Assembly (NCBI RefSeq): GCF_001292625.1 | Contig: NZ_LAJH01000009.1 | Span: 682,001-746,000 of the forward strand | From: Shimia sp. SK013 | Lineage (GTDB): Bacteria; Pseudomonadota; Alphaproteobacteria; Rhodobacterales; Rhodobacteraceae | Direction: 5' to 3' | DNA: 64,000 nucleotides | Shown: positions 1 to 64,000 of the stretch, one piece after another | Position numbering within the stretch: position 1 is the stretch's first letter | How the letters are laid out: each line of letters begins with the position of its first letter | Notes under the pieces: generated by a model | Seen by the model: only the letters and a program-made list of their open reading frames with translations | Databases searched by the model: none | What the model was told of the DNA's origin: nothing | Position numbers and translations under genes: made by a program

Positions 1-76
1 AACCCACTGTTTCCACGACTGGGTTGCTCATCGCATGCAACTGCACCGCGCCGCCCAAGTAGACGCCGCTGAATGA
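1..76 (+). CDS. C-terminal end of an unidentified protein (partial)
   Basis: An open frame enters from the left edge and stops at the TGA at 74-76, giving a tail of about 24 residues ending QVDAAE. The stop overlaps the next start as ATGA, the arrangement expected for translationally coupled genes. Too little is visible to name a family. Confidence 0.45.
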   Translation, partial: THCFHDWVAHRMQLHRAAQVDAAE

Positions 77-285
77 GCGATCCGCTTGATCAACAACTGC
101 TTGCCGCGCACGCGGCAAACGATATGCCAACGTTGATCGCGCTCTATTGCCAAGCCGCCGAAACCGCCCCAACGGATGAGGTGCGCGGTTTTTTCCTGAC
201 GCATGCCTATGTGTTTGCTTTGGAAATTGGTGATACGCGCGCATCCGACCTGCGCCAAGAGCTGTCTCAAATGGGCCGCGACTAA
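73..285 (+). CDS. Small conserved-looking hypothetical protein, 70 aa
   Basis: A 70-residue acidic, largely helical protein with no signal peptide or membrane segment. The ATG overlaps the stop of the upstream partial gene (ATGA), which supports it as the last gene of a plus-strand operon. Its stop overlaps the end of the convergent DUF2189 gene by 4 bp. I do not recognise a domain; the residues look like a TPR-type helix pair (many Ala/Leu, AHAAND and AYVFALEIGD) but this is weak. Function unknown. Confidence 0.6.
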   Translation: MSDPLDQQLLAAHAANDMPTLIALYCQAAETAPTDEVRGFFLTHAYVFALEIGDTRASDLRQELSQMGRD

Positions 286-1094
286 GCCGCGCCCGCCGCT
301 TTGACCTGTGCATATAGGTGCCAACTGGCATGTCCCAGCACCGGCAACACAATGAATATGCCAAAGAATCCCGGTATCATTGCAACAAACGTCAACCCGG
401 CCAACAGCGTCGCCCAGGCAATCATCACCACCAGGTTGTCCTGTACAAACTTGAAACTGGTGATCATCGCCGTCACAAAATCGATCTCCCGATCCAGTAA
501 AAGCGGCAGCGACATCACGGTGATCATATAAAGCAGCATGGCAAACGCCGCGCCGACAACCGTGCCGACCGCCAGCATTTGAAGGCCATTGGAGGTCAGG
601 TAAATGTCATAGCTGGACGAGACATTGGTCATCGTCGCCAGCCCGAGAAACAGCGCAAAAATCATGTGGGCAAGAAAGAACCAGAACAGGAACACGATGA
701 TGATCACCGCACAGATCGACGGCAGTTGCCTCTTGCTCTGACGCCAGACGACCCCGGTAATATCGCCCCATGTCATCGGCGTGCCATTCTCAAGACGGTG
801 GCTCACCTCATAAAGCCCCACGGCGGCAAACGGCCCAATCAAGGGAAAGCCAATCGCGGCAAATGTCAGCCAGTAACTCTGCCCGCTGGCAAGGGTCAGC
901 CACAGCATTGCCCAACCGCCGATCACGTAGAACAGTGAAAAAGCAAAGCCATAAAGCGGTTTCTTAATGAAATCCCGCAGTCCACGACGCAGGGCTTTAC
1001 CCAACATCGAGAATTCGGCTGTGCCGAGGTTCGGCACACCCAACTCTGGCGTCTGTGGCTGTCCACCCACGGGCCCTGCCGCATCTTGCGCCAT
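282..1094 (-). CDS. DUF2189-family integral membrane protein
   Basis: About 270 aa with six or so hydrophobic segments (for example LYGFAFSLFYVIGGWAML, AVIIIVFLFWFFLAHMIFAL and the C-terminal IPGFFGIFIVLPVLGHASW), matching the layout of the alphaproteobacterial DUF2189 family, whose role is unknown. I chose the ATG at 1094 over longer frames because GGGAG lies a few bases upstream and the 20 extra residues look non-coding. The soluble N-terminus is rich in Pro/Gly/Gln. It converges with the small gene at 73-285. Confidence 0.8.
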   Translation of the reverse strand: MAQDAAGPVGGQPQTPELGVPNLGTAEFSMLGKALRRGLRDFIKKPLYGFAFSLFYVIGGWAMLWLTLASGQSYWLTFAAIGFPLIGPFAAVGLYEVSHRLENGTPMTWGDITGVVWRQSKRQLPSICAVIIIVFLFWFFLAHMIFALFLGLATMTNVSSSYDIYLTSNGLQMLAVGTVVGAAFAMLLYMITVMSLPLLLDREIDFVTAMITSFKFVQDNLVVMIAWATLLAGLTFVAMIPGFFGIFIVLPVLGHASWHLYAQVKAAGAA

Positions 1095-1235
1095 TGCTGC
1101 TCTCCCTTTGATCTCCTCGGGCTTGATCAAAGCCGCTTTGGCGCAACCGATCAAGTCCGCACAAGGAAAACCGCCTTAAATCAACAGGAAACCAGTCTCA
1201 AACCAGATGTCTGGATCTCGTCAGAATTTTGAAAC

Positions 1236-2651
1236 TCACGCGTCAGGCCGCCTCTCCAGCCAATCCGTGGCTTTGTGATAGGCCTGCGCGATCTCCAGAA
1301 CCGTCCGGTCCGCGCCTTTGGCCCCGATGATTTGCATGCCCATCGGCAGGCCGTCCGCGTTGAACCCGACTGGCACGCTGACCGCTGGCAGCCCCAAAAG
1401 GCTTGCGGGCACCATCACCTGCATCCATCGGTGATATGTGTCCATAGCAACGCCCGCGATGTCTTTGGGCCAATCCCATTCCGCCGGAAACGGCCAGCAC
1501 TGCGCCACCGGCAACACCACTGCGTCAACGCGTTCAAACATCTCCGCCGCCGCCGCAAACCACTGCGAGCGCACCTTGGTGGCGCGCTGCAAATCCATCG
1601 CCTCGATCTCCATGCCCCGTTCCACTTCCCATTGGGCTTCCGGCTTCAGGCGCTCTTTCTTCGCCGCGTCCTCAAACAGCGGCGCCAACTCTCCCGCCAG
1701 CGCAAACGACCGCAAGTCCGCCCAGCTCTGAAACATTGCTTCCGCATCAAACGGAGGATCCAGATCACACACCTTTGCGCCCAGTCCTCCAAGAACCTCA
1801 AATCCGGCACGGCAAACCTCAAGAATGCCGGCATCCATCGGCATCGCACCGTCCCAGTCGCCCAACCAGCCAATCCGGCGCCCGGCCACAGCACCACCCT
1901 CAGGCAAGTCCCAATCCTGCGCGGGCATATTGAACGGCACCCGTGCCTCCGGCTGCGCCATCACCGACATCATCAGCGCCATATCGCGCGGACTGCGCGC
2001 CATTGGACCTATTGTGCTCAGCTGCTGCCAAAAACTCTCACTGCCCGCCTCACGCGGCACCACGCCCCAACTCGGTCGAAAGCCATAAACGTTGTTCCAC
2101 GCTGCCGGATTGCGCAGGCTGCCCATCATGTCGGACCCATCCGCCAGCGCCACCATACCCGTCGCCAAGGCCACCGCCGCGCCGCCAGAACTGCCGCCAG
2201 CAGTAAAATCATGCCCGTAAGGGTTGCGGGTTACGCCGTGCACAGGGTTGTAGCTGTGACTGCCCAACCCGAATTCCGGTACATTGGTTTTGCCAATGAA
2301 AATAGCGCCTTCCGCCCGCATCAGCGCGACAAAACGACTGTCTTCCTCGGAAATGCGATCGGCATAAAGCGGAGATCCTTCGGTGTTTCGAACACCCTTC
2401 ACATGCGCCAATGCTTTGATAGCCATCGGAACACCATGCAGCTTGCCGCGTTTGTCCAAGGGCACCGCGTCCGCCAAGCGTGCTTCGGTCAAAAGCTCTT
2501 CGTCAGCCCGCAAATCGACAATTGCATTCACCGCCGGATTACGCGCATCCACCCGCGCCAGTGTCGCCGCCATGACCTGCTCCGCCGTCAGGCTGCCGCC
2601 ACGCAGCGCAGCAATCAGATCCACCGCATCCCAGTCAAGAAAATCGCTCAT
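1236..2651 (-). CDS. Amidase (amidase signature family)
   Basis: A 471-aa amidase-signature enzyme that hydrolyses an amide bond using a Ser-cisSer-Lys triad. Visible residues are Lys79 in MAIKA, the GGSSGG loop at about 152-157 (cis-Ser154) and the nucleophile Ser178 in the segment DMMGSLRNPA. That last segment replaces the usual DTGGSIR, which is within family variation. It resembles stand-alone amidases more than GatA, since no gatB/gatC is nearby. A strong GGGGAGG Shine-Dalgarno precedes the ATG. Substrate cannot be told from sequence. It lies downstream of prfB on the same strand with a gap of about 90 bp. Confidence 0.85.
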   Translation of the reverse strand: MSDFLDWDAVDLIAALRGGSLTAEQVMAATLARVDARNPAVNAIVDLRADEELLTEARLADAVPLDKRGKLHGVPMAIKALAHVKGVRNTEGSPLYADRISEEDSRFVALMRAEGAIFIGKTNVPEFGLGSHSYNPVHGVTRNPYGHDFTAGGSSGGAAVALATGMVALADGSDMMGSLRNPAAWNNVYGFRPSWGVVPREAGSESFWQQLSTIGPMARSPRDMALMMSVMAQPEARVPFNMPAQDWDLPEGGAVAGRRIGWLGDWDGAMPMDAGILEVCRAGFEVLGGLGAKVCDLDPPFDAEAMFQSWADLRSFALAGELAPLFEDAAKKERLKPEAQWEVERGMEIEAMDLQRATKVRSQWFAAAAEMFERVDAVVLPVAQCWPFPAEWDWPKDIAGVAMDTYHRWMQVMVPASLLGLPAVSVPVGFNADGLPMGMQIIGAKGADRTVLEIAQAYHKATDWLERRPDA

Positions 2652-2743
2652 GTCCGCCTCCCCAAAATCAGGAGAACGCTACATCACAAAACTGCAAAGG
2701 CAAGAGACAACAGAGGGTCGCGCGGGCCCCAATGAGTACGAGA

Positions 2744-3868
2744 CTACTCGTCGCTTTGCGCATCCGCGCGGCTTTTGCCTGCCACATTCATCGCCAGCGT
2801 CGCGGCCATGAACTCATCCAGATCGCCGTCCAGAACGCCTTTGGTGTCGGCGGTCTCGTAGTTGGTGCGCAGGTCTTTGACCATCTGATAAGGCTGCATC
2901 ACATAAGAGCGGATCTGCGCGCCCCAGCCCGCGTCGCCTTTGGCTTCATGCAATGCGTTCACTTCGGCGCTGCGCAAGTCCAGTTCCATCTGATACAGAC
3001 GCGATTTCAAGGCCTTCATGGCGATGTCACGGTTCTGGTGCTGCGATTTTTCAGAACTCGTCACCACAATCCCTGTGGGGTGGTGCGTGATCCGAACAGC
3101 CGAATCCGTGGTGTTCACGTGCTGACCACCCGCACCTGACGAGCGATAGGTATCAATGCGAATGTCCGCGGGGTTCACTTCGATTTCGATGTTGTCGTCA
3201 ATCACCGGATAAGCGCCCACAGCTGCAAAAGACGTCTCACGCGTGCCTTTTCCAAACGGCGAAATCCGCACCAACCGGTGCGTGCCACTTTCCGATTTCA
3301 ACCAGCCATAAGCGTTATGGCCTTTGATCTGATAGGTCGCGGATTTGATGCCCGCCTCAGTTCCGGCCTGCTCTTCCTGCAACTCCACCGAAAAACCACG
3401 GCTTTCGGCCCACCGCACATACATCCGCGCCAACATGCTGGCCCAGTCACACGCCTCGGTGCCACCCGCGCCAGATTTGATCTCAAGGAACGCGTCGTTG
3501 CCATCAGTCTCGCCGTTCAGCAACGCTTCCAGCTCTTTCTTTGCGGCCTTATCCCGAAGAGTGGTCAGCGCGGCCTCAGCCTCGGCAATCACCTCGTCGT
3601 CCTCTTCCATCTCGCCCAACTCGATAAGTTCGACGTTGTCGCTCATATCGGTTTCGATGGCTTTGACGGTGTCCATCGCGTCCACAAGCATCTGGCGCTC
3701 GCGCATCAACTTTTGGGCCGCCGCCGGATCGTTCCACAGGTCTGGATCTTCCACCCGCGCGTTGAATTCTTCCAACCGATACGCTGCCGTCTCCACGTTC
3801 ATCCGCTGGCGCAAAAGCTCCAGTGATTTCTCGATCTCTGCAACGATGTTTTGTGCTTCGGCGCGCAT
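2744..3868 (-). CDS. prfB: Peptide chain release factor 2
   Basis: A 374-aa class I release factor that reads UGA/UAA in the ribosomal A site and triggers peptide release. The stop-recognition tripeptide SPF is at 203-205 and the catalytic GGQ at 247-249, which together identify RF2 rather than RF1. The reading frame is continuous from ATG to stop, so this copy does not use the programmed +1 frameshift at an early UGA seen in many bacteria. Full length for the family. Confidence 0.97.
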   Translation of the reverse strand: MRAEAQNIVAEIEKSLELLRQRMNVETAAYRLEEFNARVEDPDLWNDPAAAQKLMRERQMLVDAMDTVKAIETDMSDNVELIELGEMEEDDEVIAEAEAALTTLRDKAAKKELEALLNGETDGNDAFLEIKSGAGGTEACDWASMLARMYVRWAESRGFSVELQEEQAGTEAGIKSATYQIKGHNAYGWLKSESGTHRLVRISPFGKGTRETSFAAVGAYPVIDDNIEIEVNPADIRIDTYRSSGAGGQHVNTTDSAVRITHHPTGIVVTSSEKSQHQNRDIAMKALKSRLYQMELDLRSAEVNALHEAKGDAGWGAQIRSYVMQPYQMVKDLRTNYETADTKGVLDGDLDEFMAATLAMNVAGKSRADAQSDE

Positions 3869-4034
3869 GCTCGGTCCTGCTTCTATCGGGTTTAGACTTG
3901 GGTGATAAACCAGCAGACAAAGAGGGGCAAGACGAGACGCGTTGGCGTTCCATCAGAAGCATATTCAATGGCCGCAAGAAAGTCCGGAGTTTGGCGAGAT
4001 CACGAAATTAGTCATCGCCTTATCGGAGCCAAAC

Positions 4035-4301
4035 TTATTCGACGTCGACGAATGCAGAGACGCTAAATATAGGATCGGATGGCCCGCCGCTCGAAAGCCC
4101 ACCCGCGAAAAACACTTTTGAAACTGTGCCAGCCACTTTTAGACCTTGGCTACGCTCATCAATTTCAACGGATTCTCCAACTCTGGGTATTTGCAGCGCT
4201 CCACTACTTTGCACACTAATAGTATCCGCTGGCTTTCCGTTCACAATCTGACGCAGCACCAAAGTTTTCAAAACGTCTTGTGGCTTTACAACAGCAGACA
4301 T
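4035..4301 (-). CDS. Hypothetical protein, 88 aa, between prfB and mrcA
   Basis: A small soluble protein predicted to be beta-rich (LQIPRVGESVEID, VAGTVSKVFFAGG, FSVSAFVDVE). The ATG at 4301 is preferred because GGGAGG sits 5 bases before it; an earlier alternative start would place that site inside the gene. No recognisable domain. The local base composition looks more AT-rich than the neighbouring genes, which may indicate later acquisition, but I have not computed this. Function unknown. Confidence 0.6.
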   Translation of the reverse strand: MSAVVKPQDVLKTLVLRQIVNGKPADTISVQSSGALQIPRVGESVEIDERSQGLKVAGTVSKVFFAGGLSSGGPSDPIFSVSAFVDVE

Positions 4302-4374
4302 GGATCCCTCCCAAAACAACACGGACAAACTACCGCATCAACCAGAAGATGTCTACGATTTCAGCGTTTCCCGT

Positions 4375-6924
4375 TTAGTAAAGCCCGCCCGAGCTTACCG
4401 TGCCGAAGTCTGCCTTCGGACCTACAATCACCTCGCGGCCTGTTGACGTGGTCACTTCACGACCGTGATTCACCTCGTCAAACAGCGGCAAGTTTGACCC
4501 CATGCCGAAACCACCGTCATAGGTGATGCCAAACACCGGCTCTTCGCCATCGCGGAAGTATTCCGCCACCACATGTGCCCCGCTGGCGTCATTGTCCAAA
4601 CGCGCACCGGTGTAACGGTCGATCTTGATGAAATGCCCACCGGGGGGAACACGGAATTTACCACCACCGTATTTCTTGATCGCTTCTTCCATGAACTCCT
4701 GAAACACCGGCCCACAGGTGGTGCCGCCATAAGTGCCACGACCCAAAGGACGGGGGCGGTCGTGACCGATATAACAGCCTGCCGCGATGTTGGACGTAAA
4801 GCCCACAAACCAAACATCCTTGGCCTCATTGGTGGTGCCGGTCTTGCCGGCCACTGGAACCGGCAGCTTGATTTGGCTGCTCGCCGTGCCGCGCGTGACA
4901 ACGCCCTGCATCATCGAGGTCAGCTGGAACGCGGTCACAGGATCCATCACCCGTTCACGGTTGGTCACGATGCGCGGGCTGCGGGTTTCAGGAATGTTTG
5001 GGTCGGCGCAATCGGAACACTCACGCTGATCATGGCGGTAAATCGTTTTGCCATACCGGTCCTGCACCCTATCAACCAAGGTCGGTTCCACCCGCTCACC
5101 ACCGTTGGCAAACATCGCATAGGCCGCAACCATCTGATAAAGCGTGGTTTCATCCGCGCCGAGAGAGTTCGCAAGGAACTGCCCCATGTTCTCGTAAACA
5201 CCAAACCGTTCAGCATAGCGCGCCACAACGCTCATACCGACTTCCTGCGCCAAACGAATCGTCATCAGGTTCCGGCTCATCTCGATGCCGGTCCGCATCG
5301 GGGTCGGGCCATAAAACTTGTTGGTCGAGTTCTTCGGACGCCAGACACCCTGCGGCGTGTCAATTTCAATCGGCGCATCGATCACGATGGTCGCGGGGCT
5401 ATAGCCACTGTCCAGCGCCGAAGCGTACACAAACGGCTTGAACGACGAGCCTGGCTGACGTTTCGCCTGCGTGGCACGGTTAAACACTGTGTCCTGATAG
5501 CTAAACCCGCCTTGCATGGCGATCACACGGCCGTTGTTGACGTCCATCGCCATAAAGCCGCCCTGCACTTCTGGTACCTGCCGCAAAGACCAGCGCACAA
5601 ATTCGCCGCTGTCGTCTTTGGTAATCGCACGCACCAGAACGACGTCGCCTTTGTCCACCAAATCGCCAGCAACCTTGGCCTTACGTCCCAGCGCACCGTC
5701 TTCCAGCTGCTTGCGGGCCCATTGCGCGTCTTTGGCCGGGATCCAATGCCCGTCCTCGTCTTCGTCAATGCCTTCGATACCAACACGCGCGTCATTCTTG
5801 CCGACCGCCAAAACCACGGCCGGATGCCACTTGCCCTCAAGCTCCACATCGCGTGGAACCTCAATTTCGCTCAGCGCATCACGCCATGCAGTCTCGCTCT
5901 CAAGCGCTTCCGCAGGCAGGCTGAACTGCGTGCCACGCCACACACCGCGCGACCGGTCGTATTTCTCAAGCGCACGACGAAGCGCTTTAGCGGCCACTTG
6001 CTGCATCTCTGGGTCTGCGGTCGCCCGCACGGTCATACCACCGGAGAAAAACTCTTCCTCGCCAAAATCACGACTCAGCTGACGGCGAATTTCATCCGTG
6101 AAATAGTCGCGCGGTGGCAAGGCCACACGGTAGCTTTCAAAGTCGCCATTCTGCACGGACCGCAATGGTTCCTGCCGCTCTGCTTCCGCCACTTCGGTGG
6201 TGATATAACCATTCTGCGCCATCTCGCGCAGCACGTAGTCGCGGCGCTGGGTGACCCGTTCCTTGGCGCGCACAGGGTGATACTTGCCCGGCGCCTGCGG
6301 CATCGCCGCCAGCATCGCGGCCTCATGCGGGGCCAGCTCATCCAGATTTTTGTTGAAATAAGTCTGGGCCGCGGCCGCCACACCATAAGAGTTCTGACCA
6401 AGGAAAATCTCGTTCATGTAGAGCTCGAGAATCTGATCCTTGCTCAGGGTCTCTTCGACCCGTGTCGCCAGAATGATCTCCTTGATCTTACGCTCGACTT
6501 TACGATCACCGGACAGCAAAAAGTTCTTCATCACTTGCTGCGTAATCGTGGATGCCCCACGACACCCGCTCCCGCGAGAGAGAAAACACTCAAACGACGC
6601 CGCAGCGATACCCCGCGCGTCATACCCCGAATGCACGTAGAAATTTTTGTCCTCAGCCGAAATAAACGCCTGTTTCACCAGATCGGGGATTTCATCCGCT
6701 GGAACAAACAGGCGGCGTTCCTTGGCAAATTCATCAATGATTTCACCTTCACCCGAATAAATCCGGCTGATTGTTGGCGGTTTGTATTGCGCCAGACTTT
6801 CGTGGCTGGGCAGTTCCTGACCATAGACATAAAAAATCCCGCCGACCGACAAACCGGCGACGATAAGGGCCATAGTGACAAAAGTGAAAATCGTCCCAAA
6901 GAACGAAGTGATAAATCTCAGCAC
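4375..6924 (-). CDS. mrcA: Penicillin-binding protein 1A (bifunctional glycosyltransferase/transpeptidase)
   Basis: 849 aa, full length for class A PBPs, which polymerise and cross-link peptidoglycan on the outer face of the inner membrane. There is one N-terminal membrane anchor (about residues 10-33). The GT51 domain has the catalytic Glu91 in SAEDKNFY and the RGASTITQQ motif near 123-130. The transpeptidase motifs are SSFK (493-496), SRN (550-552) and KTGT (694-697). The start is GTG at 6924. The cell-wall amidase gene about 1.3 kb upstream on the same strand fits a peptidoglycan locus. Confidence 0.97.
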   Translation of the reverse strand: MLRFITSFFGTIFTFVTMALIVAGLSVGGIFYVYGQELPSHESLAQYKPPTISRIYSGEGEIIDEFAKERRLFVPADEIPDLVKQAFISAEDKNFYVHSGYDARGIAAASFECFLSRGSGCRGASTITQQVMKNFLLSGDRKVERKIKEIILATRVEETLSKDQILELYMNEIFLGQNSYGVAAAAQTYFNKNLDELAPHEAAMLAAMPQAPGKYHPVRAKERVTQRRDYVLREMAQNGYITTEVAEAERQEPLRSVQNGDFESYRVALPPRDYFTDEIRRQLSRDFGEEEFFSGGMTVRATADPEMQQVAAKALRRALEKYDRSRGVWRGTQFSLPAEALESETAWRDALSEIEVPRDVELEGKWHPAVVLAVGKNDARVGIEGIDEDEDGHWIPAKDAQWARKQLEDGALGRKAKVAGDLVDKGDVVLVRAITKDDSGEFVRWSLRQVPEVQGGFMAMDVNNGRVIAMQGGFSYQDTVFNRATQAKRQPGSSFKPFVYASALDSGYSPATIVIDAPIEIDTPQGVWRPKNSTNKFYGPTPMRTGIEMSRNLMTIRLAQEVGMSVVARYAERFGVYENMGQFLANSLGADETTLYQMVAAYAMFANGGERVEPTLVDRVQDRYGKTIYRHDQRECSDCADPNIPETRSPRIVTNRERVMDPVTAFQLTSMMQGVVTRGTASSQIKLPVPVAGKTGTTNEAKDVWFVGFTSNIAAGCYIGHDRPRPLGRGTYGGTTCGPVFQEFMEEAIKKYGGGKFRVPPGGHFIKIDRYTGARLDNDASGAHVVAEYFRDGEEPVFGITYDGGFGMGSNLPLFDEVNHGREVTTSTGREVIVGPKADFGTVSSGGLY

Positions 6925-7025
6925 GCGCGAACCCCGATTGAGCGACTTAGCCTCTCTATATACCGCAGCTTGTCTCGGATCAAAACACGATACCGCGCGT
7001 CATATCGAGATTGCGGCCAAGCCCC

Positions 7026-7757
7026 CTAACGCACCTTGAAAACCCCGATCAACTTCACTTGCCGCCCGTCTTCCAATTCGAAAACCTCGCGTTGTGCCTG
7101 TGATAAACCCGGGCGGGCCATATGCTGTCGGATTTCTTCAGGGGCCGGGTCTTTCGGGGCGCGGATCTCGGCACAGGACTTCTCGTCCTGCCAAGCTGCA
7201 TAGCTTATCGGACCCGCGGTAAAAGACGCGATCACGCCACCCGGACCTCCAGCTGTGTTCTTCGGCAACAGCGTCTTAATGGTCTCCGCCATCAACTCAG
7301 CACTCTGCTTGAACGACATGTTCTTCAGCTTTTCCATCTCTGGCGTCGGAATGTCGGGATTCTTCACTGTGTCCCCTTTTTTCTCTTTGTAATTCAGACA
7401 CCTATGCGCCTCAAACGCCCAATCGTGGACGATATAAGCAGGCCCAAACGCCCACGCATTGAACCCCGGGACACCCTGCACCATGCGCGGAACCGACCCT
7501 CCGTCTGTGAAAAACGCAGGCGGCTCTATCACCAGCCGCTTGCCTTTGTGGTCATACTGATCGTTGCTGGTGTACCGCAGCGGGCTGGTCGGGTCCGGAA
7601 AGTACAAAAACTTACCATCGCCCACCGCAGAGCCGGTGTTGCCACCAACCCAATAAAGCTGCACCAATCCGTCGAACTCACCCTTTGTCACCGCGTCATA
7701 GTTAACCGGCGCACAGGCCCCAATGGCCAAAACGACACAAGCAAAAAATCGCCACAT
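7026..7757 (-). CDS. Predicted lipoprotein, possibly DUF1353-like
   Basis: 243 aa beginning with a short lipoprotein signal (WRFFACVVLAIGAC), with the lipobox Cys at about residue 15. I chose the ATG at 7757 because GGGAGA precedes it and the signal peptide starts there; a TTG further upstream would bury the signal. The segment TDGGSVPR followed by AYIVHDWAFEAHRC resembles the DUF1353 pattern (TDxxSVP, then a conserved HD), but I cannot confirm membership. It sits between mrcA and a Nudix gene on the same strand. Confidence 0.65.
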   Translation of the reverse strand: MWRFFACVVLAIGACAPVNYDAVTKGEFDGLVQLYWVGGNTGSAVGDGKFLYFPDPTSPLRYTSNDQYDHKGKRLVIEPPAFFTDGGSVPRMVQGVPGFNAWAFGPAYIVHDWAFEAHRCLNYKEKKGDTVKNPDIPTPEMEKLKNMSFKQSAELMAETIKTLLPKNTAGGPGGVIASFTAGPISYAAWQDEKSCAEIRAPKDPAPEEIRQHMARPGLSQAQREVFELEDGRQVKLIGVFKVR

Positions 7758-7810
7758 CCGGCTTCTCCCGAAGTTGCCTTCGGGTATTAGGCTGCGAAAT
7801 TGGCTTTCGA

Positions 7811-8248
7811 TCAACCCTTGAGTGCGTCCTGCCCGTCAAGATAATCCGCGAGCTGCACCTTCAATTGCGGCACGGCATCGCTCTGGCGCAAGAAGCGCGC
7901 GACATCAAACATCCGCCACGCCTGCCCCGCGCCTCCAAACCGCAGCCGCCCTTCATCAAGGTCCGGCAGCTCCGCCACAAAAAACCACGTCACCGGCATG
8001 CCTTGGCGCTCCGGCCCATACCGGCGTTTCCAGCTCAACTGCTCAGGTGCCAACTTCAGGGACAGTTCTTCATGCAATTTTCGCAACACACATTGCTCCG
8101 GTGACTCGCCCTCTTCGCGCGCGCCACCGGGGAAATCCCACATGTTTGGAAAGGCAATACTGGGGGCGTCATCCCGCAGGATCGTAACCACACGGCTGCC
8201 ATGCAAGATCGCCACTTTGGCCCCGTCAAAATCGCTGAACTCGCGCAT
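7811..8248 (-). CDS. Nudix hydrolase
   Basis: 145 aa. The Nudix box is recognisable as GGAREEGES followed by RKLHEEL, with Lys where the canonical REUxEE has Glu. The metal-binding EE pair is retained. Such proteins hydrolyse nucleoside diphosphates linked to another moiety; the substrate cannot be read from sequence. It lies between the amidase amiC-like gene and the lipoprotein on the same strand with short gaps. Confidence 0.85.
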   Translation of the reverse strand: MREFSDFDGAKVAILHGSRVVTILRDDAPSIAFPNMWDFPGGAREEGESPEQCVLRKLHEELSLKLAPEQLSWKRRYGPERQGMPVTWFFVAELPDLDEGRLRFGGAGQAWRMFDVARFLRQSDAVPQLKVQLADYLDGQDALKG

Positions 8249-8283
8249 CGTTACCTCACTTCAAAACCCGCCGGTGGGGGAAT

Positions 8284-9504
8284 TTACTGTCGCACCAGCG
8301 CCCGCGTCGCCTTATCTTCGATCACCCACGCCTGCAGCCCGTCCCGAATGCCCGCCGACATCGACGCCCGCCAACCTGCATCCTGCAAATTGGCCAGATC
8401 CCCTTCGGAGGACATGAACCCCAATTCGATCAGGATCGATGGCACGTCCGCCGCCTTCAACACCGAAAACGCACCCTCGCGCCGTGGTTTCTTGTTCACC
8501 GCACCTGTCGCCTCACGCAACGCGCCGACCATGATATCGGCAAGCGTTGCGGTGCGCGGTTCCGTTTCCAGCCGCGCAAGATCCAGCAAAACATCGGTAA
8601 CCTCGTCATCCGCGCCCGACAGATCCACACCCGACAGGATATCGGCGCGGTCATGGCGCTCTGCCAGCAGCGCCGAAGCCGCATCCGTGGCCTCCGCACT
8701 CAGCGTATAGACCGCCGCCCCATGCGCATGCCCTTGGCTAAGGCTGTCCGCGTGCAGCGAAATGAACACATCCGCGTTCTTTTGATGCGCAAACGCAACG
8801 CGCCGCTCCAGTGACACAAACGAATCCTCATCGCGCGTCATAAACACCTCAAACCCGCCCGCGCGGCGCAGCGTGTCGCGCAATTCCCGGGCGAAACTCA
8901 GCATAAGTTCTTTTTCCTGTGTCCCGTCGCGTTCTGCGCCCGGATCAATGCCACCATGGCCCGGATCGATCACCACCACGGTTGGCGCCCAGTCCGGCTT
9001 GTCCTCGCGCGCCTGCCCGACATCCTCGGGCTGCGGCAAATCCCAACGCGGATCATGTGGCGCACCGGCGTTGGCCGCAAAATCCTCGGCCGTCGTCGGT
9101 GTCAAAGAAATCCGCAACGTGGCCGCACCCGTGCCTTCAGGCACCTCCATCTCAGCGCTGTCCAGCGACAAAGGCGCTTCCAGGTCCAGTACCATGCGGC
9201 TCCAGCCGGGCCGATAACCGCCAAACCGCACCGTGCCCACACCCTCAACACTGCCAAAATCCTCAGGCTGCGCCGCGCCCCAGTCCACCTCGCGAAAATC
9301 GACCACCAGCCGCCGTGGCCCATCAAGATGAAACACCCGCCATGGCACACCTTGGCTCAGCGACACCTCAAGCGTCACCGCGCCGCGCCATCCCGATTGC
9401 AGACTGCTCTTTTCGGCATCCAGCCGCGCAAGCGCTGAAAACTCCTGCGCCCACCCCGCACCAGACAGGAAAAGCGCTGCAACAATGGCCAAAACTCTGC
9501 TCAT
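8284..9504 (-). CDS. N-acetylmuramoyl-L-alanine amidase with AMIN domain
   Basis: 406 aa. A signal peptide (SRVLAIVAALFLSGAGWAQ) is followed by an AMIN-type localisation domain (about 25-125) and a C-terminal Amidase_3 zinc amidase domain (about 175-395). Zinc and catalytic residues are visible in DPGHGG, the Glu of GTQEKEL, SLHADS and IELGFMS. It cleaves the bond between MurNAc and the peptide stem in the periplasm, typically at division. The ATG at 9504 has GAGAGG just upstream; the longer TTG start is not needed. Equivalent to AmiC-type enzymes. Confidence 0.92.
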   Translation of the reverse strand: MSRVLAIVAALFLSGAGWAQEFSALARLDAEKSSLQSGWRGAVTLEVSLSQGVPWRVFHLDGPRRLVVDFREVDWGAAQPEDFGSVEGVGTVRFGGYRPGWSRMVLDLEAPLSLDSAEMEVPEGTGAATLRISLTPTTAEDFAANAGAPHDPRWDLPQPEDVGQAREDKPDWAPTVVVIDPGHGGIDPGAERDGTQEKELMLSFARELRDTLRRAGGFEVFMTRDEDSFVSLERRVAFAHQKNADVFISLHADSLSQGHAHGAAVYTLSAEATDAASALLAERHDRADILSGVDLSGADDEVTDVLLDLARLETEPRTATLADIMVGALREATGAVNKKPRREGAFSVLKAADVPSILIELGFMSSEGDLANLQDAGWRASMSAGIRDGLQAWVIEDKATRALVRQ

Positions 9505-9618
9505 GACACCTCTCAACGGGTTTTGACCGGAAACCTACACGAGCCTAGCCTGCCACGCCACAGGTCAAAACCAGTCCTTGTTCAAGTCGTTACAAAGCGA
9601 AGCAAAATCCCGCCGACG

Positions 9619-9633
9619 TTAACCTTCACCTAA
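9619..9633 (+). promoter_or_regulatory. Weak CtrA-like site upstream of the diguanylate cyclase
   Basis: TTAA, seven bases, then CTAA, which is one mismatch from the CtrA consensus TTAA-N7-TTAA, 48 bp before the GTG start. CtrA controls motility and cyclic-di-GMP genes in Rhodobacterales. A single imperfect match is weak evidence. Confidence 0.25.
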
Positions 9634-9680
9634 AGAGTCGGCGCTAGGCCAAAAGGTGGCGAAAGAAAAAGAGGCGCAAC

Positions 9681-11501
9681 GTGAAATACTTTGCATACAG
9701 GTTTTGGCTTTTCAGCGTGGCGTTGCTCTGCGCAAGCATGATCTCTGCACCCGCAGCGCAAGCAGACTATGCCCGCTTCGATGGCGGGCGTGTCCTTAGC
9801 GGTGAAGTTGAGCGGTATGTCCTTGAAGGCGAATGGCTTTTTGAATGGGGTTCCTACCTGACCCCACAGGAAGCGGTTTTGGCTTTCGCGTCAGAAGGCG
9901 CGAACACACTTAAAGTACCGTCAAACTGGCATGGCAAAGTGCCCTCTCGGCCAGACAACGTGCATGATGATGGCATTGCAACCTACGTGGCCGCCTTGTC
10001 GCTTCCTGATGTCCCCCGACCGGATCTGATTTTGCATGTCGGTATGATCCACGACGCCTATCGCATTTACTGGGTGCCACGTAACAACCCCTCGCAGGCG
10101 GTGGAAATCGCGGCCAAAGGCAATCTTTCAGGCCCCGATCTTGTCGCGCATCGCAATCTTTCCCATCCGTTGCCCTTTGTCGGCGACGGTCTTTTGATGA
10201 TCCATGTGCGCAAGACAATGTTTGATTGGGGTGGCGTGGCCGAGGCGCCCTATATCTCAACGGCCGAAGACGAGCGGTTTTCACAATATCTGAGCAGCCT
10301 GATCGGCGGCATCACAATTGGTGCGCTCCTGCTTATCTTGCTGCGCAATGCGGTGTTCTTCACCAGCGGTCTCCGGGACAAGTCTGCCGGATTTTTGGCG
10401 CTCATTTCTTTGGTTATCATCCTGCGCGCGATCACCGTCGAAAACATCATTGAAATGATGTTTGGCCCGCAATGGCATGCTTATCGAATGCGTCTTGAGG
10501 TTGGGCTTGTGCCACTTCTCGCCTGTTGGACCTATTTTCTACTTGAGGCGCTTTTTCCGCTTCGCTTGCCGCAGATTGTGCGGCTTCCGCTTCAAATGTC
10601 GGCTTACATTCTTGCACTGTGTGCCTTTGTGTTGCCACTGGGCTTGGTATCGACCGTGCTTACCTACGCCCAAATCTACTGCCTGATCACCTTCATCCCT
10701 GGCACGATCCTCATTGTCGATGCGATCCGAACCCACCAACCCGGGGCCAAGACCCTCGGTGTTTCGACAGGGCTCTGCCTGACCGCCGGTCTACACGACA
10801 TCGTCTCGGCAAATATGGACAGCTATAACCTGTTCCTGATCCCGGTGAGCATCGTCGCGCTGATGATGATCCTCAGCCACATCGTCGGCAACCGCGCCTC
10901 CGTTGCCATTGCCCGATCCGAGTTGCTGGAGCAGGAAAAAGAACAACTCGCGCGCGCCCATGACGACGCGCTTCACATGGCACGTCACGACCATCTCACT
11001 GGGCTTTTAAACCGCCAGTCTTTTGACAACCTATGGGCCCAAAGCTGGCTAGACAGCATCGACACCAGGACGCCTCTCTCGGTGATCATGTTTGACATAG
11101 ACCACTTCAAGTCAGTCAACGACACCTACGGCCACCCCACCGGCGACGCCGTCCTTCGAGAATTGGCGGCCCGTCTCTCCGCCATGGACTTGCGTAAATC
11201 CGACCGGTTGTGCCGCTACGGTGGCGAAGAATTTGTGCTGATCCTGCCCAACACAACCCAGAGCGACGCGCACAATCTTGCAAACCGCCTTCTCAAAACC
11301 GTGGCCGACGCTCGGTTTGAAACCGGTCACGGCCTCCTTGCCATCACTTGCAGCTTCGGTGTCGCAGGCACAGACGCCACCCGAAGCCCTGCCGCCAGCG
11401 ATCTGTTGGAGGCTGCCGACACAGCGCTTTATCTGGCAAAATCGGACGGGCGCAACTGTGTACGCGCGCCCGCAACGCCCGACGTGACCGCTGCCGCTTA
11501 A
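9681..11501 (+). CDS. Membrane diguanylate cyclase with 7TM-DISM sensor
   Basis: 606 aa. Signal peptide, then a periplasmic domain of about 170 residues with the GEWLFEWG start typical of 7TMR-DISM extracellular regions, then about seven membrane helices (residues about 205-400), a short coiled coil (RSELLEQEKEQLARAHDDALHMARHD) and a GGDEF domain. The active site is GGEEF (514-518). The inhibitory site RxxD is present as RKSD (505-508), exactly five residues before it, so product feedback is expected. It should make cyclic-di-GMP in response to an extracytoplasmic ligand. GTG start with AGAGG upstream. Its TAA shares the palindrome TTAA with the convergent aminotransferase stop. Confidence 0.9.
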   Translation: MKYFAYRFWLFSVALLCASMISAPAAQADYARFDGGRVLSGEVERYVLEGEWLFEWGSYLTPQEAVLAFASEGANTLKVPSNWHGKVPSRPDNVHDDGIATYVAALSLPDVPRPDLILHVGMIHDAYRIYWVPRNNPSQAVEIAAKGNLSGPDLVAHRNLSHPLPFVGDGLLMIHVRKTMFDWGGVAEAPYISTAEDERFSQYLSSLIGGITIGALLLILLRNAVFFTSGLRDKSAGFLALISLVIILRAITVENIIEMMFGPQWHAYRMRLEVGLVPLLACWTYFLLEALFPLRLPQIVRLPLQMSAYILALCAFVLPLGLVSTVLTYAQIYCLITFIPGTILIVDAIRTHQPGAKTLGVSTGLCLTAGLHDIVSANMDSYNLFLIPVSIVALMMILSHIVGNRASVAIARSELLEQEKEQLARAHDDALHMARHDHLTGLLNRQSFDNLWAQSWLDSIDTRTPLSVIMFDIDHFKSVNDTYGHPTGDAVLRELAARLSAMDLRKSDRLCRYGGEEFVLILPNTTQSDAHNLANRLLKTVADARFETGHGLLAITCSFGVAGTDATRSPAASDLLEAADTALYLAKSDGRNCVRAPATPDVTAAA

Positions 11502-12646
11502 GCGCCTCGTTTGGCCATGAACGTTTTCAACCGCGCCAGCCCCTCGGCAATGTCTTGGGTACTGCGCGCATAGGAAAACCGCAGCGTCGTTGCACCGCGC
11601 TCCGGATCAAAGTCCAGTCCCGGCGTCACCGCAACCCCGGCTTCGTCTAGGATCTCGCGGGCAAACGCGCGGCTGTCGGTGGTGTAATCCGAGACATCGA
11701 CATAGACGTAAAACGCCCCATCGGGCGGTGCAAATTTGCCAAATCCGGCCTTGGGCAAACCCTCGATCATCAGCGCGCGATTGGCGCGATAAACCGCCAT
11801 GTTCGCCTCCAACTCATCGTGGCACTGCATCGCGGCCAATGCGGCCACTTGGCTGGCGTGGCTGGCACAGATGAACATGTTTTGCGCCAACCGCTCGATC
11901 TTGCGCACGTGATCCTCAGGCACCACCATCCAACCGACGCGCCATCCCGTCATGCTGAAATACTTGGAAAAACTGTTGATGACATAACAGTCATCCGTCA
12001 GTTCAAGCGCGCTCACTGCTTTGGCCTCGTACTCGATACCATGATAGATTTCGTCGCTGATAAAAGCCGCGTCTTTTTCGCGGCACAGATCAATCAATGC
12101 AGCCATGGCGTCGCGGTCCAACATCGTGCCAGTCGGATTTGCAGGTGACGCCACCATCAACCCGTCAAACGCCATGTCCCGCAAATCTTGCGGCACCGGT
12201 TGCAATCTGTTTTCGGGCGCTGACGGTACATCCAACGGCTCAAGGCTGAGTGCTTTCAATATCTGGCGATAGCTCGGATAACCGGGCGCCCCGATGGCCA
12301 CCTTTTCTCCGGCGTCAAACAGCGCCGTAAACGCCAACAGAAAGGCCCCGCTGCTGCCCGTTGTGACAATTACCCGACCGGGATCGAGATCAACTCCGTA
12401 CCACGTGTCGTAAAGCTCAGCGATTCGCGCCCGCAACTCCGGAATGCCAAGCGCCACCGTGTATCCAAGCGCGTCTTTTGACATCGCTTCGCCCAAAGCC
12501 AACTGCGCGCCTTTTGGCGCCGCAGTGCCCGGCTGGCCCACTTCCATATGGATAATATCACGTCCACCGGCCTCCGCCTGACGCGCCGCTTCCATCACAT
12601 CCATCACAATGAAGGGATCAACCGCCCCACGCCTTGAGTTCCGCAT
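11498..12646 (-). CDS. Class I/II PLP-dependent aminotransferase
   Basis: 382 aa. Fold-type I features: the SPANPTGT segment, the DEIYHGIEY Asp/Tyr pair that holds the cofactor, the Schiff-base Lys in SFSKYFSMTGWRVGW, and a C-terminal Arg in TLRFSYA for carboxylate binding. The start at 12646 is preferred because the conserved MRNSRRGAVDPF begins there; upstream residues look non-coding and would overlap the divergent peptidase gene. The amino donor is unknown. Confidence 0.85.
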   Translation of the reverse strand: MRNSRRGAVDPFIVMDVMEAARQAEAGGRDIIHMEVGQPGTAAPKGAQLALGEAMSKDALGYTVALGIPELRARIAELYDTWYGVDLDPGRVIVTTGSSGAFLLAFTALFDAGEKVAIGAPGYPSYRQILKALSLEPLDVPSAPENRLQPVPQDLRDMAFDGLMVASPANPTGTMLDRDAMAALIDLCREKDAAFISDEIYHGIEYEAKAVSALELTDDCYVINSFSKYFSMTGWRVGWMVVPEDHVRKIERLAQNMFICASHASQVAALAAMQCHDELEANMAVYRANRALMIEGLPKAGFGKFAPPDGAFYVYVDVSDYTTDSRAFAREILDEAGVAVTPGLDFDPERGATTLRFSYARSTQDIAEGLARLKTFMAKRGA

Positions 12647-12669
12647 CGTTTTAATCCCTATTGGCCTCC

Positions 12670-14034
12670 ATGAGGTTTCACCGCGAAAATCACGCGCCGT
12701 CAATGCGCGCGCCGCTGTTCTTTGTCGGCCCGTTGCTCGCGGCGCTGCTTTTGGTGTGGACCACAGCCCCCGCCCGTGCCGCCACATTGATCCGCGACAG
12801 CGACATTGAAAACGCGTTGGCCCGCATGGCCGCGCCTATCCTGAAAGCTTCGGGTCTGGGCGGCTCCATCAAAATCCTGCTGATCGACGACAACAGCCTG
12901 AACGCCTTCGTGGTGGACAACGGCCATATCTATATTCACACCGGCTTGTTGATGAAGATGAACACGCCGGAAAAGCTGCAAGCCGTAATCGCCCACGAAG
13001 CCGCCCACATCGCCAATGGCCACATCTCGCGGCGCATGGCCAATCTCGACAATGCCCGCACCGTCGCGGGCCTTGGCCTCGCGCTGGCCTTGGCCGCCGC
13101 CGCCAGCGGACGCGGCGATGTGGCCGCAGCTTTGGCGCTTGGCACCCAAAGCTCGGCACAGCGTCGGTTCCTCTCTCACACCCGCGCCGAAGAGGCCTCC
13201 GCAGACCAATCCGGCGTGCGCTATATGGCCGCCGCCGGCATCGATCCCCAAGGCATGGTACAAGTCCAGCGGCTGTTCGAAGGCCAAGAGCTGCTCAACG
13301 TGACCCGTCAAGATCCCTACATGCGCTCCCACCCGCTGACCCGTGACCGGATACGCGCAATGCAACGCTATGTTGCGGCCTACTCCGGCAAGACCAAACC
13401 GCAACCGGATCTGGACTATTGGTATGACCGTGCGCGCTCCAAAGTGACCGCCTTCAAGCGCCCTGCAAAATGGACGCTCCAACGCTATGATGAAAGCCCG
13501 GCCAAAGACGTGCAACACATGCGCCTCGCGGTGGCTTACCACCGCCAGCAAGAGCGCGGCAAAGCGCTGGCCAACATCAACAAAGCCCTCCAACTGCGCC
13601 CAAATGACGCTCAATATTACGACCTCAAGGGTCAAATCCTGCTGCAAAGCCGACAATTCCAATCCGCCGTCGCGGCCTACCGCACCGCAGCGAAACTTGC
13701 GCCGCGGGATTCTCTGATACTTGGCAACTTGGGTCGCGCCCTGCTGACTGTGGACCGCCCAAAAGAGGCGCTGACCTATCTTGAGGACTCCCGCAACCGC
13801 GACTTCCGCAATATACGCGTGTTGCGCGATCTTGGCTCGGCTTATGCGCAGGTGGGCAACAACGGCATGGCCTCACTCGCAACGGCAGAGCGGTACGCGC
13901 TTGTAGGCCGGCTTGAAGACGCCGAAATTCACGCCCAACGGGCCTTGGGGCTTTTGCCACGTGGCTCAAGCGCCTATCGCCGCGCAGATGACATTCTGGC
14001 CGCTGCCAAGCGTGCCAACCGCAAAAAACGATAA
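12670..14034 (+). CDS. M48-family metallopeptidase with TPR repeats (BepA-like)
   Basis: About 455 aa. Signal peptide ending near ARAA, then an M48 peptidase domain with the zinc motif HEAAH and the downstream third ligand in EEASAD, then a TPR region of about 200 residues. This matches periplasmic BepA/YfgC proteases that help or degrade outer-membrane proteins. Neither the ATG at 12670 nor the one at 12703 has a clear Shine-Dalgarno; the later one starts directly at the signal peptide, so the start is uncertain. It diverges from the aminotransferase with only 23 bp between starts and is followed 13 bp later by the DsbA-like gene. Confidence 0.88.
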   Translation: MRFHRENHAPSMRAPLFFVGPLLAALLLVWTTAPARAATLIRDSDIENALARMAAPILKASGLGGSIKILLIDDNSLNAFVVDNGHIYIHTGLLMKMNTPEKLQAVIAHEAAHIANGHISRRMANLDNARTVAGLGLALALAAAASGRGDVAAALALGTQSSAQRRFLSHTRAEEASADQSGVRYMAAAGIDPQGMVQVQRLFEGQELLNVTRQDPYMRSHPLTRDRIRAMQRYVAAYSGKTKPQPDLDYWYDRARSKVTAFKRPAKWTLQRYDESPAKDVQHMRLAVAYHRQQERGKALANINKALQLRPNDAQYYDLKGQILLQSRQFQSAVAAYRTAAKLAPRDSLILGNLGRALLTVDRPKEALTYLEDSRNRDFRNIRVLRDLGSAYAQVGNNGMASLATAERYALVGRLEDAEIHAQRALGLLPRGSSAYRRADDILAAAKRANRKKR

Positions 14035-14047
14035 CGGAGTTCTCTAT

Positions 14048-14794
14048 ATGAAACGCATTCTCGCCTCTTCTGCTCTGGCCCTCAGCCTCGCCGCTGCTCC
14101 GCTGGCCGCATTTGACATCGACAGCATGTCCGACGAAGAACGTGCCGTCTTCCGCGCCGAAATCCGCGCCTACCTTCTGGACAATCCGCAGGTCATCATG
14201 GAAGCCGTCGCCGTCCTCGAAGAGCGTCAGGCCAACGCGCAGGCCGCAGGTGACAACGCGATGATCACGGCCCATGCTGATGCAATCTTTAACGATGGCT
14301 ACTCATGGGTGGGTGGCAATCCCGATGGCGACATCACCTTAGTGGAATTTGTCGACTACCGCTGCGGCTATTGCCGCAAAGCACATGACGAGGTCGCAGA
14401 ATTGGTCGCATCAGACGGCAACATCAAACTGATCGTCAAAGAGTTTCCGATCCTTGGTGAAGCCTCTACCGCCTCCTCTCGCTTTGCCGTAGCGATCAAA
14501 CAGTTGCACGGCAACGACGCCTATAAGGCCGCGCATGACGAATTAATTACCATGCGCAAAGATCCCTCAGACAAGGTCCTTTCCAAATTGGCAAAAAGCC
14601 TCGGATTTGATGGCGACGCCGTGGTCGCACACATGCAAAGCGAAGAGGTCACCGCAGAATTGCGCGGCACGCAGGAATTGGCCCGCGCACTGCAAATCAG
14701 CGGCACGCCAACGTTTGTCATGCAAGACGAATTGCTGCGCGGCTACCTGCCGCTCAAAGCGATGCGCGACTTGGTCGCCGATAAACGCGGGTAA
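14048..14794 (+). CDS. DsbA-family thiol-disulfide oxidoreductase (ScsC-like)
   Basis: 248 aa. Signal peptide (RILASSALALSLAAAPLAA), a helical N-terminal stretch resembling the ScsC trimerisation stalk, then a thioredoxin/DsbA fold with the active site CGYC in DYRCGYCRK and the cis-Pro in SGTPTF. It should form or isomerise disulfides in the periplasm. GGAG lies 8 bases before the ATG. Encoded 13 bp after the M48 peptidase, so the two probably form an envelope quality-control operon. Confidence 0.9.
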   Translation: MKRILASSALALSLAAAPLAAFDIDSMSDEERAVFRAEIRAYLLDNPQVIMEAVAVLEERQANAQAAGDNAMITAHADAIFNDGYSWVGGNPDGDITLVEFVDYRCGYCRKAHDEVAELVASDGNIKLIVKEFPILGEASTASSRFAVAIKQLHGNDAYKAAHDELITMRKDPSDKVLSKLAKSLGFDGDAVVAHMQSEEVTAELRGTQELARALQISGTPTFVMQDELLRGYLPLKAMRDLVADKRG

Positions 14795-14801
14795 TGGAAC
14801 A

Positions 14802-14828
14802 CGGCGGGTTTTGAAGCAAAACCCGCCG
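14802..14828. terminator. Hairpin between convergent dsbA-like and ispG genes
   Basis: Perfect 11-bp stem (CGGCGGGTTTT with AAAACCCGCCG) and a 5-base loop. The stem is symmetrical, with A and T runs inside it, so it can act on both strands. There is no long T tract after it. Confidence 0.7.
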
Positions 14829-14913
14829 CTGCCCGACCATTATTGACGGGTTTTCCTGACAGGCAACGTACGCGCGGTTAATACTGCGAAAGTCGCGAAA
14901 TCGCACCGCCGCG

Positions 14914-14957
14914 ATACCGACGTAATGCCGACGTAATGCCGACGTCTTACAGACCCG
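14914..14957. repeat. 11-bp tandem repeat, four units (copy 1)
   Basis: Four consecutive 11-base units: ATACCGACGTA, ATGCCGACGTA, ATGCCGACGTC, TTACAGACCCG. A related three-unit array lies at 62200-62232, and both are preceded by GTCGCGA and a CACCG-containing spacer. The array is in the gap between the convergent dsbA-like and ispG genes. Its role is unknown. Confidence 0.7.
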
Positions 14958-15004
14958 ACTTTTTTCAAGAGAATCAGAGTGTTAACGCGGGTCTTATAAA
15001 GCGA

Positions 15005-16135
15005 CTATTCGGCCGCTTCTTCTGTCGCCATGGCCGCCTCAATCTCCGCGGCCTTGGTTTCAACCTGCTCCACGATGTGCTCTACCATCGCCTCATTGCT
15101 CAGCTTGTGACTCTGTTTGCCCGCGAGATAAACCATGCCCGATCCCGCGCCACCACCGGTGAACCCGACGTCCGTCATCAAAGCTTCGCCCGGCCCGTTG
15201 ACCACACATCCAATGATCGAAAGGCTCATCGGCGTATGGATATGCGCCAACCTTTCTTCCAATGTTTCCACAGTCTTAATCACGTCAAAGCCCTGACGTG
15301 CACAGCTTGGGCAACTGATGATATTCACTCCGCGATGGCGCAGTCCAAGGCTCTTGAGGATTTCAAATCCAACCTTCACCTCTTCCACCGGATCGGCACT
15401 CAGGCTCACGCGCACCGTGTCACCGATGCCCATCCACAGCAGCTGACCAAGACCGATCGCGGACTTGATTGTGCCGCTGACAAACCCACCTGCCTCGGTG
15501 ATCCCTAGGTGGATAGGCGCGTCCGTTGCGTCTGCAAGCATCTGATAAGCAGCAGCCGACATGAACACATCGCTGGCCTTCACCGAAATCTTAAACTCGT
15601 GAAAATCGTTATCTTGCAGTATCTTAATGTGCTCAAGCCCACTCTCGACCATCGCATCAGGACAGGGCTCACCGTATTTTTCCAGCAGGTGTTTCTCAAG
15701 GCTGCCCGCATTGACACCAATGCGAATAGAGCACCCGTTGTCCCGCGCCGCTGCGATCACTTCCTTGACCCGCTTCTCATCTCCGATATTGCCCGGGTTG
15801 ATCCGCAGACAGGCCGCTCCGGCCTCCGCCGCCTCAATCGCGCGCTTATAGTGGAAATGGATGTCGGCCACGATCGGAACGGGGCTCTCTTTTGTGATTT
15901 CTTTCAAGGCGTTGGACGCTGCTACATCCGGTACCGAGATGCGCACGATGTCCGCCCCCGCCTCTGCCGCCGCCATGACTTGGTCAAGTGTCGCCTTCAC
16001 GTCACTGCTGTCGGTATTGGTCATGGTCTGCACTGCAATGGGCGCATCGCCCCCCACGGGCACCTTGCCCACCATGATCTGGCGCGACTTGCGTCGCTCG
16101 ATGTTTCGCCAAGGTCGAATGTGATTCATGGACAT
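15005..16135 (-). CDS. ispG: 4-hydroxy-3-methylbut-2-en-1-yl diphosphate synthase
   Basis: 376 aa, the usual length of bacterial IspG (GcpE). It converts methylerythritol cyclodiphosphate to HMBPP in the MEP isoprenoid pathway using a 4Fe-4S cluster. Cluster cysteines are visible in SCPSCARQG and in [12 protein letters not shown]. The N-terminal TIM barrel is intact. I chose the ATG at 16135 because GAGGGG precedes it; an upstream TTG lacks support. Next on the same strand upstream is the RodZ-like gene. Confidence 0.96.
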
Positions 16136-16207
16136 GCAAAAGCCCCTCACCGCTAGGTTTGGGGCCTGTCTACTGCCTTCCGCATTAAGGAGCAATCCCG
16201 CGCGACG

Positions 16208-17437
16208 TCACTCTTCGTCAAGGTCGGACGAGGGCTTGGCGGAAAGCGCTGCAATCCGTGCAAGCGCCGGGTCACGGGCCATGTCGGCCAGTTCAAAATT
16301 TTCTTGGATCTCTTCGGTGCTTAGTGCCAGATCACGTACCGTTCCGGTGCCTTCACCGGCTGGCCCAAAAATCTCGCCATTCAGCTTGAAATAGACTGAA
16401 CCGGACATGCCGGCGCGCAATGTTGGCGCTTCTTCCGTTGCGGGGAGGATATATTCCTCACCTGCATCCAGAATTTTCTCAAACAACACAGTGCCTTGCG
16501 CTGACCGCACCCGAACCCAGGCTGGGCGGACAGCCATGATCACCATTTCGGGCGCGCTGTCTTCAATAACTTTGGGCACGGGCAAGCCTTCAACCACTGG
16601 CGCGGCGGATGCCAAAACAGACGGCTCAGGTGTAAACAAGCCCAACACGTCCGGGCTGAGTTGTGAAATCGGCGCGTCTCGTGCCACCAAAACTGGCACA
16701 TCCAGCGCCTGCGGGCGATACAAACGATCCAGCGCGTCACTCGGCGGAGTCAACACACCCGCCGTCTGTGACAAGTCCTCTGCGTCTCTCAAGTTCGTGC
16801 TAGCTGAACTGACGGGATCAAGATCGGTCAAAACCACCGGTGCTTGCTCTACTGGCGCCAGCGTAACCCTTTGAATTTCATTGAGAACGCTCCACCCACC
16901 GTAACCAATGCCGGCAATAAGCGCGACAAGGATTAGTGATGACCCAATCGCGCGTGGCTCCACCCGTGACAAAATCGAATCCTGCGCAGGTGCAAAGGGC
17001 ATGTTGGGCGCGGCAAACGGATCATTGTTTGGTCCACGCGACACCACAGCCTCTTTTTTGCGAATGGTCGATGCCTCGGCGGACATGCCATGTGCCGTGC
17101 TAAATCCGCTTTCCTCGCAGAATTTACCAAACGCGTCTTCTGGATCCATATTCAGGTAACGCGCATAAGACCGCACATATCCAGCGATGAAGCCGGGAGT
17201 CTCAAAAGCTGACGGATCACAATTCTCAATGGCGGCGACATAGGCGGCACGGATTCGAAGCTCTCGCTGCACATCCAAGAGCGACTTGCCCATGGTTGCA
17301 CGCTCTCCCCGCATCATATCTCCAAGACGCACGTCGAAGTCATCATAGCCCTTAGGCCGTTCTTCTACGTCTTCGGATTTGCGCTTAGCTCTGCGCCCGA
17401 TCATGCCATACGCCCCATCGTAATGCCGATCCGTCAT
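16208..17437 (-). CDS. RodZ-like helix-turn-helix membrane protein
   Basis: 409 aa. A cytoplasmic HTH_25 domain (about residues 40-110, RLGDMMRGERATMGKSL then IRAAYVAAIE), one transmembrane helix near 180-200 (SSLILVALIAGIGYGGWSV), a Pro/Ala/Asp-rich linker and a C-terminal DUF4115 beta domain (about 305-385). This is the RodZ layout: RodZ links MreB to the cell-wall machinery. The gene lies 72 bp upstream of ispG on the same strand, a common neighbourhood in Rhodobacterales. Confidence 0.85.
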   Translation of the reverse strand: MTDRHYDGAYGMIGRRAKRKSEDVEERPKGYDDFDVRLGDMMRGERATMGKSLLDVQRELRIRAAYVAAIENCDPSAFETPGFIAGYVRSYARYLNMDPEDAFGKFCEESGFSTAHGMSAEASTIRKKEAVVSRGPNNDPFAAPNMPFAPAQDSILSRVEPRAIGSSLILVALIAGIGYGGWSVLNEIQRVTLAPVEQAPVVLTDLDPVSSASTNLRDAEDLSQTAGVLTPPSDALDRLYRPQALDVPVLVARDAPISQLSPDVLGLFTPEPSVLASAAPVVEGLPVPKVIEDSAPEMVIMAVRPAWVRVRSAQGTVLFEKILDAGEEYILPATEEAPTLRAGMSGSVYFKLNGEIFGPAGEGTGTVRDLALSTEEIQENFELADMARDPALARIAALSAKPSSDLDEE

Positions 17438-17509
17438 TTGTCGATTCGGATCGATCCTTTGTTAACACGATACTAGCAGAAAATACCGAAATTCACAGCT
17501 TAGGGTAAA

Positions 17510-18745
17510 TTAGCCCGCCATATCGGCACGATTCAGCGCACAGTGGCTCCAGAGAGCATCCATACCATTGATAAGTCTATCAATTTCTCCTGGCCCATGC
17601 ACCGGAGACGGGGTGAAACGCAGCCGTTCAGTGCCCCGCGGGACGGTCGGAAAGTTAATGGGTTGCACATAAATTCCATAATCCGTGAGCAAATGATCCG
17701 ACAAAACCTTGGTGTGAACCGGGTCCCCAACGATCACCGGAACAATGTGACTGCCATGATCAATGATGGGCAAACCCAGACCCTTCAAGCGCAGCTTCAG
17801 GATTTTCGCCTGTGTCTGATGCTGATCGCGCAGGTCCTGATCTTTTTTCAGATGCGCGACTGACGCCGCGGCGCCTGCGGCCACTGCCGGTGGCAAAGAT
17901 GTCGTAAAGATAAAGCCCGGCGCGTAAGACCGCACAGCGTCACACATTTTCTCAGACGCGGCGATATACCCGCCCATGACGCCATATGCTTTGGCCAGAG
18001 TGCCGTTGATGATGTCGATGCGATGCGCAAGATTGTCACGTTCCGTCACACCACCACCACGCGGCCCATACATGCCGACTGCATGCACTTCGTCGATATA
18101 GGTCAATGCACCAAATTCGTCCGCCAAATCACAGATTTCTGCAATGGGGCCGAAATCGCCGTCCATCGAATAGACCGATTCAAATGCAATCAATTTGGGA
18201 GCTTTGGGGTCATCCGCCTCAAGCAGTTCCCGCAGATGTTCAACGTCATTGTGACGGAAAATCCGCTTGGCGCCGCCGTTGCGACGCACACCTTCAATCA
18301 TGCTCGCATGATTGAGCGCGTCAGAATAAATGATCAGCCCCGGAAACAACTTAGGCAGCGTACTTAAGGTTGCGTCGTTGGCGATATAGGCACTGGTGAA
18401 CAACAGCGCGCTTTCCTTGCCGTGCAAATCAGCCAATTCGGCCTCAAGCCGTTTGTGATACACGGTTGTGCCGGAAATATTGCGCGTCCCGCCAGAACCT
18501 GCGCCCACGGCGTCAATCGCGTCGTGCATTGCGGCCATCACCGCTGGATGCTGCCCCATGCCCAGATAATCGTTGCCGCACCACACGGTGATCGGCTGTT
18601 GCGTGCCGTCAGGTTTGGTCCAGATGGCGTGCGGAAAATTGCCCTGCTGGCGCTCGATGTCGATAAACGTCCGATACCGACCTTCTTCATGAAGGTCGTT
18701 CAGAGCACGATCAAGCTGTGCCGAGAAATCTACAGTTTGCTCCAC
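17510..18745 (-). CDS. hemA: 5-aminolevulinate synthase
   Basis: 411 aa. It condenses glycine and succinyl-CoA to 5-aminolevulinate, the first step of tetrapyrrole synthesis in alphaproteobacteria. Hallmarks: EEGRYRTF near the start, the glycine-rich [24 protein letters not shown], and the PLP lysine in [10 protein letters not shown] chose the GTG at 18745, which has AAGGGACG 7-8 bases upstream; another GTG lies five codons earlier. A perfect FNR-type site lies 137 bp upstream, pointing to oxygen control. Confidence 0.95.
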
Positions 18746-19002
18746 AAGGCGTCCCTTCACTGTCTTACCGGGCCGTGTCCATTAACCTGGACGCCCTTGT
18801 ATTAGGTAGGCGCGGATACGTCCATTGTAACCGCGCGCTCTTCCTCCGACAACAGATTGATTAACAAGCTGCCTATCTGCCTTGATATCGATCAAATTCC
18901 ATTTTTGCGAGGCTGGACAGTCCCAAAAGCAATGGTAGGCTCCCCGCAAATCGTCGCACCAAAGGCTTAAGGGTGTGTCACTAGCACTTTAAGGAGACCA
19001 AA
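18746..19002. other. Intergenic region between divergent hemA and M20 peptidase
   Basis: This 257-bp stretch holds no gene. It contains the FNR-like box at 18882-18895 and the Shine-Dalgarno of the peptidase (AAGGAG just before 19003). I could not place a convincing -35/-10 pair for either gene. Confidence 0.6.
18882..18895. promoter_or_regulatory. FNR/FnrL-type operator
   Basis: TTGAT-ATCG-ATCAA is a perfect match to the FNR-family consensus TTGAT-N4-ATCAA. It is symmetrical and lies 137 bp before the hemA start and 107 bp before the M20 peptidase start. FnrL control of hemA is established in Rhodobacter sphaeroides. Confidence 0.7.
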
Positions 19003-20376
19003 ATGTCACTCGACTCAATACTTGCCAGAATCGATCAGGATATGCCCCAAGCCATTGATCGCCTTTTTGATTTGCTGCGCATTCCTTCCGTCTCCACCGA
19101 CCCGGCCTACAAAGACCACTGCGACGCGGCTGCTGACTGGTTGGTCGCAGATCTCCAAAGCATTGGTGTCAGCGCAGAGAAACGCGTCACCCCTGGCCAT
19201 CCGATGGTTGTGGGTCATGTGGACGGCGACGGCCCGCACCTGCTGTTTTATGGCCACTATGACGTGCAGCCCATCGATCCAATTGAACTGTGGGACCGCG
19301 ATCCGTTCGATCCAGAGCTTCAGGACACCGATTCCGGCAAAGTGATCCGCGCCCGCGGCGCATCAGATGACAAAGGCCAGTTGATGACCTTTGTCGAAGC
19401 ATGCCGCGCATGGAAGGCCGAACATGGCACCCTGCCCTGCAAGATCACCTTTTTCTTTGAGGGCGAAGAAGAAAGCGGCTCGCCCTCGCTCGTGCCTTTC
19501 ATGAAAGAAAACGCCGAAGAACTGACCACCGACATCGCCCTAATCTGCGACACCGGTCTGTTTGAAAGCGCAGTTCCAGCGATCACCACCATGCTGCGCG
19601 GCCTGCTTGCCGAAGACTTCACCATCATCGGCCCGTCCCGCGACCTGCACTCCGGCATGTACGGCGGCATCGCGATGAACCCGATCCGCGTTTTGTCCAA
19701 AGCGCTTGGCGATCTGCACGACGACACCGGGTCTGTCACGCTGGACGGTTTCTATGACGATGTGCCCGAACTGCCGGACGAAGTGCGGGCACAGTGGCAA
19801 GGTTTGGGCTTTGATCATGAAACCTATCTGGGCGACGTTGGGCTAACGGCTGCGGCCGGTGAGCAAGACCGAACCCCGCTTGAGCAAATCTGGTCGCGTC
19901 CGACCTGCGATGTGAATGGCATCTGGGGCGGCTACACTGGCGATGGCTTTAAAACCGTGCTGCCGTCCGAGGCCTCGGCAAAGGTTTCTTTCCGTCTTGT
20001 TGGCCAACAGGATCCCGACAAAATCCGCGCCAGCTTCCGCGCCCATTTGGAAAACTACATGCCGGAGGGTTTTTCAGTGGAATATCGCACCGAGAAAGGC
20101 TCTGCCGCTTCGCAAATGTCCATCGACGACCCGGCGTTTGAAAAGGCGCGCAAAGCTCTGTCGGATGAATGGCCCCGTCCGGCCGCTTACGTCGGCTGCG
20201 GCGGATCCATACCAATTGCAGGTTTCTTCAAAGAGCTGTTGGGTGTGGACGCCATGTTGATTGGATTTGGCAAAGACGACGACCAGATCCACTCTCCTAA
20301 TGAGAAATACGACCTGGAAAGCTTCCACAAAGGCATTCGTTCCTGGGCGCGCATCTTGGACGCTCTGAGCACCTAA
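19003..20376 (+). CDS. M20-family dipeptidase/metallopeptidase
   Basis: 457 aa, two-domain M20 peptidase. Metal-site motifs are GHYDVQP (His and Asp), ASDDKGQ (bridging Asp), the general base/ligand in EGEEESGS and the late His in IHSPNE. The dimerisation lid is inserted at about residues 210-330. The length and DVQP/EGEEE motifs fit the cytosolic non-specific dipeptidase branch (CNDP/PepV-like). AAGGAG precedes the ATG. It is probably monocistronic, given the hairpins that follow. Confidence 0.9.
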   Translation: MSLDSILARIDQDMPQAIDRLFDLLRIPSVSTDPAYKDHCDAAADWLVADLQSIGVSAEKRVTPGHPMVVGHVDGDGPHLLFYGHYDVQPIDPIELWDRDPFDPELQDTDSGKVIRARGASDDKGQLMTFVEACRAWKAEHGTLPCKITFFFEGEEESGSPSLVPFMKENAEELTTDIALICDTGLFESAVPAITTMLRGLLAEDFTIIGPSRDLHSGMYGGIAMNPIRVLSKALGDLHDDTGSVTLDGFYDDVPELPDEVRAQWQGLGFDHETYLGDVGLTAAAGEQDRTPLEQIWSRPTCDVNGIWGGYTGDGFKTVLPSEASAKVSFRLVGQQDPDKIRASFRAHLENYMPEGFSVEYRTEKGSAASQMSIDDPAFEKARKALSDEWPRPAAYVGCGGSIPIAGFFKELLGVDAMLIGFGKDDDQIHSPNEKYDLESFHKGIRSWARILDALST

Positions 20377-20411
20377 ATCGCGCTCAAAACGCCCTTCGTT
20401 TCGAATTCTAA

Positions 20412-20486
20412 CTTGCTCAAGAAACGGACGATCCGTTCTTTTCTTGGGCAAGGCATCCACCAAAAAGGGCGTGCATAAAACGCCCT
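20412..20486. terminator. Two successive hairpins after the M20 peptidase
   Basis: The first (20412-20452) pairs CTTGCTCAAGAAACGGA with a matching downstream arm, with one mismatch and a 4-base bulge. The second (20466-20486) has the perfect stem AGGGCGT/ACGCCCT. Neither has a long T tract. They lie 36 bp and more after the peptidase stop. Termination is likely, and a stable 3-prime RNA is possible. Confidence 0.5.
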
Positions 20487-20563
20487 GAAACTGTTTCCAA
20501 AAGTCACAAATTCAGCGCATTAGAGCTTTTCCGCCATGGCAGATCGCAAAAGTGTGTCGTCGA

Positions 20564-20782
20564 CTATTTTCGCCGCAAATGCCGAGCCGCTTTTGCAGCC
20601 ACCACAACCAGCGGCGCGCCATGCATTGCCAGATCGAACCAATCCATCGGACGCACCAGCGCCCCACTGCCCAGCATTTTCAGTTTTTCCCAAAGGTGCG
20701 GCTCAGGGGAAAACGGGGCCAAACCCAAAATCACTGCAACGATAAGTAAGGTCGACCAACCAATGCGATCGAGAAACATCAT
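20564..20782 (-). CDS. Small membrane protein, 72 aa
   Basis: Two hydrophobic helices: GWSTLLIVAVILGLAPF near the N-terminus and LAMHGAPLVVVAAKAA near the C-terminus, with a conserved-looking PEPHLWEKLKML segment between and a basic tail HLRRK. Similar short proteins occur widely in Rhodobacteraceae, sometimes labelled RND-transporter related, but no function is established. It lies 25 bp downstream of the tRNA-Asp gene on the same strand. Two adjacent ATG codons (20782 and 20779) could each start it. Confidence 0.65.
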   Translation of the reverse strand: MMFLDRIGWSTLLIVAVILGLAPFSPEPHLWEKLKMLGSGALVRPMDWFDLAMHGAPLVVVAAKAARHLRRK

Positions 20783-20807
20783 TTTACCAATCCATTAGGG
20801 AGGAAAG

Positions 20808-20884
20808 TGGCGCGGTTGACGGGGCTCGAACCCGCGACCCCCGGCGTGACAGGCCGGTACTCTAACCAGCTGAGCTACAACCGC
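20808..20884 (-). tRNA. tRNA-Asp (GTC)
   Basis: 77 nt including an encoded CCA. The acceptor stem GCGGTTG/CAACCGC is perfect, the anticodon loop is CTGTCAC with anticodon GTC, and the T loop is TTCGAGC. All arms pair well. Confidence 0.97.
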
Positions 20885-21107
20885 TCGCTGCCGCATCAGG
20901 GCGTGAGCCCTTCAGCGTGAGGCGTGGTTTATGCTGAGCCACTCAGCGCGTCAAGCGCATATCCGCACCCAAATCAAAGAATTTTCACCAAGCCGCATTC
21001 CGCCCCTTCGAGGCATAGGCGGTCTCCTGCTCACCACTTTGCGTAGCATTAAGGATGTGTTTAGATGTCCTTACTGAAACGAGTCACTTTTCAAAGGAAA
21101 TTTTGCC

Positions 21108-21290
21108 ATGAAACCTCTCTATGCTGCTCTCTGCGTTGCTGGTCTCACACTTGCTGCTTGCTCGCAGCCAGAGCCAACGCCTGTATACATGCAACCCAAC
21201 TTCGACAAAGCCGGCAACGCCAGCTGTGACGCGGGCTATGCGCTCGTGACCACCGAAACTGGGTCCGTGGCCTGCGCACCGGCATCCTGA
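21108..21290 (+). CDS. Small predicted lipoprotein, 60 aa
   Basis: The N-terminus has a short hydrophobic signal ending in the lipobox LAAC, so mature length is about 43 residues starting at Cys18. The mature part has two more Cys (SCDAGY and VACAP), perhaps a disulfide. AAAGGAAA precedes the ATG, and a strong intrinsic terminator follows 21 bp after the stop, so this is a monocistronic gene. No family recognised. Confidence 0.75.
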   Translation: MKPLYAALCVAGLTLAACSQPEPTPVYMQPNFDKAGNASCDAGYALVTTETGSVACAPAS

Positions 21291-21311
21291 TCTGAGGTCA
21301 CATGACTTTCT

Positions 21312-21348
21312 AAAAGGGCGGCTGCTTGGGCCGCCCTTTTTTGTTTTT
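21312..21348 (+). terminator. Intrinsic terminator after the small lipoprotein
   Basis: Stem GGGCGGC/GCCGCCC, extended by AAAA/TTTT pairing, with a 7-base loop, followed by TTTTTTGTTTTT. This is a classic rho-independent signal and the best one in the window. Confidence 0.9.
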
Positions 21349-21407
21349 GCCGCCCGCTAGAAAGCTCCACGCACAACGGCCAGACAATTTTGCGCCGATT
21401 GAGCTCT

Positions 21408-22754
21408 TCAGATTGCAGCAAAGCCCGCCTCAAGCGCACCGAGGATTGTGGCAGCGTCCGCCTCAGACAAGACCAACGGCGGCGACAGGATCAGGTTTGG
21501 TCCCGATACCCGCACCATCGCGCCGCTTTGATAAGCAACGTCTTGCACTTTGGATGCCGTTGCCGCGTCAATTGGCGTTTTGGTGGCACGGTCACTGACC
21601 ATTTCAATGGCAGTCATCAAGCCATAGCCACCGCGCACATCACCGATAATATCGTATTTCTCCATCAACGCCTTACAGCCATCAAACAGCTGGGTCCCAC
21701 GCGCTGCCGCATTGTCGATCACGTTCAGCCGCTTGGTTTCCGCCAAACAGGCCAATGCAGCCGCCGCCCCAACAGGATGCCCCGAATAGGTGTAGCCGTG
21801 ACCGATCTTGGCCGCGGGGTTGCCTTCAAAAACCTCGATCATACGATCACCAAGCATCACAGCCCCAAAAGGGAAGTACCCGTTGGTGATTGCCTTGGCT
21901 GTTGCCATCATATCGGGTTTAACGCCCCAAAGCCGCGCGCCTGACCACGCACCCGTGCGCCCATATGCCGTGATCACCTCATCCGTGATCAACAAGATGC
22001 CGTTGCGGTTGCAGATTGCCTGCACTGCAGGGGCAAATGATGGATGCGGCGGGATAACACCACCAGCGCCCAAGATCGGCTCCATGATCATAGCGGCGAT
22101 TGTGTTGGCGCCTTGAAACGCAATCTCGTCTTCCAATGCCTGAATGCACAGTTGCGCGAGTTTTTCAGGATCAGATTCGTTGAACGGATTGCGGTAGGAA
22201 TAGGGTGCGGGAATGTGGAAACAGCCGGGCAGTAGCGGTTCATAGGCGTTGCGGAAATTTGCATTTCCGTTGACTGACGCCCCGCCGATATGGGTGCCAT
22301 GATACCCCTTCTTGAGACTCAGGAACTTCGTCCGCCCCGCCTCCCCGCGCAATTTGTGATACTGGCGCGCAAGCCGCAGCGAAGTCTCGACGCTGTCCGA
22401 CCCACCTGACGTAAAAAATGCCCGGTGCAGCCCGTCCTCGGCAAAGAATTCACCAAGCTCAAACGACAGCTCGATTGCCGCGTCATTGGATGTGCCGCGA
22501 AATGTCGAATAGTACGGCAACTTGTCGAGTTGCGCCGCAATTGCGTCCTTGACCGGTTGACACGAATAGCCAAGATTGACGTTCCACAACCCCCCGACCC
22601 CATCAACCACGCGGTGGCCATCAATGTCGGTAATCGACACGCCGTCCGCCTCGGTGATGATCGTTGGCGGCTGATCCAAACTGTCTTGGGGCGAAGTCAT
22701 AGGATGCCACATCAAGCGGCCGTTGTTTTCCTTCAGGAAGTTTGAATCTTTCAT
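21408..22754 (-). CDS. Class III (omega) aminotransferase
   Basis: 448 aa, fold-type I PLP enzyme. Motifs: TSGGSDSVETSL for phosphate binding, GYHGTHIGGAS, LLITDEVITAYGRTG with the cofactor Asp, and the Schiff-base Lys in TAKAITNGYFP. The family usually moves an amino group from an omega-amine or beta-amino acid to pyruvate or 2-oxoglutarate, producing an aldehyde. The ATG at 22754 overlaps the stop of the IclR gene (ATGA), so the two form an operon. Within this island it could deaminate an aromatic amine such as dopamine or tyramine; that is inference. Confidence 0.9.
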   Translation of the reverse strand: MKDSNFLKENNGRLMWHPMTSPQDSLDQPPTIITEADGVSITDIDGHRVVDGVGGLWNVNLGYSCQPVKDAIAAQLDKLPYYSTFRGTSNDAAIELSFELGEFFAEDGLHRAFFTSGGSDSVETSLRLARQYHKLRGEAGRTKFLSLKKGYHGTHIGGASVNGNANFRNAYEPLLPGCFHIPAPYSYRNPFNESDPEKLAQLCIQALEDEIAFQGANTIAAMIMEPILGAGGVIPPHPSFAPAVQAICNRNGILLITDEVITAYGRTGAWSGARLWGVKPDMMATAKAITNGYFPFGAVMLGDRMIEVFEGNPAAKIGHGYTYSGHPVGAAAALACLAETKRLNVIDNAAARGTQLFDGCKALMEKYDIIGDVRGGYGLMTAIEMVSDRATKTPIDAATASKVQDVAYQSGAMVRVSGPNLILSPPLVLSEADAATILGALEAGFAAI

Positions 22755-23560
22755 TGCGTGGAATCCAATGCATTTGGCGTTGTGTCGGACTTGGCCCATA
22801 CGGCCTCGATCTGGGTGGGGATTTTTCCGCCCCAATTGCGGGTGATCTCGCGTGCAGCGGTGATCAATTCGGATTTAATAGTGTGTTCCAGCTCCGCAGT
22901 ATGGCGAGAGGCCACGCTGGCGACGGCCACGGCTCCAGCAAGATGACCGGTGTGATCAAAAATTGGCGCAGCAATGCCTTGGATCTCACTCTCGTAGCTT
23001 TGATTGGCGCAGGCAAACCCAGTCTCTCGTGCGGTCTCTATCAAGGCGGCCAGATCAGAGTGCGTCGTCGGCGTGCTCGCTGTGAACCCTTCAAGGTTCG
23101 CGACTGCCGCCTCCAAGAGGCTTGGATCTCCAAAGGCCACCGAACACTGACCCGACGCTGTGGCATGCAATGGGAATATGCTGATGTCGATGACTGCCCG
23201 CGTTCCGTGTCGGGGGGATTCGCAATCGCACAAGCCATAGAGAGTCGTGCCCGAAAGGACTGTGACATGGGCCGTTTCCCCCGTCGCATCCGCGAGCGCC
23301 GCCAAAGCCGACTTGGCCGAGGCCTTACGAGGAACCGTCGCTTCTCTGATCTGCGCCAACTGCATCACCGCCGGCCCCAAACGATAGTGTTTTGTCAGCG
23401 GATTCTGTTCAACAAACCCTGCAGTTTCAAGCGCCTGCAGGTGGCGGTAGGTCGTCGCCTTGTCCCGCCCTGCGATACGACACAACTGCGTCAGCCCGAT
23501 TTCCGGACGCGCAGTCGAAAAGTAGGACAGCAACTTCAGAGCTTTGGTAGCTGAGGACAT
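22751..23560 (-). CDS. IclR-family transcriptional regulator
   Basis: 269 aa. N-terminal winged helix (LGLTQLCRIAG-like segment, KATTYRHLQALETAGFVEQ) and a C-terminal IclR effector domain (about 85-255). The ATG at 23560 begins the conserved N-terminus; longer frames start only at TTG. It diverges from tctC and probably controls that promoter through the palindrome at 23640-23656, and its own operon with the aminotransferase. Confidence 0.9.
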   Translation of the reverse strand: MSSATKALKLLSYFSTARPEIGLTQLCRIAGRDKATTYRHLQALETAGFVEQNPLTKHYRLGPAVMQLAQIREATVPRKASAKSALAALADATGETAHVTVLSGTTLYGLCDCESPRHGTRAVIDISIFPLHATASGQCSVAFGDPSLLEAAVANLEGFTASTPTTHSDLAALIETARETGFACANQSYESEIQGIAAPIFDHTGHLAGAVAVASVASRHTAELEHTIKSELITAAREITRNWGGKIPTQIEAVWAKSDTTPNALDSTQ

Positions 23561-23639
23561 GTGGTTGGTCTCATTTTGGCTGGTCACAAAAAAAGTTTGA
23601 CACAAGAAAATTAACAAGGCAACCTTTTATCGAAACAAC

Positions 23640-23656
23640 GGTTCAATATATGAACC
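23640..23656. promoter_or_regulatory. Palindromic operator candidate in the iclR-tctC gap
   Basis: GGTTCA-ATATA-TGAACC, perfect 6-bp arms with a 5-base spacer, 17 bp upstream of the tctC ATG. The size and symmetry suit an IclR dimer. A TTGACA -35-like hexamer lies at 23597-23602, so a regulator bound here would sit near the transcription start. Confidence 0.6.
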
Positions 23657-23673
23657 ACACCAGGGAGAATGAA

Positions 23674-24618
23674 ATGTCTAAGATTTTTAAATCTGTGACC
23701 GCGATGGCTCTGGCCATGACTGCCGTCACGGGAACAGCGCAGGCTGAATACCCGGAAAAGCCGGTTGAGTTTGTTGTGCCGTGGCCTCCCGGTGATCTCG
23801 AGGACGTGTTGACACGCATGATCGCCGAAGACTTTTCTGCCGCCTACGACGTCCCGACCGCTGTTGTGAACAAGCCCGGCGGCGGTGGCGGCCCGTTCCC
23901 CGGCGCGATCGAAGTGGCGAATGCACCGGCGGATGGTTACACGATTGGCTCTTTCATCATCGCCATTCCTGTTGTTGGCCCTCAGATCGGCATTCCTGAG
24001 TTGAAACCCGACCCTTTCGTGCCACTTGGAAATTTCCTGACTTATCCGTTTGTAATCGCCACAAGCGGAAACGCGCCTTATGGAACCATGCAAGAACTCG
24101 CCGCGCATGCCTCCGACAACGACGTTGTTCTGGGCCACTTCGGGGCCCCGCTGGTGCCCACACAAGTCACTATGGGCTTGGCAAAAAGCATGGGCTTTTC
24201 CTACTCGGCAGACGCGGCTTTTGACGCCCTGGACTGCAACACGCTGGCCTCCGGCGATGTGGATGTGATCAACACCACTCTGCAACTGATCCTGCCCTGC
24301 CTTGACGACGTGAAGGTTCTGGCCTCCATCGGCAATGAACGTATCGGCCTGACACCAGACACGCCGACGGTCTCTGAACTGGCGCCCGATTTGGACGTCG
24401 CGCTTTGGAACGGTCTGTTCGTTCACGCGGACACCCCCCAAGATGTACAGGACAAAATCATCGCCGTTGCCGAAAAGACGATGATGTCTGAGCGCGCTCA
24501 GAAACTGGCCGCCGAAACCGGCGCGCTGGTCTACTGGCAGCCCGCTTCCGAGGTGGTCACGCAAATTGAAAAAGATATCGAAACCATGGCTCGCATCGAA
24601 GGCATGCTTGCCAACTAA
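23674..24618 (+). CDS. Tripartite tricarboxylate transporter substrate-binding protein (TctC family)
   Basis: 314 aa. Signal peptide ending near AQA, then a mature Bug/TctC domain beginning EYPEKPVEFVVPWPPGDLED. The usual PG(G)xxD signature is represented by PPGDLED near the start and GGGGGPFPGA further on. It binds a solute, commonly a carboxylate, in the periplasm and delivers it to TctBA. GGGAGA precedes the ATG. First gene of a plus-strand operon with tctB, tctA, an aldehyde dehydrogenase and a UPF0261 gene. Confidence 0.92.
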   Translation: MSKIFKSVTAMALAMTAVTGTAQAEYPEKPVEFVVPWPPGDLEDVLTRMIAEDFSAAYDVPTAVVNKPGGGGGPFPGAIEVANAPADGYTIGSFIIAIPVVGPQIGIPELKPDPFVPLGNFLTYPFVIATSGNAPYGTMQELAAHASDNDVVLGHFGAPLVPTQVTMGLAKSMGFSYSADAAFDALDCNTLASGDVDVINTTLQLILPCLDDVKVLASIGNERIGLTPDTPTVSELAPDLDVALWNGLFVHADTPQDVQDKIIAVAEKTMMSERAQKLAAETGALVYWQPASEVVTQIEKDIETMARIEGMLAN

Positions 24619-24631
24619 GATACCTCCCATT

Positions 24632-24660
24632 CGGCCGGACAGCCCAGCGTTGCCCGGCCG
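24632..24660 (+). terminator. Stem-loop between tctC and tctB
   Basis: CGGCCGG and CCGGCCG arms (7 bp, perfect) flank a 15-base loop, with no T tract after it. Such intergenic hairpins after binding-protein genes usually lower downstream expression or protect the upstream mRNA end rather than ending transcription fully. Confidence 0.5.
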
Positions 24661-24687
24661 TTTGACCTTAGTGAAACGGAAAATGCC

Positions 24688-25227
24688 ATGTCGCGCGTGA
24701 AAACACTTCAATCGCTGTTTAAACGATACCGCAGACCCGGTGACATCGTGTTTGCATGGTTCGCCTTGATTGTCTCTGTTCTGCTGCTGTCGCAGATCGC
24801 CGATCAAACCGTGTGGCGCAACGGCGGAAAACTGTTTGCCCAACCCCGTTTCTGGCCCGCAGTGTCTCTTGGTGGCATGGCGCTTTTTGCGGCCTTTCAT
24901 CTGCTGGGCTCTGCTCTATCCGAACGCCTCGAAGGACGCTGGCAGGAGGTCTGGCTGTGGATCACCGCGCTGGAATACGCCGCTTGGTTCATCGCCTATG
25001 CCGCTGCCGTCCCGTATGCGGGCTACCTGCCCACGACACTGCTGTTCGCCCTCGCGCTTGCTCTGCGCGTTGGCTATCGCAAGACTTCCACGCTCCTTGC
25101 AGCTGCGGTTTCCGCCGTCATCATCGTGTTGCTTTTCAAAACCTTCTTGAAGGTCAACCTGCCCTCGGGCCTGATCTATGAAAGCCTGCCGGACGGGCTG
25201 CGCCAGATCATGCTGACCTACTTCTGA
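24688..25227 (+). CDS. Tripartite tricarboxylate transporter small membrane subunit (TctB family)
   Basis: 179 aa with four predicted transmembrane helices (about 20-38, 55-72, 85-110 and 130-155), matching the TctB fold. The end of helix 4 carries VIIVLLFKTFLKVNLP, typical of the family. It pairs with TctA in the inner membrane. It lies 12 bp before the tctA start. Confidence 0.9.
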   Translation: MSRVKTLQSLFKRYRRPGDIVFAWFALIVSVLLLSQIADQTVWRNGGKLFAQPRFWPAVSLGGMALFAAFHLLGSALSERLEGRWQEVWLWITALEYAAWFIAYAAAVPYAGYLPTTLLFALALALRVGYRKTSTLLAAAVSAVIIVLLFKTFLKVNLPSGLIYESLPDGLRQIMLTYF

Positions 25228-25239
25228 TCGGAGCCTCTG

Positions 25240-26757
25240 TTGGAAAACCTTCTTGCCGGACTGGAAATGCTCGCCCGCTGGGATGTGGTATTTGCCCTAC
25301 TTGTCGGGTCAATCGGCGGCGTCATCATTGGGGCCATCCCCGGCGTCGGGCCAGCCGTGGCCATCGCCATCCTGTTGCCCGCAACGTTCTCACTGGATCC
25401 GATTGTCGGGCTGACGATGCTGCTCGGCATCTACGGGTCGTCGATGTATGGCGGTGCCATTCCCGCAGTTCTGATCAACACGCCCGGAACAGCCGTGAAT
25501 GCGCTAACGTCTTACGACGGCTACCCCATGACCCAGCGCGGCGAGGCGCACCGAGCGGTGTCGCTGTCCTATTCCGCGTCGTTCTGGGGGGGCATCTTTG
25601 GCATTCTGTGTTTGATCCTGCTGTCACCAGTTTTGGCGATGATTGCCCCGATGTTCGGATCACGCGAAATATTTCTCGCAGCCCTGCTTGGCATCATCCT
25701 CGTGATCCTCGCCCACCGAGGTCAGATATTCGCCGCCGGTCTTTTGGCGATGTTCGGTATCTTTTTGCAAACCGTCGGACTGGATGCGGTGACATACACA
25801 CAACGCTTCACCTTCGGCCAATCCTTCCTATCGTCAGGCGTAAACCTGATTGTTGTCGTCTTGGGCCTCTTCGCCCTCAGCCAAGCCTTCTTCCTTCTCT
25901 CCGCCCCCGACAGCAGCCCCGATGCCAAACCCGTGACCGGTCGCATGGGCGCAGGGATCAAGGAGCTGCTGAAACACAAACGTGTCGCCACAGTTGCCTC
26001 AGGCTTTGGTGTGATCCTTGGCATGATCCCCGGCACCGGCGAGTTTACCGCCCAGTTCATGTCTTACACATACGCCCAGAAAACCTCGAAAGACCCCGAC
26101 AGCTTTGGCAAGGGCTCCCCCGAAGGTCTGATTGCGTCCGAGGCCGCCAACAACGCGGTACCCGCCGCCGCGATGATCCCCCTTCTGGCGCTCGGCATTC
26201 CGGGCGAAGCGCTGACGGCCATGATGTTGTCTGTGTTCTATGTGCACAACGTCATCCCTGGCCCACAACTCTTTCAAAACAACATTGATCTGGTCTACGG
26301 TCTCTACTTTGCGCTGATTGCGCTCAACGTGATCGTTATGGTCTTTCTGTTGTTCGCCACAAATCTGCTGACCAAGATCATCCGCGTCCCCACCCGCTTT
26401 TTGGGCGTGTTGATCCTGCTGTTGTCCTTTGTTGGCGTTTATTCCCTGCGCAACTCGCTGACCGACTGTATGATTGCTGCCGGCTTCGGTGTTCTTGGCC
26501 TCATCCTGAAACGCTTGAACCTGCCAATTGTGCCGATCATTCTGGGCATGGTTCTCGGCGGCATCATGGAGGTCAAACTCCGCTCCTCGCTGCCGCGCCT
26601 CAAGACACCACTAGACATGATCGACCGGCCGATTGCCGCGATCATCTTCGGCATAATTGTTCTGGTTCTCGCACTGCACGTGCGCACTCTGATCAAGGAA
26701 TGGCGCGCGCATCAGCCCGAAGAAGACCACGACTTGCACGACAGCCAAACAAGGTAA
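25240..26757 (+). CDS. Tripartite tricarboxylate transporter large permease (TctA family)
   Basis: 505 aa, about 11-12 membrane helices. Family signatures are GAIPGVGPAV near the N-terminus and GMIPGTGEFTAQFMSY in the second half, plus EAANNAVPAAAMIPLLALGIPG. The start is TTG with GGAG 7 bases upstream; no closer ATG fits the conserved N-terminus MENLLAGLEMLAR. Substrate unknown; genetic context suggests an aromatic or dicarboxylic acid or an amine-derived acid. Confidence 0.92.
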   Translation: MENLLAGLEMLARWDVVFALLVGSIGGVIIGAIPGVGPAVAIAILLPATFSLDPIVGLTMLLGIYGSSMYGGAIPAVLINTPGTAVNALTSYDGYPMTQRGEAHRAVSLSYSASFWGGIFGILCLILLSPVLAMIAPMFGSREIFLAALLGIILVILAHRGQIFAAGLLAMFGIFLQTVGLDAVTYTQRFTFGQSFLSSGVNLIVVVLGLFALSQAFFLLSAPDSSPDAKPVTGRMGAGIKELLKHKRVATVASGFGVILGMIPGTGEFTAQFMSYTYAQKTSKDPDSFGKGSPEGLIASEAANNAVPAAAMIPLLALGIPGEALTAMMLSVFYVHNVIPGPQLFQNNIDLVYGLYFALIALNVIVMVFLLFATNLLTKIIRVPTRFLGVLILLLSFVGVYSLRNSLTDCMIAAGFGVLGLILKRLNLPIVPIILGMVLGGIMEVKLRSSLPRLKTPLDMIDRPIAAIIFGIIVLVLALHVRTLIKEWRAHQPEEDHDLHDSQTR

Positions 26758-26763
26758 TTCCCG

Positions 26764-28248
26764 ATGGATCAGTCAAAAATCGACGCCCTGCGCGCCCTGC
26801 CCGTCCCCGCCTTTCATCATCTTATCGACGGCAAACATGTGCCTGCCTCCGGTGGTGGCACATTGGATATCATCTCGCCCATCGATGGTCAGGCGCTGAC
26901 CACGACCGCTGCCGGTACCGCAGCGGATATGGAAGCCGCCATCACTTCGGCCCGCGCCGCGTTTGAGGATGGCCGCTGGTCCAACCAACCGCCCGCCGCC
27001 CGCAAGAAAGTGCTGTTGAAGTGGGCCGAATTGATTGAGGCAAACGCGCTGGAACTGGCCGTTCTGGGTGTTCGCGACAACGGTACAGAGATCGGCATGG
27101 CGCTTAAAGCTGAACCGGGATCCGCCGCCGCAACCATCCGCTACTATGCTGAAGCTCTGGATAAGATCTATGGCGAAATCGCCCCGACGGCTGGCGACAT
27201 ACTCGGCTTGATCCACAAAGAACCGGTGGGTGTTGTCGGCGCGATCATCCCTTGGAACTTCCCGATGATGATCGGCGCATGGAAACTGGGGCCGGCTCTG
27301 GCGGTGGGCAACTCCGTCGTTCTGAAACCTTCAGAAACCGCATCGCTCTCGCTGATGCGCATGGCCGATCTGGCGCTAGAGGCTGGCTTGCCGCCCGGCG
27401 TGCTCAACGCGGTTACCGGCGAAGGCCGTATTGTCGGCGAAACGCTTGGCTTGTCGATGGATGTGGACGTTTTGGTCTTTACCGGATCCGGCGGCACAGG
27501 GCGGCGTCTGATGGACTACGCTGCGCGTTCCAACATGAAGCGGGTTTATCTGGAACTTGGCGGCAAATCCCCCAACATCGTCTTTGCCGATGCACCCAAT
27601 CTGGACGAAGCTGCCAAGGTCGCAGCCGCCGGTATTTTTCGCAATTCCGGTCAGGTCTGCGTGGCTGGCTCACGGCTTCTTATCGAGGCCCCAATACACG
27701 ATGATTTTGTCGCCGCCGTGACCAAGGCGACCGAGGCAATGCGTGTCGGCGATCCGCTCAGGATCGACACCCATATTGGAGCCGTGAATTCCGAAGTCCA
27801 ACTGACTGCCAACCTAGGTTTCGTGGATACAGCCACAGCCGAAAGCGGCCAAATTGTCACCGGTGGACATCGCATTTTGCAAGAAACTGGCGGCTACTAC
27901 ATGGCGCCCACAATTATCACAGGCGTCACCCGCGATGCCACGTTGGCGCAAAAAGAGGTGTTCGGTCCTGTCTTGGGCGTCACTCCGTTTGACACCGATG
28001 ACGAAGCTATCTCTCTCGCCAACTCGACAGTTTACGGCCTCGCCGGCGCTGCTTGGACTGCAAACTTAAGCCGCGCTCATCGCATGGTCAAATCCGTGCG
28101 CACGGGCGTCATGCACATCAACACCTACGGCGGCGCGGATGGCACAGTGCCGCTCGGAGGCGTCGGTCAATCCGGAAACGGCTCTGACAAGTCGCTGCAT
28201 GCGATTGAAAAATATGTGAATCTCAAAACTGCTTGGATCAAACTGTAA
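26764..28248 (+). CDS. NAD(P)-dependent aldehyde dehydrogenase
   Basis: 494 aa. Catalytic Cys in NSGQVCVAGS, general-base Glu in ELGGKSPNIV, cofactor motif FTGSGGTGRRLM, and the PWNFPMMIG segment. Overall it most resembles gamma-glutamyl-gamma-aminobutyraldehyde (PuuC) and phenylacetaldehyde-type dehydrogenases. In this island it could oxidise the aldehyde made by the class III aminotransferase. It follows tctA by 6 bp and precedes the UPF0261 gene by 9 bp, so it is part of the transporter operon. Confidence 0.88.
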   Translation: MDQSKIDALRALPVPAFHHLIDGKHVPASGGGTLDIISPIDGQALTTTAAGTAADMEAAITSARAAFEDGRWSNQPPAARKKVLLKWAELIEANALELAVLGVRDNGTEIGMALKAEPGSAAATIRYYAEALDKIYGEIAPTAGDILGLIHKEPVGVVGAIIPWNFPMMIGAWKLGPALAVGNSVVLKPSETASLSLMRMADLALEAGLPPGVLNAVTGEGRIVGETLGLSMDVDVLVFTGSGGTGRRLMDYAARSNMKRVYLELGGKSPNIVFADAPNLDEAAKVAAAGIFRNSGQVCVAGSRLLIEAPIHDDFVAAVTKATEAMRVGDPLRIDTHIGAVNSEVQLTANLGFVDTATAESGQIVTGGHRILQETGGYYMAPTIITGVTRDATLAQKEVFGPVLGVTPFDTDDEAISLANSTVYGLAGAAWTANLSRAHRMVKSVRTGVMHINTYGGADGTVPLGGVGQSGNGSDKSLHAIEKYVNLKTAWIKL

Positions 28249-28257
28249 GGGACAGCC

Positions 28258-29490
28258 ATGACCGACAAGACTATTCTGGTGATCGGCACCTACGACACCA
28301 AAGACGACGAACTGGGTTTCCTTGCTGATGTGATCCGTAATCAAGGTGGCAATGTCGTCACCATGGACGTCTCCGTTTTGGGCGACCCGTCCAAGCCGAC
28401 GGATTATTCCAAACACGACGTCGCCACAGAAGGCGGCAGCACCATCCAAGCGGCAATTGACCGCGGCGACGAGAACCATGCGATGCAAATCATGGCCAAG
28501 GGCGCCAGCCTTCTGGCGGCACGTCTGCACTCCGAAGGTGCCTTTGACGGTATGATTGTACTTGGCGGCACGATGGGCACGGACCTCGCGCTTGATGTGG
28601 CAACAGCGCTGCCGCTTGGGGTGCCGAAATACATCGTTTCAACCGTGTCCTACTCCCCTTTGATTCCGGCAGAACGACTGGCGGCGGACACCCAGATGAT
28701 CCTGTGGGCGGGGGGCCTTTACGGCCTGAATTCAGTTTGCAAAGCATCGCTGTCGCAGGCGGCGGGCGCCGTTCTGGGCGCGGCCCGGGCGGTGCAATTG
28801 CCTGACCCGGACAAACCGCTGATCGGCATGACATCGCTTGGGACTTCTGCGCTGAAATATGTCATTCCGCTCATCCCTGCGCTTGAGAAGCGCGGTTTTG
28901 AAGTCGCCGTGTTCCATGCCACCGGCATGGGAGGACGCGCCTTTGAAAGCCTTGCCGGCCAAGGCGCCTTTGCCTGCGTCTTTGACTTTTGCACCCAAGA
29001 GCTGGGCAACCATGTCAACGGTTCCAACATTTCTGCCGGTCCGGACCGACTGACCAATGCCGGCGCAACGGGCACGCCGCAAATCGTCGCCCCGGGATGC
29101 TATGATTTGGTGGACATCGTCGGCTGGCAACCCCTGCCCGAGGTTTGGGACAACCACCTGACACATGACCACAACCGCTTGCTGACGTCTGTTGTTCTAA
29201 AAGCGGAAGAAACCAGAAAAGTTGCAGACGTGCACTCCGAGCACCTCGCACAAGCCAAAGGACCAGTGGCGTTGATCCTGCCGGAACACGGCCTTGGCGA
29301 ATGGGATCGCGAGGGGGCGGATTTGCACAATCCCGACGGCCTCGCGACGTTCTTGGCTGAGATTGAGGAAACCCTGCCCGAGACCGTGCAAGCCCACCGC
29401 ATCCCTTGCCACATAAACGACGCCGAATTCGCCGACAAAGCGCTGGAGATTTTCGACGGCTGGTGTGCCGACGGCACCATCTCGGTTTAG
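28258..29490 (+). CDS. UPF0261 (Tm-1-like ATP-binding domain) protein
   Basis: 410 aa. The family pattern is clear: ILVIGTYDTKDDEL at the N-terminus, GMIVLGGTMGTDLA, GMTSLGTSALKY and FHATGMGGRAFE. This is the N-terminal half of the plant Tm-1 resistance protein and of bacterial UPF0261 proteins, which bind ATP; their metabolic role is not established. UPF0261 genes are often paired with a TIM-barrel phosphoenolpyruvate-hydrolase-like gene; none is present here. Its TAG overlaps the convergent hpaR stop by 4 bp. Confidence 0.9.
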   Translation: MTDKTILVIGTYDTKDDELGFLADVIRNQGGNVVTMDVSVLGDPSKPTDYSKHDVATEGGSTIQAAIDRGDENHAMQIMAKGASLLAARLHSEGAFDGMIVLGGTMGTDLALDVATALPLGVPKYIVSTVSYSPLIPAERLAADTQMILWAGGLYGLNSVCKASLSQAAGAVLGAARAVQLPDPDKPLIGMTSLGTSALKYVIPLIPALEKRGFEVAVFHATGMGGRAFESLAGQGAFACVFDFCTQELGNHVNGSNISAGPDRLTNAGATGTPQIVAPGCYDLVDIVGWQPLPEVWDNHLTHDHNRLLTSVVLKAEETRKVADVHSEHLAQAKGPVALILPEHGLGEWDREGADLHNPDGLATFLAEIEETLPETVQAHRIPCHINDAEFADKALEIFDGWCADGTISV

Positions 29491-29924
29491 GAATGGTTTC
29501 CAGGGTCGAGCATGGCCAACAGGTCAAGCAGGGTCTCATAGTTTTGCTCGCCCAGTGTCTCTTTGAAACCTGCCACAATCAGCGCGGCTTCAGGCAAACA
29601 GTCGTCGATGATTTTTTGACCGGCCGGCGTGATGTCAACAAACTGACGACGCCGGTCTTTGACGTCCCGTGTTTGCGTCACCAATCCCTTCTCACGCATG
29701 GTCGCGGCCATCCGTGTGAGACTTGGGAACAGCAAACTGGAACGATCCGCCAGGGTTTTTGTATCCATCCGCCCATACTCGGCCAAAACCCGCAGCACCC
29801 GCCATTGCTGTTCGGTGATTCCCGTCTCGGACAACATGTCTCGGATCGGCGACATCACGCCTTCGCGCGCACGAATCAACGCAATTGGCAGGGATCGCAC
29901 GGTAGAAGGAAGGGGGTTCGTCAT
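29487..29924 (-). CDS. hpaR: MarR-family regulator of homoprotocatechuate degradation
   Basis: 145 aa. Winged helix with ITEQQWRVLRVLAEYG, LADRSSLLFPSLTRMAATMREKGLV and the wing DRRRQFVDIT, matching HpaR, which represses the hpa operon in enterobacteria until 4-hydroxyphenylacetate or a related acid binds. GAGG lies before the ATG at 29924. It diverges from hpaF across 107 bp that contain several inverted repeats suitable as operators. Confidence 0.9.
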   Translation of the reverse strand: MTNPLPSTVRSLPIALIRAREGVMSPIRDMLSETGITEQQWRVLRVLAEYGRMDTKTLADRSSLLFPSLTRMAATMREKGLVTQTRDVKDRRRQFVDITPAGQKIIDDCLPEAALIVAGFKETLGEQNYETLLDLLAMLDPGNHS

Positions 29925-29961
29925 GTTTGCCTCAAGAATCTGGTGCCGCTCAAATGCAGTG

Positions 29962-29981
29962 CAACACAGGTGTTGACAACA
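29962..29981. promoter_or_regulatory. Overlapping inverted repeats with a TTGACA hexamer (hpaR-hpaF)
   Basis: CAACAC-AG-GTGTTG (29962-29975) overlaps a second repeat, TGTTG-A-CAACA (29971-29981). A perfect -35 hexamer TTGACA lies at 29973-29978 facing hpaF. A MarR-type dimer here would block RNA polymerase. The -10 is unclear. Confidence 0.5.
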
Positions 29982-30010
29982 GACCATAGCATTAATTAAC
30001 TTCGCAGCAA

Positions 30011-30022
30011 TTAACATGTTAA
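30011..30022. promoter_or_regulatory. Palindrome TTAACATGTTAA just before hpaF
   Basis: A perfect 12-bp palindrome ending immediately before the GGA of the hpaF Shine-Dalgarno. A second HpaR operator, or a roadblock site, is plausible. It is AT-rich, so chance occurrence cannot be excluded. Confidence 0.45.
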
Positions 30023-30031
30023 GGAAAAGCC

Positions 30032-30421
30032 GTGCCCCACTTTCACATCGACTATTCTGCCAACATCGAAGAGGCCGTCGACATCCAAGCGTTGTGCGAA
30101 GCCATCCGGGCGACCGCCGCTGAAATCGAAACTTTTCCAACCGCCGGAATCCGCGTCCGTGCAACATGTGCCGATCACGTCTCTATGGCCGACGGCAACC
30201 CTAAACATGGCTACATCGATCTGAGCGTGCGGTTGCGCGAAGGCCGAGCTGCTGACGTCAAACAAGACGCCATCACCCGCATCTTTGCAGCCCTCAAAGA
30301 TTTTATGAGCACAGCAATGGAAACCCGCTCCATCGCGCTGTCAGCCGAAATTCGAGACATCGACGCGGCCCTATCCCCAAAATTCGGAACCGTCCGTGAC
30401 CACATGGAGGACAACGCATGA
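30032..30421 (+). CDS. hpaF: 5-carboxymethyl-2-hydroxymuconate delta-isomerase
   Basis: 129 aa, tautomerase superfamily. The catalytic Pro follows the initiator Met (MPHFHIDYS), as in CHMI. It isomerises 5-carboxymethyl-2-hydroxymuconate in the homoprotocatechuate meta-cleavage route. GTG start with AAGGA 5-6 bases upstream. First gene of the plus-strand hpa operon; its stop overlaps the hpaE start (ATGA). Confidence 0.92.
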   Translation: MPHFHIDYSANIEEAVDIQALCEAIRATAAEIETFPTAGIRVRATCADHVSMADGNPKHGYIDLSVRLREGRAADVKQDAITRIFAALKDFMSTAMETRSIALSAEIRDIDAALSPKFGTVRDHMEDNA

Positions 30422-31929
30422 GCGTTCTTGACGACAACAGCGCCAAACTGGACGGCTATCTTGGCCGCTTCCGCGACACCGGCATCCTGAACCGCATCGC
30501 CGGCCAAGATGTGGCAGGCATGGATGGCACGTTTCAAAACACCTCCCCTGTGGATAAATCTGTCATCTGCGACGTGGCGCACGGCACCGCCGCCGACATC
30601 GACAAAGCCGCCAGTGCTGCGCACGACGCGTTTGCCGCGTGGCGCGACTTGCCGGCACTTGAGCGCAAAAAGATCCTCATCCGCATCGCCGAAGGCATCG
30701 AAGCCCGTGCCGAGGAAATCGCGCTGTGTGAATGCTGGGACACCGGTCAGGCCTACAAATTCATGTCCAAAGCTGCGCTGCGTGGCGCTGAAAACTTCCG
30801 CTACTTTGCGGATCAGGTGGTTCAAGCCCGCGACGGTCAGCACCTGCAATCGCCCACGTTGATGAACATCACCACCCGCGTGCCGATTGGACCGGTGGGT
30901 GTCATAACGCCGTGGAACACGCCCTTTATGCTGTCCACATGGAAAATTGCGCCGGCTCTGGCTGCTGGCTGCACCGTGGTACACAAACCCGCCGAAGCAT
31001 CGCCCTTGACGGCGCGCCTGCTGGTTGAGATCGCCGAGGACGCCGGCTTGCCGCCCGGCGTGCTCAACACCGTCAACGGATTTGGCGAAGGAGCAGGCAA
31101 AGCGCTTTGCGAGCATCCTAAAATCAAGGCTATCGCCTTTGTCGGCGAAAGCCGCACAGGCAGCCTGATCACCAAACAGGGTGCTGACACTCTCAAGCGC
31201 AACCACCTTGAACTCGGCGGCAAAAACCCGGTCATCGTGTTTGACGACGCCGATCTGGACCGCGCCCTGGATGCCGCGATCTTCATGATCTACTCGATAA
31301 ATGGCGAACGCTGCACGTCGTCGTCACGCCTGTTGATTCAGGACACCGTGCGCGAGGAATTCGAGGCCAAGCTGATCGCGCGCGTCAACAACATCACAGT
31401 CGGCCACCCGCTGGATCCTGCAACAGAAATCGGCCCGCTTGTGACCGAAGAACACTTCAACAAGGTCACAAGCTATTTTGACATCGCCAAAGAGGACGGC
31501 GCGACCATAGCTGCCGGCGGCGTCACCATCGGGGATAAGGGCTACTTTGTCCGCCCGACGCTGTTTACTGCCGCCACCAACCAGATGCGCATCGCACAAG
31601 AAGAGATATTCGGCCCTGTGCTGACCTCCATTCCTTTCTCCACCGACGAAGAAGCCCTCCAGATCGCCAACGACATCCCCTACGGCCTGACCGGATATGT
31701 CTGGACCAACGACCTGACACGCGCTCTACGCTTCACCGACAAACTTGAGGCCGGCATGATCTGGGTGAACTCCGAAAACGTCCGCCACCTGCCGACCCCG
31801 TTTGGCGGTGTCAAAGCCAGCGGCATCGGCCGTGACGGCGGCGACTGGAGCTTCGATTTCTATATGGAGCAAAAGCACATCGGCTTTGCCACGGGTCAGC
31901 ACAAAATCACCAAACTGGGGGCGCTCTGA
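30418..31929 (+). CDS. hpaE: 5-carboxymethyl-2-hydroxymuconate semialdehyde dehydrogenase
   Basis: 503 aa ALDH. Catalytic Cys in NGERCTSSSR, Glu in ELGGKNPVIV, cofactor motif FVGESRTG and the PWNTPFML segment. The GESRTG and NGERCTSSSR variants are characteristic of HpaE. It oxidises the ring-cleavage semialdehyde to 5-carboxymethyl-2-hydroxymuconate. Stop and start overlap with both neighbours (ATGA with hpaF, TGATG with hpaD), indicating tight coupling. Confidence 0.94.
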   Translation: MSVLDDNSAKLDGYLGRFRDTGILNRIAGQDVAGMDGTFQNTSPVDKSVICDVAHGTAADIDKAASAAHDAFAAWRDLPALERKKILIRIAEGIEARAEEIALCECWDTGQAYKFMSKAALRGAENFRYFADQVVQARDGQHLQSPTLMNITTRVPIGPVGVITPWNTPFMLSTWKIAPALAAGCTVVHKPAEASPLTARLLVEIAEDAGLPPGVLNTVNGFGEGAGKALCEHPKIKAIAFVGESRTGSLITKQGADTLKRNHLELGGKNPVIVFDDADLDRALDAAIFMIYSINGERCTSSSRLLIQDTVREEFEAKLIARVNNITVGHPLDPATEIGPLVTEEHFNKVTSYFDIAKEDGATIAAGGVTIGDKGYFVRPTLFTAATNQMRIAQEEIFGPVLTSIPFSTDEEALQIANDIPYGLTGYVWTNDLTRALRFTDKLEAGMIWVNSENVRHLPTPFGGVKASGIGRDGGDWSFDFYMEQKHIGFATGQHKITKLGAL

Positions 31930-32783
31930 TGGGAGAGATCGTTCTCGCCGCGAAATGCACGCACGTTCCCACCATGCTGATGTCCGAACAGGACGGCCCG
32001 GTGAAAGGCAAACGCCAAGCCGCCATCGACGGACACTTTGATATCGCCAACCGCGCCAAGGCACTCGGGGCAGATACCGTCATCATCTGCGACACCCATT
32101 GGGTCATCAACGCAGGTTTTCACATCAACGCGAACAACCGCTTTGAGGGGATGTTCACCTCCAACGAATTTCCGCAGTTTATTCAGAATATGCCTTACGA
32201 ATACCAAGGCAATCCTGAACTCGGCGACGCAATTGCCAAAGAGGCCTCTGATCGTGGGACCTATACGCTGGCGCACCATCTGGACTCGCTAGAATTGGAA
32301 TATGGCACGCTGGTTCCAATGCGGTTCATGTCGCGCGCCCACGATATGAAGGTCGTATCAGTCGCCGCGTGGTGCACAGTGCATGCCCACGACGAAAGCC
32401 GCATCGTCGGCGAAGCCATCCGCGCCGCGGTTGAGGCGTCCGACAGCAAAGTGCTTTTGGTGGCCTCAGGATCGCTGTCACACAAAATCTGGCCGAACAA
32501 GGACTATGCCGCCAACAACGGCACCTTCACCATCAGTTCCGAATTCAACCGCCAGATGGATCTGCACGTGTTGGATATGTGGCAGCGCGGCGATCACGCG
32601 GCATTCCTCAAGATGTTGCCGGACTATGCCGAGTTCTGCTGCGGCGAAGGCTCTATGCACGACACCGCCATGCTTTATGGTGCCCTTGGCTGGGACAGCT
32701 ATGATGCGAAATGCGAGGTCGTGACCGAGTATTTCCCGTCGTCCGGCACCGGCCAGACCAACGTCGTCTTTCCCGTTCAATAG
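31929..32783 (+). CDS. hpaD: 3,4-dihydroxyphenylacetate 2,3-dioxygenase, class III (LigB-type)
   Basis: 284 aa, closely resembling enterobacterial HpaD/HpcB in length and motifs: AAKCTHVPTM with a metal His, ICDTHWVIN, EYGTLVPMRF with the metal Glu, ASGSLSHKIW and GEGSMHDTAM. It opens homoprotocatechuate between C2 and C3 using a divalent metal, normally Fe(II), and O2. The very next gene encodes a structurally unrelated enzyme predicted to do the same reaction. Confidence 0.93.
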   Translation: MGEIVLAAKCTHVPTMLMSEQDGPVKGKRQAAIDGHFDIANRAKALGADTVIICDTHWVINAGFHINANNRFEGMFTSNEFPQFIQNMPYEYQGNPELGDAIAKEASDRGTYTLAHHLDSLELEYGTLVPMRFMSRAHDMKVVSVAAWCTVHAHDESRIVGEAIRAAVEASDSKVLLVASGSLSHKIWPNKDYAANNGTFTISSEFNRQMDLHVLDMWQRGDHAAFLKMLPDYAEFCCGEGSMHDTAMLYGALGWDSYDAKCEVVTEYFPSSGTGQTNVVFPVQ

Positions 32784-32792
32784 GAGGCCCTG

Positions 32793-33776
32793 ATGCCCGT
32801 CCCCGCACCCAACCTCTATCCCGACTTCAACACAATCCGCCTGAGTCACGTGTGCCTGAATGTCCAAGACCTCGCCGCGTCGCGCAAGTTCTACACTGAA
32901 ATTCTCGGCCTTCAGGTCACAAATGAGGATGACACCCACATCTATCTGCGCGCCATGGAAGAACGCGGGCATCACTGTGTGATCCTGCAAAAATCGGACC
33001 AACCAGGCACCGTCGAAGTCATGGGGTTCAAAACCTTTGACGAGGATGATCTGGACCGTGCCGAGGCATATTTCAAAGCCAAAGGCCGCCCAACGCAGTG
33101 GGTCAAACGCGCCTTTCAAGGCAGAACGTTGCTGACCGCCGACAACATGGGCATCCCGCTGGAGTTCTATCACAAAATGGACCGGCTCCCGCCGATCCAC
33201 CAGAATTACGCGCTTTATCGCGGGGTAAAACCGCTACGGATCGACCACTTCAACTGCTTCAGCCACGACGTGGATGCTTCCGTGGAGTTTTATTCCGACT
33301 TCGGCTTCCGCGTGACGGAATACACCGAAGATGAGGACAGCAAAAAACTTTGGGCTGCTTGGCTACACCGCAAAGGCGGCGTGCATGACATGGCGTTCAC
33401 CAACGGCACTGGCCCGCGATTGCACCACGTGGCCTTCTGGGTACCGACACCGCTGAACATCATCGACCTGCTCGATTTGATGTCCACAACTGGCTACGTC
33501 GACAACATCGAACGCGGCCCCGGACGACACGGCATTTCAAATGCCTTCTTCCTCTATATCCTTGACCCTGATGGCCACCGCATCGAAATCTACTGTTCTG
33601 ACTACCAAACCGTGGATTCCGATCACGAGCCGATCAAATGGGATCTTCAGGACCCGCAACGCCAAACCCTATGGGGGGCCGCAGCACCAGAAAGCTGGTT
33701 CAAACACGGCACAACCTTTGTCGGCGTCGACACCAAAAATTCAACAATCAAAGCAAGTCCGATCATCGCACCATGA
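32793..33776 (+). CDS. Extradiol dioxygenase, type I VOC fold (MndD/HPCD-like homoprotocatechuate 2,3-dioxygenase)
   Basis: 327 aa, two VOC modules (about 15-130 and 145-270). It follows the pattern of Brevibacterium HPCD and Arthrobacter MndD: metal ligands His152 (RIDHFN), His212 (RLHHVAF) and Glu265 (HRIEIY), second-sphere His198 (GGVHDMAF), and the RGPGRHG loop. All key residues are present, so it should be active. The C-terminus is about 35 residues shorter than HPCD. TAGGAGG precedes the ATG, and its stop overlaps the next start (ATGA). Confidence 0.88.
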   Translation: MPVPAPNLYPDFNTIRLSHVCLNVQDLAASRKFYTEILGLQVTNEDDTHIYLRAMEERGHHCVILQKSDQPGTVEVMGFKTFDEDDLDRAEAYFKAKGRPTQWVKRAFQGRTLLTADNMGIPLEFYHKMDRLPPIHQNYALYRGVKPLRIDHFNCFSHDVDASVEFYSDFGFRVTEYTEDEDSKKLWAAWLHRKGGVHDMAFTNGTGPRLHHVAFWVPTPLNIIDLLDLMSTTGYVDNIERGPGRHGISNAFFLYILDPDGHRIEIYCSDYQTVDSDHEPIKWDLQDPQRQTLWGAAAPESWFKHGTTFVGVDTKNSTIKASPIIAP

Positions 33777-35236
33777 CACTCACTCTTAAAACCCCCGCCC
33801 TCCTGCGCGAAGCCGCCTTTGTTGGTGGCCGCTGGATCACCGCCGACGGAACCGGCATCGCTGTCACCAACCCCGCCACCGGCGATGTTTTGGGACATGT
33901 CCCAGACTTAGGCGCGGCAGAGACACAAGAGGCCGTAAAGGCCGCGCAGATCGCGCAATCCGCTTGGGCCAAACGCACCGCCAAAGAGCGCAGCAACGTT
34001 CTGCGCCGTTGGTTTGACCTGATGATGGACAACCAAGCCGATCTGGCCGCGATCCTGACCGCTGAACAGGGCAAACCCCTGACCGAATCCAGCGGCGAAA
34101 TCGCCTATGGCGCGTCCTTTATCGAATGGTTCTCCGAGGAAGCCCGCCGCGCCTATGGCGACATCACCCCGTCCAGCGCGCCGGACAAACGTATTCTGTG
34201 CATAAAACAGCCCATCGGCGTCACCGCCGCGATCACGCCGTGGAATTTTCCAAACGCGATGATCACGCGCAAGGCCGCGCCGGCTTTTGCCGCCGGCTGT
34301 GCCATGGTGCTCAAACCTTCCGAACTCACGCCATTTTCCGCCATTGCACTGGCCGTTCTTGCGCAAGAGGCAGGCCTGCCCGACGGCCTGTTCTCGGTGA
34401 TCACCGGCGATGCCGCGACTATCGGCGGTGTGCTGACAAGCAGCCCAGTCGTGCGCAAACTAACATTCACTGGCTCAACCGGCGTCGGTGCCAAGCTGTA
34501 TGAACAATGCGCGCCAACCATCAAAAAGCTGGGCTTGGAGCTGGGCGGCAACGCGCCGTTCATCGTCTTTGACGACGCGGATCTGGACGCCGCCGTCGAG
34601 GGCGCGGTCCTGTCAAAATTCCGCAACAACGGCCAGACCTGCGTCTGCGCCAACCGCATCTACGTGCAGGCAGGCGTGTATGACACCTTTGCCGAAAAAC
34701 TGGCCGCCAAAATCGCGACGCTTCCAGTTGGCAACGGCGCGGATGACGGCGTGATCTTTGGCCCCCTGATCAATGACGCGGCTGTAACAAAGGTCAGCAG
34801 CCACATCGCGGACGCTGTCGCCAAAGGCGCGGCCGTCACGCTTGGCGGCAACCCGCATGAACAGGGCGGCACATTTTTTGAGCCAACCATTCTTACCGGC
34901 GTAACCTCGGACATGGCCGTGGCCACCGAAGAAACCTTTGGCCCTGTGGCACCCCTCTTTAAGTTCGACACTGAAGCCGAAGCAATTGATGCCGCAAACG
35001 CCACCGAATTCGGTCTCGCATCTTACTTCTTCAGCCGCGACATCTCGCGAGTCTGGCGCGTGTCCGAAGCACTTGAATACGGCATGGTTGGCGTCAACAC
35101 CGGCCACGTCTCGACCGCAGAGGCGCCATTTGGCGGCGTCAAATCCTCGGGTCTGGGGCGCGAAGGTGCGCGCCAAGGCCTCGATGACTTTATGGAACTT
35201 AAATACATCTGCATGGGTGGCATCGATGGGGCATAA
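33773..35236 (+). CDS. gabD: Succinate-semialdehyde dehydrogenase (GabD-like)
   Basis: 487 aa ALDH of the GabD branch: FVGGRW near the start, TPWNFPNAMITRK, FTGSTGVGAKLYEQCAPT, ELGGNAPFIVFDDADLD and NNGQTCVCANR with the catalytic Cys. It would oxidise the succinic semialdehyde released by HpaI to succinate, closing the pathway into the TCA cycle. Embedded in the hpa operon by an ATGA overlap upstream; the next gene starts 3 bp later. The start at 33773 is set by that overlap. Confidence 0.92.
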   Translation: MTLTLKTPALLREAAFVGGRWITADGTGIAVTNPATGDVLGHVPDLGAAETQEAVKAAQIAQSAWAKRTAKERSNVLRRWFDLMMDNQADLAAILTAEQGKPLTESSGEIAYGASFIEWFSEEARRAYGDITPSSAPDKRILCIKQPIGVTAAITPWNFPNAMITRKAAPAFAAGCAMVLKPSELTPFSAIALAVLAQEAGLPDGLFSVITGDAATIGGVLTSSPVVRKLTFTGSTGVGAKLYEQCAPTIKKLGLELGGNAPFIVFDDADLDAAVEGAVLSKFRNNGQTCVCANRIYVQAGVYDTFAEKLAAKIATLPVGNGADDGVIFGPLINDAAVTKVSSHIADAVAKGAAVTLGGNPHEQGGTFFEPTILTGVTSDMAVATEETFGPVAPLFKFDTEAEAIDAANATEFGLASYFFSRDISRVWRVSEALEYGMVGVNTGHVSTAEAPFGGVKSSGLGREGARQGLDDFMELKYICMGGIDGA

Positions 35237-35239
35237 CAC

Positions 35240-36637
35240 ATGAACTGGGACGACTTCGCCGGATGGAGCAAACACATCGCCGACTGGGGCGCGCAGTATC
35301 ACAAGACGCTGGGCGACCGGCCCGTGCGCGCTCAAACAAAACCGGGCGACATCGCAGCGCAACTGCCCGCGTCACCGCCCGATCAGCCCGAAGACATGGC
35401 CGCCATTTTGCAGGACTTTGAGACCATCGTCATGCCCGGGATGACTCATTGGCAGCACCCGCGTTTCTTTGCGTATTTTCCCGCCAATGCAGCCCCGCCC
35501 TCGATGCTGGCGGAGCAGCTGGTCAACACCGTCGCCGCGCAATGTATGTTGTGGCAAACCTCCCCGGCCGCGACCGAGGTCGAGGGGCTGATGGTGGATT
35601 GGATGCGGCAGGCTTTGGGGCTTGCGGACCACTTCACCGGCGTCATTCAGGACAGCGCGTCCTCCGCCACCCTTTCTGCCGTGCTGACCATGCGCGAACG
35701 CGCCACCGGCTTCACCGGCAACCGCGACGGCCTGTCCGGCAAAGGCCACATGCGCGTCTACTGCTCTGATCAGGTGCATTCCTCAATTGATCGCGCCTGC
35801 TGGGTTTCCGGCATTGGTCAGGAAAATCTGGTGAAAATTCCGGGTGCCGGCCCACGCCACGGCATGGACGCCAACGCGCTGGATGCTGCGATCAAGGCTG
35901 ATATCGCCGCCGGCCACACACCTGCCGGGATCATCGCCATCACCGGCGGCACCGGTGTTGGCGGCTGTGACGACCTGCCATCGATTATCAAGGTCGCAAA
36001 GGCTCACGATCTTTACACACACCTTGATGCTGCATGGGCAGGCTCCGCCATGATTTGCCCCGAAATTCGCGAGGAATTCTGGCAAGACGTCGACGCCTTC
36101 GACAGCATCGTGTTCAACCCGCATAAATGGCTCGGTGCGCAGTTCGATTGCTCTATTCAGTTCTTGCGTGACGCGACACCGCAACTCAACACGCTCAAGA
36201 TCGAACCGGAATACCTCAAAACCACCGGCGCCGCCGTCACCAACTATTCGGAATGGACAATCCCTCTGGGTCGCCGCTTCCGCGCTCTGAAACTGTGGTT
36301 CCTGATCCGCTCCTACGGGCTGACAGGGCTGCAATCCCGCATCCGCAACCACGTCGCATGGGCGCATGAACTTTGCGAAGAAATTCGCCAGATCGACGGA
36401 TTTGAAATCACAACAGACCCGGTCCTCAGCCTGTTTTCCTTCCGCTGCCCCGGCGATGACGCGATGCAGCAGCAACTGGTGGACACGATCAACGATGATG
36501 GGCGGATCTATTTGACCCAAGGCGCCTTTCAGGGGCGCAAAATCATCCGGGTTCAGGTTGGCCAATTTGACACAACACGCGACGACGTGATGGCTGTCGC
36601 CTCCGTCACGCAAGACATTTGGGAGAGCATCAAGTGA
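35240..36637 (+). CDS. Aromatic-L-amino-acid decarboxylase (PLP group II)
   Basis: 465 aa, same length class as animal and plant DOPA decarboxylases. Motifs: HPRFFAYFPA, TSPAATEVEGLMVDWM, His180 in DQVHSSIDRA (stacks on PLP), Asp263 in HLDAAWAGSA and the Schiff-base Lys296 in NPHKW. His180 and the Tyr in EPEYLK favour decarboxylation over the aldehyde-synthase variants. Predicted to turn DOPA, tyrosine or a related amino acid into the amine. Its place inside a homoprotocatechuate operon suggests it feeds that pathway. The stop overlaps the hpaG GTG start. Confidence 0.88.
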   Translation: MNWDDFAGWSKHIADWGAQYHKTLGDRPVRAQTKPGDIAAQLPASPPDQPEDMAAILQDFETIVMPGMTHWQHPRFFAYFPANAAPPSMLAEQLVNTVAAQCMLWQTSPAATEVEGLMVDWMRQALGLADHFTGVIQDSASSATLSAVLTMRERATGFTGNRDGLSGKGHMRVYCSDQVHSSIDRACWVSGIGQENLVKIPGAGPRHGMDANALDAAIKADIAAGHTPAGIIAITGGTGVGGCDDLPSIIKVAKAHDLYTHLDAAWAGSAMICPEIREEFWQDVDAFDSIVFNPHKWLGAQFDCSIQFLRDATPQLNTLKIEPEYLKTTGAAVTNYSEWTIPLGRRFRALKLWFLIRSYGLTGLQSRIRNHVAWAHELCEEIRQIDGFEITTDPVLSLFSFRCPGDDAMQQQLVDTINDDGRIYLTQGAFQGRKIIRVQVGQFDTTRDDVMAVASVTQDIWESIK

Positions 36638-37488
36638 ACTTCGCAACCTACTCCAGCGCAAATGAAACCTTCTACGGAGCAGCGACTGACAATGGCATGA
36701 TTGCCCTCAACGACGCCTTCCCCCAGTGGCCCACTTTGCTGGATGCCTTGCAGGCTGGCGGCCTGTCAGCACTTACCGAAGCCGCCGGAGACAAAGCCGT
36801 CACACACACCGATTTTCACTACGAAATGGTGCTGCCCAACGCGCCGCGTATCCTGTGCGTCGGTGTGAACTTTCCCGACCGCAACGCCGAATACAAAGAC
36901 GGCAGCGAGCAGCCGAAATTTATGTCGCTCTTCCCGCGCTTTGCATCGGGTTTTACAGGCCACAACCGCCCGCTGATCCGCCCCCCCGAAAGCCCGCAAC
37001 TGGATTACGAAGGCGAGGTCGCAGTTGTCATCGGCACGGGTGGACGCCGCATTGCACAGGCTGACGCTTATGACCACATCGCCGCGCTGACGCTTTGTAA
37101 CGAAGGCACCATTCGCGACTGGGTCCGCCACGCAAAGTTCAACGTGACCCAGGGCAAGAACTGGGACAACTCGGGCTCCATCGGCCCGTGGCTTGTGCCC
37201 TTCACCGATGCCGCCCAACTTGACGACGCCCGCATCCTCACCCGCGTGAACGGAGAAGTCCGCCAAGACGATGTTCTGTCGCGCATGATGCACCCGATCC
37301 GGCGCGAGATCGAATACATCTCGACTTTCATGACGCTGCACCCCGGCGACATCATTGTCACCGGCACCCCCACAGGGTCTGGCGCGCGCCTTGACCCGCC
37401 ACGGTTCCTCAAACCCGGCGATGTCGTCGAGGTTGAGGTGAACGGTATCGGCACCCTGCGCAACACGGTGGAGGACGAAGTCCAATGA
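36634..37488 (+). CDS. hpaG: Fumarylacetoacetase-family protein (HpaG-type isomerase/decarboxylase)
   Basis: 284 aa, single FAH domain: ILCVGVNFPDRNAEY, LDYEGEVAVVIG (metal Glu residues), DWVRHAKFNVTQGKNWDNSG, and GDIIVTGTPTGSG. In the pathway HpaG decarboxylates 5-oxopent-3-ene-1,2,5-tricarboxylate and isomerises the product. E. coli HpaG is a double-domain protein of about 430 aa, so this is half length; no second FAH gene is seen. GTG start at 36634 overlaps the preceding TGA and has GGGAGA upstream. Confidence 0.85.
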   Translation: MNFATYSSANETFYGAATDNGMIALNDAFPQWPTLLDALQAGGLSALTEAAGDKAVTHTDFHYEMVLPNAPRILCVGVNFPDRNAEYKDGSEQPKFMSLFPRFASGFTGHNRPLIRPPESPQLDYEGEVAVVIGTGGRRIAQADAYDHIAALTLCNEGTIRDWVRHAKFNVTQGKNWDNSGSIGPWLVPFTDAAQLDDARILTRVNGEVRQDDVLSRMMHPIRREIEYISTFMTLHPGDIIVTGTPTGSGARLDPPRFLKPGDVVEVEVNGIGTLRNTVEDEVQ

Positions 37489-38285
37489 CCCCCGAAGATC
37501 ACGCCCGCGCCGCTGATGATTTGCTTCGTGCCGAGGCGACTGCCGAACAGATCGGCCTGCTCACCAAGCGTCACCCCGACATGGGTATGGACGACGCCTA
37601 CGCCATCCAGAACGCGATCTACCGCTCCAAACTGGCACAAGGACAACCTGTGGTCGGCTGGAAGATCGGCCTGACGTCCAAGGCCATGCAATACGCGCTC
37701 AACATCGACATCCCAGACAGCGGCATCCTGTTTGACGACATGGTGTTTTCCCACGGCGCAACTGTCCCCAAGGGCCGGTTCATTCAGCCCCGCATCGAGG
37801 CCGAAATCGCCTTTGTGATGAAGTCCTCCATCGGAGGTTCCGACGTCAACCGTGATGACGTTCTCGCGGCAACCGACTATGTCGCGCCCTCGATCGAAAT
37901 CCTCGACACACGCATCGTGCGCATGGACGCCGAAACCGGCAAGACGCGAACTGTGTATGACACCATCAGCGACAACGCTGCCAACGCCGGTATCGTGCTT
38001 GGTGCCGAACGCCACGCGGTCGATGCCTTCGATTTACGTTGGGTTGGGGCCATCACCTCTCGCAACGGCGAAGTCGAAGAAACCGGACTGGGCGCAGGTG
38101 TGCTGAACGATCCCGTCGAAAGCGTGGTCTGGCTCGCCCGGCGCATGGCGCAATACGGCCAAACCATAGACCCCGGTCAGATCATTCTGTCCGGCAGCTT
38201 TATCCGTCCGATTGAATGCCCGTCGGGTGCCAGTATCCACGCTGATTTCGGATCGTTTGGCACCGTCGACATCGCCTTTACCTAA
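37485..38285 (+). CDS. hpaH: 2-oxo-hept-4-ene-1,7-dioate hydratase
   Basis: 266 aa of the FAH-related hydratase family. Motifs: VVGWKIGLTSKAMQ, PRIEAEIAFVM (metal-binding Glu residues), YVAPSIEILDTRI and SGSFIRPIECPSG. It adds water to give 4-hydroxy-2-oxoheptanedioate, the HpaI substrate. The start overlaps the hpaG stop (ATGA), and hpaI follows after 10 bp. Confidence 0.94.
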   Translation: MTPEDHARAADDLLRAEATAEQIGLLTKRHPDMGMDDAYAIQNAIYRSKLAQGQPVVGWKIGLTSKAMQYALNIDIPDSGILFDDMVFSHGATVPKGRFIQPRIEAEIAFVMKSSIGGSDVNRDDVLAATDYVAPSIEILDTRIVRMDAETGKTRTVYDTISDNAANAGIVLGAERHAVDAFDLRWVGAITSRNGEVEETGLGAGVLNDPVESVVWLARRMAQYGQTIDPGQIILSGSFIRPIECPSGASIHADFGSFGTVDIAFT

Positions 38286-38295
38286 AGGACACCCC

Positions 38296-39069
38296 ATGCC
38301 TGCACCGCACAATCCGTTCAAACACGCGCTTTCACAGGGTCACCTGCAACTCGGCTGTTGGCTTGGCCTTGCCGATCCATACATCGCCGAAATCAGCGCA
38401 GGTGCGGGGTTTGACTGGCTGCTGATCGACGGCGAACACGCACCCAACGATCTGCGCTCTATCACCGCGCAACTTCAAGTGATCGCAGGGCGCGACGCGC
38501 ACGCCGTTGTCCGCCCGCCCATCGGCGAGGCATGGGTTATTAAACAATTGCTCGATGCCGGTGCCCAATCGCTTCTGATCCCGATGGTCGAAAGCGGTGC
38601 GCAAGCACAAGATCTGGTCGACGCGGTGACCTATCCGCCGCACGGCATTCGCGGCGTGGGATCAGCCTTGGCCCGCGCCTCCGATTTCTCCGCAATTGGC
38701 GACTACCTGACAACCGCCCGTCAGGAAATTTGCTTGCTCGCCCAAGTCGAAAATCAGAAAAGTATCAACGCGCTGGATGACATACTCGCCGTGGACGGAC
38801 TTGATGGCGTGTTCATCGGCCCCTCGGATCTGGCGGCCGATATGGGTTTCATCGGGCAGCCGGGGCAAGCCGAGGTCAAGACCGCTGTTTTAGACGCCAC
38901 AAAGCGCATCGTTGCCGCTGGCAAAGCTGCTGGCATCCTCACCTTGGACAAAGATTTGCAACAAGCCTGTCGCAAGCTCGGCGCAACCTTCATCGCCACA
39001 GAGATCGACGTGACGCTGTTCGCTCGCAGTATGCGCACAGCCTCCGCCGCCGCAAAATCGCTCATCTAG
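38296..39069 (+). CDS. hpaI: 4-hydroxy-2-oxoheptanedioate aldolase
   Basis: 257 aa, class II pyruvate aldolase. Motifs: LGCWLGLADPYIAE, DWLLIDGEHAPND (catalytic His), LIPMVESGAQA, the metal Glu in LAQVENQKS and GPSDLAADMG. It splits the substrate into pyruvate and succinic semialdehyde, which the GabD-like enzyme then oxidises. AAAGGA precedes the ATG at 38296. Last gene of the operon. Confidence 0.95.
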   Translation: MPAPHNPFKHALSQGHLQLGCWLGLADPYIAEISAGAGFDWLLIDGEHAPNDLRSITAQLQVIAGRDAHAVVRPPIGEAWVIKQLLDAGAQSLLIPMVESGAQAQDLVDAVTYPPHGIRGVGSALARASDFSAIGDYLTTARQEICLLAQVENQKSINALDDILAVDGLDGVFIGPSDLAADMGFIGQPGQAEVKTAVLDATKRIVAAGKAAGILTLDKDLQQACRKLGATFIATEIDVTLFARSMRTASAAAKSLI

Positions 39070-39163
39070 TTAGTCGGTGATACAGACGCAGCCCTCCAGA
39101 ACCGCGAAAACTTCGCAATTCCTTTGCGAAAGGAAAATCTGTCTATTCACTTGAGAGGGAAAA

Positions 39164-39239
<76 letters not shown>

Positions 39240-39360
39240 GGTGGAGCAGCATTTAGCCCGCCCAAAAGCCGAGCGCAAGCCCATATTTGCGAAAAAATCA
39301 TTCCAGCGCAAATTTGCTTTTCAGGAACCCATGCAGACCACAGATCGCTCCAAAACGACA

Positions 39361-39392
39361 ACGGGCGCTCGACCTTTTCAGGGAGCGCCCGT
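39361..39392 (-). terminator. Hairpin between the two tRNA-Val genes
   Basis: Perfect 10-bp stem (ACGGGCGCTC/GAGCGCCCGT) with a 12-base loop, 9 bp after the 3-prime end of tRNA-Val(CAC) on the minus strand. The loop-side sequence TCCCTGAAAAGG also occurs in the lon terminator. The T-rich tail (TTGTCGTTTTGG) is weak, so it may be a processing or partial termination site. Confidence 0.55.
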
Positions 39393-39400
39393 GCCAAAGA

Positions 39401-39475
39401 TGGTGGGTGATAAGAGATTTGAACTTCTGACATCTTCGATGTGAACGAAGCGCTCTACCACTGAGCTAATCACCC
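39401..39475 (-). tRNA. tRNA-Val (CAC), degenerate T stem
   Basis: 75 nt with encoded CCA. Acceptor stem GGGTGAT/ATCACCC and anticodon stem CTTCG/CGAAG are perfect, with loop TTCACAT giving anticodon CAC. The T arm AGAAG/CTCTT has an A-C mismatch and a G-U pair. The sequence is otherwise nearly the same as the tRNA-Val(TAC) downstream, indicating duplication. Its codon GTG can also be read by the TAC isoacceptor. Confidence 0.88.
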
Positions 39476-39494
39476 GGTGTCGCGCTGCTTATCC

Positions 39495-39989
39495 TCAGTC
39501 AGAAGTCTCTGCGACAGTGTCCCCGCTAGTTTCCTTGGTCTCCTCTGCCTCAGACGTCTCCTTACGCCGAACGCGCGTTGTGATCACAACCCCGCCATCG
39601 ATATCCTTGGATTTCTGTACCTTGACGCGACCCAATGGCGGCAATTGCAGTGCCCGTCCCTCTTCCAGCGCCTCTCCAAGAATGGCCAAGGCCGCCTCGA
39701 TTGCAGGTTTTGCGAATTTTTTCCTGATACCGGACCGTTCCACAACGGCATCAAACAACTCGTTTTTGCGCAATTCTTCGGAACCGTCTTTCTCAAGTGC
39801 TGCAACCACAACTCCCTCAGGCACCTTGCTCGCGGTCGACGCAACTGTTGCCGTTACCGCGGCGGTGCTGGCTGTCGCGGCTTTGCTCGTGGCGGCTGTC
39901 GTCGCCGCCGTGGATTTACGCGCGGTTGTTGTGGACCGACTGCGTGTTGTCATGGTTTTACGTGTGCTGCTCGAAGGAGTTTTGGCCAT
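39495..39989 (-). CDS. HU-family DNA-binding protein with a basic Ser/Thr/Ala tail
   Basis: 164 aa. Residues 1-55 are a low-complexity Thr/Ser/Ala tail with many Arg/Lys (TRKTMTTRSRSTTTARKST). Residues about 56-140 form the HU/IHF fold (KNELFDAVVERSGI, IEAALAILGEALEEGRALQLPPLGRVKV). The end is acidic. The tail recalls eukaryotic H1 and would neutralise extra DNA charge. It lies downstream of lon on the same strand, a conserved alphaproteobacterial order, and 20 bp before tRNA-Val(CAC). Confidence 0.85.
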   Translation of the reverse strand: MAKTPSSSTRKTMTTRSRSTTTARKSTAATTAATSKAATASTAAVTATVASTASKVPEGVVVAALEKDGSEELRKNELFDAVVERSGIRKKFAKPAIEAALAILGEALEEGRALQLPPLGRVKVQKSKDIDGGVVITTRVRRKETSEAEETKETSGDTVAETSD

Positions 39990-40144
39990 TACTGTCTCAC
40001 TCAAATAATTGTCGCCGCAAACCGACGCGGCATTGCTCATATACTCGCTTCAACCCTATCAGGCGCCCCCTTATAAAACCACCGCTATCCCAATTTGTTG
40101 TCGCTGGAGCGCCTACAAACCACAAGATAGGCCATTTTTCGTGC

Positions 40145-40172
40145 AAAAAACGCGCCCCTTTTCAGGGACGCG
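40145..40172 (-). terminator. Intrinsic terminator after lon
   Basis: On the minus strand an 8-bp stem CGCGTCCC/GGGGCGCG (one G-T pair) with a TGAAAA loop is followed by TTTTTT, starting 28 bp after the lon stop. Confidence 0.85.
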
Positions 40173-40200
40173 CTCTGCTTCAGTTTTGCTTAAAGTGGCG

Positions 40201-42603
40201 TCAGTGTGCCGTGGCCGAGGCCCCCTGCTCCGCCTTCAGAGCAGCCGCCGCAGCTTCTTCTGCCGCCTCGTCCCACTCAATGGCTTCGGGTTCGTCAACC
40301 AAGGCCAGCTTCAGCACTTCGGACACATGTTTAACCGGAATGATATCCAGACCCGCCTTCACGTTGTCCGGAATATCGGTCAGATCCTTTTCGTTTTCTT
40401 GCGGGATCAGAACCGTTTTGATGCCACCACGAAGGGCCGCAAGCAGCTTCTCTTTCAAGCCACCAATTGGCATCGCATTGCCGCGCAGGCTGACTTCGCC
40501 GGTCATTGCCATGTCTTTGCGCACCGGAATGCCGGTCAGGACCGACACAATCGACGTCACCATCGCCAAACCAGCGGACGGGCCATCTTTGGGCGTGGCG
40601 CCATCGGGCACGTGAACGTGGATGTCGATCTTGTCAAACAAGGTCGGTTTCACACCAATCTGCGGGCTGATCGAACGCACATAAGAAGACGCCGCATCAA
40701 TGGACTCCTTCATCACGTCGCCGAGCTTACCGGTGGTCTTCATCCGCCCTTTACCAGGCAGTTTCAGACCTTCGATGTGCAGCAGATCACCACCAACGCT
40801 GGTCCAAGCAAGCCCCGTAACAACACCGACCTGGTTTTCATCCTCAGCCAGCCCATAACGGAACTTTTTCACGCCCAGATAATCATCAAGATTGTCGGCG
40901 GTCACCGAAACGGTTTCCTCCTCGCCTTTAACGATCTTCGTCACAGCTTTACGGGTCAGCTTGGCCAATTCACGTTCAAGGTTCCGCACGCCCGCCTCGC
41001 GGGTATAGGTGCGCACGATTTCCTGAATCGCCTCATCAGACACTTCGAACTCGCCTTTCTTGAGGCCGTGGTTCTTGATCTGCTTGTCGATCAGATGCTG
41101 ACGCGCAATCTCGCGCTTTTCATCTTCTGTGTAACCCGCCAACGGGATGATCTCCATCCGGTCCAACAAAGGTCCCGGCATGTTGTAGGAGTTCGCCGTG
41201 GTCAGGAACATCACGTTGGACAGATCGTATTCCACCTCAAGGTAGTGATCGACAAACGTGCTGTTCTGCTCCGGATCAAGCACTTCGAGCATCGCGGATG
41301 CAGGATCGCCACGGAAATCCTGCCCCATCTTGTCGATTTCATCGAGCAGGATCAGCGGGTTTGTGGTCTTCGCCTTTTTCAGCGCCTGAATGATCTTACC
41401 GGGCATGGAGCCGATATAGGTCCGACGGTGACCGCGGATCTCGCTTTCATCACGCACACCACCCAGCGAAATGCGGATGAACTCACGTCCTGTGGCCTTG
41501 GCAACCGATTTGCCAAGCGAGGTTTTGCCCACACCAGGAGGGCCCACAAGACACATGATCGGGCCTTTAAGCTTGGTCGATCTCTGCTGCACGGCAAGGT
41601 ATTCGACAATGCGTTCTTTGACCTTTTCCAGACCGTAGTGATCCGTATCCAGCATGGCTTGCGCCGCATTCAGATCCTTCTTCACCCGGCCCTTTTTGTT
41701 CCACGGAATGGACAGCATCCAATCCAGATAGTTGCGCACAACTGTGGCTTCGGCCGACATCGGGCTCATATTCTTGAGCTTTTTCAGCTCGGCATCAGCT
41801 TTTTCCTTGGCTTCCTTGGACAGCTTGGTCTTGCCAATCTTGTCCTCAAGCTCGGCAATCTCGCCTTCGCCTTCTTCGCCGTCGCCAAGTTCTTTCTGAA
41901 TGGCCTTCATCTGCTCATTCAAATAGTACTCGCGCTGCGTCTTCTCCATCTGGGTTTTGACGCGCGTCTTGATCTTTTTCTCGACCTGCAAAACGCTCAT
42001 CTCGCCCTGCATCAGGCCATAGACCTTCTCAAGCCGCTCACTGACCGACAGTGTCTCAAGCAGATCCTGTTTCTGGTCCACTTCGATGCCCAAATGACCG
42101 GCCACAAGATCGGCCAGGCGTGCAGGCTCCTCCGCGTCCTCAACGGCGCTCAGCGCTTCTTCAGGGATATTTTTCTTGACCTTGGCATACCGCTCGAACT
42201 CATCGCCAACAGAGCGCAACAGCGCTTCAATGGTGGCGAGGTCACCCGGCATTTCTTCCAGATGCTCGGCGCGGGCTTCAAAGAAATTCTCGTTTTCAAT
42301 GAAATCAGCGATCGTCACGCGGCTTTGACCCTCAACCAGCACCTTTACGGTGCCATCGGGCAGTTTCAAAAGCTGCAGCACATTTGCCAGCACGCCGGTG
42401 CGATAGATGCCGTCGGGGCCCGGATCGTCCTCAGCAGGGTCGACTTGGCTCGACAACAAAATCTGTTTGTCATCGGCCATCACCTCTTCAAGCGCGCGGA
42501 CCGATTTTTCCCGTCCCACAAACAGCGGCACAATCATATGTGGAAAGACCACAATGTCGCGCAGCGGCAAGACGGGATAAGATGGGTTCAGAGACTCTAA
42601 CAT
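40201..42603 (-). CDS. lon: ATP-dependent protease Lon
   Basis: 800 aa, full length LonA. N-terminal substrate domain (YPVLPLRDIVVFPHM at the start), AAA+ module with Walker A GPPGVGKTS and Walker B LILLDEIDKM, and the protease domain with the catalytic Ser in DGPSAGLAM and its partner Lys downstream. It degrades misfolded and regulatory proteins in the cytoplasm. AAGGA precedes the ATG. A heat-shock-type promoter lies about 85 bp upstream. Confidence 0.98.
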   Translation of the reverse strand: MLESLNPSYPVLPLRDIVVFPHMIVPLFVGREKSVRALEEVMADDKQILLSSQVDPAEDDPGPDGIYRTGVLANVLQLLKLPDGTVKVLVEGQSRVTIADFIENENFFEARAEHLEEMPGDLATIEALLRSVGDEFERYAKVKKNIPEEALSAVEDAEEPARLADLVAGHLGIEVDQKQDLLETLSVSERLEKVYGLMQGEMSVLQVEKKIKTRVKTQMEKTQREYYLNEQMKAIQKELGDGEEGEGEIAELEDKIGKTKLSKEAKEKADAELKKLKNMSPMSAEATVVRNYLDWMLSIPWNKKGRVKKDLNAAQAMLDTDHYGLEKVKERIVEYLAVQQRSTKLKGPIMCLVGPPGVGKTSLGKSVAKATGREFIRISLGGVRDESEIRGHRRTYIGSMPGKIIQALKKAKTTNPLILLDEIDKMGQDFRGDPASAMLEVLDPEQNSTFVDHYLEVEYDLSNVMFLTTANSYNMPGPLLDRMEIIPLAGYTEDEKREIARQHLIDKQIKNHGLKKGEFEVSDEAIQEIVRTYTREAGVRNLERELAKLTRKAVTKIVKGEEETVSVTADNLDDYLGVKKFRYGLAEDENQVGVVTGLAWTSVGGDLLHIEGLKLPGKGRMKTTGKLGDVMKESIDAASSYVRSISPQIGVKPTLFDKIDIHVHVPDGATPKDGPSAGLAMVTSIVSVLTGIPVRKDMAMTGEVSLRGNAMPIGGLKEKLLAALRGGIKTVLIPQENEKDLTDIPDNVKAGLDIIPVKHVSEVLKLALVDEPEAIEWDEAAEEAAAAALKAEQGASATAH

Positions 42604-42929
42604 GAGTATTCCTTGTTCTAGCAAAGCGGCCCGGGTCCCATTCTAGGCAACCACTCGTCCACTTTCCGTTTCCTCGGCTAACTGAAATGGGGGCCATCCC
42701 CTATCGATTCAACCGCTCTTTTTTGCTTGGCAGACACAATGCCTTTCCAAGTCCTAAGTCACAAGGCGCTAAAGCCCTAAATGTATGGTTTTCGCGACGT
42801 CGCGCAAATTTGACGACGCCCTCGCACCACAGAGCACAAATCTTTTTGATCGCCATTTTTTCACCGCATTTCCCCATCACATTTGTTTCCAAATTGGAAC
42901 CAAAGCCACTCAAAACGCTGGATTGACAC
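42604..42929. other. Intergenic region between divergent lon and the ATP-grasp gene
   Basis: This 326-bp stretch holds the lon promoter (42685-42713) and leader. The half next to the ATP-grasp gene is AT-richer and has no clear promoter or palindrome that I can support. No small gene has a convincing start and Shine-Dalgarno. Confidence 0.6.
42685..42713 (-). promoter_or_regulatory. Sigma-32 (RpoH)-type promoter of lon
   Basis: On the minus strand, GTTGAA is followed after 15 bases by CCCCATTT. This agrees with the heat-shock consensus CTTGAA-N13/14-CCCCATNT, apart from the first base and a spacer one base long (or exactly 14 if the run of five C is used). E. coli lon has the same GTTGAAT -35. 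Confidence 0.65.
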
Positions 42930-44090
42930 ATGACAACCGACGCAAAATCCTCCGCCGCCGACCTTGATTTGCACCACTATTATTCGATGCGGGACAACAG
43001 TCACAAAGACCTGCTGGCCTATGCGGCCAAAAAATCCGGTCGCTCTGTGCTGGCCATACAGCGCGAATTTTCGCAAATGGCAAAATCCGATGCGCGACTT
43101 AACATGGTCGAATACATCCGGACCGGGCTTTACGATCTTGACCGCTTCACGCCTGAGCAACGCGCAGAATTCCTGTCCAACGACTTGCACTGGCCGATCA
43201 CGCACACCTGTAACAACAAACGCTGGACCGCTGCCGCCGAAGACAAGGCGCTTGCTGGCACCTTGCTGCAGGCCGGCGGGGTCGCGGTTCCTGAAAGTCT
43301 CGCGGTCATCGACACCTCCGCCCGGCTCTACCCCGGTCTGACCAAGATCGACACTGCCGAAGGCCTCAATACCCTCCTGATGGCCAACAGCGACAAACAG
43401 CTTTTTGGCAAAGTGACCGACGGCATGGTCAGCTTTGGCGCCTTCCGCGTCGAAAAGGCTGATGACACCCACATCCACTGTTCCGGCCACGCTCCAATGA
43501 CTTACGCGGATTTCCTAAACGATTTTGTCGCCGACAACGCCTATATCGTACAATCCGTGCTCAGCAACCATGACGGCTTTGCAAAATACTGCTCGGCCCT
43601 CGCCACTGTGCGCATGGTCAATTTGGTGCGGGACAACGACGTCTTTTGCCCCGTTGCAATCATCAAGATGCCGCAAGGCGACAACATCGCAGATGCTTTC
43701 TGGCGTCCGGGTAACTTGGCCTGCAGCATCGACGTGGACACCGGTGAAATCAAGACCGTCGTCCTGCGCGGCGTGGAAACTGAGTTTCTGGACGATCACC
43801 CAGAGGTTGCCGGCCTGATGGGGCTAAAGTTGCCCTGTTGGGACGAACTGCGCGACATCAACGACCGGGCGGCCCGCATCTTTGCCCCAATTCGCTATCA
43901 ATCCACAGACATTGCCATCACGCCCGACGGGCCGGTGGTGGTTGAATTGAACTACGGAGGTGGTTTCGATCTGCCGCAATACGCCAGCCGCCGTGGCATG
44001 CTCACACCCGAGGTGCGCGCCTTCTTTGAGGGTTGTGGCTATGATTTTGCCGCGCGGCCGAAACGCAAAAAACTGTTTGGTCTGATTTGA
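42930..44090 (+). CDS. ATP-grasp protein, sugar-transfer-associated type
   Basis: 386 aa. The C-terminal half carries ATP-grasp features: KVTDGMVSFGAF, then DIAITPDGPVVVELNYGGGFDLPQYAS, where the Glu/Asn pair would bind Mg-ATP. The pattern fits the ATPgrasp_ST family, often found in polysaccharide loci, but no glycan genes are nearby. The N-terminal 100 residues are helical (YYSMRDNSHKDLLAYAAKKSG). Substrate unknown. It stands alone between lon and a convergent secreted-protein gene. Confidence 0.7.
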   Translation: MTTDAKSSAADLDLHHYYSMRDNSHKDLLAYAAKKSGRSVLAIQREFSQMAKSDARLNMVEYIRTGLYDLDRFTPEQRAEFLSNDLHWPITHTCNNKRWTAAAEDKALAGTLLQAGGVAVPESLAVIDTSARLYPGLTKIDTAEGLNTLLMANSDKQLFGKVTDGMVSFGAFRVEKADDTHIHCSGHAPMTYADFLNDFVADNAYIVQSVLSNHDGFAKYCSALATVRMVNLVRDNDVFCPVAIIKMPQGDNIADAFWRPGNLACSIDVDTGEIKTVVLRGVETEFLDDHPEVAGLMGLKLPCWDELRDINDRAARIFAPIRYQSTDIAITPDGPVVVELNYGGGFDLPQYASRRGMLTPEVRAFFEGCGYDFAARPKRKKLFGLI

Positions 44091-44104
44091 CGGCTCGGGA
44101 GAAC

Positions 44105-44127
44105 GCGCGCCCGTGTGTCAGGCGCGC
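44105..44127. terminator. Hairpin between convergent genes
   Basis: Perfect 7-bp GCGCGCC/GGCGCGC stem with a 9-base loop, 14 bp after the ATP-grasp stop and 13 bp before the end of the convergent secreted-protein gene. It could stop transcription from both sides; no T tract. Confidence 0.55.
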
Positions 44128-44140
44128 CATCTGCCCTGTC

Positions 44141-44689
44141 TCAGTCCACGGGTTGCAACAGAACCGTTTCGACCATGAACAACACGGTCTCGTCGCTGCG
44201 TAAGGTCAACTCTGAAATTTCAAGGATCCGGTCGTCGAAATACGGCACCAGCGTGATGGTCCCAAATACGCTCACACCCCCTTCAAGTGCCGGCAGTTCC
44301 ACCTGCATCTGTGGCAACCGTTCCGGTCCACACAACGTGTCACTCAGAACGTCAGCGAGGTCGGCACGTTCGGTTGCTTCCAGCATGTCGTCCACACGAT
44401 CCACGTCGTAAGGTTTTGGCGTGACCCATTCCAACGCCACCTCTTCGCCCATCTGGCTGTCGACAAACCCCGACTGAAACATGCCATCTGCTGAAATTCG
44501 TGTGGCAAACACCCTTGCAGGCCGCACAAAAGACGTGTCTGCGCCTTCAACAGAGGTGCTGCCTTCACGCTCCCAGCTGCCCGCCAGCCGCGCATATACG
44601 TCTGCGGGGTCCGTGACATCACAAAACCCGTCGGCAATCGCCCAACTTGGCGCCACAACCAGGGCCGCGCTTGCAATCAAACGCTTCAT
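44141..44689 (-). CDS. Secreted hypothetical protein, 182 aa
   Basis: Signal peptide (KRLIASAALVVAPSWAIA), mature protein of about 163 residues with two Cys (GFCDVT and TLCGPE) likely to form a disulfide. Mostly predicted beta strands; begins with a lipocalin-like LAGSWEREGS, though I cannot confirm that family. AGGAGA precedes the ATG. It lies 10 bp downstream of tgt on the same strand. Confidence 0.75.
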   Translation of the reverse strand: MKRLIASAALVVAPSWAIADGFCDVTDPADVYARLAGSWEREGSTSVEGADTSFVRPARVFATRISADGMFQSGFVDSQMGEEVALEWVTPKPYDVDRVDDMLEATERADLADVLSDTLCGPERLPQMQVELPALEGGVSVFGTITLVPYFDDRILEISELTLRSDETVLFMVETVLLQPVD

Positions 44690-44699
44690 GGGTCTCTCC

Positions 44700-45830
44700 T
44701 CACACTCGCTCAATATCGCCTTGTGCCCGCTGGGCATGAAACTCCGCTTCCCAAGCCGCAAACGTTCCCGCTGCAATCGCGTCGCGCATCCCCTGCATTA
44801 GCTCTTGGAAATAATGCAGGTTGTGCCACGTCAGCAGCATACCCGAGATCATCTCATTGGACCGGAACACGTGATGCAAATAGGCCCGCGAATAGCTCGC
44901 GCAGGCCGGACAACCGCAGTGTTCATCCAAGGGTCGTGGATCATCCTGATGCCGGGCATTTTTGATGTTCACCACGCCATAGCGGGTAAACACCTGCCCC
45001 GTGCGACCTGACCGGCTGGGCAAAACGCAATCCATCATATCGATGCCGCGCTTGACCGCGCCCACGATGTCATCCGGCTTGCCCACGCCCATCAAATAGC
45101 GCGGCCTGTCCACTGGAAGCATGTCGGGCGCATAATCCAGACACGCAAACATGCCCTTCTGCCCTTCACCCACAGCCAGACCACCAACAGCGTATCCGTC
45201 AAAGCCGATCTCTTTGAGCGCTTCAGCGGATTCCTCGCGGAAATCCTGCTCAAGCCCACCTTGCATAATGCCAAAGAGCGCATGCCCGGGACGGTCGCCA
45301 AACGCCTGCTTAGAGCGCGCGGCCCACCGCATCGACAACCGCATGCTCTCGGCAATACGCGCCCGATCCGCAGGCAAGGCCGGACACTCGTCAAAACACA
45401 TCACAATGTCGGACCCCAAAAGCTTTTGGATCTCCATCGACCGCTCTGGCGTCAATTCATGTTTGGACCCGTCGATGTGGCTCTTAAACGTCACACCCTT
45501 CTCAGTCAGTTTGCGCAGCTCGGCGAGGCTCATCACCTGAAAGCCACCGGAATCCGTCAAAATGGGCCGGTCCCAGTTCATGAACTTGTGCAAGCCCCCA
45601 AGCCGGTCAATCCGCTCTGCTGTCGGGCGCAGCATCAAGTGATAGGTGTTGCCCAACAAAATGTCCGCCCCCGTGGCGCGCACGCTTTCAGGCATCATCG
45701 CCTTCACGGTCGCTGCCGTGCCCACCGGCATAAACGCTGGCGTGCGGATCTCGCCTCTTGGCGTGGAAATCACGCCCGTGCGTGCTTTTCCATCAGTGGC
45801 ATTCAGGGCAAAAGAAAATCTCTCGGTCAT
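44700..45830 (-). CDS. tgt: Queuine tRNA-ribosyltransferase (TGT)
   Basis: 376 aa, usual length. It exchanges guanine 34 of GUN-anticodon tRNAs for preQ1. Visible are the base-binding [10 protein letters not shown], the catalytic Asp in [12 protein letters not shown] and the zinc site [17 protein letters not shown]. The tRNA-Asp(GTC) in this window is one of its substrates. ATG at 45830; the Shine-Dalgarno is weak. Queuosine biosynthesis partners are not in the window. Confidence 0.96.
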
Positions 45831-46007
45831 CAGAGTCACAAGCTGTTATTTCAGGTAAGATGCGCGTAAATCACCCGCAAGATAGGGGGACTTCCGGCTG
45901 GTTTTCCCCTCCTTACGCCTTTGACACGATCTTGTAAAACACTGGTCATCCACCACATTCTAAGTCATGAAAACACAAAGACAATTATAAGGGAGCAGAG
46001 GGAAACC

Positions 46008-46895
46008 ATGGAAGATCTCGTGATCGGCCTTCTTTCGCAAAACATCGTATTGATCCTGGCGGCGATCTTCTTGATCATCGTCGTCCTAAAAGGCGTGCGC
46101 ATTGTGCCGCAGTCAGAAAAACACGTGGTCGAACGCTTCGGCCGCCTGCACGCAGTCATGGGGCCAGGCATAAATTTTATTGTGCCGTTTCTGGACGTCG
46201 TGCGTCACCAGATCTCCATTCTGGAACGCCAATTGCCCAACGCATCACAGGACGCAATCACCAAAGACAACGTGCTTGTGCAAATCGACACCTCTGTTTT
46301 TTACCGCATCATCGAACCGGAAAAGACCGTTTACCGGATCCGTGATGTGGACGGTGCGATTTCCACCACAGTGGCCGGTATCGTGCGCGCCGAGATCGGC
46401 AAGATGGACCTGGATGAGGTGCAATCCAATCGTGCCAACCTGATTGGCGCAATCCAGTCCAGCGTCGAGACCGCAGTGGATGACTGGGGCATCGAAGTGA
46501 CCCGCGCCGAAATTCTCGACGTAAACCTTGACCAAGCCACCCGCGACGCCATGCTGCAACAGCTCAACGCCGAACGCGCGCGCCGTGCGCAGGTGACCGA
46601 GGCTGAAGGCACCCGCCGCGCGGTTGAGCTGGCGGCAGATGCTGAACTTTACGCCGCCGAACAAACCGCCAAGGCCCGCCGCATTCAGGCCGACGCCGAA
46701 GCCTATGCAACCCAAGTGGTTGCGGTGGCGATCAAGGAAAACGGCCTCGAAGCCGCGCAATACCAAGTCGCGCTGAAACAAGTCGAAGCGCTCAATGCCT
46801 TGGGCAATGGCGAAGGCAGTCAAACCATTGTCTTGCCCGCGGCAGCACTCGAAGCATTTGGCGATGCGTTTAAACTGCTTAAGGGAGGGTCGTAA
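46008..46895 (+). CDS. SPFH/stomatin-like (Band 7) membrane protein
   Basis: 295 aa. One N-terminal membrane helix (about 10-30), the SPFH domain (about 30-190, VPQSEKHVVERFGRLHAVMGPGINF) and a coiled coil (AERARRAQVTEAEGTRRAVELAADAEL) followed by a short C-terminal region. Of the stomatin/QmcA type, forming large membrane assemblies with unclear function. GAGGGAAA precedes the ATG at 46008. Coupled to nfeD by a TAATG overlap. Confidence 0.92.
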   Translation: MEDLVIGLLSQNIVLILAAIFLIIVVLKGVRIVPQSEKHVVERFGRLHAVMGPGINFIVPFLDVVRHQISILERQLPNASQDAITKDNVLVQIDTSVFYRIIEPEKTVYRIRDVDGAISTTVAGIVRAEIGKMDLDEVQSNRANLIGAIQSSVETAVDDWGIEVTRAEILDVNLDQATRDAMLQQLNAERARRAQVTEAEGTRRAVELAADAELYAAEQTAKARRIQADAEAYATQVVAVAIKENGLEAAQYQVALKQVEALNALGNGEGSQTIVLPAAALEAFGDAFKLLKGGS

Positions 46896-47170
46896 TGGCT
46901 GATATCGTGACGACATGGTGGGCGTGGCTCGCCGCCGCTCTCATTCTGGCCATTCTCGAAGTGCTGGCTCCGGGCTTCGTTTTTCTGGGCTTCGCCATCG
47001 GTGCGGCGGTCATGGGGCTCATGCTTTTGGGGCCTGCCCAACTGTTGTCGATCCCGATGATTATGCTGATCTTTGCGGCCCTGTCGCTGATCGCCTGGCT
47101 CATCCTGCGCCGCGCCTTTGCGCTGCCGACCGGTCAGGTCAAAACCTTTGATCATGACATCAACGACTAA
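46895..47170 (+). CDS. NfeD-like membrane protein
   Basis: 91 aa with two or three membrane helices (WWAWLAAALILAILEVLAPGFVFLGFAIGAA and IPMIMLIFAALSLIAWLILRR) and a short soluble end lacking a complete OB domain. The ATG overlaps the stop of the SPFH gene, the standard partner, so the two form an operon. Confidence 0.88.
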   Translation: MADIVTTWWAWLAAALILAILEVLAPGFVFLGFAIGAAVMGLMLLGPAQLLSIPMIMLIFAALSLIAWLILRRAFALPTGQVKTFDHDIND

Positions 47171-47211
47171 TACCTAAGGGATGTCCTCCCGCCCCTTGCA
47201 GGGTTGGGCCC

Positions 47212-47235
47212 GGCTCAAGCCTAACGGCTTGAGCC
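47212..47235. terminator. Hairpin after the SPFH-nfeD operon
   Basis: Perfect 10-bp stem GGCTCAAGCC/GGCTTGAGCC with a TAAC loop, 41 bp after the nfeD stop. No T tract follows. Confidence 0.6.
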
Positions 47236-47360
47236 TCACACCCACTCAGAGCGTTGTCCATTCACGCCCGAGGTTTTGCAAGATTGCTGATGGTTTTGTC
47301 ATCGCGCGCCCTCTAGACCTCGCCTTCCATATTTCCTATATGAAAAACTCAGGAATATTT

Positions 47361-47375
47361 ATGGACACACCATGA
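47361..47375 (+). other. Four-codon leader frame (MDTP) overlapping the sufT start
   Basis: AGGA lies 6-7 bases before an ATG at 47361 that reads Met-Asp-Thr-Pro-stop, and its TGA overlaps the sufT ATG (ATGA). The AGGA is too far (17 bases) from the sufT ATG to serve it directly. Termination-reinitiation coupling is possible. Confidence 0.4.
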
Positions 47376-47740
47376 CACACGCGCCAGACCAAGATCCCGT
47401 AGAAGGCACCCCGCTGATCGCGCCCTCAAGCGTCGACCACCCGTTGCATGAGCAGGCCGTTGAAGCGTGTCGCAGCGTGTATGATCCGGAAATCCCGGTG
47501 AACATCTACGACCTAGGCCTGATCTACACGATCGCGATCACCTCCGAGAACGACGTCAGTGTAAAAATGAGCCTGACCGCCCCGGGCTGTCCAGTGGCTG
47601 GCGAAATGCCCGGCTGGGTGCACGAGGCCATTTCCGGCGTCGGCGGCGTTCGTAATGTCGATGTGGCGCTGGTGTGGGAGCCCCCTTGGGGCATGGAAAT
47701 GATGAGCGACGAAGCCCGACTTGAACTGGGCTTCATGTAA
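47372..47740 (+). CDS. Fe-S assembly protein of the SufT/MIP18 (DUF59) family
   Basis: 122 aa. Core DUF59 pattern: VYDPEIPVNIYDLGLIY, SLTAPGCPVAGEMPGWV and VWEPPWGMEMMSDEARLELGF. SufT-type proteins help mature Fe-S enzymes. It is not next to the suf operon here, but an IscA-type gene lies 1.4 kb away. A leader frame may set its translation. Confidence 0.9.
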   Translation: MTHAPDQDPVEGTPLIAPSSVDHPLHEQAVEACRSVYDPEIPVNIYDLGLIYTIAITSENDVSVKMSLTAPGCPVAGEMPGWVHEAISGVGGVRNVDVALVWEPPWGMEMMSDEARLELGFM

Positions 47741-47841
47741 TTCCTTTACCAAACATTTAGAAATCCGTCACCTGACCTCTATGTCAGTGTCACACATCTG
47801 CGCGATCTCCCCTGCATAAACCAACCAACGGGAGTGAACGC

Positions 47842-49050
47842 ATGTTGCGCACGACATTTTTTGCCGCACTGGCCTTGACCCCTCTGACCGCGATCGCGGC
47901 AGAGGTCGAACTGGGCCCGCGCCCCTATTATTTGATCGATCAGATGGCAGACGGTCCTCTGAAAGAAAAATTGCAGTCATGCGAAAACATGGCGATGCAG
48001 CCGCACCCCTTTTCGATCGGACACCGCGGTGCGCCGATGATGTTCCCAGAGCACACTGTCGAATCCAATCGCGCAGCAGCGCGCATGGGCGCTTCGATCC
48101 TTGAGTGCGACGTGACCTTCACCAAGGACAAAGAGCTTGTCTGCCGCCACGCGCAGAACGACCTGCACACCACCACCGACATCCTCGCCACCGATCTGGC
48201 CGAGAAATGCACCGCTGGCTTCTCTGCTGCAGCAGGCGACGCAAAAGCCACGGCCGAATGCCGCACCTCGGACATCACTCTGGCCGAGTACCGCACATTG
48301 AATGGCAAAATGGATGCCGCCAACAGCGCCGCGACCACCGTTGCCGAATATCTGGACGGCACCGCCGGCTGGCGCACCGATCTGTATTCGACCAAAGGCA
48401 CGATCATGACGCATGCCGAGTCGATCACACTTTTCAAAGATCTTGGCGCCAAGTTCACACCAGAACTCAAGTCGCCTTCTGTCGACATGCCGTTTGATGG
48501 CTTCACTCAAGCTGACTACGCGCAAAAGATGATCGACGAATACAAAGCCGCCGGTATCCCTGCGTCCGACGTATGGGCCCAGTCTTTCAATCTCGAAGAC
48601 GTACTCTACTGGATTGAAAACGAACCAGAATTCGGCAAACAGGCTGTCTTCCTCGATGCGTCTTACAACATCGACGGCTTCAACCCTGACGACGCCTCGA
48701 CCTTCCCGCACGATTTTGCCGAGCTGAAAGCCAGTGGCGTGAACTACATTGCACCGCCGATGTGGATGCTCGTGACCACCAAGGACGGCGAAATCGTACC
48801 CTCCGCCTATACCATCAAAGCCAAAGCAGCCGGTCTCAAGCTGATCACCTGGACGCTTGAGCGCTCCGGCCCGCTGGCCAACGGCGGCGGCTGGTACTTC
48901 CAGACGGTCAAAGACGTGACCAACAACGACGCGATGTACTTCGAACTGATGCATGTTCTGGCAAAAGACGTCGGCGTAGAAGGCATCTTCTCTGACTGGC
49001 CTGCCACCGTCACCTACTATGCAAACTGCATGATGGCCGACGCGTCCTAA
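47842..49050 (+). CDS. Periplasmic glycerophosphodiester phosphodiesterase
   Basis: 402 aa. Signal peptide ([18 protein letters not shown]). GDPD TIM barrel with catalytic [15 protein letters not shown] (His, Arg, then Glu), the metal residues in [10 protein letters not shown], and the second catalytic His in [17 protein letters not shown] carries a further metal Glu. It hydrolyses glycerophosphodiesters to glycerol-3-phosphate. Length is typical of GlpQ-type periplasmic enzymes. GGGAG precedes the ATG. Confidence 0.92.
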
Positions 49051-49087
49051 GCCTCTGAGCCTGAAGACACATCGACACAATCTTGTT

Positions 49088-49112
49088 GGCCCGACGGAAA
49101 TCCCGTCGGGCC
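49088..49112 (+). terminator. Terminator-like hairpin after the glycerophosphodiesterase
   Basis: Perfect 10-bp stem GGCCCGACGG/CCGTCGGGCC with a 5-base loop, followed by ATCTTGTTT, located 37 bp after the gene. Confidence 0.7.
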
Positions 49113-49169
49113 ATCTTGTTTCCCCCGCTCCCACGGCCTACTTTGGACTTCAAGCGAAGAGGAAACACC

Positions 49170-49565
49170 ATGTTCGGCATCCCCGGAAAACAAGCGGTCA
49201 CAATGACCCCCAAGGCTGCAGCCCAAATTGCCAAATTGATGGCCAGCAAAGGCCACTCCGGTCTGCGCATCGGCGTAAAGAAGGGCGGCTGCGCGGGCAT
49301 GGAATACACCATGGACTACGTGGATGAGACCAACGAACATGACGAAGTGGTCAAACAAGACGACGCCGTGATCATGATCGCGCCCATGGCACAGATGTTC
49401 CTGTTCGGCACTGAAATCGACTACGAAGTGTCCCTGCTGGAAAGCGGTTTCAAGTTCAACAACCCGAACGTGGAAGATGCTTGCGGCTGCGGGGAATCGA
49501 TCAAATTCAAAGACGTTGAAGAGCTAGTCACCGAGCACGAAAACGGCGCGCCCAAGCTCAATTGA
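49170..49565 (+). CDS. A-type iron-sulfur carrier (IscA/SufA/ErpA family)
   Basis: 131 aa. Three cluster-binding Cys are visible: one in KKGGCAGMEY and two in DACGCGESIKF. The N-terminus MFGIPGKQAVTMTPKAAAQI and the acidic C-terminal extension fit the Rhodobacterales HesB/IscA group. It carries Fe-S clusters to target apoproteins. AGAGGAAA precedes the ATG at 49170; longer frames run through the terminator hairpin and are not used. Confidence 0.92.
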   Translation: MFGIPGKQAVTMTPKAAAQIAKLMASKGHSGLRIGVKKGGCAGMEYTMDYVDETNEHDEVVKQDDAVIMIAPMAQMFLFGTEIDYEVSLLESGFKFNNPNVEDACGCGESIKFKDVEELVTEHENGAPKLN

Positions 49566-49567
49566 GC

Positions 49568-50479
49568 TTAACCCGCCTGCAAATGCAGATAGGTTTCGTC
49601 AAACCGTTTCTTCAAATGGTCTCCGGCCTGCACAATCTCAGCTGACCCGATTGGGGCCACGTTGGTGTCATGGTTCGGGTTAAAAAACATCGGCACAGAT
49701 ATGCGTTCTTGCGACGTGCCGATCACCCGATGCGGCGTCGCCCGCACTCTGCCTGCGGTCCAGATCTCCAGCATTTCGCCAAAGTTGATGATAAACGCAC
49801 CGGGCGCGGCCTGAACCGGCACCCAATCGCCCTCCCGCGTTTGCGCCTCAAGCCCCGGCACACCGTCCGTGGCCAACAACGTCAAACAGCCATAATCGGT
49901 GTGTGCGGCGATGCCAAAATCCTTGTCCGTCGCCCAAGTCGGTCGCTCCGGATAATAATTCCCCCGCAACAGCGCCATCGGCCGGCTAAACGCGGCATCA
50001 AAATAATCCTCAGGCTCTCCAATCGCTGCCGCAATGCCTTGCAGCAGGCTCAGACAGACCTCCAAAGCATCGCGATAATAAGCCTGCACGACTGACTTGA
50101 ACATGTCCGGTGCCTCAGGCCACAGATTGTCCGCATAGACAGACAGCGCATCACCCCGAACAGGGTCCGTTTCCGACAGTTCAAACCCGCAGTCAAACAC
50201 TTGTTTGTAATCAGGATTCGCATCTGGATCGACCTGCTCTGACCCCGACGCCCCCCACCCGCGGTTGCCACCGGTCTGCGCCATATCCACGGCTGCTTTG
50301 GCGGCCTCAGGCAAGCGAAAGAACGCCCGATAGGCCGCAATCACCTCCAGCACACGTTCCTTGGAAATCGCCGTGTTCTCAACCACCAGAAACCCATCTG
50401 CCTCAACGGCAGTGCGCAAGGCCGCAAGGGCTTCCGGATCGCGACGTTTGATCGCTGCTGCATCCAATGTGGGAACCAT
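49568..50479 (-). CDS. Isopenicillin-N-synthase-like 2-oxoglutarate/Fe(II) oxygenase
   Basis: 303 aa, cupin-type DSBH. The iron site is His and Asp in AAHTDYG plus His in RVRATPHRV; the co-substrate motif is RIS in QERISVP. The N-terminal DIOX_N region begins MVPTLDAAAIKRRDPEAL. A good GGAGAG site precedes the ATG at 50479. The frame stays open far upstream through tpiA, which I do not treat as coding. Substrate unknown. It converges with the IscA-type gene (2-bp gap) and diverges from tpiA. Confidence 0.85.
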   Translation of the reverse strand: MVPTLDAAAIKRRDPEALAALRTAVEADGFLVVENTAISKERVLEVIAAYRAFFRLPEAAKAAVDMAQTGGNRGWGASGSEQVDPDANPDYKQVFDCGFELSETDPVRGDALSVYADNLWPEAPDMFKSVVQAYYRDALEVCLSLLQGIAAAIGEPEDYFDAAFSRPMALLRGNYYPERPTWATDKDFGIAAHTDYGCLTLLATDGVPGLEAQTREGDWVPVQAAPGAFIINFGEMLEIWTAGRVRATPHRVIGTSQERISVPMFFNPNHDTNVAPIGSAEIVQAGDHLKKRFDETYLHLQAG

Positions 50480-50599
50480 TTTGATCTCTCCAGAATTCGC
50501 CGCCTTTCTTGCGATGATCCATCGATCAGTGCAAGCAGGACTTGACGTCGCACAGCCAAGCTCCGACAAAAGGCGCATCATAACTCCATGAGGTGAAAT

Positions 50600-51349
50600 A
50601 TGCGTCGCAAACTGGCTGCCGGAAACTGGAAAATGAACGGGACATCTGCCGCGTTGGCCGAGCTCAAGGCGCTGAACGCCGCCCCCGCTGACGCCAACAC
50701 CGACATCCTGATCTGCCCGCCTGCGACGTTGATCACCCGCGCGGCAGAAATGGCCGCCGACAGTTCGGTTCATATCGGAGGTCAAGACTGCCACGCCGCC
50801 ACGTCTGGCGCCCATACCGGCGACATCGCGGCGGACATGCTGCTCGACGCAGGCGCCAGCCATGTGATCCTCGGCCATTCCGAGCGCCGGCAAGATCACG
50901 GCGAAAGCAACGAAGACGTGCGCACCAAGGCGCAAACGGCATGGGACGCCGGCCTTGTCACTGTGATCTGCGTCGGCGAGACCCTGTCCGAGCGCGAGGC
51001 TGACAACACACTCGACATTATCGGCGGTCAGCTTGCTGGCTCCATCCCCGACGCGGCCACGGGTGAAAATCTCGTTGTCGCCTACGAACCTGTCTGGGCC
51101 ATCGGCACCGGCAAAGTGCCAACATTGGCGCAAATCGGCGACGTGCATGATTTTATCCGTATGCGCCTGGAACGCCGCTTTGGCGAAGGCGTCGGCCGCA
51201 CCGTGCCTGTTCTCTATGGCGGCTCCGTCAAACCGACCAATGCAACCGAGATTTTCTCGGTCTCCAACGTGGACGGCGCACTGGTTGGCGGCGCCAGCCT
51301 CAAGGCGACGGATTTCCAGCCCATCATCGACGCTCTCGCCGCAAGCTGA
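50600..51349 (+). CDS. tpiA: Triosephosphate isomerase
   Basis: 249 aa, typical length. Catalytic Lys11 in GNWKMNG, electrophilic His in [11 protein letters not shown], base Glu in [12 protein letters not shown] and the phosphate-binding [10 protein letters not shown]. It interconverts glyceraldehyde-3-phosphate and dihydroxyacetone phosphate. GAGGTG precedes the ATG. Confidence 0.97.
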
Positions 51350-51430
51350 TCCCACCCCAGCGTGGGGCGTTCGGCACCGCACCAAGATGCCCACGCTCCT
51401 TACCTGAAGCTAACGCTGCCCCCACAAAGC

Positions 51431-51456
51431 AAAACGACGCCCCAATTGGGACGTCG
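51431..51456. terminator. Shared terminator between convergent tpiA and dctM
   Basis: A 9-bp stem (CGACGCCCC/GGGACGTCG with one G-T pair) and AATT loop. On the minus strand it is followed by TTTTGCTTTG. On the plus strand the T run is about 9 bases further on. Confidence 0.75.
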
Positions 51457-51507
51457 CCTCGCAGTTTTCTTAAACCAGAGCGCGCGAGCGCGCTCCGCTG
51501 GATTACG

Positions 51508-52887
51508 CTATTTCGTGATTATTTCCGGCCCCATCACCGCATTGGGCAACACGGTGGAAATCCACGGAATATAGGTAACCATGATCAAGAAGACGAAAAG
51601 CACCGCCAGGAACGGCAACGCTGCGCGCACCACGCCCATCATCGGCATGCCTGCCACACCTGAGGTCACAAACAAGTTGAGCCCCACAGGCGGTGTGATC
51701 ATCCCGATTTCCATGTTCACCACCATGATGATGCCCAAATGGATCGGATCAATGCCCAGCTGAATGGCAATCGGGAACACCAAAGGCGCCACAATCACCA
51801 GCAACCCTGACGGCTCCATGAACTGCCCGCCAATCAGCAGGATCACATTCACCACGATCAGAAACATGACAGGGCCAAAGCCCGCATCCAGCATCGCGCC
51901 CGCAATTTGCTGTGGCACCTGCTGTTCGGTCAATACGTGCTTCAGGATCAGCGCACAGGCGATCACAAAGAGCAGCGTCACCGTCAGCTTGCCCGCTTCA
52001 AACAGCGTGTGTTTGGTGTCGCCATGAAAGAACGACGTCACCAGCGCCTGCGGCTTGCGCAGCAAAGACACCTTCTGACCATCGTTGTTCTCCGCCGACA
52101 GCGGACCCATGTCCTTGTAGACAAAGCAGGCGATCAGGAAGGCATAGACCGCAGCCACCGCAGCAGCTTCCGTTGGCGTAAACACACCCCCATAGATTCC
52201 GCCCAGAATGATCACGATCAGGAACAGGCCCCAGCCCGCCTCCATGCCGCTTTCCACGATCTCGCCAAAGCCCTTCCACTCACCTTTCGGCAGGTTCTTG
52301 ACCTTCGCCATCACGTAAATCGTCACCATCAACATGAAACCGGCCAACAGGCCCGGAATAACACCCGCAAGGAACATCCGGCCCACAGACACCTCAACGG
52401 CGGCCGCATAAACCACCATCACAATCGAGGGTGGGATCAGGATGCCCAATGTACCGGCGTTACAGATCACGCCTGCGGCGAATTCTTTGGTGTAGCCCAC
52501 CTGCCGCATGCCCGCGATTACGATGGAACCAATCGCCACAACCGTCGCCGGAGATGACCCCGACAGAGCCGCAAACATCATACAGGCAAACACACCCGCA
52601 ATCGCCAGACCGCCGGGCAAATGCCCCACGCAAGCAATCGAGAACCGGATGATCCGTCGCGCCACACCGCCTGTCGTCATGAACGAACTGGCCAGAATGA
52701 AGAACGGGATCGCCAGCAGGGTAAAGTGCCCTTCAAAGGCTTCAAACAGTGTGCCCGCCACTGACGCCAATGTGGCATCCGAGAAGAACAGCAAAAACAG
52801 AACCGAGCTCAGACCAAGGCTCACCGCAATCGGCACCCCGATCAGCAAAAGCCCGATCACCATCGCAAAGAGTAGTACCACTTCCAT
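51508..52887 (-). CDS. dctM: TRAP transporter large permease
   Basis: 459 aa with about 12 membrane helices. DctM signatures: LFEAFEGHFTLLAIPFFILASSFM, ALSGSSPATVVAIGSIV and GVICNAGTLGILIPPSIVMVVYA. It uses the sodium gradient to take up the ligand delivered by DctP. Its ATG overlaps the dctQ stop (TGATG). Between the two halves is a longer cytoplasmic loop (YKDMGPLSAENNDGQKVSLL...), common in C4-dicarboxylate members. Confidence 0.95.
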   Translation of the reverse strand: MEVVLLFAMVIGLLLIGVPIAVSLGLSSVLFLLFFSDATLASVAGTLFEAFEGHFTLLAIPFFILASSFMTTGGVARRIIRFSIACVGHLPGGLAIAGVFACMMFAALSGSSPATVVAIGSIVIAGMRQVGYTKEFAAGVICNAGTLGILIPPSIVMVVYAAAVEVSVGRMFLAGVIPGLLAGFMLMVTIYVMAKVKNLPKGEWKGFGEIVESGMEAGWGLFLIVIILGGIYGGVFTPTEAAAVAAVYAFLIACFVYKDMGPLSAENNDGQKVSLLRKPQALVTSFFHGDTKHTLFEAGKLTVTLLFVIACALILKHVLTEQQVPQQIAGAMLDAGFGPVMFLIVVNVILLIGGQFMEPSGLLVIVAPLVFPIAIQLGIDPIHLGIIMVVNMEIGMITPPVGLNLFVTSGVAGMPMMGVVRAALPFLAVLFVFLIMVTYIPWISTVLPNAVMGPEIITK

Positions 52888-53552
52888 CAGTCATGCTCCC
52901 CCTGCAAGGCCCGAACTTCTTCGATTTCATCTTCAACTTCGTGGCTTGCCACCAACCGGTCTGTTTCACCCCGCCAGATGGCGATGGATGCCTGAATGAA
53001 CCGATAAACCAACAGCGCCATCGACACCGGCAACACGATATACGGCACCACCTTGGGCAGCTTCTCGTATTCGTCGCCATAGTTGATCAGGTCTTCCAGA
53101 AAGCGGAACACACCGACCATCGGAATGTCCTGCACTTCATAAAACGACTGGCTGCGGAATTTGTCGGCAAAACCTGTCGGGAACCAGCGGCCCGACGTGG
53201 GCGGCAGATCCGCAAAAACCGCCCAGTAGTCATAAGCGCCCTTCAGCATCAGCAGCGAGAAGGCCAAGCAACAAGCCGCCGAGAAAAGACCCACCAGCCG
53301 AGCGGTCGATGGCGACAGAATGTTGATGATCGCGTCCACACCCAGATGGCTGTGTTTCTTGACCGCATAAGAGGCGCCCAAAAGCACCAGCCAGGCAAAC
53401 AGGAAAACCGTCGCCTCCAGCGCCCAGAGAATATTTGAATTGAATCCGAACCGGGCAATGACGTTGGCGAATGTGATCGCTGTCATCAGCCCCAGAAGAA
53501 GCGCAATGATGGTTTCTTCGATCCGGTCCACAAAACTATGCTTGGTCTGCAT
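52887..53552 (-). CDS. dctQ: TRAP transporter small permease
   Basis: 221 aa, four main membrane helices, with SNILWALEATVFLFAWLVLLGASYAVKKHSHLGVD as the family signature in the first half. A soluble insertion of about 55 residues (ADLPPTSGRWFPTGF...) between helices 3 and 4 and an acidic C-terminal tail make it longer than the usual 160-190 residues. Lies between dctP and dctM. Confidence 0.93.
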   Translation of the reverse strand: MQTKHSFVDRIEETIIALLLGLMTAITFANVIARFGFNSNILWALEATVFLFAWLVLLGASYAVKKHSHLGVDAIINILSPSTARLVGLFSAACCLAFSLLMLKGAYDYWAVFADLPPTSGRWFPTGFADKFRSQSFYEVQDIPMVGVFRFLEDLINYGDEYEKLPKVVPYIVLPVSMALLVYRFIQASIAIWRGETDRLVASHEVEDEIEEVRALQGEHD

Positions 53553-53582
53553 GTCCCGTATCCCGTGTTTTTTGTTGCAAAA

Positions 53583-53608
53583 CGGGCGCGCCTTCTGCGG
53601 CGCGCCCG
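53583..53608 (-). terminator. Stem-loop between dctP and dctQ
   Basis: Perfect 10-bp GC-rich stem (CGGGCGCGCC/GGCGCGCCCG) and a 6-base loop, followed on the minus strand by TTTTGC, 34 bp after the dctP stop. Probably attenuates dctQM relative to dctP, since binding proteins are needed in excess. Confidence 0.7.
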
Positions 53609-53642
53609 CTCCGAATTTCAGTTAAGTATCAGGCGATTGGCC

Positions 53643-54647
53643 TTACATCTTCGCGTTGATTGCTTGCGCCGCGTCGATGTTTTCCTGACCCACGTCTTTG
53701 GAGAACTTGTCCCAAACCGGCATCATTGTGTCGACCCACTCCTGACGCTGTGTCGCGTCCAGAGAACGGATGGTGCCACCGGCCTCAACGATCGACGCCT
53801 TGGCGGCTTCGTTCACAGAAGTGGATTCTTTGTTCCGCATCTCGGTCACTTCGCCAAGAATGGTCAGGAACTGATCACGGGTCGCCGGATCAAGGCTGTC
53901 GAGCCAATCCACCGAGGTCACCACGAGATAGTCGATGATGCCGTGGTTGGTTTCTGTGACGCCGTCCTGAACTTCAAAGAATTTTTTGCCATAGATGTTG
54001 GACCAGGTGTTTTCCTGACCGTCCACAACGCCCTGCTGCAGCGCGCCGTAAACTTCGGAGAACGCCATTTTCTGGGGCGAGCCACCGATGGCTTCCATCT
54101 GCGCGACCAGAACGTCCGATGACTGCACGCGGAACTTCAGACCGTTGGCGTCTGTTGGCGAAACCAGCGGCACGTTTGCCGACATCTGCTTCATGCCATT
54201 GTGCCAATAGCCCAGACCCTGCAGGCCGCGACGCTGCATGCTGTCCAGCAGGCCTTGACCCGCGTCAGACGCTTGGAACGCATCCACTGCGTTCACGTCT
54301 TTGAACATGAACGGCAAATCGAAAATGCGGAACTGCTTGGTGAATTTTTCAAACTTCGACAGCGACGGCGCGGCCAGCTGAACGTCACCCTGCAGCATCG
54401 CTTCCAACACTTTGTTGTCGTTATAAAGCGTCGAGTTCGGGAACACTTCCAGGCACATGGTGCCGTTCATTTCGTCGTTGATACGCTGTTCCAAAAGCGA
54501 CGCAGCAATGCCCTTAGGGTGCTTGTCGGTGTTGGTCACGTGGCTGAACTTAACGACGATTTCGCCATCGTCACAACCTGCTGCGGCAATGCCCGCACCA
54601 GTTACAGTCAGCGCCATCGCAGTGGCGGCGGTGGTCAGGAATTTCAT
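53643..54647 (-). CDS. dctP: TRAP transporter substrate-binding protein, C4-dicarboxylate type
   Basis: 334 aa. Signal peptide ending near IAAA, then VVKFSHVTNTDKHPKGIAA, the Arg-containing ligand motif in GLKFRVQSSDVLVAQMEAIGG (the R anchors the substrate carboxylate) and VDGQENTWSNIYGKKF. This pattern is typical of malate/fumarate/succinate receptors. GGAGGAGA precedes the ATG. The 358-bp region upstream contains tandem palindromes that may bind the DctD-like regulator encoded 3 kb away. Confidence 0.94.
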   Translation of the reverse strand: MKFLTTAATAMALTVTGAGIAAAGCDDGEIVVKFSHVTNTDKHPKGIAASLLEQRINDEMNGTMCLEVFPNSTLYNDNKVLEAMLQGDVQLAAPSLSKFEKFTKQFRIFDLPFMFKDVNAVDAFQASDAGQGLLDSMQRRGLQGLGYWHNGMKQMSANVPLVSPTDANGLKFRVQSSDVLVAQMEAIGGSPQKMAFSEVYGALQQGVVDGQENTWSNIYGKKFFEVQDGVTETNHGIIDYLVVTSVDWLDSLDPATRDQFLTILGEVTEMRNKESTSVNEAAKASIVEAGGTIRSLDATQRQEWVDTMMPVWDKFSKDVGQENIDAAQAINAKM

Positions 54648-54840
54648 GGATGTCTCCTCCCAGAGTGTCGGTAGTCAAAAACAGTCAGCGCCTCCCAGCG
54701 CCGTGTGTGCAAAGAGTGACAACCTCATCTGTTGCGCTCAACATTTTGTTACCTCACTCGAACAATCGAATTAAAAATATATAATTTCAAATGCTTGCCC
54801 GATAATGTGAAGGTGACTGATACACTCACGCCACCTCCAT

Positions 54841-54856
54841 GTGCGAATTCCCGCAC
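54841..54856. promoter_or_regulatory. Palindrome 1 upstream of dctP (DctD-site candidate)
   Basis: GTGCG-AATTCC-CGCAC, 5-bp perfect arms, 194 bp upstream of the dctP ATG. Nearly the same as the copy at 54874-54889. Confidence 0.65.
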
Positions 54857-54873
54857 GGCCATTCGGTGCACTT

Positions 54874-54889
54874 GTGCGAAACTCCGCAC
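54874..54889. promoter_or_regulatory. Palindrome 2 upstream of dctP (DctD-site candidate)
   Basis: GTGCG-AAACTC-CGCAC. Its centre is 33 bp from that of palindrome 1, about three helical turns, so both lie on the same face of DNA. Tandem sites of this kind are typical of NtrC/DctD-type activators. Confidence 0.65.
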
Positions 54890-55005
54890 AACCTGTCTGC
54901 CCCAAGAAACACGTCCAGACCGCTCAACTTCGAATCGCCGCATTGACCGCCTTCACCATGACGCTACTCTGGCGCGGTTCATCACACCTTGTTTGAAATG
55001 ACCCA

Positions 55006-56097
55006 ATGACCGCATCCCAACTCACACCCCGACCCTCTGGTATCTCCCCGCAATCCCGACGCCACAACGAGATGCGCAAAGAGGCGCTTGCGGCCCATCC
55101 GGACCTTGCCGACCTCGCAGGTCCGCAACCGCTCACGGCGCTCGCGCTGCCAATCCTGCTGGCCGTCCATTGGGGCATTGCATGGCTGGTGTCAGGCCAA
55201 CCCATCTGGGTCATCGGCCTCACTGCGTTCATCCTCGGGCAACTGGTCTATCACTCGGCCAGTTCCCTGATCCACGAAACCTGCCACAAGCTGATATTCC
55301 GCGGCCCCGCCCCAAAGCTCGCCTTCGACCTCAGTCTCGAGTTCATCCTCACCAGCTACGGCAAGCAGCTCACCTATCAGCATCAGCACGTCACCAGCCA
55401 CCACCCCTTTGTGGGCGACTATGACAACGACTACGAACACGAAGACATCTGCGCCCTGCAAGCCCGCCAATCGGTGTTCCGCGCGCATCCCACGTGGCAA
55501 CCGCTGCTCACGGCCCTAACGCTCTTTATCCATGCTCTGCCGCTTGGCTCGGTGTTTCTCGCGGGCCAAATCATGCCGCGCCTATACCGCAAGCTGTCTG
55601 GCCGCCCCAATCGCGATCCCATGCCGCGCTTCACCGGGACAAGCCCCACCTCAGCAGAGGCCCGTCCCTACATAGTTGTCAGCCTTCTCTCAAACCTTGT
55701 GATGCTGGCCCTACTTGGCCCATGGGCGCTGCTCTACCATATCTGGTCGCTCTCACTCTTTCTCGGAAAGCTCGGCATCACAAACCTTGGCCAATCACTC
55801 TCCGAACATCCCGGCGACGATCTGGTGAACCCCACACGCTCAAGCTATGGCCCCATCAATTGGCTGTTGTTCAACACCGGTTATCACAACGAGCATCACA
55901 GCTTTCCAAATGTGGCTTGGACCCGCCTGCCCACCCTGCACCGCGTCGCGCCCGAGGTGTTTCACGCCACCGCCGAGCGCTCCTACGTCGGCGCGTGGTG
56001 GGATCATGTGCGCGGCGGCTTCACCGCAAGCAGGACTCTCGCCCTGCACCAAGTTGACCAACTTGAGCGATGCGAAGGCAAGACGCCTGCGGAATAG
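55006..56097 (+). CDS. Membrane fatty-acid desaturase, sphingolipid delta-4 (DES) type
   Basis: 363 aa. Three His boxes of the di-iron desaturases: HETCH, HVTSHH and NEHHSFP. The first pair spacing and GYHNEHHSFPNVAWTRLP closely resemble the eukaryotic sphingolipid delta-4 desaturase DEGS/DES, as does the N-terminal RRHNEMRKEALAAHPDLADLAGPQP (DES N-terminal domain). Several membrane helices lie between the boxes. Substrate in this organism is unknown. No sphingolipid synthesis gene is in the window. Confidence 0.85.
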   Translation: MTASQLTPRPSGISPQSRRHNEMRKEALAAHPDLADLAGPQPLTALALPILLAVHWGIAWLVSGQPIWVIGLTAFILGQLVYHSASSLIHETCHKLIFRGPAPKLAFDLSLEFILTSYGKQLTYQHQHVTSHHPFVGDYDNDYEHEDICALQARQSVFRAHPTWQPLLTALTLFIHALPLGSVFLAGQIMPRLYRKLSGRPNRDPMPRFTGTSPTSAEARPYIVVSLLSNLVMLALLGPWALLYHIWSLSLFLGKLGITNLGQSLSEHPGDDLVNPTRSSYGPINWLLFNTGYHNEHHSFPNVAWTRLPTLHRVAPEVFHATAERSYVGAWWDHVRGGFTASRTLALHQVDQLERCEGKTPAE

Positions 56098-56141
56098 ACC
56101 GCCCGGATCTGCTGCAAGAACAGAACGCGCGCCTCTGCGAT

Positions 56142-57338
56142 TTACTCCGGTACTTTCAATGCGCCCGCCAACACAGTGATCATCAGAGCCATTGCAGCCA
56201 GCACCGCAAAGCTGACTGTCAACGATGTGGCCGAGGCGATGAACCCCATCACCGGCGGCCCCAACAGAATGCCGCCATAGCCCAGCGTGGCCACACCGGC
56301 CAATGCTTGGCCCTGTGGCGTGTCCGGATCGTTGGCCGCGCGGCTAAAGGCCAGCGGGAATATCAACGCAAGCCCGATGCCAAAAAGCACAAATCCCACC
56401 AGCGTGCCCCAAATGGACGGGCTTAATATCGCCAAAGCCATGCCGCCGCTGCCAATCAAACCGCATACCCGCGCCACTTGATGTGGCGGGGCCAGTCGGG
56501 TCAACCAGCCGCCGGAAAGCCGCGTCAAAACCATCGCAGCCGAGAAAATCGCGAACCCAATAGGCGCCCACTCAGGTCGCACACCAATTTCGTCACGCAT
56601 GTAAATCGCGCTCCAGTCCGCCATGGCGCCTTCGCCCATCGACGCGCACATCGCCAGAAATCCAACAAGGATCAACCCGCCTTTTGGCAGCGAAAACACC
56701 GACTCTCTCGCGGCTGTGTTGACCTGCGACACCCAGCCATCCTGCGAAAACAGCAGCGCAACAAACAACAAACCGCCGCCCGCCATCAGAAAATGCATCA
56801 AAAGCCCAAACCCAAAGGTGATCGCCAGATACCCGGTGCCAGCACCGATACCGGCCCCCAAGGACCACATCGCGTGATAGGTCGACATCTGCGGGCGCTT
56901 GGCCCACCGCTCCACCTCCGCGGCCCAGCCGTTCATGGTGACATCCATCGCGCCGTGAAAGGCCCCAAAGGCCAAAAGAACCAACCCCAACGTCACCGGG
57001 CTCGGAGCCAAGGCCAACGCAAACAGCGCAAGCCCATTCAGCACGCCCAAAATCCGCGTCACCTGTGCGGCTCCGCGCCGATCGCTCAACCAACCCGCCA
57101 CCGGAAACGCCACAATCGCGCCAGCGGCCAACAGCAAAAGCAAACCGCCAAGCTGCGAATGGCTCAGGGAATGCAGGTCTTTGATTGCCGGTATGCGCGA
57201 GGCCCAGACGCCGAACAACGCGCCATTTAATGCAAACATCGACGCCACCGCGCGCCAATGCTGCCCTCGGGTGCCCGAAGTGATTTGTTCGGTTGTCTCG
57301 GTCAAAAGGAATGTCCTGTTCGCTCGCCTCAGCGTCAT
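56142..57338 (-). CDS. Major facilitator superfamily transporter
   Basis: 398 aa, 12 membrane helices in two sets of six, with the loop 2-3 motif GWLSDRRGAAQVTR. Family branch resembles the FucP/YbjJ-like and inner-membrane permeases of unknown substrate. ATG at 57338 with GGGGA upstream. It is the last of four minus-strand genes after dctB, dctD and the ACT protein; a 63-bp gap leaves co-transcription possible. Confidence 0.85.
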   Translation of the reverse strand: MTLRRANRTFLLTETTEQITSGTRGQHWRAVASMFALNGALFGVWASRIPAIKDLHSLSHSQLGGLLLLLAAGAIVAFPVAGWLSDRRGAAQVTRILGVLNGLALFALALAPSPVTLGLVLLAFGAFHGAMDVTMNGWAAEVERWAKRPQMSTYHAMWSLGAGIGAGTGYLAITFGFGLLMHFLMAGGGLLFVALLFSQDGWVSQVNTAARESVFSLPKGGLILVGFLAMCASMGEGAMADWSAIYMRDEIGVRPEWAPIGFAIFSAAMVLTRLSGGWLTRLAPPHQVARVCGLIGSGGMALAILSPSIWGTLVGFVLFGIGLALIFPLAFSRAANDPDTPQGQALAGVATLGYGGILLGPPVMGFIASATSLTVSFAVLAAMALMITVLAGALKVPE

Positions 57339-57401
57339 TTTTCCCCGCAAACTGCGACAAAGTCCAGATGCAGTGCGGGCATTCTGATATCGCTAACAGG
57401 T

Positions 57402-57824
57402 TTACGCTTCGCCTGCCGCTTCCGCCTGTTGCCGAGATTTAAGAATGCGCACCGCGTTTTCCGCCTGCGCCGCTGGCACAAAGGCGTGGTCGTGGTGATA
57501 GGCTGCCACCATGTTGCAGGCAATGCCGTGTGCTGCCAATTCCGTGGCCACCGCCGCCGTGAGCCCGACGCCCTCAAGCGCGGAATACACGTTGAGCGTG
57601 ATGCACCGCATCGGCTGATCCGTGTCAAAACCTTCCCGCGCGGCGACGGCCACCGGCAAGATCATCGACAGCCCTTCGGCCTCGCGATACAGGCACAAAG
57701 CCTCCGGCAACAACCGTTCCAATACTTCTTTTTCCCGAGTTATCGTAAAGACATAGAGGCCGTTCTTCAACTCGGGATTCATACCGGAAATCATCTCGAA
57801 CGCGGTCTTTGCAGTGTCCACCAT
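57402..57824 (-). CDS. ACT-domain protein
   Basis: 140 aa in two parts: an N-terminal beta domain (LKNGLYVFTITREKEVLERLLPEALCLYREAEGLSMILP) and an ACT_7-type module (CITLNVYSALEGVGLTAAVATELAAHGIACNMVAAYHHDHAFVP), the layout of the DUF2241/ACT family. ACT modules usually bind small ligands such as amino acids. It starts 9 bp after dctD, so is probably co-transcribed with dctBD. Confidence 0.85.
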   Translation of the reverse strand: MVDTAKTAFEMISGMNPELKNGLYVFTITREKEVLERLLPEALCLYREAEGLSMILPVAVAAREGFDTDQPMRCITLNVYSALEGVGLTAAVATELAAHGIACNMVAAYHHDHAFVPAAQAENAVRILKSRQQAEAAGEA

Positions 57825-57833
57825 GCCTTGTCC

Positions 57834-59060
57834 TCACCTGAAATCTTCTGGCCGCAATCCGTATTTTTCCAGCTTATCATACAACGTCCGACGAGACAGT
57901 TTCAGCGCCTCAGCAACTGCCGCCGCGCGTCCATCATGCTTGCGCAAGGCCTCCTGCAACAAGGTCCGTTCCACCTGCGCCATCTGGTCTGCCAAGCCCA
58001 ACCGCGCATCACGGCTTTCCTCACCGGACAACCCCAGCGCAAACCGCATGGCGACGCTCATCAAGGCGCGGGCATTGCCCGGCCATTCCCGCGCCATCAA
58101 ACCGCTCAGCACATCTGGCGTGACCTCTGGCGCACGCACGCCAGCCTGCTCGGCGGCTTGTGCAACATAGTGCCGAAACAGGACCGGGATATCCTCAGTC
58201 CGCTCGGACAATGCTGGTATGCGCACCTGCAATCCGTCCAGCCGGTAATACAGGTCCGCGTGCAACTGACCCGCACCCACGGCGTCCTCCAACCGCGCCG
58301 TGCTGCCAAAAATCAGGCGCGGCACCCCGTCCCGATCCATCGCGCCCATCAGGGCAAATTGCGTCTCCATCGACATCGCCTGAATGTCGTCCAGAAACAA
58401 ACTGCCCCCTTTGGCGTCCGCCACTGCTTGTTCAAACCGCGCCACATCCATGCCAGACGCGGTGTGTTTGCCAAACGGACCCTCGCTGTGCGGTGAACAC
58501 AGGTGGATGACTTCGGCGACCTTGGAAATACCTGTACCCGGCGCGCCTGTGACCAACACTTCGGCGCCGATCCGCGCCACATGCCGCACTTGTCGGCGCA
58601 GCGCCTCTGCCCGCTCGGATGTGCCAAACAACCACCGCGCTGCCGCATCGCCGGTTTCAAGCTGTGCCTTCAAGCGCCGGTTCTCCAACGCCATGCCGCG
58701 GGCTTTTTGCGCGCGGGTTATCACCGCCACCAATTCTGACGGCGCACAAGGTTTTTCCAGAAAGCCAAACGCCCCCTGCGCCATCGCCTTGACCGCCATC
58801 GGGATGTCGCCCTCACCGGTCAACAAGATTACCGGCAGCTCGGCGTCCACTTCGCGTGCATAAGCCAAAAGGTGAAACCCGTCCCGCCCCGGCATGCGCA
58901 TATCCGACAGGATCACCCCGCCAAAGCCCGGCACAATCAAATCCTTGGCCTCTACAAACGAGCCCGCCGCAACCGCCGGAATATTCTCCAACTCCAACGT
59001 CTGCCCAAGTGCTTCGCGCACATTCGGGTCATCATCCACAACCAAAACCGGCGCCGTCAT
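57834..59060 (-). CDS. DctD-like response regulator with degenerate AAA+ domain
   Basis: 408 aa. Receiver domain (1-120; phospho-acceptor Asp53, Lys103), AAA+ region (about 140-320) and Fis-type HTH (HDGRAAAVAEALKLSRRTLYDKL) at the end. The AAA+ part is abnormal: the Walker A reads GAPGTGISK (172-180) rather than GxxGTGKE, and only about 40 residues separate it from the Walker B LFLDDI (221-226), so the GAFTGA sigma-54 contact loop is missing. It therefore probably acts without sigma-54. ATGA overlap with dctB. Confidence 0.88.
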   Translation of the reverse strand: MTAPVLVVDDDPNVREALGQTLELENIPAVAAGSFVEAKDLIVPGFGGVILSDMRMPGRDGFHLLAYAREVDAELPVILLTGEGDIPMAVKAMAQGAFGFLEKPCAPSELVAVITRAQKARGMALENRRLKAQLETGDAAARWLFGTSERAEALRRQVRHVARIGAEVLVTGAPGTGISKVAEVIHLCSPHSEGPFGKHTASGMDVARFEQAVADAKGGSLFLDDIQAMSMETQFALMGAMDRDGVPRLIFGSTARLEDAVGAGQLHADLYYRLDGLQVRIPALSERTEDIPVLFRHYVAQAAEQAGVRAPEVTPDVLSGLMAREWPGNARALMSVAMRFALGLSGEESRDARLGLADQMAQVERTLLQEALRKHDGRAAAVAEALKLSRRTLYDKLEKYGLRPEDFR

Positions 59061-60820
59061 GCCGCGTTCTCCTCTTTTTCGCTCCACCGGTCCAACTCGA
59101 CTGTGAATACAGCCCCACCTTCAAGCCGGTTGGCACCCCTAATCTTGCCGCCAAAGCTTTGAACAAGCCCATAGCTGATCGACAGTCCAAGCCCCATGCC
59201 CTCAGAACTACCAACCTCCTTGGTCGTGTAGAACGGGTCGAAAATCCGGTCAGGCTCATCGATGCCCGGGCCGCTGTCCATCACCTGCACCATCAATCTT
59301 GGCTCGGTTTGCATAGAGATTTCGATGTGGCGGGTTGCACTGTCCGCCATGGCATCCGCCGCATTGTTGATCAGGTTTACAAACACTTGCCCGAGACGCA
59401 CCTCGCCGCCCAAAGCATACACAGGCGCACCGCCGCGCCACGACAGTGTGACATCTTCCTGACGCAGACGCGCGCCAGTAAGCTCCACCGCCTGATCGAT
59501 CACAGCGATCAAATCCACCCGCCCCATCGGCTCGCTTTCATTGCGGGCAAAGGCCCGCAGGTTCTTGATAATACGCGCCATTCGGGTCGCCATCTGTGCG
59601 ATGCGACCAAGGTTTTCACCCGCCTTGCCTTCGTTGCCGCGCTCCAGAAACCGCTCCCCGTTTTCGGCAAATGTCTGAATCGCCATCAGCGGCTGGTTCA
59701 ACTCGTGTGAAATCCCCGCGCTCATCTGTCCCAACGCGCTCAGCTTGCCAGCCTGCACCAAATCATCCTGCGCCTTCTTCAACGCCGCCTCCGCTTCCTC
59801 GCGTTCCGTCACCTCCCGGCGTAGGGCCGCGTTGGTCTGGCTCAAGGCCTGCGTGCGCGCAGCGACCCGCGCTTCAAGCTCGGCATTGGCCAGTGCCAAC
59901 ACCCGCCGCCGCTCCGTCGCCAACCACAACATCAACCCAAACGCCAAAGCAACCGCCGCCACAAACCCCGCCTGCAACGCTGCGAGACGACGCGCGGGCG
60001 CTGCATCGACGATCGCCTCGCCCAGCATGTCGATCACCGGCAAGTCCTGCACAATATGCAATCCCCGCGACGGCAAATACGGTCCCCAATCAAGCTGCCA
60101 AATCTCGTATGCCCCGTGCCGATAGGACAAAAACGGCGGCGCTGCCCCTTGCGGCGGCTTCAAGCCCACATCGCCCTCCGCGCGCGACCAAAACAAAAGC
60201 TCCGAGCGATTGGAAATAAACACCTCCCCCGCCGGATCGGAAAAAACCACCGCAGGGCCGTCGCCGCGCCAGTTCTCCTCAACCACGACCACATCAACCA
60301 CCACCACCAACGCGCCCTGCACCTTGCGATCCGTGCCGAATGTCGGGGCCGCAAAGTAAAACGCACGTGTGTCATGGCGCGCATCCACCGCGTGATGCGT
60401 GCCCAAAGCGCCATGCAAAGCCCGTTCGAAATATGGGGTTTGCCCCACGGACCCGATACTCAAATCATCCGAGCGTGCCGACGCCAAAACCCGCCCCGAT
60501 GGATCGGCATAAATCAAATCCAGCGCCGATGTCTTGTCGGCTGCTTCTAACAACAAAGCGCGCGCGGCCGCGCTATCGCCACGCCCTTCGGCCAAGGCCA
60601 AAAGCGTCGGGTGTTCAGCCATCAAAACCGCAAGCTCTTGATATCGCTGCAACTGAGCGGTCAAACGGTCCGCTGCAAGTGCCAGATCCGCCTCGCCACG
60701 CCGGTGCAACTGTTCAAGTGCCTGCCCATAGCCATACCGCCACACGCCTCCCGCCACGGCCGCAATGGCCAGCAAGGAAAACAGCAGAATCGCTGCACGG
60801 TGCCTGATCCGGTTTGTCAT
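59057..60820 (-). CDS. DctB-like sensor histidine kinase
   Basis: 587 aa. Membrane helix at about 10-28, a periplasmic PAS-like (PDC/Cache) sensor of about 250 residues, second helix near 285-305, a coiled coil with AELEARVAARTQALSQ, then the H box GISHELNQPLMAIQTF, N box NLINNAADAM and G boxes DSGPGID and GMGLGLSIS. The GISHELNQPL signature is that of DctB. It probably senses C4-dicarboxylates and phosphorylates the regulator encoded next. ATG at 60820. Confidence 0.9.
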   Translation of the reverse strand: MTNRIRHRAAILLFSLLAIAAVAGGVWRYGYGQALEQLHRRGEADLALAADRLTAQLQRYQELAVLMAEHPTLLALAEGRGDSAAARALLLEAADKTSALDLIYADPSGRVLASARSDDLSIGSVGQTPYFERALHGALGTHHAVDARHDTRAFYFAAPTFGTDRKVQGALVVVVDVVVVEENWRGDGPAVVFSDPAGEVFISNRSELLFWSRAEGDVGLKPPQGAAPPFLSYRHGAYEIWQLDWGPYLPSRGLHIVQDLPVIDMLGEAIVDAAPARRLAALQAGFVAAVALAFGLMLWLATERRRVLALANAELEARVAARTQALSQTNAALRREVTEREEAEAALKKAQDDLVQAGKLSALGQMSAGISHELNQPLMAIQTFAENGERFLERGNEGKAGENLGRIAQMATRMARIIKNLRAFARNESEPMGRVDLIAVIDQAVELTGARLRQEDVTLSWRGGAPVYALGGEVRLGQVFVNLINNAADAMADSATRHIEISMQTEPRLMVQVMDSGPGIDEPDRIFDPFYTTKEVGSSEGMGLGLSISYGLVQSFGGKIRGANRLEGGAVFTVELDRWSEKEENAA

Positions 60821-60981
60821 AACGGACAAGCTAGCGGCTTTTGGAATGGGCTGCGAGTCGGCGCAAGTGTGGTCCAAAAAATGCACGTATCTGCCCGCAC
60901 CGCCCAAGGTCCGCGCCCCGCGCAACGTTGTGTCGCGGCGCCCCTCTTGCCTTTCCTGTCCATCTGGTCAAAAGCTGACGC

Positions 60982-62163
60982 ATGAAGACTCTGACCCAAT
61001 CCCCGACCGCACCGGATTTTGTTCAAAATCCCTACCCTTTTTACGACACGGCCCGCGACGCTGGTCCGTTGGTGCATTGGGATGACTACAAAATGCCCGC
61101 CGCCATGTCGCACGATCTGGTCAGCGCGCTGTTTAAGAACCGCAAATTTGGTCGTGAAGTCCCGCCGGAGTTCGCCCCGGAAATCCCGGAACATGTTGCC
61201 GACTTCTACAGGGTCGAGGCCCACTCGATGCTCGAGCTGGAACCCCCGCGTCACACCCGCCTGCGCGCTCTGGTGCTCCGCGCGTTCACCTCGCGCTCCA
61301 TCGCCGCGCTTGCCGATGGTGTCGAAACACTCTGTCATGACTTGATCAATCAGTTCCCCGACACCCAATTCGACCTATTGGACACCTTCTGCACGCAGGT
61401 GCCGCTGATCACCATCGCCCGCCTGCTTGGCGTGCCGGATGACATGGCCCCGCAGTTCCTCAAGTGGTCCAATGACATGGTGAAAATGTATACCGCCGGT
61501 CGCACCCGCGCGGATGAGGACGCCGCCAACACCGCGGCCCGCGACTTCATCGCGTATCTGACTGACTACATAAACGACCGCCGCAAAACCCCGTCCGAGG
61601 ATTTGATCTCACGCCTGATCGCCGCCGAGGAAGAAGGCGAGAAACTCTCAACCGATGAGCTGATCACCACATGCATTCTTTTGCTCAACGCGGGGCATGA
61701 GGCCACTGTGCATTCGATGGGCAACGGGGTGAAAACGCTTCTGGAGACCGGCATCAACCCGACGTGGCTGGCGCCTGAGGGCATTGATCGAACGGTCGAG
61801 GAAATCCTGCGATATGATCCGCCACTGCACATGTTCACCCGCTACGCTTACGAGGACATCGAGGTCGCAGGCCATACTTTCAAACGGGGGGATCAAATTG
61901 CCCTGATGCTGGGTGCTGCCAACCGCGACCCTGCAGGATGGTCCGATCCCAACACGTTTGATCCCACCCGCGCAATCCAAACCAACACAGCATTTGGCGG
62001 CGGTCTGCATTTCTGCGTCGGCGCGCCGCTGGCCCGTCTTGAATTGAAAATAGCGCTGCCGATCCTGTTTGATCGCTGCCCCAACCTCGCGCTCGCAGGC
62101 ACGCCGCAATACGCCAATGCCTACCACTTCCACGGGCTGGAACGGCTGGAGGTCACGGTCTAA
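60982..62163 (+). CDS. Cytochrome P450
   Basis: 393 aa, soluble bacterial class. Haem-ligand Cys345 in FGGGLHFCVGAPLAR, I-helix NAGHEATV, the ExxR pair in EEILRYDPP and EPPRHTRLRALV near residue 87. It resembles the CYP107/CYP1xx-like proteobacterial group. No ferredoxin or reductase gene is adjacent, so electrons must come from partners elsewhere. Substrate unknown. The 11-bp repeat array follows its stop. Confidence 0.93.
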   Translation: MKTLTQSPTAPDFVQNPYPFYDTARDAGPLVHWDDYKMPAAMSHDLVSALFKNRKFGREVPPEFAPEIPEHVADFYRVEAHSMLELEPPRHTRLRALVLRAFTSRSIAALADGVETLCHDLINQFPDTQFDLLDTFCTQVPLITIARLLGVPDDMAPQFLKWSNDMVKMYTAGRTRADEDAANTAARDFIAYLTDYINDRRKTPSEDLISRLIAAEEEGEKLSTDELITTCILLLNAGHEATVHSMGNGVKTLLETGINPTWLAPEGIDRTVEEILRYDPPLHMFTRYAYEDIEVAGHTFKRGDQIALMLGAANRDPAGWSDPNTFDPTRAIQTNTAFGGGLHFCVGAPLARLELKIALPILFDRCPNLALAGTPQYANAYHFHGLERLEVTV

Positions 62164-62199
62164 CGCCCTACGTCGCGACCCAAAAACGCCACCGACGCG

Positions 62200-62232
62200 A
62201 TACCGACGCAATACCACCGTGATACAGACCGG
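62200..62232. repeat. 11-bp tandem repeat, three units (copy 2)
   Basis: Units ATACCGACGCA, ATACCACCGTG and ATACAGACCGG, immediately preceded by ACCGACGCG and by GTCGCGA further upstream. Same arrangement as at 14914-14957, though here it lies between the convergent P450 and Lrp genes. In both places the last unit contains ACAGACC. Confidence 0.7.
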
Positions 62233-62242
62233 CCTTTTGGGC

Positions 62243-62704
62243 TCACAGCGGCAGCATTGTCGTGGACTTGATTTCTTCCATCGACAAAAGTGCTGTCACG
62301 TTGTGCACCTTTACCTCTGAAATCAGCGCCTGATAAAAACTGTCATAGGCCCGCGCGTTCTGCACCTGAACCTTGAGGATATAGTCGATATCACCGGCCA
62401 ACCGATGCGCTTCCTGCACCTCGGGACGTTCGCGCAGCGCCGTCAGGAACTTTGCCTGCCAATCGGATTCATGTTCGCTGGTGCGGATCAAAACAAAGAA
62501 ACACGCCTCAAAACCAAGCGCTTCGGCATCAAGCAGCACCGTCTGCTGTTTGATCACCCCCGCCTCGCGTAATTTGCGAATCCGGTTCCACACAGGTGTC
62601 TTGCTTGACCCCACCCGCTTGGCGATTTCGTCCAACGATTGCGCCGCGTCGCGCTGCAATTCGCCAAGAATTTTCCGATCCATGTCGTCGATGCGCAATG
62701 CCAT
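62243..62704 (-). CDS. Lrp/AsnC-family transcriptional regulator
   Basis: 153 aa. N-terminal winged helix (DRKILGELQRDAAQSLDEIAKRVGSSKTPVWNRIRKL) and C-terminal RAM/AsnC effector domain (HRLAGDIDYILKVQV). The ATG at 62704 has GAGGG upstream. It diverges from the DUF2849-cysI operon and is the natural candidate for its regulator; homologues occupy this place in related bacteria. Confidence 0.92.
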   Translation of the reverse strand: MALRIDDMDRKILGELQRDAAQSLDEIAKRVGSSKTPVWNRIRKLREAGVIKQQTVLLDAEALGFEACFFVLIRTSEHESDWQAKFLTALRERPEVQEAHRLAGDIDYILKVQVQNARAYDSFYQALISEVKVHNVTALLSMEEIKSTTMLPL

Positions 62705-62723
62705 CCCGTTTCCCTCGTATTTT

Positions 62724-62808
62724 CGGAATTCCGGCCTAACACGGACCTTAGCGAGGAACAAGCGTTTCTATTTCTCCACACATCTGGCGCTGATGCGGGA
62801 ATATTTCC
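62724..62808. promoter_or_regulatory. Two GGAA/TTCC inverted repeats upstream of cysI operon
   Basis: CGGAATTCCG (62724-62733) and GGAA-TAT-TTCC (62798-62808) share GGAA/TTCC arms. They lie between the Lrp gene and the DUF2849-cysI operon. Candidate sites for the divergent Lrp regulator. The second is followed by TATATATT. Confidence 0.4.
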
Positions 62809-62844
62809 TATATATTACTCAAGTTCTCAAACGGGAGAGAGACA

Positions 62845-63147
62845 GTGCCACGCGCATTCACACCCAAAGTTGTCACCGCAAACGCCCTTATCGAGGGCGA
62901 CGTGATCTATCTGACCGCCGACAACGGCTGGACTCGCGACCTGCCACTGGCCGAGTTGCTGACCGACGAAGCCCACGCCCAGTTGCGTCTGCTTGAGGCA
63001 GAGCAGCAGGTTGGCGAAATCGTTGGCGCGTATCTGGCGGACGCTGTCGCCAGCGACAACGGCCCAGAACCAACCCACTTCCGCGAGGATTTCCGCCGCA
63101 CTGGCCCCTCCAACTATTTCCACGGCAAGCAGGCCGTCGGCCAGTAA
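62845..63147 (+). CDS. DUF2849 protein
   Basis: 100 aa with the DUF2849 pattern: TANALIEGDVIYLTADNGWTRDL, then AEQQVGEIVGAYLADAV and a C-terminal THFREDFRRTGPSNYFHGKQ. The family is found upstream of sulfite reductase in alphaproteobacteria, and its role in sulfur assimilation is not defined. GTG start with GGGAGAGA upstream; 21 bp before cysI. Confidence 0.9.
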   Translation: MPRAFTPKVVTANALIEGDVIYLTADNGWTRDLPLAELLTDEAHAQLRLLEAEQQVGEIVGAYLADAVASDNGPEPTHFREDFRRTGPSNYFHGKQAVGQ

Positions 63148-63168
63148 CAGGCACGCAGGAGCGCACCC

Positions 63169-64000
63169 ATGTATCATTACAACGACTTCGACAAAGCTTT
63201 CTTGGCCGAGCGCAACACTCAGTTTCGCGCACAGGTCGAACGCCGCGTGGCCGGCAACCTGACCGAGGATGAATTCAAGCCGCTGCGCCTGATGAACGGC
63301 CTTTATCTGCAACTGCATGCCTACATGCTGCGCGTCGCCATTCCCTATGGCACACTGTCGTCCGCCCAAATGGACACCCTCGCACTGCTGGCAGACAAGT
63401 GGGACAAGGGCTACGGCCACTTCACCACCCGTCAGAACATCCAATACAACTGGCCCAAGCTGACCGATGTGCCTGACATGCTCGACGCTTTGGGCGAAGT
63501 TGGCATGCACGCGATCCAGACCTCGGGCAACACCATCCGCAACGTGACCGCCGATCATTTCGCCGGCGCTGCTGCGGACGAAATCGAAGACCCGCGCCCA
63601 CTGGCCGAACTGATCCGCCAATGGTCAACAGATCACCCAGAATTTCAGTTCATGGGCCGCAAGTTCAAGATCGCTGTCAGCGGTGCCGCTGCGGATCGCG
63701 CCGTGCTCAAGGCGCATGACTTGGCTGTGCGCATCGTGAAAAACGACGCCGGCGTTGTGGGCTATCAAGTGCTTGTTGGTGGTGGCCTTGGCCGCACGCC
63801 AATGATTGGCAAAGTCCTGCACGACTTCTTGCCCCGAGAAGACTTGCTGCCCTTCATCGAGGCCACAGTCTCGGTCTGGAACCAGATCGGCCGTCGCGAC
63901 AACAAATATAAGGCCCGTATCAAGATCACCGTGCACGAGCACGGTCTTGAAGACATCCGCGCACGCGTCGACGAACGCTTTGCGCAGATCAAACCGACAT
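63169..64000 (+). CDS. cysI: Sulfite/nitrite reductase haemoprotein subunit (partial, runs off the window)
   Basis: The first 277 codons are present. The N-terminal ferredoxin-like half domain is recognisable by LNRLMNGLYLQ-like RLMNGLYLQLHAYMLRVAIPYG and by TTRQNIQYNWPKL; IQTSGNTIRNVTAD and a VGGGLGRTPMIG segment follow. These are siroheme-4Fe-4S reductase motifs. The Fe-S/siroheme cysteines lie beyond the window end. Placement after DUF2849 supports assimilatory sulfite reduction. AGGAG lies 8 bases before the ATG. Confidence 0.92.
   Translation, partial: MYHYNDFDKAFLAERNTQFRAQVERRVAGNLTEDEFKPLRLMNGLYLQLHAYMLRVAIPYGTLSSAQMDTLALLADKWDKGYGHFTTRQNIQYNWPKLTDVPDMLDALGEVGMHAIQTSGNTIRNVTADHFAGAAADEIEDPRPLAELIRQWSTDHPEFQFMGRKFKIAVSGAAADRAVLKAHDLAVRIVKNDAGVVGYQVLVGGGLGRTPMIGKVLHDFLPREDLLPFIEATVSVWNQIGRRDNKYKARIKITVHEHGLEDIRARVDERFAQIKPT

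Follow-up and report, generated by a model that had tools for sequence, protein, structure and literature searches.

Introduction

Dopamine and tyramine are reportedly degraded through the hpa meta-cleavage pathway by the catabolon of Pseudomonas putida U. Arcos et al. 2010 (cited in PMC10606097 and PMC12718150) name in their title a 3,4-dihydroxyphenylacetic acid catabolon for tyramine and dopamine; judged by that title, it resembles the locus described here in degrading aromatic biogenic amines via 3,4-dihydroxyphenylacetate. The hpa/hpc operons of E. coli W and A. baumannii TH, as excerpted in PMC12718150, cover the CHMS dehydrogenase, dioxygenase, isomerase, decarboxylase, hydratase and aldolase steps. 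That of A. baumannii TH also contains a succinate-semialdehyde dehydrogenase (SSADH) gene and is described in the same excerpt as the only reported hpa operon with ssadh. For Y. pseudotuberculosis and E. coli W, the excerpted text of PMC7180172 describes a MarR-type HpaR whose footprinted operator is TTAA-N4-TTAA.

A 64,000-nucleotide stretch of DNA from Shimia sp. SK013 (the window) was analysed here. Compared with the P. putida U catabolon, the window has an amino acid decarboxylase within the hpa operon, a likely deamination by transaminase and no HpaB. It shares the six pathway steps and the SSADH gene with the operons excerpted in PMC12718150, but differs from them in having no HpaB, an aromatic-L-amino-acid decarboxylase (AADC) inside the operon, two unrelated HpaD enzymes and one FAH protein rather than two domains. 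The ssadh gene was also found in hpa operons of Phaeobacter and R. leguminosarum. HpaR and its operator layout are likewise shared with the regulon excerpted in PMC7180172, whereas the regulon predicted here reaches a DOPA-type decarboxylase, even away from hpa. Among the matches listed, no description of a DOPA/dopamine decarboxylase-hpa operon was found in the titles and abstract openings of open-licence papers.

Gene content and layout of the locus

The features identified, with bit scores from profile searches, were as follows.

21408..22754, minus strand: class III (omega) aminotransferase, PRK07481 family (NF005683 717.8 bits, cut-off 575; nearest PDB 5lh9, omega transaminase)
22751..23560, minus strand: IclR-family regulator of the upstream block (PcaR/PcaU-like, below cut-offs)
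23650..24618, plus strand: TctC, tripartite tricarboxylate transporter (TctCBA set 23650..26757: PF03401, PF07331, PF01970)
24688..25227, plus strand: TctB, same TctCBA set
25240..26757, plus strand: TctA, same TctCBA set
26764..28248, plus strand: PuuC/KauB-like aldehyde dehydrogenase (best NCBIfam PuuC 527 bits, below cut-off 850; nearest PDB 5iuu and 6b4r, KauB)
28258..29490, plus strand: UPF0261/Tm-1-like protein, recurrent block partner (PF06792, PF23189; NF002676 644 bits, cut-off 556)
29487..29924, minus strand: HpaR, MarR-type repressor, divergent from the hpa operon (TIGR02337 130.2 bits, cut-off 121.2)
30011..30022, no strand: probable HpaR operator TTAACATGTTAA, laid out as in the footprinted TTAA-N4-TTAA sites (PMC7180172)
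30032..30421, plus strand: hpaF, 5-carboxymethyl-2-hydroxymuconate isomerase (PF02962, CHMI, 125.9 bits vs 26.5; NCBIfam PRK15031 69.7 bits, below cut-off 215)
30418..31929, plus strand: hpaE, CHMS dehydrogenase (TIGR02299 759.9 bits, cut-off 638)
31929..32783, plus strand: hpaD, LigB-type 3,4-dihydroxyphenylacetate 2,3-dioxygenase (TIGR02298, HpaD_Fe, 446.6 bits, cut-off 316; nearest PDB 8iq8)
32793..33776, plus strand: second hpaD, VOC-type homoprotocatechuate 2,3-dioxygenase (TIGR02295 415.3 bits, cut-off 321; nearest PDB 1f1x)
33773..35236, plus strand: gabD-like SSADH (TIGR01780 705.3 bits, cut-off 646)
35240..36637, plus strand: AADC, DOPA-type (PF00282 305 bits; nearest PDB 7xin, DOPA decarboxylase, E 4.7e-108)
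36634..37488, plus strand: hpaG-like single FAH domain, OPET decarboxylase-type (TIGR02303 151 bits, below cut-off 276)
37485..38285, plus strand: hpaH, 2-oxo-hept-4-ene-1,7-dioate hydratase (TIGR02312 373.5 bits, cut-off 351.5)
38296..39069, plus strand: hpaI, 4-hydroxy-2-oxoheptanedioate aldolase (TIGR02311 346.9 bits, just under cut-off 368.8, still the best family)

Every gene that the first-pass annotation had named was present at the locus. Homologs of HpaD, HpaE, HpaF, HpaH and HpaI, the defining set of the meta-cleavage pathway, were all recognised by profile score, and both kinds of HpaD, LigB-type and VOC-type, exceeded their equivalog cut-offs. HpaG calls for a pair of FAH domains, in one protein or in two. 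The operon contained a single-FAH protein and no second one, so it clearly accounts for just one of the two functions of HpaG. The island had been called possibly complete, which is slightly too strong a word, since HpaG usually has two domains, of which one was found, and the substrate is a candidate. Intergenic gaps across the hpa operon, AADC included, ranged from -19 to +10 nt, so the operon reads as a single transcript.

The locus is interpreted with moderate confidence as a regulon for the catabolism of catechol-bearing aromatic amino acids and amines, with L-DOPA and dopamine entering via 3,4-dihydroxyphenylacetate. AADC would convert L-DOPA to dopamine, which a class III aminotransferase and an aldehyde dehydrogenase (ALDH), probably those encoded by the two upstream genes, would turn into 3,4-dihydroxyphenylacetate. 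Ring opening by HpaD would be followed by conversion to pyruvate and succinate through HpaE, F, G, H and I together with GabD. We infer that HpaR, bound to TTAAC-NN-GTTAA just before hpaF, would repress the operon until released by a pathway compound.

The decarboxylase

In a structure-database sequence comparison, the best solved relatives of AADC were DOPA decarboxylases; none of the NCBIfam decarboxylase models scored above its own cut-off. The protein belongs to the PF00282 fold family and carries the PLP lysine and the decarboxylase active-site residues: aligned with pig and human DOPA decarboxylase were the lysine (NPHKW), the histidine of the DQxHSS site and the mobile-loop tyrosine. 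The histidine and tyrosine distinguish decarboxylases from aldehyde synthases. Because both positions fit decarboxylases by this rule, an aldehyde synthase converting DOPA directly to the aldehyde was set aside, and AADC looks like a working decarboxylase. Members of this family can accept tyrosine, tryptophan or phenylalanine besides DOPA, and L-DOPA is a candidate substrate alongside tyrosine or another aromatic amino acid. A table excerpted from an auxin study (PMC5148602) includes an AADC transposon mutant of Phaeobacter inhibens with the entries Yes/Yes, the column heads lying outside the excerpt.

Co-occurrence and linkage among relatives

Among 60 genomes (source and relatives), an AADC ortholog was present in all 17 with either HpaD, vs 6 of the 43 without HpaD. 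A survey of 296 family genomes gave AADC in 84 of 97 genomes with VOC-type HpaD, compared with 60 of the 199 that lack it (Fisher p 5e-21, relatedness ignored). Here the AADC, HpaD and HpaB searches used the same settings, the genome set was taken as identical and matchless genomes were listed in part. The 97 include two genomes with 44% matches only (G083, G343) and one with a broken copy (G212), without which the count becomes 83 of 94. AADC was absent from 13 of the 97, and 10 of those 13 had neither AADC nor HpaB.

The combination of decarboxylase and hpa genes had been thought unusual. This is rejected because annotated combinations occur in Phaeobacter, Ruegeria and Rhizobium, and AADC lies downstream of hpaD, in the same orientation and within about 1.5 kb, in 38 of the 84 genomes with both genes (38 of 296 overall; pairs picked out by eye from match rows). 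The combination is common in Rhodobacterales and is found in rhizobia; in Phaeobacter porticola P97 the operon is located on pP97_b. The gap was at most 201 nt in 35 of the 38 and about 1.47 kb in three, the window included.

Related loci were taken as the best 80 of at least 444 confirmed matches. The tblastn comparison of relatives left out pieces below 80 aa and showed rows at 30% identity or more; gene counts used fixed identity limits, with hpa genes sought within 7 kb and companions over the whole locus. At 37 of the 80 named AADC loci, some cut by contig ends, no hpa gene lay within 7 kb. This would agree with an hpa operon serving chiefly for 3,4-dihydroxyphenylacetate or further catechols that the cell imports ready-made, AADC merely being carried along in it and its amines having another use, as would the adjoining TctABC, a transporter of the carboxylate-uptake type. 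We consider such a division of roles improbable: the co-occurrence, and the HpaR operator found at AADC genes lying apart from hpa, speak for a purpose common to AADC and hpa.

The probable HpaR operator

The palindrome TTAAC-NN-GTTAA precedes hpaF in the window, so that HpaR and a TTAA-N4-TTAA operator at the promoter, the marks of an HpaR regulon, were both found by sequence. Exact copies numbered 47 in 2.55 Mb of loci, vs 0, 0, 0, 1 and 0 in five dinucleotide shuffles. All 49 listed sites (overlapping loci included) stood before hpaF, hpaE or AADC, and none fell inside a mapped gene. With up to one mismatch, and leaving out overlapping loci L088-L091 and upstream stretches shorter than 150 bp, a site was present in the upstream 250 bp of 40 of 54 hpaF genes and of 20 of 59 AADC genes outside the hpa operon (39 had none; 21 of 60 before removal of L151, a duplicate of L040), vs 1 of 49 AADC genes inside it; before hpaH there was none in 56. 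Two close syntenic relatives, L037 and L038, had only three-mismatch sites before hpaF.

Where AADC and hpa lay apart, 7 of 12 genomes had an exact site before AADC and a site with at most two mismatches before an hpa gene; no AADC site was seen in the other five. Since the operator stands before stand-alone AADC genes, in many relatives the decarboxylase is probably a member of the HpaR regulon. An apparently common switch for AADC and hpa even when separate suggests that some relatives eat DOPA or dopamine.

Absence of HpaB

The HpaB family (PF03241) gave no match across the whole source genome (99.99% complete), and matched 4 of 14 genomes in a control set. The locus therefore lacks the HpaB that would mark a 4-hydroxyphenylacetate degradation operon, and the earlier statement that HpaBC is missing can be extended, as far as HpaB goes, to the genome. 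HpaB was likewise found in none of the 17 HpaD genomes among the 60, and was missing from 78 of the 97 in the family survey. Catechol substrates are the simplest input.

Alternatively, AADC could make tyramine from tyrosine, with a non-HpaB ring hydroxylase encoded elsewhere producing the catechol before HpaD. Of 86 loci, 7 had HpaB-like genes in the vicinity of AADC-hpa genes (queries from six of eight HpaB loci), which makes tyrosine or tyramine input possible there. Those beside the same operon in L107, L108, L156 and L168 were about 50% identical to HpaB of four family members; those of L112, L113 and L117 reached about 26-33%, L113 additionally showing 73% to one family HpaB. AADC was also near a homogentisate operon (tyrosine breakdown) in 7 of 22 relative loci, and in some relatives the genes are bordered by a module of P450, glutamine-synthetase-like and amidotransferase genes, for which four loci have near-HpaR sites. 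For the source organism this route appears unlikely, given the absence of HpaB from its genome and from the 17 HpaD genomes; in the source genome the module's synthetase has only a 31% relative, and a gamma-glutamyl/P450 route was discarded there on that ground.

Candidate enzymes for the amine-to-acid step

The class III aminotransferase and the PuuC-like ALDH are both encoded upstream of the hpa operon and are, respectively, a candidate dopamine/amine:pyruvate transaminase and a candidate 3,4-dihydroxyphenylacetaldehyde dehydrogenase. Of the 32 named AADC-hpa loci with long enough flanks, 15 had an ortholog of the aminotransferase (AT3); three more members of the genus, in which AADC is located elsewhere, have one close to hpa. 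This recurrence fits an amine step in the catecholamine pathway.

It is possible, though doubtful, that the aminotransferase/Tct/ALDH/UPF0261 block is an unrelated amine pathway under IclR control and that another transaminase acts on dopamine, an arrangement compatible with the catecholamine regulon. An IclR regulator of its own accompanies the block, and sites within one mismatch of the HpaR palindrome were found at none of 11 AT3, 14 IclR and 20 ALDH genes and at 1 of 16 TctC genes; a class III aminotransferase query matched eight places in the source genome. Against this, the block recurs, whole or in part, beside hpa in several genera, including R. leguminosarum, where its genes accompany a different transporter, and in Shinella HZN7 amine genes flank AADC with no hpa gene annotated within 12 kb. 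The proposal that aminotransferase and ALDH act in the same pathway is thus favoured by their recurrence beside hpa and weakened by the separate regulator and the lack of a clear HpaR site.

Other amine-removing enzymes were considered. Copper amine oxidase (PF01179) was excluded, with no match in the whole source genome. Flavin amine oxidases (PF01593) had five matches there, of which the two strongest, the ones typed, resembled HpnE/carotenoid (phytoene) desaturases, below cut-offs. A homologous kinase/phospho-lyase pair exists in the source genome on another contig, and so is no part of this island.

Discussion

Operon position, recurrence in multiple genera, genome-wide co-occurrence and the common HpaR operator support the view that the decarboxylase functionally belongs with the hpa genes. 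Its exclusive tie to catechol substrates is weakened by the HpaB-like genes beside the same operon in some relatives and by the many AADC orthologs without hpa genes or operator. What is new here is the predicted HpaR palindrome before hpaF and before AADC genes outside hpa operons.

More speculatively, and with low confidence, marine and legume-root Alphaproteobacteria may have in common an HpaR-controlled catecholamine regulon, often without HpaB, by which they scavenge L-DOPA and dopamine of animal, algal and plant origin. In Ruegeria and rhizobia it may be extended by a kinase and phospho-lyase pair, which could strip noradrenaline- or octopamine-like compounds of their beta-hydroxyl and amine to give the same aldehyde.

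If the catecholamine interpretation is true, AADC together with the HpaR palindrome would provide a sequence signature for finding such routes. It would also offer an explanation of how hpa genes stay useful without HpaB in a large marine bacterial family, and would give marine and root-associated bacteria a concrete, widespread and testable route for using DOPA and dopamine as food.

Gene content of the window island

The first-pass annotation had proposed that L-DOPA or dopamine is broken down via 3,4-dihydroxyphenylacetate by hpa (3,4-dihydroxyphenylacetate meta-cleavage) genes, an aromatic-L-amino-acid decarboxylase (AADC), a class III aminotransferase (AT3), an aldehyde dehydrogenase and a GabD-like enzyme. 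In profile and structure comparisons, this whole gene set was found in the window:

5' of the hpa operon, minus strand: AT3 (21408-22754) and an IclR gene
5' of the hpa operon, plus strand: TctC, TctB, TctA, the aldehyde dehydrogenase (closest to PuuC/KauB) and a UPF0261 protein
29487-29924, minus strand: HpaR, a MarR-type repressor gene divergent to the hpa operon (130.2 bits against the HpaR cut-off of 121.2)
30011-30022, spacer 5' of hpaF: predicted HpaR operator TTAACATGTTAA, a TTAAC-NN-GTTAA palindrome
30032-39069, plus strand: hpaF-hpaE-hpaD(LigB)-hpaD(VOC)-gabD-AADC-hpaG-hpaH-hpaI, intergenic gaps of -19 to +10 nt

The top solved relatives of AADC were the DOPA decarboxylases 7xin (E 4.7e-108) and 1js3 (E 5.7e-93), and it aligned with the animal enzymes at the PLP lysine motif, the DQxHSS histidine and the loop tyrosine (EPEYLK). 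None of the NCBIfam decarboxylase models scored above cut-off for AADC, and its residues alone do not separate DOPA from tyrosine preference.

Two unrelated 3,4-dihydroxyphenylacetate dioxygenases are encoded in tandem (31929-33776). The LigB-type and VOC-type hpaD products each exceeded their own equivalog cut-off, yet fall into separate Pfam families (LigB and glyoxalase). By alignment, the VOC-type product shares with the solved homoprotocatechuate 2,3-dioxygenase 1f1x the stretches DHFN, VHD, LHHVAF and RIEIY, which function in metal binding and catalysis; the LigB-type product aligned over nearly its full length with 8iq8. The operon encodes a single FAH protein (36634-37488), HpaG normally having two domains, and one is likewise annotated in the Phaeobacter, Ruegeria and Rhizobium leguminosarum islands. 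It also contains an SSADH gene (33773-35236). According to PMC12718150, such a gene in the hpa operon is unique to Acinetobacter baumannii TH; it is common to that operon and the window, and is also present in the Phaeobacter porticola and R. leguminosarum islands.

Distribution and placement of the decarboxylase

AADC travels with the hpa pathway. Among 60 genomes (the source and relatives), an ortholog was present in 17/17 with either dioxygenase versus 6/43 others, and within the genus in 13/13 with a dioxygenase versus 4/12 without. In 38 of the 84 family genomes with both genes, AADC lay on the same strand 3' of the VOC-type hpaD, at a distance of at most 201 nt in 35 and about 1.47 kb in three, the window included; in the remainder it lay elsewhere. 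Among the best 80 of 444 confirmed AADC loci, at least three of five hpa functions were encoded on the same strand within 7 kb in 36, one or two in seven and none in 37, counts that include some loci ending at contig ends. Within 7 kb, those 36 loci carried both hpaD kinds (5), VOC only (29) or LigB only (2). The order in R. leguminosarum 9B was hpaR-hpaF-hpaE-hpaD-AADC-gabD-FAH-hpaH-hpaI. The island is on a plasmid in P. porticola (PLSDB type, mobilizable) and on a megaplasmid in Ruegeria sp. THAF33.

In the 22 fetched AADC loci of relatives, AADC was inside the hpa operon in four, and an HpaR-like gene was found in 17, a UrtB-like ABC transporter gene in nine and homogentisate hmgA in seven. 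The HpaR copy of locus L039 exceeded the TIGR02337 cut-off; there (1549-10416), HpaR and AADC adjoin a homogentisate operon (hmgA, fahA, maiA), while L040 has PaaZ nearby instead. One genome (G029; L046, L088) combined both arrangements: homogentisate genes, HpaR, an hpa operon containing AADC, then the ABC transporter.

Recurrence of the predicted HpaR operator

The best evidence that AADC serves the 3,4-dihydroxyphenylacetate pathway is the recurrence of the predicted operator, since a recurrent regulator site at a distant gene would hardly arise by chance. According to PMC7180172, Yersinia HpaR sites determined by footprinting are TTAA-N4-TTAA, with similar sites reported for E. coli W. The scan covered loci chosen for AADC or HpaD, i.e. 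part of each genome, and gave 49 exact TTAAC-NN-GTTAA matches in 2.63 Mb; when the match list was read, all lay 5' of hpaF, hpaE or AADC and none within mapped genes. Without four overlapping loci, there were 47 matches in 2.55 Mb versus 0, 0, 0, 1 and 0 in five dinucleotide shuffles.

Allowing at most one mismatch within 250 bp upstream, the operator preceded 40/54 hpaF genes, and 20/59 AADC genes outside an hpa operon versus 1/49 inside. Under the same test it preceded P450 (4/15), UPF0261 (1/24) and TctC (1/16) genes, and none of hpaH (0/56), hpaI (0/45), AT3 (0/11), IclR (0/14), ALDH (0/20), GS (0/13), urtD (0/10) or hmgA (0/6). Where AADC and hpa were apart, 7/12 genomes had an exact site 5' of AADC and a site with at most two mismatches 5' of an hpa gene; no AADC site was found in the other five, four of which had an hpa site. 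In the close syntenic relatives L037 and L038, hpaF was preceded by three-mismatch sites only. A degenerate element, TTAACAAGGCAA (about 23611-23622), lies about 40 bp 5' of tctC and is identical in L103, L113, L116 and L128.

HpaB and alternative substrates

The 4-hydroxyphenylacetate hydroxylase HpaBC had been noted as absent, which held for HpaB genome-wide: a profile search with PF03241 found nothing in the source genome, and the 24 further members of its genus among the 60 genomes likewise lacked a match. Across 296 family genomes, 34 had matches. HpaB was somewhat associated with HpaD (19/97 genomes with HpaD versus 15/199 without), and AADC was far more often so (84/97 versus 60/199).

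A strict DOPA route is opposed by HpaB-like genes near AADC-hpa genes in L107, L108, L156 and L168 (about 50% identity), and by more divergent ones in L112, L113 and L117. The hpa operon is therefore compatible with HpaB, and with HpaB present could accept tyramine or tyrosine. Against the strict route also stand 10/97 HpaD genomes with neither AADC nor HpaB, so that other inputs to the hpa pathway exist, and the many AADC orthologs without hpa neighbours or operator.

Amine step and companion modules

The first-pass annotation had suggested looking for an amine oxidase in the rest of the genome; a search of the source genome found no copper amine oxidase. AT3 scored 717.8 bits to PRK07481, its closest structure being an omega-transaminase. 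Thirty-two AADC-hpa loci (from the best 80 of 444) extended 9 kb or more upstream and 7 kb or more downstream; of these, 15 contained AT3 orthologs and 11 the UPF0261 gene. AT3 also adjoins hpa in G008, G013 and G023, genomes whose AADC is elsewhere. Phaeobacter, Ruegeria, Shinella and Rhizobium likewise have the UPF0261 (Tm-1-like) gene (28258-29490 in the window) together with the aminotransferase genes, and its product may take part in amine degradation.

In Ruegeria and R. leguminosarum, the island additionally encodes a kinase-like protein and another class III protein, whose Ruegeria copy is closest to the phospho-lyases 5g4i and 6tor. Such phospho-lyases act on amino-alcohol phosphates, and beta-hydroxylated amines are therefore a possible further substrate. 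A homologous pair is encoded in the source genome on a contig other than that of the window (C21; L204, 7783-10001); the kinase-like gene there matches the Ruegeria and Rhizobium copies at 37-40% and overlaps the class III phospho-lyase homolog (57-63%). In several relatives, hpa or AADC adjoins a module of GntR, class I amidotransferase, P450 and glutamine-synthetase-like genes, typed here in L081 (11415-15484), with similar loci in L082, L086, L157, L170 and L179. Near-HpaR sites lie at the P450/amidotransferase divide in L157, L170, L179 and L182. The module possibly functions in gamma-glutamyl-amine oxidation.

Relation to known pathways

Pseudomonas putida U reportedly has a catabolon converting dopamine and tyramine to 3,4-dihydroxyphenylacetate. 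The window variant differs in that its operon includes the decarboxylase, the amine step is likely a transamination, HpaB is absent and HpaR is predicted to control the decarboxylase, and in belonging to Alphaproteobacteria. This combination did not appear among the open-licence matches listed. Since the catabolon is known and the variant was not found in that literature, the island was filed as a new, Alphaproteobacterial variant of the dopamine/tyramine catabolon, with a putative substrate.
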